Assembly (NCBI GenBank): GCA_905233285.1
Contig: CAJODY010000027.1
Span: forward strand, 1-38,201
Source of the DNA: an uncultured Bacteroidaceae bacterium
GTDB lineage: Bacteria > Bacteroidota > Bacteroidia > Bacteroidales > Bacteroidaceae
DNA length: 38,201 bases
Direction: 5' to 3'
In this document: positions 1 through 38,201 of the stretch, piece by piece
How positions within the stretch are numbered: position 1 is the stretch's first letter
Layout: each line of letters starts with the position of its first letter
Position numbers and translations under genes: made by a program
The notes under the pieces: model-generated
Told to the model about the DNA's origin: nothing
Database searches by the model: none
What the model saw: the letters and a program-made list of their open reading frames with translations, nothing else

Positions 1-92
1 TGCTTCTGAGCCTCTGCTTCAACAATCTTTTTCAAGCTTAGAATGCTTTCCACGGAACCTACGGATGTTCCGCCAAATTTTAATACTTTCAT
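1..92 (-). CDS. thrA: Aspartokinase N-terminus (probably bifunctional aspartokinase/homoserine dehydrogenase), cut by window edge
   Basis: Reading leftward from the ATG at 92-90 gives MKVLKFGGTSVGSVESILSL, then about ten more residues before the window ends. KFGGTSVG is the N-terminal ATP/aspartate-binding motif of aspartate kinases, which phosphorylate aspartate in the first step toward lysine, threonine and methionine. In Bacteroidota this N-terminus usually belongs to the long ThrA fusion with homoserine dehydrogenase, but only about 30 residues are visible, so a single-domain LysC cannot be excluded. The ATG overlaps the TGA of the upstream small membrane protein (ATGA, 4 bp), which suggests translational coupling at the end of the cysS transcript. 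Confidence 0.85.
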   Translation of the reverse strand, partial: MKVLKFGGTSVGSVESILSLKKIVEAEAQK

Positions 93-280
93 TGCTTTTC
101 GTTATATATGTTTTTTACGTTTATTCCAAACCATACAATGGCAATGCCGAACAGACCAGCCATTGCATAAGAGAGCATGTCGCCCAGAACCACCGAAAGC
201 CATATGCTCACTCCAAAGCATATAGTCACAAACAGCAGCGACAGGCTGAATACTATCATCTTAATTTGTCGTATTGTCAT
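89..280 (-). CDS. Small two-helix membrane protein, unknown function
   Basis: A 63-residue ORF between cysS (5 bp upstream) and thrA (4 bp ATGA overlap). I do not recognise the family. It has a short basic start (MTIRQIK), a first hydrophobic stretch at about residues 8-30, a polar turn (GDM), a second hydrophobic stretch at about 33-53, and a charged tail (KNIYNEKQ). This fits a two-helix inner-membrane hairpin. The tight packing on both sides and the stop/start overlap with thrA argue that it is translated. It could be a spacer ORF with little function. Proximity to thrA does not by itself imply a role in amino-acid synthesis. Confidence 0.65.
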   Translation of the reverse strand: MTIRQIKMIVFSLSLLFVTICFGVSIWLSVVLGDMLSYAMAGLFGIAIVWFGINVKNIYNEKQ

Positions 281-285
281 AGGGA

Positions 286-1776
286 TTATTTATTCAGTTT
301 CCAACTGTAACCGTCCTTGGTGTCTTTTACCTCGAAACCGAGTGCAGCCAACTGGTCGCGAATCTGGTCGCTGGTTGCCCAGTCTTTGTTCTGCTTTGCT
401 TTCATACGTTGTTCGAGAAGCATATCGACTACCTTGCCATAAGCCTCTTCGCGTTCTTTGTTTTCGCCTCCGGCACTGGTTTCTTTGAGTCCGAGAATCT
501 CGAATACGAATACTGAGAACAACTGCTTCATGGCTTCCAGAGCATCTGCATCGATTGTCTCTTTCTTGTCGGCGATGCTGTTAATCAGACGGCATGCCTC
601 GAAGAGGTTGGAGATGACGATTGGGGTGTTGAAGTCGTCGTACATGGCATCGTAGCAATGCTGACGTATTTCTTCTACTGTCTGGAGTTTTACTGTTCCT
701 CCGGCAACAGGCTGAAGGGTACCGAGCAGTTTCCAAGCATCCATGAGTCGTTCCAGTCCTTTCTCTGCAGCCTTCAAGGCATCGTTCGAGAAGTCAACAG
801 TCGAACGGTAATGAGCCTGAAGGATAAAGAAACGAATGGTCATCGGACTATATGCCTGTTCCAGTTGCGGATGTTTTCCGCTGAAGAACTCGGGCAGGGT
901 GATGAAGTTTCCGAGCGACTTACCCATCTTCTGTCCGTTGATGGTAATCATATTGTTGTGAATCCAATATTTCACCATCTCGTCGCCCTGCGAAGCTACT
1001 GCCTGAGCTATCTCACACTCATGGTGTGGGAAAACGAGATCCATACCTCCTCCATGTATGTCGAAGTGGTTGCCCAGATATTTCCTTCCCATAGCCGTAC
1101 ATTCACAGTGCCATCCGGGGAATCCTACACTCCACGGACTTTTCCAACGCATAATATGTTCGGGTTGGGCAGCTTTCCAAAGTGCAAAGTCGGCCTGATT
1201 ACGCTTCTCACCTACTCCTGCCAGTTCACGGCTGGCATCTTTCACGTTCTCAAGTGAACGACCTGAGAGAATGCCGTACTTATGCTTTTTGTTATAAGAC
1301 TCTACATCGAAATAAATCGAACCATTGCTCTCGTATGCAAAACCATTATTCAGAATCTCATCTACGAGGTCTATCTGTTCCATGATATGACCTGTGGCAT
1401 GGGGTTCGATGCTCGGACGGAGACATCCCAGAGCATCCATAGCATCGTGGTAGCGGTTAGTGTAATACTGAGCCACTTCCATCGGTTCAAGCTGCTCGAG
1501 ACGTGCTTTCTTTGCAATCTTGTCTTCGCCTTCATCAGCATCATGTTCGAGATGACCCACATCGGTAATGTTACGAACATAACGCACCTTGTAGCCGATG
1601 TGCATTAGATAACGGAATACGATGTCGAAGGTAATGGCTGGACGGGCATGTCCCAGATGGGCATCGCCATAGACCGTAGGTCCGCAGACATACATGCCAA
1701 CATGTCCCTCATTGAGGGGCTTGAAAACCTCTTTCCTTCGCGTCAGCGTATTATAAACATAAAGAGCCTGTTCCAT
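286..1776 (-). CDS. cysS: Cysteinyl-tRNA synthetase
   Basis: A 496-residue class I aminoacyl-tRNA synthetase that charges tRNA-Cys in the cytoplasm. The HIGH signature is HLGH at 40-43, inside [15 protein letters not shown]. The KMSKS signature is KMGKS at 283-287. The zinc site that selects cysteine is present by alignment to the E. coli enzyme: C31, C226 in GWHCEC, and H251 and E255 in FPHHECE. The C-terminal anticodon-binding helical region (about 370-496) ends with the usual YSWKL-type tail. Length is slightly above the E. coli enzyme (461). The start ATG at 1776-1774 follows a Bacteroidota -7 element (TACCTTCG) at 1795-1802, so cysS has its own promoter and may carry the small membrane protein and thrA on its transcript. 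Confidence 0.98.
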
Positions 1777-1794
1777 AACGTATAAAATTTCGCG

Positions 1795-1802
1795 CGAAGG
1801 TA
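1795..1802 (-). promoter_or_regulatory. Bacteroidota-type -7 element upstream of cysS
   Basis: Read on the minus strand this is TACCTTCG, close to the Bacteroidota housekeeping sigma -7 consensus TAnnTTTG, followed by GCGCG. It lies 18 nt before the cysS ATG. About 19 nt further upstream is a weak -33 match (TTTCG, about 1822-1826). The same TACCTTCGCG form recurs before dut and the DUF4294 gene. Confidence 0.6.
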
Positions 1803-1847
1803 CGATAAAAAAATAAAACTGCGAAAGAGTAGCTGCAAAAACTGACG

Positions 1848-2552
1848 TTACTTGAGTATAATACTATCCTCAAGTATCTGAATCAGCCCATTTTTATACA
1901 GATTTCCGACAGCTTGTTTGAAAGTGCGCTTACTTACGCCAAACTCCCGGTAGATGTCTTCCGAAGGACTGTGGTCGTGAAGATGACAGATGCCGTCGTG
2001 TTCCTTCATCCATTGCAACAGACGTGGCGAAAAGTCGTCGATAAGGAGTGGACGGGATGTAATCTGGTTGTATTTCACCTCACCGTCAGCTGTAACGTAT
2101 TTCTCTGGTGCTTGCTGGTTGCCCTGCTGATTTTTCAATAATTTCTGTATGCGGGATGTGCATACAATGCGATAGGTGAGGTTGTCGATATAGCAGTAAA
2201 TCTGATAGCGTTTTCCCGGTTTCATCGGTACTGCCTGCTCCTTAAACGGACAGAAAAGGTCTTTTGTAAGTCCCCAGTCCAGATATGCTCCGTACTGGTT
2301 CACCCACTTACACTCGAGAAATGCAAAACCGCCAACTTCGACAAGAGACTTCTGTGTTGTAGCCGTAAGACGTTCCTCGTGGTCGAGATAGAGGAACACA
2401 TCAACGACATCACCCACCTTCGTCCCTTCCGGGATGTATTTGGTGGGCAGAAGAATGTCACCTACCTGCCCTCCTTCGAGATATGCCCCGTGAGGGAGGA
2501 TTCTAGCTACTTTGAGTTTGTTCCGTTTTCCAAGTTGGAGTTTTACTTCCAT
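1848..2552 (-). CDS. CvfB-like S1 RNA-binding protein, shortened
   Basis: A 234-residue protein resembling CvfB/YitL, a cytoplasmic S1-domain RNA-binding protein linked to post-transcriptional control in Gram-positives. Residues about 1-62 and 70-135 form two S1-like barrels; the second contains [22 protein letters not shown]. Residues about 160-234 match the C-terminal winged helix ([26 protein letters not shown]). Family members of about 280 residues carry a third S1 domain between these parts. Here only a polar linker of about 25 residues is present, and the frame stays open. The gene starts 12 bp after the ABC ATPase, so it probably shares that transcript. The RNA target is unknown. Confidence 0.85.
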
Positions 2553-2564
2553 ATCGTGAGTGCT

Positions 2565-3266
2565 TTACTGATTATCGATTCTGCCGTCGATAAGGCGTAT
2601 CGTACGGTCAGTCATAGCTGCAAGAGCCTCATCATGGGTAACGATGGCAAATGTATATCCGAACTTGTCTCGAAGGTCGAAAAATAGTTGATGCAGTTCT
2701 GCTTTATTCTGCATGTCGAGCGAGCCGGAGGGTTCGTCGGCAAGTATGACTGAAGGATTGTTTACCAAAGCACGTGCCACAGCCACACGCTGACGTTCAC
2801 CACCCGACAGCTGGTTGGGCTTGTGGTCGGCACGGTCTGTCAGATTCATGGTTTCGAGCAGACTCATCGCATGACTTTTCAGTGTGCGGTTATTGCTGAA
2901 AGGAAGTGACTTCTGCGGGAACCCACTCGAGCCATGCTGTCCGAGTGCAATCATGCCAGGTATCATAATATTCTCGAGTGCCGTGAATTCGGGAAGAAGC
3001 TGGTGGAACTGAAACACGAAACCGATATACCGGCTGCGGAAATGGCTCAGCTGGTTCGACTTTAGTCGGTTTACATCTACTCCTGCCACGTTCACTGTTC
3101 CCGAGTCCGGACGGTCCAATGTACCCATTATATGTAGCAGGGTGGTCTTTCCGGCTCCTGACGGACCGACTATGCTTACAATCTCACCCTCTGTGATGCT
3201 GAGGTCTATACCCTTCAGAACCTGAAGCGTATCAAATGATTTTGTTATGTTATTCAGTTGTATCAT
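2565..3266 (-). CDS. LolD-type ABC transporter ATP-binding protein
   Basis: A 233-residue ATPase of the LolD/MacB-like ABC family, which powers inner-membrane permeases that move lipoproteins or other substrates across the envelope. Walker A is GPSGAGKT (34-41), the Q-loop is [10 protein letters not shown] (about 86-95), the signature is LSGGE (153-157), Walker B ends VILADEP with the catalytic E178, and the H-loop is in IVTHDEA. Between [12 protein letters not shown] and the helix before the signature there is an extra basic and Ser-rich segment of roughly 20 residues (about 108-129) that I do not expect in LolD, which explains the length over the usual 215-220. No permease gene is adjacent, so the partner is unknown. 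It starts 6 bp after the antiporter stop. Confidence 0.88.
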
Positions 3267-3272
3267 AATCTG

Positions 3273-5399
3273 TTACGTTGCTTTCGTTATCCAGTGCGAC
3301 AGCCATGTTGTTATGCGACTGCCGGAGTCGAGCGTCTGCTGCTGACTGCGTTTAGGCGAAAGGAAACTCTCTTCGCTTTCTGCTTGCTGGTCTGGATAAA
3401 TGACGAGTAGCGATGTGTTTGAGAAATACTGGGATAGCCATACTGACAACTTGTTGAACGAAGCGTTCCACGAAATACTGCCACGACGTGCCGCAACCAC
3501 GACAAGAAGATGGTCTGCATTGACTTCGTGACGAAGTGACGGGAGGTCAGCCCAAATCTCCATGCTTTCGTATTCTGTTTGTACCGTGTTGTGACGTTCC
3601 TTCATGTACGGAATAAGGGTTTGTGCCGTCTCTTCCGATGCATAGAACTCGAGTACGCAGCCTAAATCTTCCGCAATTCGGGCTACACGGTTTATCCAAC
3701 GGTAATATCCACGTTCGTATTGTGCCTTCGGGGGTACGGCTACAACAATTTTCCGCAGGGTATTGGCAGGAATCTGCAGATTGACTATTGATATCTGACG
3801 GGCGATTCCATCGATAAGTCCGCTTGCAAATGTGCCGAAGAAACTGTCGGCAGTATGCTGACGGTGATGCAATCCGATAAGTATCTCACTGGCATCGTTT
3901 TCATAGAACGAGTGAATAGTTGCCATCACGAAGTTGACTGCCAGTCGGGTCTTGGTCTGAACGGGTACGTCAGCAGCCGAAGCCAGCTGTGTAGCTATAC
4001 CGAGACATTCCTGCGAATGCATCTTTGCCTCTTCGGTCAAATCGGAATCGTTTATGATATTCAGACAGATAAGTCCGCGGTTCAGTTGACGGTTTCGCAT
4101 CATGAAGGCCGTATCCATAATCTGCGGAATGTTATCCAGATTATTCAGCGGAATGAGAATCTTCTCATCGTCGAGTGCCGTGGAGTCGCGACGCTCCGAG
4201 GCATTTCTGCTACCGACACTCATCTTTATACCTTTCGAAGCCCGGTCGGTGACTATACTGCTTATTATACACGAAATGAGTATCGTTACGACTACACCGT
4301 CGAGCACAGCACCACTCATAAGCGGTTCACCCGAATTCGGCATCTTCAGGTGTGTACCAACAAGCACCATTGCCAGGGCTCCTGCAGCATGTGCCTCGGT
4401 AAGTCCGAACATCATCAGTCCCTGATAGCGATTCCATCGGAACAGACGGCGGGTTATGACTGCTGCCAGATATTTCGAGACCGTACCTGCCACAACCATG
4501 ATAAGCACCACAAGAGCAGCATTACCCTCATAGAACAGTGGACGTATATTTACAAGCATACCCACACCTATCAGGAAGTAAGGTATAAAGATGGCTCCTG
4601 CCACAAATTCCAGCCTGTTCATCAGTGGCGAGGTGCTCGGAATGAAACGGTTAAGTACCAGTCCAGCCAGGAAAGCACCGAAGATACCTTCCAGTCCACA
4701 CATCTCCGCTGCCATAGCTGCCGAAAGGAATATGACTGCTATAGTGAAGGTGAAAAGCATGATGGGATCGCTGAATTTCCGGAAGAACACCCTTATTATC
4801 CTTGGCAGTACCCAGAACATGAACAACAGGAATATTCCAAAACGCAGGACGAAGAAAATCCAGAACAAAGCATCGATTCCATCGCCTTTTATAACCCCTG
4901 ACAAACCAGCAAGGAAGAGCAGGGCAGAGAGCAATGCTATCATCGTGGCAAGTACCGATACCGTGACCGAAGGGTCGTTCGTCACTCCATACCGCCCCAC
5001 TATCGAGTAGCTGACCAGAGTATGCGAAGCAAATATACATGCCAGGAGCAACGAAGCCTCAATACTGTAGTTCAGAAGATATAGTCCTGAGAACAATCCG
5101 AACAGGAAAGGAATGACAGTCGTCATTGCACCGAAAGCAATACCTCGCATACGGTTCTGCTTCAGGTTCTGCATATTCATCTCCAGTCCGGCAAGGAACA
5201 TGATAAAGTAGATACCCACCTTACCGAACATCTCGAACGATGCATCCCTCTGCAGCAGGTTCAGCCCGTTTTCACCAACCACGACACCGGCCAGAATCAT
5301 CCCCACAAGATGCGGAATTCGCAACTTGCTGAAAATCATCGGGGCAGTAAATATAATGCATACCACGATGAAGAAAATCCAAGTCGGGTCTTTTATCAT
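3273..5399 (-). CDS. CPA2-family cation/proton antiporter with C-terminal stress-protein-like region
   Basis: A 708-residue membrane protein. Residues about 5-390 contain roughly a dozen hydrophobic segments typical of the Na+/H+ exchanger fold, opening with IPHLVGMILAGVVVGENGL, which matches the conserved first repeat of Kef/NapA-type antiporters. After the last segment (VVTILISCIISSIVTDRA) comes a soluble part of about 300 residues that resembles two universal-stress-protein domains (ILIPLNNLDN at about 413; KIVVAVPPKAQYERGY at about 560). Such tails usually regulate transport by nucleotide binding. The cation (Na+ or K+) cannot be read from the sequence. The gene begins 1 bp after the TPR gene stop, so they are co-transcribed. 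Confidence 0.9.
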   Translation of the reverse strand: MIKDPTWIFFIVVCIIFTAPMIFSKLRIPHLVGMILAGVVVGENGLNLLQRDASFEMFGKVGIYFIMFLAGLEMNMQNLKQNRMRGIAFGAMTTVIPFLFGLFSGLYLLNYSIEASLLLACIFASHTLVSYSIVGRYGVTNDPSVTVSVLATMIALLSALLFLAGLSGVIKGDGIDALFWIFFVLRFGIFLLFMFWVLPRIIRVFFRKFSDPIMLFTFTIAVIFLSAAMAAEMCGLEGIFGAFLAGLVLNRFIPSTSPLMNRLEFVAGAIFIPYFLIGVGMLVNIRPLFYEGNAALVVLIMVVAGTVSKYLAAVITRRLFRWNRYQGLMMFGLTEAHAAGALAMVLVGTHLKMPNSGEPLMSGAVLDGVVVTILISCIISSIVTDRASKGIKMSVGSRNASERRDSTALDDEKILIPLNNLDNIPQIMDTAFMMRNRQLNRGLICLNIINDSDLTEEAKMHSQECLGIATQLASAADVPVQTKTRLAVNFVMATIHSFYENDASEILIGLHHRQHTADSFFGTFASGLIDGIARQISIVNLQIPANTLRKIVVAVPPKAQYERGYYRWINRVARIAEDLGCVLEFYASEETAQTLIPYMKERHNTVQTEYESMEIWADLPSLRHEVNADHLLVVVAARRGSISWNASFNKLSVWLSQYFSNTSLLVIYPDQQAESEESFLSPKRSQQQTLDSGSRITTWLSHWITKAT

Positions 5400-5400
5400 C

Positions 5401-6420
5401 CTACTTCATCTTTTCGTTTATTTTCTCTATATGCTCCTTTACGTCAGCCGCCTTTTCCAAATCCTCCGGTTTCATCAGCTCAACAGTACGGTCAATATAT
5501 CGTTTTGCTTCCGCATAGCTGCCTCTCAGATACAGAATCCAAGCCAACGTGTCAAGGTAGGTAGGATTGTCAGGTTCCAGTTCATTGCTCCGTCGCGACA
5601 TCTTCTCTGCCTCGTCCAGCCTCATCTCGTTCAGAGCCAGGTAATAGGCAAAGTTGTTCAGAGCCATGGCATCGTCGGGGCGATATACCAGACACGAATC
5701 ATAGTATTGGAATGCCCTTTCGTCGTTACCTGCATCATGATATATGTCACCGAGCAGAATGAACGCATCGGCTTTCTCTTTCAGCAGTCGTGGCAGCAAG
5801 TCGGCTGGCAGAGTGGTAGTAGGAGAAGCAAGTACCAGACTCTTCAACTCGTCGATGATTGAAACCACATCGTTCTTCTGTGTATAAATCTTCACCTTCT
5901 CCAGACTTATCTGGTCCGACTTTCCGTCTTTCACTTCCAGACGTTGCAACACACTCAGCACACTGTCCTGCATATTCTGTGAGGCATAGGCATCCAGCAT
6001 CATATACAGCAGCTCCTGCTTGTCGCTCCATTGTCTGTTCATGCGTTCCAACAGGGCTAGGGCTTCCATCGGTCGGTGGGTATTGAAATAAATCTTCGAC
6101 AACAGGTCGGCATACCAATAATTATCCGAGTTCCTCTTTACTGCCAATTCCATATCGTTTCTGGCGATGGAATCGCGGTTCAGAAGCATATCGAGCGGAG
6201 CAATGTAATAGAGCACCTCCTCTGCCTCTGGATTGAGTTGCTTGCAGTGGCTCAGCAAGTCGTATGCAGTATCGAAATTCCCATTCCTCAACTGCCGCTG
6301 GGCTTCAAGAAAGAAAGCCGGTACACGCATGTCGGCCGCAGGCTTCACCGCTTCCTTCTTCTGACGTGCCCCAACCGACACCCCAAACAACATACATATT
6401 ATAAATAATGTGTATTTCAT
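5401..6420 (-). CDS. Exported tetratricopeptide-repeat protein
   Basis: A 339-residue protein with a signal peptide (MKYTLFIICMLFGVSVGARQ, cleavage near residue 18) and no lipobox, so probably periplasmic. The mature part consists of TPR-like helical pairs. The clearest are at about 205-290, including AFILLGDIYHDAGNDERAFQYYDSC, ALNNFAYYLAL and TYLDTLAWILYLRGSYAEAKRYI. TPR proteins act as interaction scaffolds; no catalytic residues are evident. It is the first gene of a run that continues into the antiporter. Many Bacteroidota have a longer TPR protein near dut, so this may be a shortened version. No partner can be inferred. Confidence 0.88.
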   Translation of the reverse strand: MKYTLFIICMLFGVSVGARQKKEAVKPAADMRVPAFFLEAQRQLRNGNFDTAYDLLSHCKQLNPEAEEVLYYIAPLDMLLNRDSIARNDMELAVKRNSDNYWYADLLSKIYFNTHRPMEALALLERMNRQWSDKQELLYMMLDAYASQNMQDSVLSVLQRLEVKDGKSDQISLEKVKIYTQKNDVVSIIDELKSLVLASPTTTLPADLLPRLLKEKADAFILLGDIYHDAGNDERAFQYYDSCLVYRPDDAMALNNFAYYLALNEMRLDEAEKMSRRSNELEPDNPTYLDTLAWILYLRGSYAEAKRYIDRTVELMKPEDLEKAADVKEHIEKINEKMK

Positions 6421-6446
6421 TATCTCTTACATCTTGATAGAAAGTT

Positions 6447-6461
6447 CCTCCCCAGGGGAGG
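6447..6461. repeat. Perfect 7-1-7 inverted repeat between dut and the TPR gene
   Basis: CCTCCCCAGGGGAGG lies in the 51-bp gap between the dut stop and the TPR start. In RNA it forms a seven-pair GC-rich hairpin with a one-base centre (loop at least three bases in practice). No U-tract follows on the minus strand, so it is not a classic terminator. It could be an attenuating hairpin or an intergenic repeat. Confidence 0.5.
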
Positions 6462-6471
6462 TTAGAAGGGA

Positions 6472-6906
6472 CTACTTCGTTCCACTGTGACCGAAGCCTC
6501 CAGCACCGCGTTCAGTCTCGTCGAGCGTTTCCACCTGAACGAGTTCCGGCTGTTCGTGACGTGCTATCACCATCTGGGCTATACGTTCCCCGTCGTTGAT
6601 TACAAAGGGTTCGGCCGACAGGTTTATCAGTATGACACACACCTCACCTCTGTAGTCGGCATCGATGGTTCCGGGAGTATTCAACACCGTTATACCCTTC
6701 TTGATAGCCAGTCCTGAGCGAGGACGTACCTGAGCCTCGTATCCTGCCGGCAGAGCCATGAACAGCCCTGTGGGCACCAATACCCTTTCCATTGGTTTCA
6801 GCGTGATTGGTTCTTCGAGGTTTGCCCTCAAATCCATACCTGCCGACTGCGGTGTAGCATACTGCGGCAGTGGGTGATGCGACTTGTTTATTATCTCTAC
6901 TTTCAT
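6472..6906 (-). CDS. dut: dUTP diphosphatase
   Basis: A 144-residue trimeric-type dUTPase, which hydrolyses dUTP to dUMP and pyrophosphate, keeping uracil out of DNA and supplying thymidylate synthesis. All five motifs are present: motif 1 AGMDLRA (about 22-28), motif 2 PRSGLA (about 62-67), motif 3 [13 protein letters not shown] with the catalytic Asp and the Tyr that packs on uracil (about 76-88), motif 4 GERIAQMVI (about 107-115), and the flexible C-terminal motif 5 [10 protein letters not shown] (about 132-141). Length is normal. A -7 element (TACCTTCG, 6930-6937) lies 24 nt before the ATG at 6906-6904. Confidence 0.98.
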
Positions 6907-6929
6907 AGTGCTTTTTGATTTTGTCGCCG

Positions 6930-6937
6930 CGAAGGTA
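6930..6937 (-). promoter_or_regulatory. -7 element upstream of dut
   Basis: TACCTTCG followed by CGGCG on the minus strand, 24 nt before the dut ATG. It has the same extended form as the elements before DUF4294 and cysS. No convincing -33 TTTG is visible at the right distance. Confidence 0.6.
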
Positions 6938-6971
6938 CGACTTTTTCTTTTTGTTTAATGTATTTTACTGC

Positions 6972-8090
6972 TCAATATTCATATCCGCTGCCTCCGAGGA
7001 ATTCACGAAGCAGTGAAAACGGCGGGAAGTATTCCACTTTTATGCGGTGATACTTGTGCAGCATCCTTATCAGTCGCTGAGCCTCCGGATATGCCTCTTC
7101 GTCGGGTTTGACAGTCTCCAGCAGAGGCAGAGCCAACTGGCGAAGCACACAATATTCATATTGGAACGAGGAATTGATATTCGCATCGGCATTCTCCTGG
7201 AACGGCAATATCCATTTCTCCTCACCCCTCCGCACAGAGTCCCAACGCCTCAGGGTCTCCTGCACATTCGTATTACGGAACTGCGAGTCGCGGACTATAC
7301 GGCGCAGCAGACGGTTGTCCGTAGTGGGGAACACCGAACCGTCCTTGTCGCGGTATATGGTTAGTGCCGAGATGTAAATCTTGTAGAAATAGTCATTGCT
7401 CAGATTCGCCCCTTCCAGCAGCAGCGGGTTCAGGGCATGAATACCTTCTATCAGCAGCACATTGTCCTGTTCCATACGCAGCACACGGTCGGTCAGCACA
7501 CTCTCACCCTTCATAAAGTCGAACCGCGGCAGACGCACTTCCCCGCTTCGCAGCAATATGCCTATGTGCTCTTGCAGCAGTGGCAGGTTGAGAGCATGGA
7601 TTGACTCCCAGTCCGGATTGCCGTCAATATCCTTCGGCACATTGTCGCCACGCATATAATAGTCGTCGAGCGACATGCTTAACGGTTTGAGTCCCTGCTG
7701 CAGTAGGGCATACGAGAGCTTCTTGCAGAACGTAGTCTTGCCACTCGACGACGGACCGGCTATGAGCACAGCCCTCACCTTCTGCCTTACGGCTATGTCT
7801 TCGGCAATACTGCTGATGGCTGCTTCCTTCAATGCCTCGCACACCTGCACCATCGTTCTGCCACCGCCGAAGTCTATACCGCCGTTGATGTAGTCGGCCG
7901 ACAGGTCATACACTTTCAGTTTCTTGTCCGTAGCGTTGATATGCAACTGCGAAACAAGGAAATTGATAGCCTCTGAGACGGTTTTGGGGGCTTCATCCGG
8001 ATTAATTTGCTCCGTAATGCGTAAAAAAGCCTCACTTACTTCGAACTTTTCAGAACTTTTAGTATTTTTGCGGCAGTTTTGTGTTGACAT
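6972..8090 (-). CDS. Uridine kinase-like nucleoside kinase, short N-terminal domain
   Basis: A P-loop kinase of the uridine kinase/phosphoribulokinase superfamily, probably phosphorylating a nucleoside with NTP. From the ATG at 8090-8088 it has 372 residues. The P-loop is AGPSSSGKTTF; other family elements are SLDDYYMRGDNVPKD, LLIEGIHALNP and TTDNRLLRRIVRDSQFR. The C-terminus ends SLLREFLGGSGYEY, as in the Bacteroidota nucleoside kinase group. Those relatives are usually about 550 residues with a TGS-like N-terminus. Here only about 100 residues precede the P-loop. A TTG at 8156-8154 in the same frame would add 22 residues, but a promoter (8117-8147) lies inside that extension, so I prefer the ATG. 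The exact substrate is uncertain. Confidence 0.88.
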   Translation of the reverse strand: MSTQNCRKNTKSSEKFEVSEAFLRITEQINPDEAPKTVSEAINFLVSQLHINATDKKLKVYDLSADYINGGIDFGGGRTMVQVCEALKEAAISSIAEDIAVRQKVRAVLIAGPSSSGKTTFCKKLSYALLQQGLKPLSMSLDDYYMRGDNVPKDIDGNPDWESIHALNLPLLQEHIGILLRSGEVRLPRFDFMKGESVLTDRVLRMEQDNVLLIEGIHALNPLLLEGANLSNDYFYKIYISALTIYRDKDGSVFPTTDNRLLRRIVRDSQFRNTNVQETLRRWDSVRRGEEKWILPFQENADANINSSFQYEYCVLRQLALPLLETVKPDEEAYPEAQRLIRMLHKYHRIKVEYFPPFSLLREFLGGSGYEY

Positions 8091-8101
8091 AGTATCATTC
8101 T

Positions 8102-8134
8102 TTTGTTTTTCAATGGCAAAGAAACGAATATTTG
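8102..8134 (+). promoter_or_regulatory. Promoter for the Na/phosphate cotransporter gene
   Basis: A -33 TTTG (8102-8105) and a -7-like AATATTTG (8127-8134, 7 of 8 to a TAnnTTTG-type box) are separated by 21 nt. The ATG follows at 8187. It overlaps the minus-strand promoter of the nucleoside kinase. Confidence 0.5.
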
Positions 8135-8147
8135 ATGGATTGACAAA
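8117..8147 (-). promoter_or_regulatory. Promoter for the nucleoside kinase gene
   Basis: On the minus strand a -33 TTTG (8147-8144) is followed after 19 nt by TTTCTTTG (8124-8117), close to TAnnTTTG. The kinase ATG is 26 nt further on at 8090. This spacing is what decides the kinase start. Confidence 0.6.
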
Positions 8148-8186
8148 AACTTGCAAGTCATAAATTCTTAAATAGTTAGAAAAAAT

Positions 8187-9926
8187 ATGTCTGTCTGGGT
8201 ATTCTTTAAACTACTTGGTTCGCTTGCATTGCTCATGTTCGGTATGAAGACCATGAGCGAAGCGCTGCAGAAGATGGCGGGACCACAGTTGCGTCACGTC
8301 CTGGGTGCCATGACCACCAATCGCGTCACCGGCATGTTCACCGGTATGCTGGTAACAGCCTCTGTACAGTCGTCAACTGCCACCACCGTGATGACGGTCT
8401 CGTTCGTCAACGCCGGACTGCTCACTCTGGCACAGGCCATATCGGTCATCATGGGAGCCAACATCGGTACTACCCTCACAGCATGGATTATGTCTGCCGG
8501 CATGTCGTTCGACATTACCAACGTAGTCTATCCGGCATTCTTCTTCGGCATCATCCTCATCTTCCTGAAGACCCACCGCTACGTCGGCGACTTCCTCTTT
8601 GGTCTTTCGTTCCTGCTCCTCGGTCTCGGCACACTCCGTCTTACTGGTACCGAAATGCGACTCGGCGAGAACCAGGCATTGCTCGACTTCTTTGCGTCGT
8701 TCGACCCCACATCCTTCTGGACCACACTCGTCTTCCTCATCCTCGGTGGAGTGATGACATTCTGTGTCCAGTCGTCAGCAGCCGTAATGGCCATCACGAT
8801 GATTCTCTGCTCCAGCGGAGCACTACCCATCTATCAGGGTATCGCCCTCGTCTTGGGTGAAAACATCGGAACCACCATCACTTCTAACCTCGCAGCCCTC
8901 TCAGCCAACACACAGGCTCGCCGTGCAGCCCTCTCCCATCTGTTCTTCAACTTCTTCGGAGTCGTATGGATTATGCTCGTCTTCCGTCCGTTCGTTGATG
9001 CAGTATGCGGATTCGTAGGTTACGACGTTACGATGGATAAGGAGACAGCCGGAGTACAGGCTTTCATGGCAAACGCAGCCAAACTGAGCTTCGTGCTTGC
9101 AGCCTTCCACACCTGCTTCAACGTCATCAACACCTTCATACTCATATGGTTCATCCCGCAGATCGAGCGTTTCGTCTGCTGGGTCATCAAACCGAAACGT
9201 GTCGATGAGGAAGACGAGTTCCGTCTCCACTTCATCACTGCCGGCTTCATGAAGACCCCCGAACTTTCAGTCTTCGAGGCTCAGAAAGAGATACAGTCCT
9301 TCTCCGAGCGCATGCAGCGTATGTTCGGCATGGTACGCGACCTCCTCACCCTTTCCGCTTCCAGCAACAAGAAAGACCGCAAGGACGGTGAGTTCAACAA
9401 ACTGTACACCCGCATCGAGAAGTATGAAGACATATCTGACAACATGGAACTCGAAATTGCAAAATACCTCGACCAGGTAAGCAATGCCCACCTCTCCGAC
9501 GACACAAAGGGAAAGATTCGTGCCATGCTGCGTGAGATATCCGAACTCGAGAGTATCGGTGATGCCTGCTTCAACATGGCTCGCACCATCAGCCGCAAGT
9601 ACAACGGCAAGGAAGACCACTTCAACGAACGTCACTACGACCATATCCACCAGATGATGGACCTCACCGACCAGGCACTCGTTCAGATGAACGTACTCCT
9701 CGCCGGCCGTAAAGACTCGTTCGATGTCAACCGTTCGTTCAACATCGAAAACGAAATAAACAACTACCGCGACCAGCTGAAGTCACAGAACATATCCGAC
9801 ATCAACAACCACGAATACACCTATGCCGTCGGCACCATCTATATGGACCTCATCAACGAGTGTGAAAAACTCGGCGACTATGTAGTCAACGTCGTCGAAG
9901 CTCGTATGGGAACAAGGCAGAAGTAA
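8187..9926 (+). CDS. Na/Pi cotransporter family protein with PhoU-like domain
   Basis: A 579-residue membrane protein of the NptA/YjbB type (Na+-dependent phosphate cotransport, SLC34-like). Residues about 1-330 carry two inverted repeats, each with the signature QSS motif: SVQSSTATTVMTVSF at about 58 and CVQSSAAVMAI at about 193. GANIGTT and GENIGTT mark the matching second halves. After about residue 350 a soluble all-helical PhoU-like region follows (EKYEDISDNMELEIAKYL; SELESIGDACFNMARTI; INECEKLGDYVVNVVEAR). These domains often tune phosphate flux. It is monocistronic apart from the tRNA that starts 6 bp after its stop. Confidence 0.93.
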   Translation: MSVWVFFKLLGSLALLMFGMKTMSEALQKMAGPQLRHVLGAMTTNRVTGMFTGMLVTASVQSSTATTVMTVSFVNAGLLTLAQAISVIMGANIGTTLTAWIMSAGMSFDITNVVYPAFFFGIILIFLKTHRYVGDFLFGLSFLLLGLGTLRLTGTEMRLGENQALLDFFASFDPTSFWTTLVFLILGGVMTFCVQSSAAVMAITMILCSSGALPIYQGIALVLGENIGTTITSNLAALSANTQARRAALSHLFFNFFGVVWIMLVFRPFVDAVCGFVGYDVTMDKETAGVQAFMANAAKLSFVLAAFHTCFNVINTFILIWFIPQIERFVCWVIKPKRVDEEDEFRLHFITAGFMKTPELSVFEAQKEIQSFSERMQRMFGMVRDLLTLSASSNKKDRKDGEFNKLYTRIEKYEDISDNMELEIAKYLDQVSNAHLSDDTKGKIRAMLREISELESIGDACFNMARTISRKYNGKEDHFNERHYDHIHQMMDLTDQALVQMNVLLAGRKDSFDVNRSFNIENEINNYRDQLKSQNISDINNHEYTYAVGTIYMDLINECEKLGDYVVNVVEARMGTRQK

Positions 9927-9932
9927 AGATGG

Positions 9933-10004
9933 GCTCTCATAGTTCAATGGATAGAACAAATCTCTCCTAAAGATTAGATCCGAGTTCGATTCTCGGTGGG
10001 AGTA
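9933..10004 (+). tRNA. tRNA-Arg (anticodon CCU)
   Basis: A 72-nt cloverleaf. The acceptor stem pairs GCTCTCA (9933-9939) with TGGGAGT (9997-10003, including G-U pairs). The D stem is GTTC/GAAC, the anticodon stem AATCT/AGATT with loop CTCCTAA (anticodon CCT, decoding AGG), the variable loop is 4 nt, and the T stem CCGAG/CTCGG has loop TTCGATT. The discriminator base is A at 10004. CCA is not encoded. No promoter separates it from the upstream transporter stop at 9926, so it is probably processed from that transcript. Confidence 0.95.
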
Positions 10005-10009
10005 CTTAC

Positions 10010-10046
10010 AAAAAATGTCTGGCAATTACTTGTCAGACATTTTTTT
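10010..10046. terminator. Bidirectional intrinsic terminator after tRNA-Arg
   Basis: TGTCTG and CAGACA form the stem core, extended outward by A/T pairs: A-run on the left (10010-10015) and seven T on the right (10040-10046). Because both sides carry the A/T run, it can end the tRNA transcript and also the convergent DUF1846 transcript. Confidence 0.85.
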
Positions 10047-10050
10047 ATCC

Positions 10051-10094
10051 GCTAAACTCTAAACGGTAAACCGTAAGCGGTAAGCGGTAAACTA
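10051..10094. repeat. Heptamer array, GTTTACC family (six units)
   Basis: Six 7-nt units ending in AAAC or AAGC on the plus strand (for example GGTAAAC, CGTAAGC), 10051-10092. On the minus strand the edge reads TAGTTTACC, and its TAG (10094-10092) is the stop codon of the DUF1846 gene. Confidence 0.85.
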
Positions 10095-11573
10095 CTTATC
10101 CTGTATCTGTCTTTTCTTCTTCACAGGGTCGCAAGTCAGTCCGCATCCCAGCTTCTTGAAAATCCGGCGGTCCACCTCGCTCAGCATCACCGTGCTGTGT
10201 ACCTGACATCCGCGCAACTTAGGCAGTTGCATCAGCGCACGCTTGCAGTTCTCGTCGTGGTCTGAGAGCACAGAAATCGCCACCAGCACCTCGTCCGTGT
10301 GCAGTCGTGGATTGATTCCACCCAGATACTCCACCTTCGTCTTCTGTATCGGTTCAATCATGCTCTGCGGAATAAGATTTATCTCGTGGTCTATTCCGGC
10401 CAGATGCTTCGTCACGTTCAGCAGCAGAGCGGCACTGCACCCCAGCAGCGGACTCGAGTGGGCAGTTATGATAGTGCCGTCCTCCAGTTCCATGGCAGCC
10501 GACGTGTGACCCGACCGCTCCTTCGTCTCGTTGGCAGCAATCGTGGTCTTGCGGTCGTCAGTCGTTATCTTGGCTTGGTTAAACAGCAGCTTTATCTTGT
10601 TTATCTCCGAGTCGTTACACATACCCTCCACATACTTGTTCGTGGCATCGTAATAGCGGCGTATAATCTCGTCCTTCGATGCCTTGCAGCATACCTCATC
10701 GTCCGAGATGCAGAAACCCACCATGTTCACACCCATGTCCGTAGGCGACTTATACGGATTCTCACCGTATATACCTTCGAACAGCGCATTCAGCACAGGG
10801 AAAATCTCTATGTCGCGGTTATAGTTCACAGCCACCTTGCCGTAAGCCTCCAAGTGGAACGGGTCAATCATATTGACATCGTTCAGGTCGGCAGTGGCAG
10901 CCTCATATGCTATGTTCACAGGGTGCTTCAGCGGCAGGCTCCATACAGGGAACGTCTCAAACTTGGCATATCCGGCATGTATGCCGCGCTTGTTCTCGTT
11001 GTAGAGCTGACTCAGACACGTAGCCATCTTTCCGCTTCCGGGGCCCGGAGCCGTGATGATGACCAGCGGACGGGTAGTCTCCACATAGTCATTCTTGCCG
11101 AAGCCTTCGTCGCTGGCAATCTTAGCCACGTCATGCGGATAACCCTCAATCATATAGTGGTAATACGCCTTGATGCCCATGCGTCCCAGTCGCTGACGGA
11201 ACGCGTCGGCAGCCCTCTGTCCGTCATAATGCGTGATGACAACCGAGCCTACCATAAAACCGCGTCCCATGAACTCCTCCCTCAGTCTCAGCACATCCTC
11301 GTCATACGTGATGCCCAGGTCGGCACGTATCTTATTATTCTCAATGTCCTCCGCGCTGATGACAATCACAATCTCAATGCTGTCCTGAATCTGCTGGAAC
11401 ATGCGCAGCTTGCTGTCCGGCTTGAATCCCGGCAACACACGCGATGCGTGGTGGTCGTCAAACAGTTTTCCACCCAGTTCCAGGTACAACTTGCCGTTGA
11501 ATTGGGCAATTCTCTCCTTTATATGCTCCGACTGGATGCGAAGATACTTCTCGTTGTCAAATCCTATTCTCAT
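10092..11573 (-). CDS. DUF1846 (UPF0371) family protein
   Basis: A 493-residue cytoplasmic protein matching the UPF0371/DUF1846 family, whose function is not established. Recognisable parts: N-terminal IGFDNEKYLRIQSEHIKERI; a repeated nucleotide-binding-like fold with SAEDIENNKIRADLGITYDED (about 94-114); a Gly-rich loop ITAPGPGSGKMATCLSQLYNE (about 172-192) that resembles a phosphate-binding loop; and C-terminal LPQLRGC-like and GLTCDPVKKK elements. Length is typical. The promoter element TATATTTG lies at 11597-11604. The gene is convergent with the tRNA unit and its TAG stop is shared with a heptamer array. Confidence 0.9.
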   Translation of the reverse strand: MRIGFDNEKYLRIQSEHIKERIAQFNGKLYLELGGKLFDDHHASRVLPGFKPDSKLRMFQQIQDSIEIVIVISAEDIENNKIRADLGITYDEDVLRLREEFMGRGFMVGSVVITHYDGQRAADAFRQRLGRMGIKAYYHYMIEGYPHDVAKIASDEGFGKNDYVETTRPLVIITAPGPGSGKMATCLSQLYNENKRGIHAGYAKFETFPVWSLPLKHPVNIAYEAATADLNDVNMIDPFHLEAYGKVAVNYNRDIEIFPVLNALFEGIYGENPYKSPTDMGVNMVGFCISDDEVCCKASKDEIIRRYYDATNKYVEGMCNDSEINKIKLLFNQAKITTDDRKTTIAANETKERSGHTSAAMELEDGTIITAHSSPLLGCSAALLLNVTKHLAGIDHEINLIPQSMIEPIQKTKVEYLGGINPRLHTDEVLVAISVLSDHDENCKRALMQLPKLRGCQVHSTVMLSEVDRRIFKKLGCGLTCDPVKKKRQIQDK

Positions 11574-11596
11574 CTTTAATGTTTCTAAAATTTCTG

Positions 11597-11604
11597 CAAA
11601 TATA
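11597..11604 (-). promoter_or_regulatory. -7 element upstream of the DUF1846 gene
   Basis: TATATTTG on the minus strand, an exact TAnnTTTG match followed by CAG, 23 nt before the ATG at 11573. No clear -33 TTTG. Confidence 0.55.
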
Positions 11605-11649
11605 GTTACTTTTCCGCTTTTTCATTTCTTTCCTATTCTTTTTTTTCTC

Positions 11650-11657
11650 TACTTTTG
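11650..11657 (+). promoter_or_regulatory. -7 element upstream of the SIMPL gene
   Basis: TACTTTTG followed by CACCCG, an exact TAnnTTTG match 35 nt before the ATG at 11693. It is divergent from the DUF1846 promoter, 45 bp away. Confidence 0.6.
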
Positions 11658-11692
11658 CACCCGACACATCATTTTTCTTAAATACATCAACT

Positions 11693-12412
11693 ATGGAAAA
11701 GAAACAATTCATCCGCGAGTCTGCCATCATCGCAGCAGGCATCCTACTGGGACTCTTCACCCTTGGCATCAGCATCAAGGCAGCCATCGACCGCTTCACC
11801 GATAAAGACCGCCGCGTCACCGTCAAAGGTCTGGCCGAGAAGGAAGTCGATGCCGACAAGGTGACATGGCCCATCCAGACCAAAGAGATAGGCAACGACC
11901 TGCCTGCCCTCTACGCAAAGATAAACTCCACGACGGCAGTCATCAAGCGCTTCCTCACCTCCAACGGCATCAGCGAAGCTGAAATCAGCGTCAATGCCCC
12001 CACCGTCATCGACCTCAACGCCGAGCGCTACGGCGAGAACAACCGCAGCTACCGCTACAACATCACATCCACCATCATCGTCACCTCGCAGAACGTCAAA
12101 CTTGTGCGCTCCCTCATCAACCGTCAGGGCGAACTCCTCCCGCAGGGCATAGCCATCGTCGATGGCGGTTACGAAAACCCCATCAAATATGAGTTCGTTG
12201 CCTTCCGCGACATGAAACCCGAGATGATGACCGAAGCCATCCAGAACGCTGAGAAGACAGCCCAGCAGTTTGCCGAGAACTCCCACTCCAAACTCGATAA
12301 GATAGTCAATGCCGATCAGGGACAGTTCTCCATCGACAACCGCGATGAGAACACCCCTTATATTAAAAAGGTACGCGTAGTGACTACCGTCACCTATTCA
12401 CTTAAAGACTAA
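11693..12412 (+). CDS. SIMPL (DUF541) domain protein, membrane-anchored
   Basis: A 239-residue protein with one N-terminal hydrophobic helix (about 10-30, SAIIAAGILLGLFTLGISIK) that acts as an uncleaved anchor, followed by a periplasmic SIMPL domain. RRVTVKGLAEKEVDADKVTW is the usual opening strand of DUF541, and KKVRVVTTVTYSL the closing one. DUF541 proteins are exported and some are linked to oxidative stress or envelope integrity; the biochemical role is unclear. It is first in a plus-strand group with two M15 peptidases, separated from the next gene by a heptamer array. Confidence 0.9.
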   Translation: MEKKQFIRESAIIAAGILLGLFTLGISIKAAIDRFTDKDRRVTVKGLAEKEVDADKVTWPIQTKEIGNDLPALYAKINSTTAVIKRFLTSNGISEAEISVNAPTVIDLNAERYGENNRSYRYNITSTIIVTSQNVKLVRSLINRQGELLPQGIAIVDGGYENPIKYEFVAFRDMKPEMMTEAIQNAEKTAQQFAENSHSKLDKIVNADQGQFSIDNRDENTPYIKKVRVVTTVTYSLKD

Positions 12413-12415
12413 TTT

Positions 12416-12447
12416 AGTTTACAGTTTACCGCTTACCGTTTATTGTT
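12416..12447. repeat. Heptamer array, GTTTACC family
   Basis: Fills most of the 35-bp gap between the SIMPL stop and the next ATG. Units include AGTTTAC (twice), CGCTTAC and CGTTTAT, with the TTAGTTTAC edge next to the upstream stop. Confidence 0.8.
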
Positions 12448-13185
12448 ATGAGATATATTTCATTCCTTCTGCTTTCTGCAGTTCTGCTATTCGGGTGCAC
12501 CCGTCGTCCCGATGTGGTCCTGTCGCCTACCGACGACCATAGCCAGTTCGTAGTTCTCACCGACGTGGTGCCCGATGCCATCCTCGAAATCCGCTACTTC
12601 GGCACCTACAACTTCGTCGGAGCCCGCATCCGTGGCTACGAAGAACCCACAGCCCTGCTCACCCGCGTTGCAGCCGACAGCCTGAAAGCTGTCAGCGACG
12701 ACGTAAAAGCCCTGGGCTACCGCCTCAAAATCTACGATGCCTATCGTCCTCAGATGGCAGTTGACCACTTCGTCGAGTGGGCAAAAGACTTGGGCGACAC
12801 CATCATGAAACCCTACTTCTATCCCGACCTCAACAAAGACGTCCTCTTCCCACAGGAATACATATGCGAGCGCAGCGGTCACACCCGCGGTTCCACCCTC
12901 GACCTCACCCTCTTCGATATGCGCACAAAGAAAGAGCTCGATATGGGTGGCACCTTCGACTTCTTCGGCGAAGAGAGCCATCCCAACTACGGCGGCAATG
13001 CCGATGAAATGGAATATAAAGACAACGAACTCATCACCGAAGAGCAGTTCCAAAACCGCATGCTTCTACGTGCTGCCATGATGCGCCACGGCTTCAAACC
13101 CTTCTACACCGAATGGTGGCACTTCACCCTCGCCGACGAACCCTTCCCCGACACCTACTTCACCTTCCCTGTGAAACACTTTTAG
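12448..13185 (+). CDS. VanX/DdpX-type D-Ala-D-Ala dipeptidase, lipoprotein (M15D)
   Basis: A 245-residue zinc peptidase. The N-terminus MRYISFLLLSAVLLFGC ends in a lipobox (Cys17), so it is probably a periplasm-facing lipoprotein. The M15D signature is complete: SGHTRGSTLDLTL supplies zinc ligands H145 and D152, the family segment MGGTFDFFGEESH follows, and EWWHF supplies the catalytic E222 and ligand H225. These enzymes split D-Ala-D-Ala released from peptidoglycan precursors or turnover. With no vanHA ligase/dehydrogenase genes nearby, wall recycling is more likely than glycopeptide resistance. It is followed by another M15 enzyme. Confidence 0.93.
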   Translation: MRYISFLLLSAVLLFGCTRRPDVVLSPTDDHSQFVVLTDVVPDAILEIRYFGTYNFVGARIRGYEEPTALLTRVAADSLKAVSDDVKALGYRLKIYDAYRPQMAVDHFVEWAKDLGDTIMKPYFYPDLNKDVLFPQEYICERSGHTRGSTLDLTLFDMRTKKELDMGGTFDFFGEESHPNYGGNADEMEYKDNELITEEQFQNRMLLRAAMMRHGFKPFYTEWWHFTLADEPFPDTYFTFPVKHF

Positions 13186-13199
13186 CTTAAAATGTTCAA

Positions 13200-13255
13200 C
13201 AGTAAGCGGTAAGCCGTAAGCCGTAAGCCGTAAGCGGTAAGCTATAACGGTAAAC
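13200..13255. repeat. Heptamer array, GTTTACC family (eight units)
   Basis: Eight 7-nt units in the gap between the two M15 peptidases: CAGTAAG, CGGTAAG, CCGTAAG three times, CGGTAAG, CTATAAC, GGTAAAC. The array ends 2 bp before the next ATG (13258), so the leader of that gene is made of repeat. Confidence 0.9.
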
Positions 13256-13257
13256 AA

Positions 13258-13980
13258 ATGCTATTCCTCCCCCTTATATTCCCCCTCCTAGCCTTTGCGC
13301 AGCCCGACTCCCTGTCCACTTCGCTTCGCGACCTGCGTACTTGGGCAGCCGGTACTACCGTCACGGCCGAAGCCGTCACAGCCTTTGGTGGAGAAGACAG
13401 TTGCTTCGTTGCCATGCCCATACCCGATGCCGTATGGCAGCGCATGCAGGGCAAGAGCTACCAACCCAACCCCCATATCTCCCGTTCCGACCTGCGCTAC
13501 CTCCGCTTGCTCCATACCGACTACGACCATAAGATACACCTGGGCGAGATGGTCTGCAACCGTCAGATAGCCGACCGTCTTCTTGATATCTTCCGTCAGC
13601 TTTACGAAGCAGGTTATCCCATCCAGCGCATCGTCCTGCCCGATGACTATGATGCCGATGACGAGCGTCAGATGCGAGCCAACAACACCTCCTGCTTCTG
13701 CTACCGCAGCGTATCCGGTTCGAAGAAACTCTCAGCCCATGCCCGCGGCATGGCCGTTGACCTCAACCCCTTTTATAATCCCTATTATATCGACCGCAAA
13801 GACGGCACCCGCTTCGTCCAGCCCGCTACGGCGCGGCAGTATTGCAACCGCAATAAACAGTTCCCATATAAGATAGACAAGAACGACCTGGCCTACCGGC
13901 TTTTTACCCGTCATGGCTTCGCCTGGGGCGGCTCATGGCGCACCTGCAAAGACTACCAGCATTTTCAGCTGAGGGAGTAG
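13258..13980 (+). CDS. M15-family zinc peptidase, exported
   Basis: A 240-residue protein with a very short signal peptide (MLFLPLIFPLLAFAQ, cleavage about residue 14). The C-terminal half is an M15 peptidase of the endolysin-like/VanY-like type: SAHARGMAVDLNP provides ligands H161 and D168, and DYQHF provides H235. Such enzymes cut peptidoglycan stem peptides. The residues before about 80 are not recognisable. The ATG lies directly after a heptamer array and there is no independent promoter, so it probably reads through from the upstream dipeptidase. The convergent DUF2851 gene ends 12 bp away. Confidence 0.9.
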   Translation: MLFLPLIFPLLAFAQPDSLSTSLRDLRTWAAGTTVTAEAVTAFGGEDSCFVAMPIPDAVWQRMQGKSYQPNPHISRSDLRYLRLLHTDYDHKIHLGEMVCNRQIADRLLDIFRQLYEAGYPIQRIVLPDDYDADDERQMRANNTSCFCYRSVSGSKKLSAHARGMAVDLNPFYNPYYIDRKDGTRFVQPATARQYCNRNKQFPYKIDKNDLAYRLFTRHGFAWGGSWRTCKDYQHFQLRE

Positions 13981-13991
13981 CGAGGGTGTTT

Positions 13992-15299
13992 TTAACCCTT
14001 ACAGTCCTCTACTTCCCTAAGAAAATCAGGAGTTTGGCGCAGATATTCATACCCGAATCTGCACCTCAAGCAGTCCCTTCTGCTGCAATACTGCCTGTAC
14101 AGATGAATCAGAGCCTGACTGTCGGCAGCATTCTCTGGCATGAGTCCGGCTGCTTGCCAATTCCTCACGATGAAATTATTCTCAGGTCTCATGTGCTCCA
14201 ACAGTTCTAGGCCCGCCTCCACCATCTGTTCGCTGCCTTTATACCGTCCGTAGCAAAACGCTATTGGTGCTACGGCATTGATTATCAGCAATCGCTTTGA
14301 CGAGTCCGACAGACGCTTCTCGTTTCGTCTGGCACTTTCCTTGCCAAATGTATAGTGCGTAGTCCAGTAATCGCTCACATGCGTATCGAGCAGTCCCATC
14401 ACAGCCTCCACATCCTTCACGTTCAGAATACGCGACAGGTTCAGCCTCTGTCCGTAATACAACATAGCCAACTGAGCAATCCTCACATGTGGAAAATTCT
14501 GCGGACGCATCCTCATGAACTTCCACTCATGGGGGTCGATAGGGGCAAAGCCGAACTTCCTCCTCAGATAGTGGTACTCATTCCGTAACCTTACATAATA
14601 TTCATCAGTCAAGCCATCGTCCTCCAGCAGTCCTGCCTGTCCGAAGAATATAGCCTCCACCTGCATCAGGCTGTCCTTATGCTTTCCTACAGCCGACATA
14701 GGGATCGAGAGTGCCCAATGCTCGAAAGCATCACCATTCTTACCGAACCCGAACGAACGTGCCAGCGTCACGAAGAACACATCCTCCCAGTCGCCCTCGA
14801 GCACAGTCCTGCGTTCCGTTATCTGCTTGGTTCTCATCTCCATTCGCTCCACCAGCAGCGCGCTTAGCCAACAGTGTACTTGCAACCGACCAATGCTGCC
14901 CAGTACCTTCCTGCATGCCGGAGCCACATCGTCGTGTAGCAAGCTCTCGTAATTCCTCTTCACATAGTCAGGTATCGTAATCAGCACTTGGGGAATACCC
15001 TTCCCGTCGGGTCGTCTCACCGTCTCGTCATCCTCAGCCACCACATGCAGAATTATATTCTCGTATGCCGGGTTGCCATCGTGACCATGCCTATGCCAGT
15101 CGCTCGCCCTCGTGTGCAGTTCCACATTTCCTACCCACACCACACCGTCAATCTTCACCTTTGCATCCAGAAAGTCAGGTCCCGCGTCCCTATTGTGCAG
15201 TCCCGGATTCAGCATCTCTACCTCCTTTCCGTCCGTCGTCCTCAGCGGTTCCAACGGCAGAATCCTATGCTTCCAGCAGTAATGTAACAATTCCTCCAT
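13992..15299 (-). CDS. DUF2851 family protein
   Basis: From the ATG at 15299-15297 it has 435 residues and matches DUF2851, a Bacteroidota family without known function. Family marks: MEELLHYCWKHRILPLEPL at the N-terminus, then GLHNRDAGPDFLDAKV and WVGNVELHTRASDW, an acidic/His-rich stretch that resembles a nuclease-like active site, though activity is unproven. No signal peptide or membrane segment, so probably cytoplasmic. The open frame extends 29 codons upstream to 15386, but a promoter at 15330-15360 lies inside that extension, so the internal ATG is preferred. Confidence 0.9.
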   Translation of the reverse strand: MEELLHYCWKHRILPLEPLRTTDGKEVEMLNPGLHNRDAGPDFLDAKVKIDGVVWVGNVELHTRASDWHRHGHDGNPAYENIILHVVAEDDETVRRPDGKGIPQVLITIPDYVKRNYESLLHDDVAPACRKVLGSIGRLQVHCWLSALLVERMEMRTKQITERRTVLEGDWEDVFFVTLARSFGFGKNGDAFEHWALSIPMSAVGKHKDSLMQVEAIFFGQAGLLEDDGLTDEYYVRLRNEYHYLRRKFGFAPIDPHEWKFMRMRPQNFPHVRIAQLAMLYYGQRLNLSRILNVKDVEAVMGLLDTHVSDYWTTHYTFGKESARRNEKRLSDSSKRLLIINAVAPIAFCYGRYKGSEQMVEAGLELLEHMRPENNFIVRNWQAAGLMPENAADSQALIHLYRQYCSRRDCLRCRFGYEYLRQTPDFLREVEDCKG

Positions 15300-15329
15300 A
15301 ATCTTTTCGAAAGAAAAACACTTTGTCCG

Positions 15330-15360
15330 CAAAGATACACACTCTTTCGGATTTGTGCAA
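15330..15360 (-). promoter_or_regulatory. Promoter of the DUF2851 gene
   Basis: On the minus strand a -33 TTG (15360-15358), a 20-nt spacer and the -7 box TATCTTTG (15337-15330) followed by CGG. The ATG is 31 nt downstream. Confidence 0.65.
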
Positions 15361-15767
15361 CAGTTTGCTAGTTTGTTACAAAACACGCAACTTCAAAGCC
15401 AACGCCCTCATACCAAACTCAGACAGTGGCTCCACCTAACCACGTCCCAGCCGCTCTCAAATTCTAAGCGCTTAGAATTTTAACCGTGCACTCGACGTAT
15501 TACAAAGTGGTCGGAGCGTGGCGAAAAAAAGGCAGGGACGAGGATTGGAAATTACGGAATCAAGAAACTACGGATAATGGAAATGGGGATATAAAAAACC
15601 CCTATTCTTCCAACTTGGGCATCGCTAAGAAGTCAATCTGCAATACGCTTGGGGAAGGCTATAGGGATTTGGCTGCAAAGTTATCACATTTGTCATAAAA
15701 GTATCAAATAAAAAGATAAGAATTTTCAAAAAAGTATAAATTTTTTTCTTCTTACAATTTATTGCCG
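15361..15767. other. Intergenic region of about 400 bp without a supported gene
   Basis: Lies between the divergent DUF2851 and DUF4294 genes. It contains a perfect 22-bp palindrome (15459-15480), a degenerate two-copy 16-bp repeat (15547-15578), a GGGG/CCCC hairpin (about 15584-15602) without a U-tract, and an AT-rich stretch (15690-15765) leading into the DUF4294 promoter. A 70-codon ORF on the plus strand (15486-15698) covers the middle but has no recognisable features. Confidence 0.6.
15459..15480. repeat. Perfect 22-bp palindrome
   Basis: Each half is AAATTCTAAGC followed by its exact reverse complement, with no spacer. It could be an operator for a dimeric regulator, a cruciform-forming site or a genome-wide intergenic palindrome. 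It sits about 120 bp upstream of the DUF2851 -7 box. Confidence 0.75.
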
Positions 15768-15775
15768 TACCTTCG
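15768..15775 (+). promoter_or_regulatory. -7 element upstream of the DUF4294 gene
   Basis: TACCTTCG followed by CGGCG, only 10 nt before the ATG at 15786, so the leader would be very short. It is identical in form to the dut element. Confidence 0.6.
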
Positions 15776-15785
15776 CGGCGCGAAA

Positions 15786-16427
15786 ATGAGGGGAATAAGA
15801 TTGTTTTTCGTATCGATGCTGTTGCTGGGCTCACACATGATGACATGGGGACAGATAACGGCTGACTCGCAGACGGGCCTGGATATGACAGGTGCGCCTA
15901 TCGTGGCGCATGGACTGTATTATACGGGTATGGTGGAGTATGACGGCGAGATGATTCCCAGTTTCCTGATGGCTGACGTGTATGTGTTCAATAAGCTGGT
16001 GTTCAAGAACGAGCGGCAGGCACGTAAGTATTACAAGATTGCTAATAATATCAAGAAGGTGTATCCGATAGCGGTGGAGATTCAGAAGCTGGTGAACAAG
16101 ACGATTGCACAACTGGACTCGCTACCCACGAAACGAGAGAAGGATGAGTTCATAAAACGCTCGGAGAAGGAACTGAAGAAGGAGTATTACCCCAGACTGA
16201 AGAAACTGACGTTTGCACAAGGCAAACTGCTAATCAAACTGATTGACCGCCAATGCGACATGACAAGCTACCAACTCATCAAGACGTATATGGGCGGTTT
16301 CAAGGCGGGTTTCTATAATGCTTTTGCCAGTCTGTTCGGAGCCAGCCTGAAGAAGGAGTATGACGCGGAAGGGGATGACCGACTGACGGAAAGGGCTATC
16401 TTACTCATAGAGAGTGGACAGCTTTAG
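15786..16427 (+). CDS. DUF4294 domain protein, exported
   Basis: From the ATG at 15786 it has 213 residues: signal peptide (MRGIRLFFVSMLLLGSHMMTWG, cleavage about 23), then a DUF4294 domain. The family core is recognisable: YYKIANNIKKVYPIAVEIQK, a charged coil (TKREKDEFIKRSEKELKKEY), and LTFAQGKLLIKLIDRQCDMTSYQLIK, ending near EYDAEGDDRLTERAI. The function of DUF4294 is unknown; export suggests a periplasmic role. An in-frame upstream ATG at 15762 would place the promoter inside the coding region, so it is rejected. Followed by heptamer arrays, then the methyltransferase gene. Confidence 0.88.
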   Translation: MRGIRLFFVSMLLLGSHMMTWGQITADSQTGLDMTGAPIVAHGLYYTGMVEYDGEMIPSFLMADVYVFNKLVFKNERQARKYYKIANNIKKVYPIAVEIQKLVNKTIAQLDSLPTKREKDEFIKRSEKELKKEYYPRLKKLTFAQGKLLIKLIDRQCDMTSYQLIKTYMGGFKAGFYNAFASLFGASLKKEYDAEGDDRLTERAILLIESGQL

Positions 16428-16431
16428 TATA

Positions 16432-16459
16432 GTTGAAAGTTTAAGGTAAACGGTAACAT
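16432..16459. repeat. Short heptamer array after the DUF4294 gene
   Basis: Four degenerate 7-nt units: GTTGAAA, GTTTAAG, GTAAACG, GTAACAT. Directly followed by the hairpin segment 16458-16517. Confidence 0.6.
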
Positions 16460-16517
16460 TTTGGAGCAGCGAACGGAGAGTCAAGCTCGCTTGAACTATC
16501 CTGAGTCGTGACAAAAT
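16458..16517. repeat. 60-bp segment with terminal ATTTTG/CAAAAT and central hairpin, flanked by heptamer arrays
   Basis: It starts ATTTTG (16458-16463) and ends CAAAAT (16512-16517), an inverted pair. In the middle TCAAGC TC GCTTGA (16481-16494) is a perfect hairpin. Heptamer arrays lie on both sides. No ORF. Possibly a small mobile or structured element inserted in an array. Confidence 0.4.
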
Positions 16518-16525
16518 CGATCGAA

Positions 16526-16548
16526 GATAAACGGTAAACGGTAAACTA
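16526..16548. repeat. Heptamer array upstream of the RNA methyltransferase gene
   Basis: GATAAAC, GGTAAAC, GGTAAAC, then the edge that reads TTAGTTTACC on the minus strand. It ends 6 bp before the GTG start at 16555. Confidence 0.8.
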
Positions 16549-16554
16549 AAAAAA

Positions 16555-17091
16555 GTGAGGAAGCTGAAGGTGACAGAGATGGGACGCATGAACGTGGAGG
16601 AGTTCAAGGCGTCGGAGAAGATGCCGCTCGTCGTGGTACTCGACGATGTGCGGTCGATGTATAATGTGGGGAGTGTGTTCCGCACATCGGATGCGTTCCG
16701 AGTGGAGGCTATATGCCTGTGTGGCATCACGGCACGACCTCCGCATGCGGAGATTCATAAGACGGCTTTGGGGGCGGAAGACTCGATGGAATGGCGATAT
16801 TTTGAGCATACCATCGATGCTGTTGAGGCTCTGAAGGCGAAGGGATATTACGTATTCAGCATAGAACAATGTGAGGGCAGCACGATGCTGCAGAACCTGA
16901 AGACGGAGCCGGGACGACGCTATGCCATAGTGCTGGGAAACGAGGTGAAGGGCGTGAAGCAGGAGGTGGTGGACAGGTGTGACGGATGCATCGAGGTGCC
17001 TCAGTTCGGCACGAAGCATTCGCTCAACGTGGCATCGACGGCTGGCATCGTAATATGGGAATTTGCTAAACAAATGATAGTGGAAAGGTAA
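16555..17091 (+). CDS. TrmH/SpoU-family RNA 2'-O-methyltransferase
   Basis: A 178-residue SPOUT-class enzyme that transfers a methyl group from S-adenosylmethionine to a ribose 2'-OH of tRNA or rRNA. The knotted-fold motifs are present: motif 1 NVGSVFRTSDAF (about 39-50), motif 2 IVLGNEVKGV (about 125-134), motif 3 VPQFGTKHSLNVASTAGIVI (about 147-166). It lacks the N-terminal substrate-binding domain of larger SpoU enzymes, so the target nucleotide is uncertain. The start is GTG at 16555, because relatives begin with the same MRKLK residues. The next ATG (16579) would cut these off. The leader contains a heptamer array. Confidence 0.9.
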   Translation: MRKLKVTEMGRMNVEEFKASEKMPLVVVLDDVRSMYNVGSVFRTSDAFRVEAICLCGITARPPHAEIHKTALGAEDSMEWRYFEHTIDAVEALKAKGYYVFSIEQCEGSTMLQNLKTEPGRRYAIVLGNEVKGVKQEVVDRCDGCIEVPQFGTKHSLNVASTAGIVIWEFAKQMIVER

Positions 17092-17137
17092 AAAGAAGTG
17101 CCATTTTGTAAGAAAATGCACATGATTTTGCAAAAAA

Positions 17138-17172
17138 TTGTACATGGCACATGGTAAATTGCACATGAATGC
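17138..17172. repeat. Heptamer array, TACATGG family, upstream of korA
   Basis: Five 7-nt units: TTGTACA, TGGCACA, TGGTAAA, TTGCACA, TGAATGC. It ends 1 bp before the korA -7 element and occupies the position where a -33 element would be expected. Confidence 0.7.
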
Positions 17173-17173
17173 A

Positions 17174-17181
17174 TACCTTTG
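17174..17181 (+). promoter_or_regulatory. -7 element upstream of korA
   Basis: TACCTTTG followed by CGC, an exact TAnnTTTG match 40 nt before the korA ATG. No TTTG at -33; a heptamer array lies there instead. Confidence 0.65.
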
Positions 17182-17221
17182 CGCACTCAAATGGATTTAA
17201 CAGAACAATTTATATAGTTTT

Positions 17222-19069
17222 ATGGCAGAAACATTAGAAGTAAAAGAACTTGCCGAAGTGGCGGTTCGCTTTTCAGGTGATTCCGGTGATGGAATGCAGC
17301 TTGCCGGAAACATTTTCTCTACAGTTTCAGCTACTGTAGGTAACAGTATCAGTACATTTCCAGACTATCCTGCCGACATCCGTGCCCCGCAAGGGTCGCT
17401 GACGGGTGTGTCGGGATTTCAGGTGCATATCGGTGCCGAGATGGTCTATACGCCGGGTGACAAGTGCGACGTGCTCGTAGCCATGAATGCTGCAGCCCTG
17501 AAGACTCAGTATAAGTATGCCAAGCCGAACGCAACCATCATCATCGACACGGATTCGTTCGGTGCTGCCGACCTGAAGAAGGCTGCGTTCCAGACGGAGG
17601 ATTATCTGGGAGAGATGGGCATCGACCCCGATCGCGTCATCGCCTGTCCGATAACCCAGATGGTGAAGGACTGCCTGGCTGACTCGGGCATGGACGTGAA
17701 GGCCATGCTGAAGTGCCGTAATATGTTTGCCCTCGGACTGGTATGCTGGCTCTTCGACCGCGACCTGGAGATTGCCTTCAATTTCCTGCGCGAGAAATTC
17801 GCGAAGAAACCGGGTGTGGCTGATGCCAACATCAAGGTGATTCAGGCAGGATATGACTACGGACACAACACCCACAGCAGCGCTCAGAACGTGTATCGCA
17901 TAGAAACGAAGCATAAGGTGCCCGGACGATATATGGACATAACAGGAAACAAAGCCACAGCTTACGGTTTCATCGCTGCTGCCGAGAAGGCAGGACTGAA
18001 GCTGTATCTGGGTTCATATCCTATCACTCCGGCTACCGACGTGCTGCATGAGCTGTCGAAGCACAAGTCGCTCGGAGTGACCACGGTACAATGTGAGGAC
18101 GAGATAGCTGGATGTGCAAGTGCAGTAGGTGCTTCGTTTGCCGGAGCCCTTGCCGTAACCTCTACGTCAGGTCCCGGCATCTGTCTGAAGTCGGAGGCCA
18201 TGAACCTCGCAGTCATCATGGAACTGCCTATCGTAGTGCTCGACGTGCAGCGTGGTGGTCCTGCAACCGGACTGCCAACCAAGTCGGAACAGACCGACCT
18301 GCTGCAGGCTCTCTTCGGCAGAAACGGTGAGAGTCCGATGCCGGTCATCGCAGCCACTTCGCCTACCGACTGCTTCGATGCAGCTTATAATGCCTGCAAG
18401 ATGGCTCTCGAACACATGACTCCCGTCATCCTGATGACCGACGCATACGTAGCAAACGGTTCGGCTGCATTCAAACTGCCCAACCTGGACGAATACCCAG
18501 CCATCAACCCGCCATACGTGCCGGAAGAGATGAAGGGCACTTGGACTCCATACATGAGAAACGAGAACGGAGTGCGCTACTGGGCTGTGCCTGGTCGCGA
18601 AGGGTTCCAGCATATCCTCGGTGGATTGGAGAAAGACAACAAGACAGGTGCTATCTCGACTGACCCTGAGAACCACAACCTGATGACTCATCTGCGTCAG
18701 GAGAAGATAGACAAGATTCAGGTGCCCGACCTCGAAGTGCTCGGCGACAAGGATGATGCCGAACTGCTCATCGTCGGTTTCGGTGGCACTTACGGACATC
18801 TCCACGCTGCGATGGACGAGATGAGGGCACAGGGCAAGAAGGTGGCGTTGGCTCACTTCAAGTATATCAATCCTCTGCCAGCAAATACTGCTGAGGTACT
18901 GGGCAAGTACAAGAAGGTGGTAGTAGCTGAGCAGAACATGGGTCAGCTGGCTTCATGGCTGCGCATGAAGGTGGATAATTTCACACCTTACAAGTTCAAC
19001 CAGGTGAAGGGACAGCCGTTCGCAGTAAACGAACTGGTGGAAGCCTTTACGGAAATCATCAACAAATAA
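17222..19069 (+). CDS. korA: 2-oxoacid:ferredoxin oxidoreductase, fused gamma-alpha subunit
   Basis: A 615-residue subunit of 2-oxoglutarate (or related 2-oxoacid):ferredoxin oxidoreductase, which decarboxylates the acid to acyl-CoA and reduces ferredoxin in anaerobes. Residues about 10-190 are the gamma domain (VRFSGDSGDGMQLAGNIF; YPADIRAPQGSLTGVSGFQV). Residues about 235-615 are the alpha part with the pyrimidine-binding region (GYIxAAxAG-like start, YPITPATDVLHELSKH, VQCEDEIAGCASAVGASFAG, TSTSGPGICLKSEAMNLAV) and a C-terminal transketolase-like domain. The gamma-alpha fusion followed by KorB is the two-subunit type; no ferredoxin-like delta gene is adjacent. I favour 2-oxoglutarate by similarity. 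Confidence 0.93.
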   Translation: MAETLEVKELAEVAVRFSGDSGDGMQLAGNIFSTVSATVGNSISTFPDYPADIRAPQGSLTGVSGFQVHIGAEMVYTPGDKCDVLVAMNAAALKTQYKYAKPNATIIIDTDSFGAADLKKAAFQTEDYLGEMGIDPDRVIACPITQMVKDCLADSGMDVKAMLKCRNMFALGLVCWLFDRDLEIAFNFLREKFAKKPGVADANIKVIQAGYDYGHNTHSSAQNVYRIETKHKVPGRYMDITGNKATAYGFIAAAEKAGLKLYLGSYPITPATDVLHELSKHKSLGVTTVQCEDEIAGCASAVGASFAGALAVTSTSGPGICLKSEAMNLAVIMELPIVVLDVQRGGPATGLPTKSEQTDLLQALFGRNGESPMPVIAATSPTDCFDAAYNACKMALEHMTPVILMTDAYVANGSAAFKLPNLDEYPAINPPYVPEEMKGTWTPYMRNENGVRYWAVPGREGFQHILGGLEKDNKTGAISTDPENHNLMTHLRQEKIDKIQVPDLEVLGDKDDAELLIVGFGGTYGHLHAAMDEMRAQGKKVALAHFKYINPLPANTAEVLGKYKKVVVAEQNMGQLASWLRMKVDNFTPYKFNQVKGQPFAVNELVEAFTEIINK

Positions 19070-19070
19070 G

Positions 19071-19078
19071 AAAGGAGG
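19071..19078 (+). promoter_or_regulatory. Strong Shine-Dalgarno sequence for korB
   Basis: AAAGGAGG, 7 nt before the korB ATG. Almost no other gene here has a recognisable Shine-Dalgarno, as usual for Bacteroidota, so this one stands out. It lies in the 16-bp korA-korB gap. Confidence 0.75.
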
Positions 19079-19085
19079 ACACATT

Positions 19086-20090
19086 ATGGCATATACAGCA
19101 CAGGATTTTAAGAAAGGACAGCCAAGATGGTGTCCGGGATGCGGCGACCACTTCTTCTTGGCAAGTCTGCACAAGGCAATGGCAGAAATAGGCATCGCCC
19201 CTTGGAACACAGCCGTCATCTCAGGTATCGGATGTAGCAGCCGTCTGCCCCACTACATGGCGACTTACGGCATGAACACTATACACGGACGTGCAGCAGC
19301 CATCGCTACCGGAGCAAAGGTGGTGAACCCATCGCTCGAGGTATGGCAGGTGAGCGGCGACGGCGACGGACTGGCTATCGGAGGTAACCACTTCATACAT
19401 GCCAACCGCAGGAATATCAACCTGAACATGATTCTGCTCAACAACCGTATCTACGGACTGACCAAGGGACAGTACTCACCGACGAGTCCGCGCGGATTCG
19501 TCAGCAAGTCGAGTCCTTACGGCACAGTGGAAGACCCCTTCCGTCCGGCAGAGCTCTGCTTCGGTGCACGCGGACATTTCTTCGCACGTGCCGTAGCTAC
19601 CGATGCTCAGGGTACAGTAGCCATCCTGAAGGCAGCCCAGCAGCATAAGGGTGCAGCCGTGTGTGAGATACTGCAGAACTGCGTCATCTTCAACGACGGA
19701 ACACACGAGTCCGTCTATTCGAAGGAAGGACGTGCAAAGAACGCTATCTACGTGGAGCACGGCAAACCGCTGATTTTCGGTGAGAACAGGGAATACGGAC
19801 TGATGCAGGAAGGATTCGGACTGAAGGTAGTGAAGATTGGTGAGAACGGAGTGACCGAGAAGGATATCCTCGTTCACGATGCCCACTGCCAGGACAACAC
19901 CCTGCAGCTGAAGCTGGCTCTGATGGGCAACGGCGACGGATTCCCCGTAGCACTCGGTGTGATTCGCGATGTAGATGCTCCTACATACGACGACAGCGTG
20001 ACGGCTCAAATCGAGGATGTTTCTTCGAAGAAGAAGTATCACAATTTTGCCGAACTGCTTGAAACAAACGACATCTGGGAAGTGAAATAA
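19086..20090 (+). CDS. korB: 2-oxoacid:ferredoxin oxidoreductase, beta subunit
   Basis: A 334-residue partner of KorA. It binds thiamine diphosphate and one [4Fe-4S] cluster. Cluster cysteines are in WCPGCGDH (about 17-20), GIGCSSRL (about 50) and LQNCVIFNDG (about 199). The thiamine-diphosphate motif runs from GDGDGLAIGG (about 96-105) to NMILLNNRIYGLTKGQYSPT (about 117-136). Length is typical. Co-transcribed with korA and closed by a strong intrinsic terminator at 20116-20150. Together the pair links the oxidative or reductive branch of the TCA cycle to ferredoxin. Confidence 0.95.
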   Translation: MAYTAQDFKKGQPRWCPGCGDHFFLASLHKAMAEIGIAPWNTAVISGIGCSSRLPHYMATYGMNTIHGRAAAIATGAKVVNPSLEVWQVSGDGDGLAIGGNHFIHANRRNINLNMILLNNRIYGLTKGQYSPTSPRGFVSKSSPYGTVEDPFRPAELCFGARGHFFARAVATDAQGTVAILKAAQQHKGAAVCEILQNCVIFNDGTHESVYSKEGRAKNAIYVEHGKPLIFGENREYGLMQEGFGLKVVKIGENGVTEKDILVHDAHCQDNTLQLKLALMGNGDGFPVALGVIRDVDAPTYDDSVTAQIEDVSSKKKYHNFAELLETNDIWEVK

Positions 20091-20115
20091 AACTGACCAC
20101 ATAAAATCCCCTTGT

Positions 20116-20150
20116 AGCCCTCGTCTGAATGGACGGGGGCTCTTTTATTT
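20116..20150 (+). terminator. Intrinsic terminator after korAB
   Basis: AGCCCTCGTC (20116-20125), 6-nt loop, GACGGGGGCT (20132-20141) pair over ten positions with one G-U, followed by CTTTTATTT. Confidence 0.92.
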
Positions 20151-20225
20151 GGTTCAAAAAGCACAAAAACAATATAAAAATGATTAAAAAACGAGTTTTT
20201 AGCAGATTAAGCGAAAAAAAGTTCG

Positions 20226-20233
20226 TACTTTTG
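20226..20233 (+). promoter_or_regulatory. -7 element upstream of the DUF6242-type lipoprotein gene
   Basis: TACTTTTG followed by CACG, an exact TAnnTTTG match. The leader to the ATG at 20311 is long (about 70 nt). Confidence 0.6.
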
Positions 20234-20310
20234 CACGCTTATTGTTATTTCGCCTTAATGTGCGAAGCACACGGCAAGGCAATGTATATATAACGAACAA
20301 CGCACTATAA

Positions 20311-21696
20311 ATGAATTCACGTATCAAATCAATATCTGCTTTCTTAGGGATTCTCATGATGGTTTCGTGTGTGAAGAGTAACGAAACTGAAAGCAGCCCA
20401 TATTGTGGTATCATCTCGTTCGGAGTCAGCAATATCGTGAGTTATGTCCCGTATAAAACCAGCAGCGGAGAAACCGTGACTCAGAAGAAGACGGTGGATG
20501 GCAGCAACATACTTTTCGACATAAACCAGCAGGAAGGCACAATCAAGACTGCAAATCCGCTGCCGAACTGGATTAACCTTACGAAGGTGGTGCCTACATT
20601 CTCCTGCTACGGCACACTGGTCTATATCACCGGAGACTACATGCAAGTGGTAACCTCGGGAACCGATTCGCTCGACTTCACCGAGCCACACACCCTGCGC
20701 TGTATATCAACCGACGGACTGTATTGGAAAGATTACATCACTACGTTCGACAAGAATTCGGATGTGCAGGACACTATTGTATGGGAAAGCATGGCAAACA
20801 ACCTGAGCCTCGATGCCGATGAGCACAAGTCGCTGATGGTAAGTGCCATGTATAAGGATATTTATGGTGCCGACTCGCTGGTAAGACGTACCTTCGTGTT
20901 CTCGAACAACAGCAGCGGACAGCCACAGGTGACCAGTACGACGGAACGCAGTCAGGCCACCACATGGATGACTCCTACGGTGCTGAGCGGTGCTGACGGA
21001 ACCATTGACTTCAATTCGGTGATGGTACACAACGGCGAACTCTACGCACTGGACGACCAGAACAAACTGTACAAATCGACAGAAGCCGCAAAAGCCCTGA
21101 CATGGACGAAGGTGGCAAATACCAACCTCACACGTCTGTTGGCTTCAGACGGTGTGTATCTCTACGGTTACAACGGCACCAAGATTGTCTCGACCAAAGA
21201 CTACACAACATGGAACGAGGTAGGCGACCAGGCTCTAGACATGCTGCCTGAAACAGACATCTATAATTTCTATCACACTTCATACACGAACGACAAGATA
21301 ATCATCGTTATGATGGGTGGTATGACATCGAAAAACACCGGCAACGGTGTTACATGGTACAAGATTACCGACACAGTGGAGGAAGATGAAGACCCAGACC
21401 CATGGGACTATATGGCTGTCAGCAGCGAGAATGCTTACGGATGCCCTTACCTGCAGGAAGCAAGCACGATATGCCTCAACGACAAGCTGTACATGATGGG
21501 ACGTGGTACCGACGGCAAGTTTGCCGGTATGTACCGTTCGGAAGACAACGGCATTTCATGGCACTTGCAGAGCACAAAATGGAGACTGCCTGAGGCTCTC
21601 GACGGCAACAACGGTGCAGCCAGCATGGTGCTGGTGGGAAATGTGCTCTATGTGATGCAGAAGGGCGGAAAAGTGTGGAAGGGAACGATTAAGTAG
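20311..21696 (+). CDS. DUF6242-type lipoprotein with beta-propeller-like C-terminus
   Basis: A 461-residue lipoprotein: signal peptide with lipobox LMMVSC (Cys20). The N-terminal part (about 25-215) resembles DUF6242, seen in Bacteroidota next to uppS-bamA. The C-terminal part (about 220-461) has repeated short blades such as YALDDQNKLYKSTEAAKALTW, YLYGYNGTKIVSTKDYTTW, KFAGMYRSEDNGISWHL and LYVMQKGGKVWKGTI, typical of sialidase-like or Kelch-like propellers (the SxDxGxxW Asp-box form is visible in SEDNGISW). No enzymatic residues are assigned. Position at the head of the envelope cluster suggests a surface or outer-membrane role. Its TAG stop is part of a heptamer array. Confidence 0.85.
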   Translation: MNSRIKSISAFLGILMMVSCVKSNETESSPYCGIISFGVSNIVSYVPYKTSSGETVTQKKTVDGSNILFDINQQEGTIKTANPLPNWINLTKVVPTFSCYGTLVYITGDYMQVVTSGTDSLDFTEPHTLRCISTDGLYWKDYITTFDKNSDVQDTIVWESMANNLSLDADEHKSLMVSAMYKDIYGADSLVRRTFVFSNNSSGQPQVTSTTERSQATTWMTPTVLSGADGTIDFNSVMVHNGELYALDDQNKLYKSTEAAKALTWTKVANTNLTRLLASDGVYLYGYNGTKIVSTKDYTTWNEVGDQALDMLPETDIYNFYHTSYTNDKIIIVMMGGMTSKNTGNGVTWYKITDTVEEDEDPDPWDYMAVSSENAYGCPYLQEASTICLNDKLYMMGRGTDGKFAGMYRSEDNGISWHLQSTKWRLPEALDGNNGAASMVLVGNVLYVMQKGGKVWKGTIK

Positions 21697-21729
21697 TTTA
21701 CAGTTTACGGTTTAAGGTTTACGGTTTTA
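21694..21729. repeat. Heptamer array, GTTTACC family (five units)
   Basis: TAG (stop codon of the lipoprotein gene) followed by units AGTTTAC, AGTTTAC, GGTTTAA, GGTTTAC, GGTTTTA. It fills the gap to the DUF6089 gene. Confidence 0.88.
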
Positions 21730-21741
21730 ATAAAATTGAAA

Positions 21742-22398
21742 ATGAAGTTTGTCCTGCTGATAATTGCTTTTGTTGCATCGCTGTCGCTGAAGGCTCAGAC
21801 AGAGATGGAATACAAGATGGAAGCCGGTGGAATGGTGGGTACGAGTGCGTATCTGGGTGATGCAGGCAACACAGGACTATATAAGAATATATGCTTCGGC
21901 GGAGGAGCTATTGCAAGGTATAACCTGAATCCACGCATGGCTCTGAAGTTCAACATTGCATACGGCGGACTGAAGGGTGATGCTTCGGGTAATGCATACC
22001 CGGACGATGTAGATAGGAATTCGTTGAAGTTCAATAAGTCGGTAGTTGACTTCGGTTGCCAATACGAACTGCATTTCTGGGCATACGGCACAGGAAACAG
22101 CTATAAGAACACCCACCGACTGGTGCCATACATACAAATGGGACTGGGAGGACTGGTTGGAAACGGAACATTCTCGCTTTGCGTACCCATTGGATTCGGT
22201 ATCAAATATAAGGTGGCTCCACGTCTGAACATAGGACTTGACTGGACTGTACGCCTCTCGATGACCGACCGTATTGACGGCATAGAAGACCCCTTCAGAG
22301 TGAAGAGCGGATTTATGAAGAATAAGGATGCTTATTGCTGGACGATGATATATGTGTCATACGACTTCATGCCCAGACTCAGGAAATGTAACAATTAA
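21742..22398 (+). CDS. DUF6089-type outer-membrane beta-barrel protein
   Basis: A 218-residue protein from the ATG at 21742, with signal peptide (MKFVLLIIAFVASLSLKAQ). The mature part is rich in alternating aromatic/Gly strands (GGMVGTSAYLGDAGN; GGGAIARYNLNPRMALKFN; PYIQMGLGGLVGNG; WTMIYVSYDF), as in small outer-membrane barrels of the DUF6089 group that precede uppS in Bacteroidota. The role is unknown. A TTG six bases upstream in frame would add two residues, and the ATG is more likely. It reads into uppS with a 38-bp gap. Confidence 0.88.
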   Translation: MKFVLLIIAFVASLSLKAQTEMEYKMEAGGMVGTSAYLGDAGNTGLYKNICFGGGAIARYNLNPRMALKFNIAYGGLKGDASGNAYPDDVDRNSLKFNKSVVDFGCQYELHFWAYGTGNSYKNTHRLVPYIQMGLGGLVGNGTFSLCVPIGFGIKYKVAPRLNIGLDWTVRLSMTDRIDGIEDPFRVKSGFMKNKDAYCWTMIYVSYDFMPRLRKCNN

Positions 22399-22436
22399 AA
22401 CGAAGGAATTTGACACTCGTTTTCTAAAGAGATATT

Positions 22437-23161
22437 ATGTACAAGGAACAAATAGACATGGCAAGGTTGCCACAGCACATCGCCTTCATCATGGATGGAA
22501 ACGGCAGATGGGCACAGGCTCGTGGACAACCTTTGCAGGTGCCGACGCGTTGGATGCAATTTTGCGATGCGCTGCCAAACTGGGTATTCCCTATGTGACG
22601 TTCTATGCTTTCTCAACAGAGAACTGGAACCGTCCGAAAGATGAGGTGAGCACACTGTTCGACCTGATGCTGAAGAATCTTGTGGATAAGAGTTTTATGG
22701 AAAACGACGTGAAGTTCCTGCTGGTGGGCGATTTGGAGAATGTGCCCCAGAATCTGCGTGAAGCCAGCGAACGACTGATGGAACAGACGAAGAACAACAA
22801 GACCATAACGATGGCTGTAGCATTCAACTACTCGTCGCGTTGGGAACTGGCTCATGCCGCAAAGATGATTGCCAAAGAGGTGAAGGACGGAAAACTCAAT
22901 CCCGACGACATCACCGGTGATACCATCGACAGCCATTTGGCTACATGTATGATGCCGAACCCCGACCTGCTCATCAGAACAGGTGGCGAACAGCGTCTGA
23001 GCAATTTCCTGCTATGGCAGCTTGCTTATGCCGAACTATATTTCACAGACACATACTGGCCCGACTTCAATGACGAATGTCTTTACAAGGCAATAGTTGA
23101 CTACCAGGGTCGTCAGAGACGATTCGGAAAGACAGGAGAACAGGTGACGGAGAATAAATGA
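22437..23161 (+). pseudogene. uppS: Undecaprenyl diphosphate synthase, frameshifted (about 16 nt missing)
   Basis: UppS makes undecaprenyl diphosphate, the lipid carrier for wall synthesis, and is normally essential. The ATG at 22437 opens a frame with [21 protein letters not shown], including the catalytic Asp (D20) in MDGNGRW. At about 22533 the frame is lost: the rest ([54 protein letters not shown]) continues from 22535 in another frame to the stop at 23161. Relatives have six residues here, including the GH of (F/Y)GHxAG. Two nucleotides remain, so about 16 nt are missing. Everything else is intact and the gene is in its usual place before bamA. It is either an assembly error or a true lesion. 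I cannot tell. Confidence 0.88.
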
Positions 23162-23171
23162 CAAAACGGAA

Positions 23172-25814
23172 ATGAGAAATCTTAGCAACATAAAGAAACA
23201 AATTCTATGCCTGCTGACCCTGTTGGCGGTTTTCGTACCGACGGAAGCACAAGTGGGTACGGAGGTAAAGCCAACGGTGATGTATGGACAGCCGAAGAAA
23301 GTAGAGATTGGCGGCATCAAAGTGGAAGGTGTGGAAAACTACGACGACCTTGTCCTCATCGGACTGTCAGGACTCACTATCGGTGAAACCATTTCATTCC
23401 CCGGCGATGAGATTACTGCCGCAGTGAAACGGTACTGGAAGCATGGTCTGTTTTCGAATGTGAAGATTGAGGCTGACAGCATCGTTGACAATAAGGTATA
23501 TCTGAAGATTACCCTCGCCACCCGTCCACGAATATCACAGGTCAACGTATGGGGTGTGAAGAAGAGCGAGCAGAAAGACCTCATGGAGAAGATGGGACTG
23601 GCTAAGGGTAACCAGCTCACTCCAAACATGGTTGACAAGGCTAAGATTATTATAAAGAACTACTTCGACGAGAAGGGTTTCCGCAATGCAAGGGTGGAGA
23701 TAGTGCAGAGAGACGACCCAATGCAGAAAGACATGGTTCAGGTCGATGTGAATATCGACAAGCAGGAGAAGGTGAAGGTGAGAAAGATTTACATCAGCGG
23801 AAACAAGAACATAAAGACAAGGGCATTCCATGGTAACTTCTTCTCTGGCGGATTGCTGAAGAAGACAAACGAAATGGGCTTCAAGAGTCTGTTCAAGGCA
23901 AAGAAGTTTGTTGCCGAACGCTATGCAGCGGACAAGGAGAGGGTTATAGAGAAATATAACGAACTGGGATTCCGCGATGCAGTCATTGTGCAGGACAGTG
24001 TGGTTGACAACGGTGATAACACCGTAGATATCTATCTCGGTGTTGAGGAAGGCGACCGCTACTATGTGAGAGACATCAAATGGGTAGGTAACTCAGTGTA
24101 TAACACCGCTCAGCTGAACAGAGTATTCAAGATGGAACGTGGTGATGTGTATAACCAGAAGCACATCAAGAAACGTCTGAACGAAGACGACGATGCAGTT
24201 GCCAACTTCTATTATAATGAAGGTTATGTGTTCAATCAGGTCAACCCTGTCGAAGTAGATGTAGATGGCGACAGTATCGACCTTGAGATACGTATCACAG
24301 AAGGTGTTCAGGCTACCATCAACAAGATAAAGATTTACGGTAACACCAGAGTATATGAAGAAGTGGTGCGTCGTGAACTGAAACTGAAGCCGGGCGACCT
24401 CTTCTCGATGGATGCCTTCAAGATGTCGTACCAGGAAATAGCACAGATGGGACACTTCGACCCAGAAGCCATCGACTTCAAACCGGTGCCCGACCCAATC
24501 AACGGAACAGTTGACATGAACCTCGGACTGAGTCCGAAGGCAAGTGACCAGATTGAGTTCTCACTTGGTTGGGGACAAATCGGTGTGACAGGAAAACTGG
24601 GACTGAAATTCACCAACTTCTCAATGCGTAACCTTTTCCATCGCAATGGTCTGCACCGTGGATTCATGCCTCAGGGCGATGCTCAGGTTCTGGAGTTATC
24701 GGGTTCTACCAACGGTCGTTACTATCAGTCGTACAGCATCTCGTTCCAGGATAACTGGTTCGGACGCAAACGACCGAACACACTCTCCGTCAGCGCATTC
24801 TTCTCCCGTCAGACCGACGTGAGCAGTTCATACTATAACTCAAGCTACTACAACAACTACTACTCGTCGATGTATGGCTATGGAAACTACAACTCCAGCT
24901 ACTACAACAACTACTCAAGCTATTACGACCCCGACAAGTACATCATGCTGTTAGGTCTATCGGTAGGATGGGGTAAACGTCTGAACTGGCCCGATAACAA
25001 CTTCAGTTTCCAGGCTTCGCTCGGATATACCCGTTATATGCTGAAGGACTGGGAATACTTCATCATCACCGACGGACACTGTAACAATATCAACCTGACT
25101 CTGTCGCTCTCACGTGTCAACATCGACAACCCTATATTCCCACGTCGTGGTTCGCAGATTTCTGCATCAGTCACACTCACTCCTCCTTATTCATTGTGGG
25201 ACGGCATCGACTACAAAAATCTTGCCACTTCACGTGACGATGCAAACTACATGAACGACATGCAGAAGAAATACAAGTGGATTGAATACCACAAATGGGC
25301 ATTCAAATCACGTTTCTTCACTCCTCTGTCAAGTGCCAACAAGTGCTTTGTGCTGATGGCACGCTTCGACTGTGGACTTCTGGGCTGCTACAATAAGTAC
25401 AAGAGGTCGCCGTTCGAGACCTACTACATGGGTGGTGACGGTATGTCAGGCTATTCATACAACTACTATACCGAGACCATCGGTCTGCGTGGATACGACA
25501 ACGGATGTCTCACACCATACGGATATGAAGGCTATGCCTATTCACGAATGACCCTCGAACTGCGCTACCCTGTGATGCTCAACGGAAGCACTAATATATA
25601 TGTACTCGGCTTTGCTGAAGGAGGTAACGCATGGAACGAAGTGAAGAGGTTCAACCCATTCGACATGAAACGTTCGGCAGGAGTGGGTGTACGTCTGTTC
25701 CTCCCTATGATTGGACTGATGGGTATCGACTGGGCATACGGATTTGACAAGGTGTTCGGTTCCAAGACATATGCCGGCAGTCAGTTCCACTTTATCCTCG
25801 GACAAGAATTCTAA
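23172..25814 (+). CDS. bamA: BamA outer-membrane assembly factor
   Basis: An 880-residue Omp85 protein that inserts beta-barrel proteins into the outer membrane. It has a signal peptide (cleaved near EAQ, residue 27), about five POTRA domains (about 45-445, for example GIKVEGVENYDDLVLIGLSG, RKIYISGNKNIKTRAF, INKIKIYGNTRVYEEVVRRE), then a 16-strand barrel. The conserved VRGY-like loop-6 motif appears as GLRGYDNGCLTPYG (about 776), and the last strand ends FHFILGQEF with a terminal Phe. An unusual stretch at about 551-590 is almost only Tyr, Ser and Asn. It starts 10 bp after uppS and is followed by three periplasmic chaperone genes. Confidence 0.96.
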   Translation: MRNLSNIKKQILCLLTLLAVFVPTEAQVGTEVKPTVMYGQPKKVEIGGIKVEGVENYDDLVLIGLSGLTIGETISFPGDEITAAVKRYWKHGLFSNVKIEADSIVDNKVYLKITLATRPRISQVNVWGVKKSEQKDLMEKMGLAKGNQLTPNMVDKAKIIIKNYFDEKGFRNARVEIVQRDDPMQKDMVQVDVNIDKQEKVKVRKIYISGNKNIKTRAFHGNFFSGGLLKKTNEMGFKSLFKAKKFVAERYAADKERVIEKYNELGFRDAVIVQDSVVDNGDNTVDIYLGVEEGDRYYVRDIKWVGNSVYNTAQLNRVFKMERGDVYNQKHIKKRLNEDDDAVANFYYNEGYVFNQVNPVEVDVDGDSIDLEIRITEGVQATINKIKIYGNTRVYEEVVRRELKLKPGDLFSMDAFKMSYQEIAQMGHFDPEAIDFKPVPDPINGTVDMNLGLSPKASDQIEFSLGWGQIGVTGKLGLKFTNFSMRNLFHRNGLHRGFMPQGDAQVLELSGSTNGRYYQSYSISFQDNWFGRKRPNTLSVSAFFSRQTDVSSSYYNSSYYNNYYSSMYGYGNYNSSYYNNYSSYYDPDKYIMLLGLSVGWGKRLNWPDNNFSFQASLGYTRYMLKDWEYFIITDGHCNNINLTLSLSRVNIDNPIFPRRGSQISASVTLTPPYSLWDGIDYKNLATSRDDANYMNDMQKKYKWIEYHKWAFKSRFFTPLSSANKCFVLMARFDCGLLGCYNKYKRSPFETYYMGGDGMSGYSYNYYTETIGLRGYDNGCLTPYGYEGYAYSRMTLELRYPVMLNGSTNIYVLGFAEGGNAWNEVKRFNPFDMKRSAGVGVRLFLPMIGLMGIDWAYGFDKVFGSKTYAGSQFHFILGQEF

Positions 25815-25838
25815 CAAAACCCTTAATATTTATACAGT

Positions 25839-26354
25839 ATGAGAAGAACATTTTTAACGATAGCACTTACCCTGATAGGTATCCTGTCTATCAATGCACA
25901 GAAGTTTGCGCTCGTCGATATGGAATACATACTGAAGAATGTACCAGCTTACGAACGAGCAAACGAACAACTGAACCAGATAAGCAAGAAATGGGAAGGC
26001 GAGGTACAAAGCATTCTGAACGAAGTGGAGACTTTATATCGTAAATATCAGTCAGAGTCGGTATTCCTTTCCGACACACAGAAGACAAAGGCTGAGGAAG
26101 CCATCGTGGCAAAGGAGAAAGAAGCCAGCGAACTGAAGAAGAAATACTTCGGAGCCGAAGGTGAACTCTTCAAGAAACGTCAGAGTCTGATGTCGCCCAT
26201 TCAGGACGAGATTTACGGAGCCGTAAAGGAAATATGCGAACGCAAGGGTTATCAGCTGATACTCGATCGTGCTTCCGGCGGCAGCATTATCTATGCCTCA
26301 CCAAAAATAGACATAAGCGATGAGGTGCTCCAACGACTTGGATATAGTCATTAA
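25839..26354 (+). CDS. OmpH/Skp-like periplasmic chaperone, copy 1
   Basis: 171 residues: signal peptide (MRRTFLTIALTLIGILSINAQ), then the Skp opening KFALVDMEYILKNVPAYERANEQ, a long charged coiled coil (about 50-115, EVETLYRKYQSESVFL, KTKAEEAIVAKEKEASELKKKY) and the C-terminal strand region (GYQLILDRASGGSIIYASPKID). Skp trimers hold unfolded outer-membrane proteins for BamA. It is the first of three paralogues directly after bamA, with a 24-bp gap. Confidence 0.94.
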   Translation: MRRTFLTIALTLIGILSINAQKFALVDMEYILKNVPAYERANEQLNQISKKWEGEVQSILNEVETLYRKYQSESVFLSDTQKTKAEEAIVAKEKEASELKKKYFGAEGELFKKRQSLMSPIQDEIYGAVKEICERKGYQLILDRASGGSIIYASPKIDISDEVLQRLGYSH

Positions 26355-26393
26355 AAACAAACATTATTAATATAAACCAATTTTAAAAAGAAA

Positions 26394-26891
26394 ATGAAAA
26401 AAGTAATTATCGCAGTCCTTCTGGCTATGCCAATGGCTGTATTCGCACAGAAATTCGCACACGTAAACTCAGCAACCATCATTCAGGCTATGCCGGAATA
26501 CACAAAGGCACAGACTGACATACAGAATCTTCAGAAGCAGTACGAAGAGGAATTGCAGAAGATGCAGGACGAACTGAAAACCAAGAGCGACGATTTCGAT
26601 AAGAATCAGGGAACAATGCCAGAGGCTGTAAAACAGCGCCGTCAGCAGGAACTGCAGGACCTCTACCAGCGTATGCAGCAGTACTATCAGACTATGCAGG
26701 AAGAACTGCAGAAAGCTCAGTCTGAAAGAATGCAGGCTATCCAGACCAAGATAATCGCTGCCATCAAGGAAATCGGAGTAGCAGGCGGTTACGTATATGT
26801 AATGGACGTAACAAGCGGTATTCCGTTTATCAGCGAAACACTCTCAACCGATGTCACCAACCAGGTAATGACCAAGCTTGGCATTAAATGA
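26394..26891 (+). CDS. OmpH/Skp-like periplasmic chaperone, copy 2
   Basis: 165 residues: signal peptide (MKKVIIAVLLAMPMAVFAQ), then KFAHVNSATIIQAMPEYTKA, a Gln/Glu-rich coiled coil (about 43-110, EEELQKMQDELKTKSDDF, RRQQELQDLYQRMQQYY) and the closing strands (GGYVYVMDVTSGIPFIS). It has the typical Bacteroidota OmpH form. Its TGA overlaps the ATG of copy 3 (ATGA), so the two are translationally coupled. Confidence 0.94.
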   Translation: MKKVIIAVLLAMPMAVFAQKFAHVNSATIIQAMPEYTKAQTDIQNLQKQYEEELQKMQDELKTKSDDFDKNQGTMPEAVKQRRQQELQDLYQRMQQYYQTMQEELQKAQSERMQAIQTKIIAAIKEIGVAGGYVYVMDVTSGIPFISETLSTDVTNQVMTKLGIK

Positions 26892-27451
26892 TGAAACGAA
26901 TCCTTTCATTATATTTTGCGCTCCTCGCTGTTGCCACACTCTCGGCACAGGAGGCAGCGCAATCTCAGTCTAACGAGGTTACCCCGCAAACCATCGTTCA
27001 GATGCAGCACTTCGGCTATCTCAGCTACAACGAGATGCTGGAGTTCATGCCTGAATACGGGGTTGCAATGGCAAAGTTGCAGAACTTGAAGAAGACTTAC
27101 GAAAACGAACTGGAACGTGCAGAGACAGACTTCTCGCGTAAGTTTCAGGAGTTTGTCGAGGGACAGCGCACCTTCCCCGAGAACATCATGCTGAAACGTC
27201 AGAAGGAACTTCAGCAGCTCATGGAAGAGAGTCTGGCATTCAAGGAGCAGGCCAAGCAACTGCTCACTCAGGCTGAAGAGGAACTCATGCATCCGCTCCA
27301 TCAGAAACTGAAGGATGTAATGCGTGAAGTAGGATTGGAACACAACTATGCCTACATCCTCAATACCGACAACAACTCCTATCCGTTTGTCAACACTACA
27401 GGCGAGGCAGAAGACTGCAGCGAACTGGTGAAGGCAAAACTCAGACGATAA
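26888..27451 (+). CDS. OmpH/Skp-like periplasmic chaperone, copy 3
   Basis: 187 residues: signal peptide (MMKRILSLYFALLAVATLSAQ), a polar linker, then the family opening as FGYLSYNEMLEFMPEYGVAMAK, a coiled coil (about 65-130, ENELERAETDFSRKFQEF, KRQKELQQLMEESLAFKEQ) and closing strands (HNYAYILNTDNNSYPFVN). It is more divergent than copies 1 and 2 and may serve other clients. It starts inside the stop of copy 2 (4-bp overlap) and is 13 bp before murI. Confidence 0.9.
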   Translation: MMKRILSLYFALLAVATLSAQEAAQSQSNEVTPQTIVQMQHFGYLSYNEMLEFMPEYGVAMAKLQNLKKTYENELERAETDFSRKFQEFVEGQRTFPENIMLKRQKELQQLMEESLAFKEQAKQLLTQAEEELMHPLHQKLKDVMREVGLEHNYAYILNTDNNSYPFVNTTGEAEDCSELVKAKLRR

Positions 27452-27464
27452 GTTCAACGAGACA

Positions 27465-28307
27465 ATGGCAGACACGAACACATCTATTTTATCTGGTCCC
27501 ATCGGCATTTTCGACTCGGGATTAGGTGGTCTGACCATACTCGAAGGCATACGTCGGCTGATGCCTCAGTACGACTATATCTACCTTGGCGACAACGCCC
27601 GTGCCCCATACGGCACCCGTTCGTTCGACGTCGTCTATCAGTTCACCCTACAAGCTGTTCAGAAACTCTTCGAGATGGGTTGCCCGCTCATCATCCTGGC
27701 TTGTAACACCGCTTCGGCAAAGGCTCTGCGCAGCATTCAGCAAAAATACCTTCCTACGCATGCTCCAAACCACCGCGTACTGGGAGTGATACGTCCTACG
27801 GCAGAGGTTGTAGGTACATTGACTCGTTCGCGCCACATCGGCATACTTGCTACTGAGGGTACAGTCCGTTCTGAATCATACAATTTGGAGATAAAGAAAC
27901 TTTATCCCGATACCACCGTCGTCGGACAAGCATGTCCCATGTGGGTTCCATTGGTTGAAAACAACGAATACGACCGTCCCGGAGCTGACTACTTCGTAAA
28001 GGACAGCATCGACCGACTCCTGTCTGCCGACCCACTCATCGACACCATCATCCTCGGTTGCACCCACTATCCGCTTCTGCTGCCTAAAATCAAGCAGTAC
28101 ATACCCTCCGGCATCACCATCATACCTCAGGGCAAATACATCGCAGAAAGTCTGGCAGACTACCTACACCGCCATACTGAAAAAGAGCAGCAGATAACCA
28201 AGGGCGGCACATGCCGGTACTACACAACCGAATCGAGCGAGAAATTCAGCGAATCAGCCTCCATCTTCCTCCACGAAGAAATCAAAGCAGAACATATCAC
28301 ATTGTAA
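27465..28307 (+). CDS. murI: Glutamate racemase
   Basis: A 280-residue cytoplasmic enzyme that converts L- to D-glutamate for peptidoglycan. It has the two-cysteine acid/base pair: C80 in ACNTASAKAL and C199 in GCTHYPLL. The start IGIFDSGLGGLTI carries the conserved D17 and S18. YLGDNARAPYG and the C-terminal region are typical. Length is normal. The order bamA-skp-skp-skp-murI links outer-membrane assembly with wall synthesis. A heptamer array separates it from the next gene. Confidence 0.97.
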   Translation: MADTNTSILSGPIGIFDSGLGGLTILEGIRRLMPQYDYIYLGDNARAPYGTRSFDVVYQFTLQAVQKLFEMGCPLIILACNTASAKALRSIQQKYLPTHAPNHRVLGVIRPTAEVVGTLTRSRHIGILATEGTVRSESYNLEIKKLYPDTTVVGQACPMWVPLVENNEYDRPGADYFVKDSIDRLLSADPLIDTIILGCTHYPLLLPKIKQYIPSGITIIPQGKYIAESLADYLHRHTEKEQQITKGGTCRYYTTESSEKFSESASIFLHEEIKAEHITL

Positions 28308-28311
28308 GAGT

Positions 28312-28335
28312 CTGTAAACCGTAAACTGTAAACTA
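28312..28335. repeat. Heptamer array, GTTTACC family, reverse orientation
   Basis: CTGTAAA, CCGTAAA, CTGTAAA, then CTA. On the minus strand the edge reads TAGTTTACAG. It fills the gap between murI and the first chromate-transporter gene, ending 3 bp before its ATG. Confidence 0.85.
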
Positions 28336-28338
28336 TCC

Positions 28339-28881
28339 ATGTCCATCTACTCCGACCTTTTCCTTACATTCAGCAAGATAGGCTCCTTCACCCTTGGTGG
28401 CGGCTATGCCATGGTGCCTGTCATGGAGCGTGAGATAGTGGACAAGAAAGGATGGCTCAGTCAGGAGGAGTTTACCGACATACTTGTTGTGGCACAGTCC
28501 ACCCCCGGACTCTTCGCCATCGACATGGCATCCCACATCGGATATAAATACCGCGGAGTCGTCGGAGGCATCGTTGGAGCACTTGGAGTAGCCCTGCCGA
28601 GCATCGTCATCATACTGCTCATCGCACTCCTGTTCCAATCGTTCAAAGACAACATCTACGTTGAGAAGTTCTTCATGGGCATACGTCCCTGCGTCGTCGC
28701 CCTCATCCTCACTCCATGCTTCCGCATGGCTAAGTCGGCAAAGATTACAATCTACAACTGCTGGATACCCATCGTTTGTGCCTTGCTCATATCACTCTTC
28801 GGAGTCAGCCCCATCTGGTGCATCATCGTAGCAGGCATAGCGGGATTCATCTACGGAAAATACCTGACCATCAGACAATGA
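28339..28881 (+). CDS. Chromate-transporter family protein (CHR), first half-size subunit
   Basis: A 180-residue membrane protein of the short CHR type. It shows the family opening (F)SKIGSFTLGGGYAMVPVMERE, then WLSQEEFTDILVVAQSTPGLFAIDMA and several hydrophobic helices (about 75-100, 110-130, 135-175). Short CHR proteins work in pairs to form one ion transporter. Some export chromate, but the natural substrate in Bacteroidota is uncertain and could be sulfate or another anion. It overlaps the second half by 4 bp (ATGA). Confidence 0.92.
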   Translation: MSIYSDLFLTFSKIGSFTLGGGYAMVPVMEREIVDKKGWLSQEEFTDILVVAQSTPGLFAIDMASHIGYKYRGVVGGIVGALGVALPSIVIILLIALLFQSFKDNIYVEKFFMGIRPCVVALILTPCFRMAKSAKITIYNCWIPIVCALLISLFGVSPIWCIIVAGIAGFIYGKYLTIRQ

Positions 28882-29459
28882 TATTCCTTCAGCTATTCAT
28901 CACATTCTCAAAGATAGGCATCTTCAATTTCGGCGGTGGCTACGCGATGATTTCGCTCATTCAGGACGAAGTGGTCAACAAACACCATTGGCTCACAACT
29001 ACCGAATTCACCGATATAATCGCCATCAGTCAATCGACCCCCGGACCTATCGGCATCAACGCAGCCACCTACACAGGCTACACGGCTGTCATCAATGCCG
29101 GCTACCCCGAATGGGCTGCCATCCTCTCAGCCGTCATGACCTCGCTGAGCATCATGTGGCTTCCCTTCATTCTGATGATAAGCATAAGCAAATATCTCAT
29201 CCGTCATAAAGACTCCCTCGCCGTAGCCAACATATTCACAATGCTGCGCCCCACGGTACTCGGACTCATCCTGGCAGCAGCCATCATGCTGATGAACGTC
29301 GAGAACTTCGGCTCTCCTACCGACTCCACGTTCGAATTCATCGTCAGTTGCACCATCTTCATCCTCTCGTTCGTTCAAGGTACATCCTATCCTTATGATA
29401 TTGCTCTGCGGATTGGCAGGACTCATTATTTATTAACGATAACAGACACAACACAATGA
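28878..29459 (+). CDS. Chromate-transporter family protein (CHR), second half-size subunit
   Basis: 193 residues from the ATG at 28878, which overlaps the TGA of its partner. FSKIGIFNFGGGYAMISLIQDE and FTDIIAISQSTPGPIGINAATY are the second-half CHR motifs, followed by five or so membrane helices. The frame is open further upstream (to 28776), but that extension lies wholly inside the first subunit gene and is not supported. The paired, overlapping arrangement implies a heterodimer. Its stop overlaps the PfkB ATG in turn. Confidence 0.92.
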   Translation: MIFLQLFITFSKIGIFNFGGGYAMISLIQDEVVNKHHWLTTTEFTDIIAISQSTPGPIGINAATYTGYTAVINAGYPEWAAILSAVMTSLSIMWLPFILMISISKYLIRHKDSLAVANIFTMLRPTVLGLILAAAIMLMNVENFGSPTDSTFEFIVSCTIFILSFVQGTSYPYDIALRIGRTHYLLTITDTTQ

Positions 29460-30394
29460 GAAAAGTAATAGGAATAGGCGAAACCATTCTCGACATCATA
29501 TTCAAGGACGAACAACCCACAGCAGCCGTACCGGGTGGTTCGGTCTTCAACGGCATCATATCGTTGGGTCGCTTAGGATGCGACGTCACGATGATAACCG
29601 AAACCGGCAACGACCGCGTGGGACAGACCATCAAGCAGTTCATGTCCGACAACGGAGTGAACACTCGTCACATCTGTATGTACGAGGACGGACGCACAGC
29701 CATCTCACTTGCCTTCCTCAACGCTCGTAACGATGCCGAATACACATTCTACAAGGACTATCCCAAGGCACGTCTCGACGTCGAATGGCCCGAGATAAAC
29801 AAGGATGATATCGTCATGATGGGTTCCTACTTCGTGCTCAACCCTGCCTTACGTCCTAAAGTGAAGGAATTCCTCGACTATGCACGTCGTCAGCAGGCAT
29901 TCATCTACTACGACATCAACTTCCGTTCGTCCCATCTCGACGAGGCTGCTGAGCTCTATTCCACCATCATCGAGAACTTCGGCTATGCAGACATAGTTCG
30001 CGGTTCCACCGAGGATTTCCAGTACATGTTCGGCATCAACGACCCACTCGAAGCCTACAACCGTGAGGTTGCCCCTCATTGTCCTTATATGCTGTGTACC
30101 GATGCCGACGGCGATATCCGCCTCTTCACACCTCAGGGTAACAAAGAATATAAAGTACAGAAGATCCAGACCGTATCAACTATTGGAGCCGGCGACAACT
30201 TCAACGCAGGAATCGTCTTCGGACTCCTCCAATGTGGAATCCGTCGCGACGACCTCCCCTCAATGCTCAATAATCAATGGTCAACGGTCATTGGTCATGG
30301 TATAGCTCTCGCCAGCGAAGTTTGTCAAAGTATCCACAACTCAATAAGTAAGGACTTCGCCAAGCAATACATCCAAAAACTAAAAAACAATTAA
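29456..30394 (+). CDS. PfkB-family carbohydrate kinase
   Basis: A 312-residue ribokinase-type sugar kinase. The N-terminal glycine motif is IGIGETILDIIF, with PGGSVFNGIISLGRLG (substrate side); the C-terminal anion-hole motif is TIGAGDNFNAGIVFGLL with catalytic D247. The sugar is not predictable; the protein is close to fructokinase-like Bacteroidota enzymes. Residues about 269-282 (SMLNNQWSTVIGHG) are encoded by a 7-nt periodic array (30261-30299), which makes this loop unusual. It overlaps the CHR gene by 4 bp and is followed by the helicase after 1 bp. Confidence 0.93.
   Translation: MRKVIGIGETILDIIFKDEQPTAAVPGGSVFNGIISLGRLGCDVTMITETGNDRVGQTIKQFMSDNGVNTRHICMYEDGRTAISLAFLNARNDAEYTFYKDYPKARLDVEWPEINKDDIVMMGSYFVLNPALRPKVKEFLDYARRQQAFIYYDINFRSSHLDEAAELYSTIIENFGYADIVRGSTEDFQYMFGINDPLEAYNREVAPHCPYMLCTDADGDIRLFTPQGNKEYKVQKIQTVSTIGAGDNFNAGIVFGLLQCGIRRDDLPSMLNNQWSTVIGHGIALASEVCQSIHNSISKDFAKQYIQKLKNN
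30261..30299. repeat. Heptamer array inside the PfkB gene, CAATGGT family
   Basis: Five 7-nt units (CAATGCT, CAATAAT, CAATGGT, CAACGGT, CATTGGT) and a partial sixth (CATGG). It is entirely in coding sequence and keeps the frame open. Confidence 0.75.
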
Positions 30395-31723
30395 TTTGAA
30401 AACATTCGAACAACTCGGTATCTCATCACCGATACTTCAAGCCATCAGCGAGATAGGCTTTGAAAGTCCCATGTAATCCCCTACCTACTCGGAAACGACA
30501 ACGACGTCATAGCACTTGCACAGACAGGTACAGGCAAGACAGCAGCTTACGGACTACCACTTATCCAGAAGACCGACAGCACATCGCTCATCACACAGTC
30601 CATCGTCATTGCCCCCACACGCGAACTCTGCCTACAGATTACCGACGACCTCAAGAGCTACAGCAAATACATCCCCGGACTCCGCATTCTGGCAGTCTAT
30701 GGCGGAGCACAGATAATGCCGCAGATACATAGTCTGAAGAAAGGTGTTCAGATTATCGTAGCCACACCCGGACGACTCGTTGACCTCATGGAACGTGGGG
30801 TTGCCGACCTCTCAAATGTCAGGAATGTTGTACTCGACGAAGCCGACGAGATGCTCAACATGGGGTTCTCCGAAAGCATCGATGCCATCCTGGCACGCTG
30901 TCCGTCCCACAACTCACGCAATACACTCCTCTTCTCCGCCACCATGTCGAAGGAGATTGAACGCATTGCTCACAACTACCTCCACGACCACAAAGAGATT
31001 GTCGTAGGTAGCCGCAACGAAGGAGCCGAACACGTCAACCACTTCTACTACCTCGTAGCAGCACGCGACAAATACAATGCCCTGAAACGCATTGCCGACT
31101 ACTACCCCGAGATATACGCCATCATCTTCTGCCGCACACGCATGGAGACACAGGAAATAGCCGACCGCCTCATTCAGGACGGCTACAACGCCGAGGCACT
31201 TCATGGCGACCTCTCACAGATGCAACGCGACATCACTATGCAGAAGTTTCGTCAACACCGCACCCAGCTCCTCGTAGCTACCGACGTGGCGGCACGCGGA
31301 CTCGACGTCGAGGAACTCACCCACGTCATCAATTACGGACTGCCTGACGATATCGAGTCCTATACCCACCGCTCCGGACGTACAGGTCGTGCCGGACGCA
31401 AGGGTACCAGCATCTCCATCATCCATATCAAGGAGAAACATAAGATTCAGGCCATCGAACGCCAGATTCAGAAGAAATTCATCCCCAGCATTCTGCCTAC
31501 CGGACAGGAGATATGTGCCAAGCAACTCTACAAACTCATCGATGACATCGAGAAAATAGAAGTCGATGAAAAGGAAATCAAGCAGTACCTGCCCGAGATA
31601 TACCGCAAACTCGACATGCTCGACAAGGAAGACCTCATCAAGCGTATGGTCAGTATGCAGTTCAATACCTTCCTCAACTACTACAAGAACGCACCCGAAA
31701 TCGAGCAGCCAAGCAGCAAGGAG

Positions 31724-31842
31724 AAGAAGGCTGAAGGAAGAGGTAAGAAGGTGGATGGAAGACGACAGAGGGAAGAAGGCAGAGGTCGGAAGGATGACGG
31801 CAGATGGCAGAAGGCTAATGGCAGAGGTCGGAAGTCAGAAGA
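31724..31842. repeat. Heptamer array inside the helicase gene, CAGAAGG family (17 units)
   Basis: Seventeen consecutive purine-rich 7-nt units such as AAGAAGG, CTGAAGG, CAGAGGT, CAGATGG, CTAATGG, CGGAAGT. Because three units make 21 nt, the protein gains a seven-residue repeat of form KxxGRxx, five to six copies. Confidence 0.9.
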
Positions 31843-31857
31843 AAGGAAGAAATCTAA

Positions 31858-31885
31858 ACCCTCAGCTTTCAACTCTCAACAATCA
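31858..31885. repeat. Heptamer array inside the helicase gene, CTCAACT family (four units)
   Basis: ACCCTCA, GCTTTCA, ACTCTCA, ACAATCA, 16 bp downstream of the CAGAAGG array and still in coding sequence (encodes PSAFNSQQS). Confidence 0.75.
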
Positions 31886-31993
31886 AAGGCTCCCAAAGGT
31901 GCGAAGGAATGGGCAAAATACTTCGAAGGTCAGGTCGAGTCCCAACCTTTCTACAACGAATTTGCAAAGAAGAAAGGAAAGAAAAAGAGGAAA

Positions 31994-32043
31994 TAGTTTA
32001 CAGTTTACTGTTTACCGTTTACCGTTAAGGTTAACATTAACGT
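31994..32043. repeat. Heptamer array, GTTTACC family, between convergent genes
   Basis: TAG (helicase stop) is followed by AGTTTAC twice, TGTTTAC, CGTTTAC, then decaying units to the stop codon of the convergent methyltransferase gene (32045-32043). The whole 46-bp gap is repeat. Confidence 0.88.
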
Positions 32044-33215
32044 TACTTGATTCTATCGAGCAGAAGCAGTACCTTACGATTATCCGCGAGGGTGGTGGCA
32101 TAGATATACCTGTCGCCACCCTCACGTATCTTCAGCCGCTTGCGCAGTTCAGCTACTGACATCGGGAAATTACGTACCGACAGATTCGCCTGCGTCAGTC
32201 CTTCGAGCAAACCTTTAGTCTCCGTCTTGCCCAGTCCCGATACCTTCTTTACCCTGAACCTGCGCCCAGGAAAATCCGCGATTTCATCGTCCGCTGTATA
32301 TAAGTGACTATTAGGATGCAGCTTTCCCACACCATACCGTTGTGCCAGCACCTTGAACCCGCCAGCCTTCATGATGCTCGCATTGGGTTCATATACGAAT
32401 CTGCCTACCTCGGCGACATAACGGCAATTAGTATCCGCCTCCATTCCATCGGTGAAATCAAATATTTCTGATTTCCCCTCGCCATCGATATTGACACATA
32501 CCATTCTGACCGCCTCCATCGTGTGGCATAGTTTTACGAGCAATTCCTTACATTCGTTCTCGACACTTACCACATGCACCTCTCCAACACCCTTCAAATC
32601 CCTCACTACACTCTTGATGTCGAGCATCGGCGAAAGCTTTATCAGAACCGTCTCCGCCTTCTCTCTCAGTTCCTCCTGCAGCATGGCCACGTCGGGTGTG
32701 CAGTCTGCAATCGACACCACCTTCCCTCCGTGCAAATCGCGACGAGCCGGGTCGAGGAAAATCAGGTCTTGTAGGGGCAACTCGCGTAAGGCATCCTCAG
32801 CCTTTCGGCACACCACCTCCGCATTCCTCACCCCCAGCAGTGGCAGGTTATGACGTACTATCCGGCACAAATCCTCATTCTGTTCCACCAGTGTCGCCTG
32901 TTCATACTTATGCGCCATCATTGTCCCATCCACTCCGAAGCCAGCCGTCAGGTCTGTCATCCTTCTGCCTCCTTCCACTATCTCTGCCTTATATCGCGCC
33001 GTCAGTTCGCTGCTGCATTGCTCCATACTCAAATGAGTCGGATATACGATTCCATCGGTCTCTGCCCATGTAGGCACCTTCCGTCTCGCCCGTTGCCACC
33101 CGTCAATCTGCTGCAACGCCTCCTTCATATCCACGTTCGGATAGCGTTGAGCTTGCAAGGCAAGTTCGCGCACATCGTCCAGTCTATGTTCCCTTATGAA
33201 ATCGTCCATAACCAT
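32043..33215 (-). CDS. Class I SAM methyltransferase with THUMP-like C-terminal domain
   Basis: 390 residues from the ATG at 33215 (a second ATG at 33209 is equally possible). The SAM-binding motif is MTDLTAGFGVDGTMMAHKY, the acidic residue VEQNEDLC follows, and IFLDPARRD takes the place of the catalytic DPPY-like motif. The C-terminal part (about 300-390, RFRVKKVSGLGKTETKGLL; LSVRNFPMSVAELRKRLKI) matches the THUMP-like domain, which suggests an RNA substrate. Function in Bacteroidota is not established. A longer open frame to 33278 includes the promoter and is not used. Confidence 0.88.
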   Translation of the reverse strand: MVMDDFIREHRLDDVRELALQAQRYPNVDMKEALQQIDGWQRARRKVPTWAETDGIVYPTHLSMEQCSSELTARYKAEIVEGGRRMTDLTAGFGVDGTMMAHKYEQATLVEQNEDLCRIVRHNLPLLGVRNAEVVCRKAEDALRELPLQDLIFLDPARRDLHGGKVVSIADCTPDVAMLQEELREKAETVLIKLSPMLDIKSVVRDLKGVGEVHVVSVENECKELLVKLCHTMEAVRMVCVNIDGEGKSEIFDFTDGMEADTNCRYVAEVGRFVYEPNASIMKAGGFKVLAQRYGVGKLHPNSHLYTADDEIADFPGRRFRVKKVSGLGKTETKGLLEGLTQANLSVRNFPMSVAELRKRLKIREGGDRYIYATTLADNRKVLLLLDRIK

Positions 33216-33233
33216 CGTTCGACATTGACTACG

Positions 33234-33241
33234 CAAAGATA
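33234..33241 (-). promoter_or_regulatory. -7 element upstream of the THUMP-like methyltransferase
   Basis: TATCTTTG followed by CGTAG on the minus strand, 18-24 nt before the candidate ATGs. Confidence 0.6.
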
Positions 33242-33393
33242 TTCCATAAATGCAGGATTTCCAAAATCCGCATAACATTTTTTCTTCTTTTCGTTGCTGT
33301 ATATTTCCCTTCCTTTAGCTATAAGCACCTCTTTCCCCAGTGACTATACTTTTGCTCCGAAGAAACTCTCCTTTCACGCCTGAGTCTTGAAAT

Positions 33394-33477
33394 AAAATCC
33401 CACGGGGAATAATAAAAATCCCCTAGGGATTTTTTAAAATCGCTAAGGGATTAATAAAAATCGCGAGGGGATTTTTT
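33394..33477. repeat. Tandem array of four 21-bp units with palindromic core
   Basis: Unit starts at 33394, 33415, 33436 and 33457. Each starts AAAATC, has G at positions 12-14 and ends in an A/T run. Tails alternate: units 1 and 3 end in ATA, units 2 and 4 in TTTTTT, so a 42-bp super-unit is repeated twice. In unit 2 AAAATCCC and GGGATTTT are exact reverse complements around CTA. It lies in the 260-bp gap between the methyltransferase promoter and the DUF2264 stop. The rest of that gap shows only an orphan plus-strand TACTTTTG (33346-33353). Confidence 0.85.
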
Positions 33478-33538
33478 CTTTCTGCTCCGACGTGAGAAAT
33501 TACTTACTGAGGAGTAAGAACATCACGGCAGAGGTCTT

Positions 33539-34882
33539 TTATTCCCAATAGAGGCGTTGGCTATTGATGTCCCACTTATGGTCTTTGGGGAAGTCGTCGC
33601 CCTCCCAGGCTTTCTTTGAAGTCCATTTCTCGGCAGGAGAGGTCCAGAAGGAGTCGGTGGCTGGAAGTCCGAGTGGCATGAAGGCAAGACTGGTCATATA
33701 GAGCGAGCCGTTGTTGGTGTACCAATCGGCCACGTTGGGATGCGGACCTACGAATCCGATGGTGAGGAAACCGCCGGAGTTGTAGTTCTGGCTGAGGGGC
33801 GATGCTTTCTTGTCGGGGTTGGTCACTTGTCCGTAGAACATACGGTTGGCTACGGCTGTAAGTGCGGAGCGTACCTGACCCTCGTGGAGTTCCTTGGGTA
33901 GCTGTTTCTGCCAAGCCAGGAGTGCAAGGGGCTGGAGGGTTGCCATGCGGTAAGGAATGCTTCGACCGACAACAGGGAATGTGCCTTCGGGCGAGATGAA
34001 ACGCTCGAGGATGACTGACCATTTCTGCATTCGCTTGCGCACTTCCTGCAGACGGCCTTTGGCTCCGCGTACCTTGTCGTTGGTCTTGCTGAAGATGAGG
34101 TAGCTGTTGTTGGGTTGACGGGCTGATATCATCTCCAGGCATTCGCAGTACATGGGCTGGATTACGTAAGAGTTGTAGTAGTCGAAGGCGAAGGAGGGCC
34201 CGTCGCTATAGATGCCGTCGCCTATGTACCATTCCTCGATTTTGGCAAGTGCCATCTTGATGCGGTAGGCATCGTAGTCGGCACCGACGTACATGAGGAA
34301 ACTCTCTTCCATAGCGATGAAGAGGAGCCAGTTGGTGTAGGGCGGGTCGTAGCGACGCAGTCCTTTCAGTTCCTTGATGTAGAGGTCTTTGGTCTCTTTT
34401 GGAAGTGGTACCCAAAGGGAATCGTAGCCGCGGAAGAGTCCTTCGACGACATAGGCTCCATCGACAAGTGTCTGTCCGCCGTTTTCCCATCCAAGGCGGT
34501 CGGGCGATTTAGGATCGACAGCGTTGATGATGGCCTGACGGGTCCACTGGCGCAGTTGGCGGCGCTTAGCCGATTCGGGTGTGTCGTCGTCGGGAAGGTT
34601 GAGCCAGGGAGCAAGTCCGGCAAGCAGACGTCCGAAAGCCTCCATATAGGCTACTTTCTTGTCGCGGTTGTCCCATGTGGGGGAGAGCTCGAGGTTCTTG
34701 TTGCCTCCGGCTGTGTCCATAACCTGTTGCAGACGCCCTTCTGCCATGTTCTTCATGACGGGTTCTGCCATCTGATACATGATATTCACCCACACTTCGC
34801 GGTCGGTCTTTGGTTCGCTCTTCTTTGCGAAGAGGGACGAGGCGGCTGACAGTAGTGCTGCAAAGAGAATGATTTTCTTCAT
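33539..34882 (-). CDS. DUF2264 protein, probable glycoside hydrolase, exported
   Basis: A 447-residue protein with signal peptide (MKKIILFAALLSAASSLFAK, cleavage about 19) and no lipobox. The rest matches DUF2264, an (alpha/alpha)6-barrel-like family: GRLLAGLAPWL, GQTLVDGAYVVEGLFR, YTNWLLFIAMEESFL, YIGDGIYSDGPSFAFDYYNS, FPVVGRSIPYRMATLQPLA, and NSGGFLTIGFVG. I recall some DUF2264 proteins being placed in a glycoside hydrolase family acting on uronic acids, but I cannot confirm the activity here. No sugar-uptake (SusC/D) genes are nearby. It follows a lipoprotein gene by 17 bp, so the two form an operon. Confidence 0.88.
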   Translation of the reverse strand: MKKIILFAALLSAASSLFAKKSEPKTDREVWVNIMYQMAEPVMKNMAEGRLQQVMDTAGGNKNLELSPTWDNRDKKVAYMEAFGRLLAGLAPWLNLPDDDTPESAKRRQLRQWTRQAIINAVDPKSPDRLGWENGGQTLVDGAYVVEGLFRGYDSLWVPLPKETKDLYIKELKGLRRYDPPYTNWLLFIAMEESFLMYVGADYDAYRIKMALAKIEEWYIGDGIYSDGPSFAFDYYNSYVIQPMYCECLEMISARQPNNSYLIFSKTNDKVRGAKGRLQEVRKRMQKWSVILERFISPEGTFPVVGRSIPYRMATLQPLALLAWQKQLPKELHEGQVRSALTAVANRMFYGQVTNPDKKASPLSQNYNSGGFLTIGFVGPHPNVADWYTNNGSLYMTSLAFMPLGLPATDSFWTSPAEKWTSKKAWEGDDFPKDHKWDINSQRLYWE

Positions 34883-34899
34883 GGTAGTATGTCGGGGAT

Positions 34900-35505
34900 T
34901 TAGTTGTCTCTATAGAATGCTGATGCCATATTGGCTGTATTGGCCATGAGGACGAGGCTGTCCTCTGTGAGCATCATGATTTGGAAGGTATCGACGTCGG
35001 CTGGTTTTTCGTCGCCCACCTTACGTGGGGATGAGAGCAGGAGCACTCCGTCGCGTACGGCCCAATGGTCGTACTCTATGCTCATGTTGTAGGTTGTGGC
35101 ACGTCCGTTGCTGTCGATTTCCAGACTTTTCGTCTCGCCACCTCCCACATGCTGCGACCAAAGGTGCTGAAGAGCGGTGAGGTTGACGGCGGTCTGTGCC
35201 ACGAGGTTACCATCGATGAGACTGTATATCACATCTACTTCGTTACCGACGATGAGTCCTCCCATAATCATCTGGTTGGCTGCGATGATGTCGAGTGTGT
35301 CGCCATCGAACTCGATGAGTTGCAGAAGGTTCATAGACGAACCATCGCCAATGATGCCGCGTGTCTCTACGAAATCGGGGATTTTCTCAACAGTAACCAC
35401 CTTGGCGGGAGCCTTTGCCTGTTGGGGTTGCTTGCCCTTACATGCCGCAAGGCAGCTGAGCAGGGCGATACATATTATATATATATAGGATTTATGATTT
35501 ACCAT
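34900..35505 (-). CDS. Lipocalin-like lipoprotein of unknown function
   Basis: A 201-residue lipoprotein. Lipobox LAAC (Cys22) after the hydrophobic stretch YIYIICIALLSCL. The mature part begins with a Lys/Gln/Ala linker, then strands such as RGIIGDGSSMNLLQLIEFDGD, ATTYNMSIEYDHWAVRDGVLLL and DTFQIMMLTEDSLVLMA, which resemble the lipocalin-like lipoproteins common in Bacteroidota. Ligand unknown. The start codon (35505-35503) lies inside a heptamer array, so the first residues MVNHKS are repeat-encoded. Co-transcribed with the DUF2264 gene downstream. Confidence 0.8.
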   Translation of the reverse strand: MVNHKSYIYIICIALLSCLAACKGKQPQQAKAPAKVVTVEKIPDFVETRGIIGDGSSMNLLQLIEFDGDTLDIIAANQMIMGGLIVGNEVDVIYSLIDGNLVAQTAVNLTALQHLWSQHVGGGETKSLEIDSNGRATTYNMSIEYDHWAVRDGVLLLSSPRKVGDEKPADVDTFQIMMLTEDSLVLMANTANMASAFYRDN

Positions 35506-35530
35506 GTACGATGTACAATTGTGGGTTTAG
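35489..35530. repeat. Heptamer array over the lipoprotein start codon, TACATGG family
   Basis: Six 7-nt units: GATTTAT, GATTTAC, CATGTAC, GATGTAC, AATTGTG, GGTTTAG. The CAT in the third unit is the reverse of the ATG start. Related to the korA-upstream array. Confidence 0.7.
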
Positions 35531-35532
35531 TC

Positions 35533-35582
35533 AAAAAAAACACATTGGATAACTCGCAAGGAGTTTCTCCAACGTGTTTTTT
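35533..35582 (-). terminator. Terminator of the HU gene with stacked double hairpin
   Basis: On the minus strand AAAACACGTTGGA pairs with TCCAATGTGTTTT (one G-U) and is followed by T. Inside the loop AACTC/GAGTT forms a second stem. The G-U pair would be an A-C mismatch on the other strand, so it works best for HU. Confidence 0.88.
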
Positions 35583-35599
35583 GCTTTCATTGGAAAGGA

Positions 35600-35872
35600 T
35601 TAGTTGATAGCCTTGTCGATGTCAGCGCCTGCCTTGAACTTAGCAACCTTCTTAGCAGCGATCTTGATAGCCTGCTTTGTAGCTGGGTTGATACCCTGGC
35701 GTGCAGCACGCTTAGAAACAGAGAATGTACCAAAACCAACGAGTGCAACCTTGTCACCAGCCTTAAGTGCGCCAACGATAGCGTCGATAGTAGCATCAAG
35801 AGCCTTCTTAGAAGCTTCCTTGCTCAGGCCGCTCTTAGCAGCGATAGAGCTTACGAGTTCACTTTTATTCAT
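35600..35872 (-). CDS. HU-family DNA-binding protein
   Basis: A 90-residue histone-like protein that bends and compacts DNA. It starts MNKSELVSSIAAKSGLSKEA, has GFGTFSVSKRAARQGINPAT with the conserved beta-arm residues RxxRxGxNPxT (DNA-minor-groove Pro at about 63), and the C-terminal helix FKAGADIDKAIN. Length is exact for HU. It has its own promoter (35949-35979) and terminator (35533-35582), so it is monocistronic and probably strongly expressed. Confidence 0.98.
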   Translation of the reverse strand: MNKSELVSSIAAKSGLSKEASKKALDATIDAIVGALKAGDKVALVGFGTFSVSKRAARQGINPATKQAIKIAAKKVAKFKAGADIDKAIN

Positions 35873-35948
35873 AAAAATTAGAATTAAAATGAGGTTAATA
35901 AATGAGGTTAATTAAAAAGTAATTGTGTTTATTACGTTTTTCGCAACG

Positions 35949-35979
35949 CAAATATATGGCATTCAGAGGTTAATGCAAA
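35949..35979 (-). promoter_or_regulatory. Promoter of the HU gene
   Basis: On the minus strand TTTG (35979-35976), 19 nt, TATATTTG (35956-35949): a perfect -33/-7 pair. The ATG lies 77 nt downstream after an AT-rich leader. Confidence 0.8.
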
Positions 35980-36060
35980 TAAAATTCGAAAAAAAATTAA
36001 TATTTTTCAAAAAAAAAGTGCAAATCTGGATTTTTTGCCCCGTATTTGGTCTAAAATGCG

Positions 36061-36068
36061 TAATTTTG
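36061..36068 (+). promoter_or_regulatory. -7 element upstream of the rhomboid gene
   Basis: TAATTTTG followed by CAGCG, an exact TAnnTTTG match 27 nt before the ATG at 36096. A TTTTTTG lies 23 nt upstream (36031-36037). Confidence 0.6.
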
Positions 36069-36095
36069 CAGCGTTTTTAATACATTTACATAAAG

Positions 36096-36890
36096 ATGCC
36101 ACCAGTAGTAAAATCGTTGCTGTTACTCAACGTCGTTGCTTATATACTCGACTCTGCATTTCACCTCTCCCCGCTGTTTGCATTGTATTATTGGGAGTCG
36201 AATGCGTTCATGCCGTTTCAGTTTGTAACCTACATGTTCATGCACGGCAACTTCACACACATTTTCTTCAATATGTTCGCCCTGTGGATGTTCGGACGAA
36301 TAATGGAGCAGGTGTGGGGCGGTCAGCGTTTCCTCATATATTATATGGTATGTGGCATCGGTGCAGGACTAGTGCAGGAGTTGGGACAGGTAGCCGGAAT
36401 TATCTCTCCTTACGCCATGACGATTGGTGCCTCGGGTGCCGTATATGGCATTTTGCTTGCTTTCGGTATGACATTCCCTAACGAGCGTCTGTTCATCATC
36501 CCTATTCCCTTCCCCATCAAAGCCAAGTGGTTTGTGTTGCTGTATGCTGCAATAGAGATACTGGAAGGTATGAGTGCCTCGGACGGGGTGGCACACTTCG
36601 CCCATCTCGGTGGTATGTTCTTCGGACTTATGCTCATCCTGTTCTGGCGCAATGCTGCTCGTTACAAGAGTGTCAGTTTCGGAAAGAATTTCTGGCACAA
36701 GCCCGACTCGCAGCCATCAATGCATGTCAGCTATAATGACAACTACACGAAGGATTACGAGTATAACTCGCGAAAGAAGGCAAGGAACGACGAGATTGAC
36801 CGCATACTCGACAAGGTGCGCAAAGGTGGGTATCAGTGTCTGACGGAAAGCGAGAAGCAGACTCTTTTCGATGCAAGCAACAGACAATAA
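36096..36890 (+). CDS. Rhomboid-family intramembrane serine protease
   Basis: A 264-residue inner-membrane protease with about six helices. The catalytic pair is S113 in GASGAVYG and H170 in HFAHLGG, with the oxyanion-side residues H50 (MHGNFTHIFFN) and N59. The loop-1 motif WMFGRIMEQVWG (WR-like) is present. After the last helix (about 190) a basic cytoplasmic tail of about 75 residues (KARNDEIDRILDKVRKGGYQCL) remains. That tail resembles the C-terminal extension of Bacteroidota rhomboids. Substrates unknown. The next gene starts 15 bp later. Confidence 0.95.
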   Translation: MPPVVKSLLLLNVVAYILDSAFHLSPLFALYYWESNAFMPFQFVTYMFMHGNFTHIFFNMFALWMFGRIMEQVWGGQRFLIYYMVCGIGAGLVQELGQVAGIISPYAMTIGASGAVYGILLAFGMTFPNERLFIIPIPFPIKAKWFVLLYAAIEILEGMSASDGVAHFAHLGGMFFGLMLILFWRNAARYKSVSFGKNFWHKPDSQPSMHVSYNDNYTKDYEYNSRKKARNDEIDRILDKVRKGGYQCLTESEKQTLFDASNRQ

Positions 36891-36905
36891 AAACAGCAGG
36901 GCACG

Positions 36906-37979
36906 ATGATCAAAGGACTGAAACGGACAGTACAAGGATTTTTCGTTGCTATAAACCTGATTGTGGTTATGGCAATGATTTTTTGTGCCTTTTCGTATCG
37001 TCTGAACAGCGCTGAATACCCGGAATGTTCGTATTGGGGCATGATATTCCCTGTATTCCTGCTCCTTTCGTTCGTATTTATCGTGTTCTGGCTGGTGTTC
37101 AAACGCCGTTTCATGCTAATCAGCATTATCGGTATGCTGATATGTACTGATGCCATCCGTACGTTCTGTCCCGTAAACCTGCCGTCGAGTGCCCCGGAAG
37201 GAGCCATTAAGGTACTCAGTTACAACGTGATGAGTTTTCCCGACAAGGATAAGGTGGAATGGGAAGACAACATCGTGCTTGATTACGTGAGAAGGAGCAA
37301 TGCCGACATCGTATGTCTGCAGGAAGCCGGAGGTATTCCCTATGATGTGCTGCACCAGCTGTGCGATTCTACCTATCCGTATATTACTGTTGATACGATT
37401 ATACCGAAACTCCACCTTATGTTCATGTCGAAATACCCCATCGTGAGCATAGAACGTATCAATTACGAGTCGTGTGCGAACGGCAGCATTGCCTATAAGA
37501 TAGTGAAAGATGAGGACACTATACTGGTGGTGAACAACCATATGGAGTCGTACAAGTTGGCGAAAAAAGACAAGGACGACTACGAAACGATGATAAAGAA
37601 TCCAGAGGATGAGGAGAACGAAATGCGCTACGATTCGCTAGTCAGCAAACTGAAAAGTGCGAATCAAATCAGAGCCGTACAAGCCGATTCCATCGCGCAA
37701 TTCATAGCTAAATCGGAGTGTAAGTACGTAATCTGCGCAGGCGATTTTAACGCTCCAAGCCTGTCGTACACCCACTACCGGCTGACCCGTCTGCTCAACG
37801 ACGCATATACACGTTCAGGATGTGGATTGGGATTCAGTTATAACCAGTCGGGCATGTTCTTCCGCATAGACAATATCCTGATGTCGGAGAACATGAAGGC
37901 TTATGGCGCCAAGGTTGACGATTACAGCAAGATGAGCGACCACTATCCCATTTATGCATGGCTCGAATTGCTGCATTAA
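36906..37979 (+). CDS. Membrane-anchored endonuclease/exonuclease/phosphatase (EEP) protein
   Basis: 357 residues: three N-terminal hydrophobic helices (about 10-30, 43-63, 70-88), then an EEP domain. Metal and catalytic motifs: LSYNVMSF (Asn), ADIVCLQEAG (Glu), NNHMES, CAGDFNAP (Asp, Asn), and C-terminal MSDHYPIYAWLEL (Asp-His). The fold is shared by DNase I-like nucleases and phosphatases. Membrane anchoring suggests a periplasmic or cytoplasm-facing phosphodiesterase, but the substrate is unknown. In Bacteroidota this gene commonly follows rhomboid genes. No clear terminator is visible after it. Confidence 0.9.
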   Translation: MIKGLKRTVQGFFVAINLIVVMAMIFCAFSYRLNSAEYPECSYWGMIFPVFLLLSFVFIVFWLVFKRRFMLISIIGMLICTDAIRTFCPVNLPSSAPEGAIKVLSYNVMSFPDKDKVEWEDNIVLDYVRRSNADIVCLQEAGGIPYDVLHQLCDSTYPYITVDTIIPKLHLMFMSKYPIVSIERINYESCANGSIAYKIVKDEDTILVVNNHMESYKLAKKDKDDYETMIKNPEDEENEMRYDSLVSKLKSANQIRAVQADSIAQFIAKSECKYVICAGDFNAPSLSYTHYRLTRLLNDAYTRSGCGLGFSYNQSGMFFRIDNILMSENMKAYGAKVDDYSKMSDHYPIYAWLELLH

Positions 37980-38050
37980 GTCACCCAAAACGTTGCCGGA
38001 CGTATATAAACGGGGAGAAAAGACGGCTTTTTGCCTCTTAATTACACATT

Positions 38051-38078
38051 TTTTACTTTTCACTTTTCTCGTTTCACT
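38051..38078. repeat. Heptamer array, TTTCACT family, upstream of secDF
   Basis: TTTTACT, TTTCACT, TTTCTCG, TTTCACT, with a decayed fifth unit. It ends 9 bp before the secDF -7 element and occupies the -33 region. Confidence 0.7.
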
Positions 38079-38087
38079 TAAAAGTCT

Positions 38088-38095
38088 TACCTTTG
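38088..38095 (+). promoter_or_regulatory. -7 element upstream of secDF
   Basis: TACCTTTG followed by CGGGC, an exact TAnnTTTG match 46 nt before the ATG. Confidence 0.65.
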
Positions 38096-38141
38096 CGGGC
38101 TGAAAAACCTTATATAACTCATTTTTAATCAACAAACAACA

Positions 38142-38201
38142 ATGCAAAACAAAGGATTCATCAAGTTCCTTGCGGTGGCACTGACTCTCATCTGCTGCTT
38201 C
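38142..38201 (+). CDS. secDF: Start of SecDF protein translocase, cut by window edge
   Basis: Twenty codons are visible: MQNKGFIKFLAVALTLICCF. In Bacteroidota the fused SecDF translocase subunit starts MQNKGF(V/I)K with the same first membrane helix, so I assign it by this N-terminus and by its position after rhomboid/EEP. SecDF uses the proton gradient to pull exported proteins through SecYEG. The rest lies outside the window. Confidence 0.75.
   Translation, partial: MQNKGFIKFLAVALTLICCF

Follow-up and report, generated by a model that had tools for sequence, protein, structure and literature searches.

Why would many different repeat words in one bacterial genome all keep a spacing of exactly seven nucleotides? 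The question is raised by a 38,201-nt stretch of DNA (the window) from a rumen bacterium of the Bacteroidaceae, here G000, in which a sequence-only reading had listed 14 sites with degenerate 7-nt repeats. For the excess of 7-nt repeats in scattered bacteria, the available portions of two papers offer a guess about polymerase contacts, credited to Mrazek 2007 (PMC4679880) or taken from reference 33 (PMC4692102). Many words, one spacing, and exchange between species make the origin testable here. The process is rich and multi-family in this group of gut and rumen bacteria, most of them uncultured, so that orthologous sites reveal how arrays are born, lost, and exchanged. The comparisons involve the sister congener G001 and the further congeners G008, G010, G043, and G056; G000 and the closely compared congeners are drafts in many contigs, and presence, absence, and unit exchange are read between species (G000 versus G001) rather than between strains of one species.

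Heptameric arrays in the window

Lag-7 self-match segments were scored at thresholds of ≥9 and ≥11, with expectations from 40 third-order Markov simulations. Ten segments in the window reached the lower threshold (expected 0.18) and eight the higher (expected 0.02). The ten start at 10052, 12416, 13202, 16528, 21695, 28314, 30259, 31995, 35489, and 38050, and the recurrence of period-7 arrays accordingly holds for 10 of the 14 sites listed. The other four failed: 16432 has one or two isolated units, 17138 has a Tandem Repeats Finder score of 31 with 68% matches, 31724 is best read as a repeat of 21 or 42 nt in the coding sequence of a helicase tail, and 31858 has about three units. Three of the listed sites (30259, 31724, and 31858) lie within genes. 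The only Rfam match in the window was the tRNA at 9933-10004. The features are as follows, with strand given where one is assigned.

10051..10092, GTAAACN/GTAAGCN array, lag-7 score 17, flanked by the tRNA gene 9933-10004 and a DUF1846 gene end
12413..12447, GTTTACN array filling the spacer from the end of a SIMPL-domain gene (12412) to the start of a peptidase M15 gene (12448)
13202..13242, GTAAGCC/GTAAGCG array, lag-7 score 28, between peptidase M15 genes 12448-13185 and 13258-13980
16448..16533, dispersed element with an imperfect hairpin, GGAGCAGCGA..TCAAGC-GCTTGA..GAGTCGTGAC, heptamer units on both sides
16528..16546, GTAAACG array, lag-7 segment, at the right edge of hairpin 16448-16533
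21695..21727, GTTTACN array, lag-7 segment, adjoining the 3' end of a DUF6242 gene (end 21696; TAG followed by TTTACAG)
28312..28334, GTAAACN array, lag-7 segment, in the 31-nt spacer of plus-strand genes 27465-28307 and 28339-28881
30259..30301, plus strand, TCAATGG-type array, lag-7 segment, in frame within a PfkB carbohydrate kinase gene (29456-30394)
31725..31834, plus strand, coding repeat of 21 nt whose 7-nt structure is weak, C-terminal tail region of a DEAD-box helicase gene (30716-31996)
31995..32026, GTTTACN array, lag-7 score 19, adjoining the helicase gene end (TAG followed by TTTACAG)
35489..35516, weak GATTTAT/GATGTAC array, lag-7 score 9, overlapping the start of minus-strand gene 34900-35505
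38050..38079, TTTTCAC array, lag-7 score 10, Tandem Repeats Finder score 39, downstream of gene 36906-37979

The fate of these arrays in relatives varies from site to site. The stop codon of the DUF1846 gene (10092-11573, minus strand) opens the first array as TAG followed by TTTACC, and its G001 ortholog reads TAA followed by ATAGCTTACAG; there is no array between the matched flanks of this junction in G008 and G043. At 12413..12447, G001 keeps the family with different seventh bases, and no array is found at the G001 counterpart of 13202..13242. Behind the helicase gene, G001 has TAG and then CTTACGGCTTAC.

A 7-nt period across the genome and its relatives

In 400 kb of G000 sampled without regard to arrays (20 kb from the start of each of contigs 1 to 20), lag 7 gave 23 segments at score ≥11, above every other lag (lag 5, 0; lag 6, 4; lag 8, 14; lag 9, 10; lag 14, 18). 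Eighteen of the 23 were intergenic, while spacers make up 14% of the bases, which bears out the suspected enrichment between genes. In the spacers of a larger sample (834 kb) we counted 69 lag-7 segments against simulated means of 0.15 to 0.95 (Markov orders 2, 4, and 6, 20 runs each), a signal stronger than that expected of shuffled composition. A genome-wide search with GTTTACNGTTTAC, which describes two units of the GTTTAC family, returned 112 matches in G000 versus 3 for the reversed pattern. Over all stretches the intergenic share was 74/90 in G000 and 114/156 in G001. Placement is thus mainly in spacers, but arrays also occur within genes, where 20 of the 102 arrays of all families (score ≥10, 834 kb sample) mainly lie. 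Congeners and other Bacteroidales show period 7 with other units, as the sequence-only reading had surmised.

Many units share this one period (29 different canonical consensus units for G000 and 41 for G001, degenerate within arrays), although they are not as unrelated as they had seemed, since GTT/AAC occurs in 48/73 units of G000 and 61/113 of G001, compared with 19 and 25 after letter shuffling. A match to GTTTACN is found in 57/102 G000 arrays; in these, three positions are nearly invariant and the seventh is almost random. The arrays are direct repeats, and some of them form inverted pairs. Different units with one leading period, in spacers as well as genes, support the proposed shared mechanism, one that works in steps of 7 nt.

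Orthologous junctions show how these units come and go. At 177 junctions shared by G000 and G001, arrays were present in both species at 17, in G000 only at 6, in G001 only at 17, and in neither at 137. Arrays therefore co-occur well above chance (17/23 G000-array junctions carry a G001 array, versus 17/154 otherwise; Fisher p = 6e-10), with units that often differ; orthologous units are slightly closer to each other than permuted ones. Among sister-absent arrays, 18/23 belong to families with at least four relatives in their own genome, a membership no more frequent than among all arrays taken together (0.78 and 0.87). The best unit match in the sister junction had no mismatch in 5/23 cases, one in 11/23, and at least two in 7/23, raw counts uncalibrated by a null and including some junctions shorter than 10 nt. 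Rearrangement breakpoints were rejected as a source, as arrays were not enriched where gene order is broken (4/28 broken versus 23/164 conserved junctions; 8/24 versus 40/161).

Arrays inside genes

Within genes, lag 7 gave 12 segments in the sampled part of G000 and 33 in that of G001, while lags 4, 5, 8, 10, 11, and 13 gave 0 to 3. These are direct repeats with mean lengths of 31.5 and 36.8 nt. In those of at least 35 nt, identity was higher at lag 7 than at lag 21 (0.847 versus 0.804 for three G000 arrays; 0.900 versus 0.852 for ten G001 arrays), and in the few long G000 arrays identity at lag 14 (0.883) was above that at lag 7. In-frame arrays occur in conserved enzymes, namely isoleucyl-tRNA synthetase, an epimerase, and the PfkB kinase. 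An alignment of 16 epimerase orthologs places the repeat inserts in a loop, and the isoleucyl-tRNA synthetase has a net insert of 19 residues relative to one solved relative. At the PfkB site (30259..30301) G001 also carries an array, while the six other congeners listed have non-repetitive sequence of equal length. In the helicase tail region (31725..31834), three congeners encode an extra domain (DbpA type by Pfam, shown for G043). By entering conserved enzymes in frame, such DNA supplies new loops and tails and may also bring about domain loss.

Origin and turnover of the arrays

The account we favor, to which we give an even chance of being right, is one of heptameric simple sequence repeats in steady turnover, which are laid down as multi-unit blocks, remodelled by slippage, and kept where they are harmless. 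In genes such as that of isoleucyl-tRNA synthetase, which hold arrays of 7-nt rather than 21-nt periodicity, a gain of 7 or 14 nt would shift the reading frame, and we therefore infer that arrays arrive as blocks of several units rather than one unit at a time. Some arrays may have started locally by duplication of a heptamer spanning a stop codon, which would leave the protein unchanged, as translation would still end at the first copy. The three stop-codon seeds given below speak for such starts, and the slippage-like variation within arrays, also given below, speaks for the remodelling. Families found at many loci would stem from ectopic copying of existing arrays with heavy slippage during copying, and slipped-strand gain and loss of units would remodel them thereafter. 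Position would then be set by tolerance, behind stops, between genes, and in loops and tails, with no need for a regulatory role; arrays proposed elsewhere as regulatory may likewise simply mark places that tolerate repeat DNA. Several observations count against this account. Arrays do not gather at gene-order breakpoints, the few long intragenic arrays of G000 match better at lag 14 than at lag 7, and sister-absent arrays, though mostly from families with several loci, are so no more often than arrays overall. The invariant unit positions and the avoidance of the stop triplet by variants (G000 and G001, see below) are not predicted by neutral turnover unless inherited. Nor was any direct sign of copying detected, either as blocks or as regional clusters: strings of seventh bases common to GTTTACN arrays at different loci showed no excess (54 pairs versus 54.6 shuffled; 27 versus 23.0), and unit sharing by neighboring arrays was not significant (91 and 264 of 1000 permutations reached the observed value).

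A rival scheme, possible though clearly the less probable, is local slippage alone, in which the polymerase slips in steps near 7 nt, less often of 8 or 9, on a chance seed and selection against frameshifts confines arrays to spacers. The step distribution has the predicted single peak, with intergenic counts at steps 7, 8, 9, 5, and 10 of 74, 21, 10, 0, and 1 in G000 and 114, 24, 8, 0, and 1 in G001. Three clear seeds were found at stop codons: the gene end AGAAGTAA occurs once in G000 and about four times in G001 (L081:9575), a second site shows one unit more (L126:16323), and a third has a TAATTGA seed (L113:12918). Variation within arrays also fits, as unit variants concentrate on one phase (88/155, expected 60) and their share on that phase (0.57, 0.53, and 0.53) matches slippage simulations (0.52 to 0.59 at mutation rates of 0.02 and 0.01). 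Against this, a single family occupies dozens of loci (the 57 GTTTACN arrays of G000), the intragenic arrays of conserved enzymes would have needed frameshifted intermediates, and spacer lengths at orthologous array pairs differ by a multiple of 7 in only 3/17 cases and are equal in 1.

Burst writing of DNA, in which about six bases are recopied and one loose base is added per cycle from a cell-wide template, with the product entering many sites including ORFs, appears unlikely to us. The basis offered for it is the constant GnTTAC core with a nearly random seventh base in the 57 G000 arrays, and it would have different words at one site across species because each lineage uses its own template. 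If true, housekeeping enzymes would gain from it peptides such as NSQLSTL and VNGQWSM. Within arrays, the excess of a constant hexamer with a free base is real, but the slippage simulation reproduces it, and the pattern is a fact across arrays only.

Stop codons and the case for function

We think it quite improbable that the arrays have a selected function as sites or spacers, such as three-frame stops, binding sites spaced by 7, or signals of transcription or translation, yet their relation to stop codons is close. The median distance from stop to array is 5 nt in G000 and 3.5 nt in G001, versus 21 and 23 at random, and the stop is in register with an array ≤5 nt away in 14/36 arrays of G000, 30/58 of G001, and 11/23 of a third sample. 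Array-to-start medians are 12 and 35.5 nt, and arrays are not located just upstream of start codons. The unit carries a stop on at least one strand in 73/74, 111/114, and 56/61 arrays, above both random 7-mers (52 to 59%) and letter-shuffled units (78 to 85%). In units with one stop, variants spare the stop triplet in G000 (12/120, expected 51) and G001 (25/122, expected 52), with no clear deficit at the other loci (14/44, expected 19, p = 0.17). Sense-only stops exceed antisense-only stops (36:15 and 47:23), and arrays recur at the same junctions. Other tests point the opposite way. The excess of stops over letter shuffles is weak in the third sample (reached by 27/500 shuffles), TAG is depleted in G001 units, and variants inside the stop triplet remain a stop in only 0/12, 7/25, and 6/14 cases. 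GTTTACN lies in both orientations to transcription (sense:antisense, 11:25 in G000 and 12:10 in G001), units exchange freely between species at one junction, and beyond 5 nt from a stop G001 arrays have no strand preference (5:5 and 6:7), although those of G000 stand at 10:2 for 6-40 nt and 6:3 farther away. Evidence for selection on stop codons is therefore mixed, with composition and variant position leaning for it in G000 and G001 and no such lean in the still-a-stop, TAG, and third-sample tests.

The hairpin element and other mobile candidates

We are highly doubtful that the arrays are moved by a mobile element, be it the hairpin 16448-16533 or a system of the REP/RAYT or IS200 type. Heptamer units do bracket hairpin copies (GTAAACN in most of the copies listed for G000 and G001, RTTGACA in G056, and GAATTAG/GAATGAG-like units in G010), and the element has matches in 15 of the 45 genomes that represent the genus, counting G000. 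As a driver it fails, since it has only 10 matches in G000 (8 in G001) versus the 112 two-unit GTTTAC matches, and folded with its flanks it is no better than shuffles; several congeners also have the hairpin without arrays. A Y1 transposase domain exceeds the cut-off in 14/45 genomes, G000 among them, but not in G001, although GTTTAC arrays are just as plentiful there, so its occurrence does not track array load and a RAYT/IS200 link was rejected. The suggestion that no single mobile element is responsible thus stands. REP or MITE identity was also discarded, as the arrays are direct repeats with no fixed palindromic or inverted-repeat-bounded unit, even though 16448-16533 is hairpin-like. 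Chance or an assembly artefact is hardly credible, draft assemblies notwithstanding, given the near-zero Markov expectation, the absence of lag-7 segments from four E. coli stretches (200 kb), and orthologous arrays in separately assembled genomes.

Relation to known heptameric repeats

Short tandemly repeated repetitive (STRR) sequences are known from Calothrix and other heterocystous cyanobacteria at about 100 copies per genome, and degenerate STRR units have also been described. The present arrays share with this kind an excess of 7-nt units, many loci per genome, and mainly intergenic placement, but not the few, nearly constant units per genome, and we take their unit diversity to mark a variant of the kind. 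Degeneracy, unit change between relatives at one junction, and in-frame intragenic copies are differences stated for the arrays here alone. The sequence-only reading knew of no named kind, but the arrays are heptameric simple sequence repeats, which the accessible parts of PMC4679880 and PMC4692102 place in cyanobacteria, Beggiatoaceae, a few Bacteroidetes, and Xanthomonas. Unusual here are the coexisting degenerate families, shared junctions with differing units, stop-codon abutment that is often in register, and in-frame copies in enzymes.

According to excerpts of PMC4692102, Calothrix has three heptanucleotide families in one genome, a likeness to the several tandem 7-nt families of our genomes. 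The TAACTGA repeats of Beggiatoaceae, some cyanobacteria, and five Bacteroidetes (MacGregor 2015, PMC4679880) resemble the arrays, in the sections available, as intergenic heptamers that place stops in the three frames of one strand and in some cases overlap the stop codon of the gene before them. They differ in having one exact unit, with direct repeats of single-base variants rare, where our arrays have many variable units, and in lying mostly just upstream of starts in the BOGUAY genome, whereas our arrays hug stop codons. The GGGAATC and GGGGA(C/T)T repeats, of Xanthomonas and Nostoc respectively (Rehm 2015, PMC4692102, in part), are likewise mostly intergenic heptamers, much nearer the upstream gene and near or over its stop codon, and GGGAATC shares with our arrays common sites of variable length and sequence. 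Those heptamers are G-rich and quadruplex-forming, while our arrays are AT-rich and of several families; runs of at least three G are missing from the common unit families and occur in a few single units (e.g. AACCCTT and AATCGGG). Rickettsia palindromic elements (Ogata 2000, as summarized in passages of PMC10969869) also enter unrelated protein genes in frame and form several families, but they are palindromic and about 150 bp, unlike our short tandem direct repeats. Apart from the five Bacteroidetes of PMC4679880, titles and abstract openings among the literature matches listed gave no hint that Prevotella-like Bacteroidales carry arrays of this sort.

Heptamers were also seen in viral contigs, where three units of GTTTACN matched 47 stretches versus 18 for the reversed pattern and three units of TCAACTN matched at least 120.

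Strength and reach of the seven-nucleotide period

The genome containing the window (G000) is a 2.55 Mb draft of 110 contigs, 89.9% complete, in which the window is contig 27. Its nearest relative in our searches is G001, with 97% identity in the DUF1846 protein, while its remaining neighbours are mostly Prevotella-like genomes, many of rumen source. To score periodicity, each sequence was matched against itself at an offset of seven nucleotides (lag 7; match +1, mismatch -2), with chance levels taken from simulation and from E. coli. The window contains 10 lag-7 segments scoring ≥9 and 8 scoring ≥11, the corresponding values in 40 simulations being 0.18 and 0.02. The sequence-only reading had placed seven-nucleotide arrays at 14 sites, of which 10 were confirmed, whereas 16432, 17138, 31724 and 31858 fail the lag-7 test; 31724 was rejected as a 21-nt repeat inside a coding region. 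In 400 kb of G000 sampled regardless of arrays, lag 7 ranked first at each of four thresholds and 18 of 23 lag-7 segments were intergenic. The spacers of the 834 kb G000 sample held 69, and simulated spacers at most 3. In four E. coli stretches (200 kb) there was no lag-7 segment, and no lag between 2 and 15 produced more than one.

The signal fades with distance, judging from lag-7 counts that decrease from Prevotella-like genomes to other Bacteroidales to other families. At score ≥13, 54 named loci (mostly Prevotella-like, one from G001) gave 34, 21 and 15 at lags 7, 8 and 9, 26 loci from other Bacteroidales gave 8, 0 and 3, and 20 stretches from other families gave only 2 at lag 7 together with 3 at lag 14. 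Across 292 kb from other congeners (16 stretches), lag 7 gave 24, and lags 6, 8 and 9 gave 9, 8 and 4. Four stretches from the closest relatives (73 kb) had just 3 at lag 7, 3 at lag 8 and 4 at lag 22, and a larger G001 set had 114 intergenic segments at lag 7 versus 24 at lag 8.

Unit families and their variants

Units vary between genomes: GTTTACNGTTTAC is common in G000 (112 matches), G001 (114) and the congener G008 (49), and a search of 24 congeners found none in 17. When most units were required to lie within one mismatch of the hexamer, GTTTACN was matched by 57 of 102 arrays in 834 kb of G000 and by 45 of 167 arrays in G001, which is rich in TCAAYTN, AAGTTAN and TTGACC types (types overlap in count). 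The 231 GTTTACN units of G000 are near-invariant at G1 (231), T3 (230) and A5 (231), have T, C or G at position 2, and are near random at the seventh base (A81 G55 C50 T45). Variants within an array cluster on one phase, and simulated slippage with block duplication yields equal clustering. Variant types fell on the unit's stop triplet in 12 of 120 cases in G000 (51 expected), 25 of 122 in G001 (52 expected) and 14 of 44 at other loci (19 expected); the avoidance seen in G000 and G001 counts against a purely neutral view.

The arrays belong to the heptameric kind of repeat. Rehm 2015 (PMC4692102) describes heptamers of Xanthomonas and Nostoc that lie mostly between genes, close to stop codons or across them, and occupy shared sites with variable length. 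MacGregor 2015 (PMC4679880) describes TAACTGA repeats that carry a stop codon in each of the three frames, and credits Mrazek 2007 both with finding heptamers to be the most abundant long unit and with a polymerase-contact idea. Rickettsia palindromic elements are described in PMC10969869 as repeat DNA in frame within protein genes. Within the heptameric kind, the present arrays differ by comprising many degenerate families, exchanging units at fixed sites and including in-frame copies in enzymes.

Sites are kept while units are replaced

An ortholog was found in the G001 stretches for 177 of 507 G000 junctions. Arrays were present in both genomes at 17 of these, in G000 only at 6, in G001 only at 17 and in neither at 137 (Fisher p = 6e-10), and the association was significant (p < 0.05) in every one of four array-holding spacer-length classes. 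The stretches include 20 from G000 and 23 from G001 picked for GTTTAC matches, which raises base rates, yet does not by itself produce the association. These are draft genomes with gene calls from a home-made caller, and most comparisons rest on one closest relative and are between species. In the 17 pairs, consensus units compared on the same strand disagree at between 1 and 4 of their 7 positions, with a mean difference of 2.06 versus 2.51 when permuted (p about 0.02), and GTTTACN in one genome can stand opposite CATTGAC, TTAACTT, AAGTTAA or GGTTAAT in the other. At orthologous junctions the site and the period are kept and the unit word is replaced.

In three pairs (compared stretches L081:9575, L126:16323 and L113:12918) an array is seen to have arisen or grown locally at a stop codon, and arrays of common families without a counterpart in the sister genome occur at L149:10330 and L105:9841. 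Eighteen of 23 sister-absent arrays belong to families with at least four relatives in their own genome, a share similar to that of all arrays (0.78 and 0.87). Upstream of DUF1846, arrays of AGTTTAG and TAATTCC types are common to the congeners G057 and G006 (L097:9422-9529, L100:10965-11077); the window has no arrays there, where G057 and G006 have two.

Arrays adjoin stop codons

At co-directional junctions, the median distance from stop codon to array start was 5 nt in G000 (n=65) and 3.5 nt in G001 (n=98), random placement giving 21 and 23. Among arrays ≤5 nt from the stop, 14 of 36 (G000), 30 of 58 (G001) and 11 of 23 (from 117 other loci) had that stop in register with their units, where chance is 1 in 64 and the null applied was 1 in 16. 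TAG followed by TTTAC is more frequent than any other stop context in each genome (9 of 617 genes in G000, 7 of 603 in G001), and the final codons of some genes consist of repeat. At window position 10092, TAG directly precedes TTTACC in G000, and the G001 ortholog has TAA followed by ATAGCTTAC; this pair shows how an array may supply a stop codon.

Arrays inside genes and their possible origin

Arrays lying 30 nt or more within the borders of called genes numbered 12 in the sampled G000 sequence and 33 in that of G001, while the same search at lags 4, 5, 8, 10, 11 and 13 returned 0 to 3. For those ≥35 nt, identity at lag 7 was 0.847 in G000 (3 arrays) and 0.900 in G001 (10 arrays), higher than at lag 21 (0.804 and 0.852), which makes an origin as 21-nt coding duplications improbable for these intragenic arrays. 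The encoded peptides include NSQLSTL, VNGQWSM and ELGVRSE types. A G000 epimerase carries two arrays in two loops that are length-variable in an alignment of 16 orthologs, 11 of which lack the second insert. In the G001 isoleucyl-tRNA synthetase, a net 19-residue insert (SLNSQLSTLNTQLSTLNSQLST region) precedes the conserved YxLxWTTTPWTLPSN segment; 8c8w, the one solved relative compared, lacks this insert. The PfkB kinase genes of the window and of G001 each contain a TCAATGG array where the six other congeners compared have non-repetitive sequence of equal length. Beside PfkB, a DEAD-box helicase (window 30716-31996; also L329, L330 and L333) has a basic, repeat-coded C-terminal tail in G000 and G001. 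In the congeners G008, G043 and G016 this site codes for an additional domain (in G043 Pfam DbpA, E = 4.5e-21), and a Pfam search of the G000 tail segment found no domain. Gap differences between sister genes (eight rows, six loci) were 0, 3, 3, 3, 18, 18, 21 and 36 nt, all eight being multiples of 3 and only 21 and 0 multiples of 7.

Array-to-array copying is the simplest idea for the presence of one family at dozens of loci. Shared strings of seventh bases between arrays, regional clustering of arrays and array enrichment at rearrangement breakpoints were all looked for and none was found; since slippage during copying could erase seventh-base strings, these results only weaken the case for array-to-array copying. 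Unit-by-unit growth in an indispensable enzyme would need frameshifted intermediates, from which we infer that arrays arrive as blocks of tolerated net length and are afterwards remodelled by slippage. In free spacers, blocks could be laid down and heptamers could also duplicate locally, and a heptamer duplication across a stop codon would be silent.

Some arrays lie near called gene starts (L036:1622-1653, L107:14309-14338, L111:6774-6820, L141:6630-6652) and would encode part of signal-peptide-like segments, e.g. CLLFAVYCLFNNAAYAQ.

Other repeats and elements

A second degenerate tandem class has a period of 21 to 22 and a palindromic centre (AAAATCCC..GGGATT, TTCTAAGCGCTTAGAA), and inverted pairs of 8-nt or 7-nt arrays surround cores whose length ranges from about 40 to about 190 nt; certain cores recur within one genome (G006, G016).

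Locations of period 21-22 repeats and inverted array pairs
Period 21-22 repeats: window 33394-33473; L041:210, L044:220, L047:16162, L049:3471
Inverted array pairs: L032:4843/5062, L042:899/1088, L081:15666/15815, L100:2169/2242 and 3341/3415, L095:11464/11529

A hairpin-like dispersed element, some 55 to 85 nt long (window 16448-16533, loci L161-L190), was found 42 times among the matches listed, which come from 15 of the genus's 45 genomes, G000 among them; the element is flanked by genome-specific heptamer units in some genomes and by none in others. In L199 (G053), GGATAATCAAGGGGTCTGACCCTTTGATTATCC-type hairpins close to a Y1-transposase-like gene recall a REP/RAYT unit and are unrelated to the heptamers. 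Among IMG/VR viral contigs (L367-L493), which may include host contamination, three GTTTACN units in tandem occurred in 47 stretches versus 18 for the reversed control, and three of TCAACTN in at least 120 stretches.
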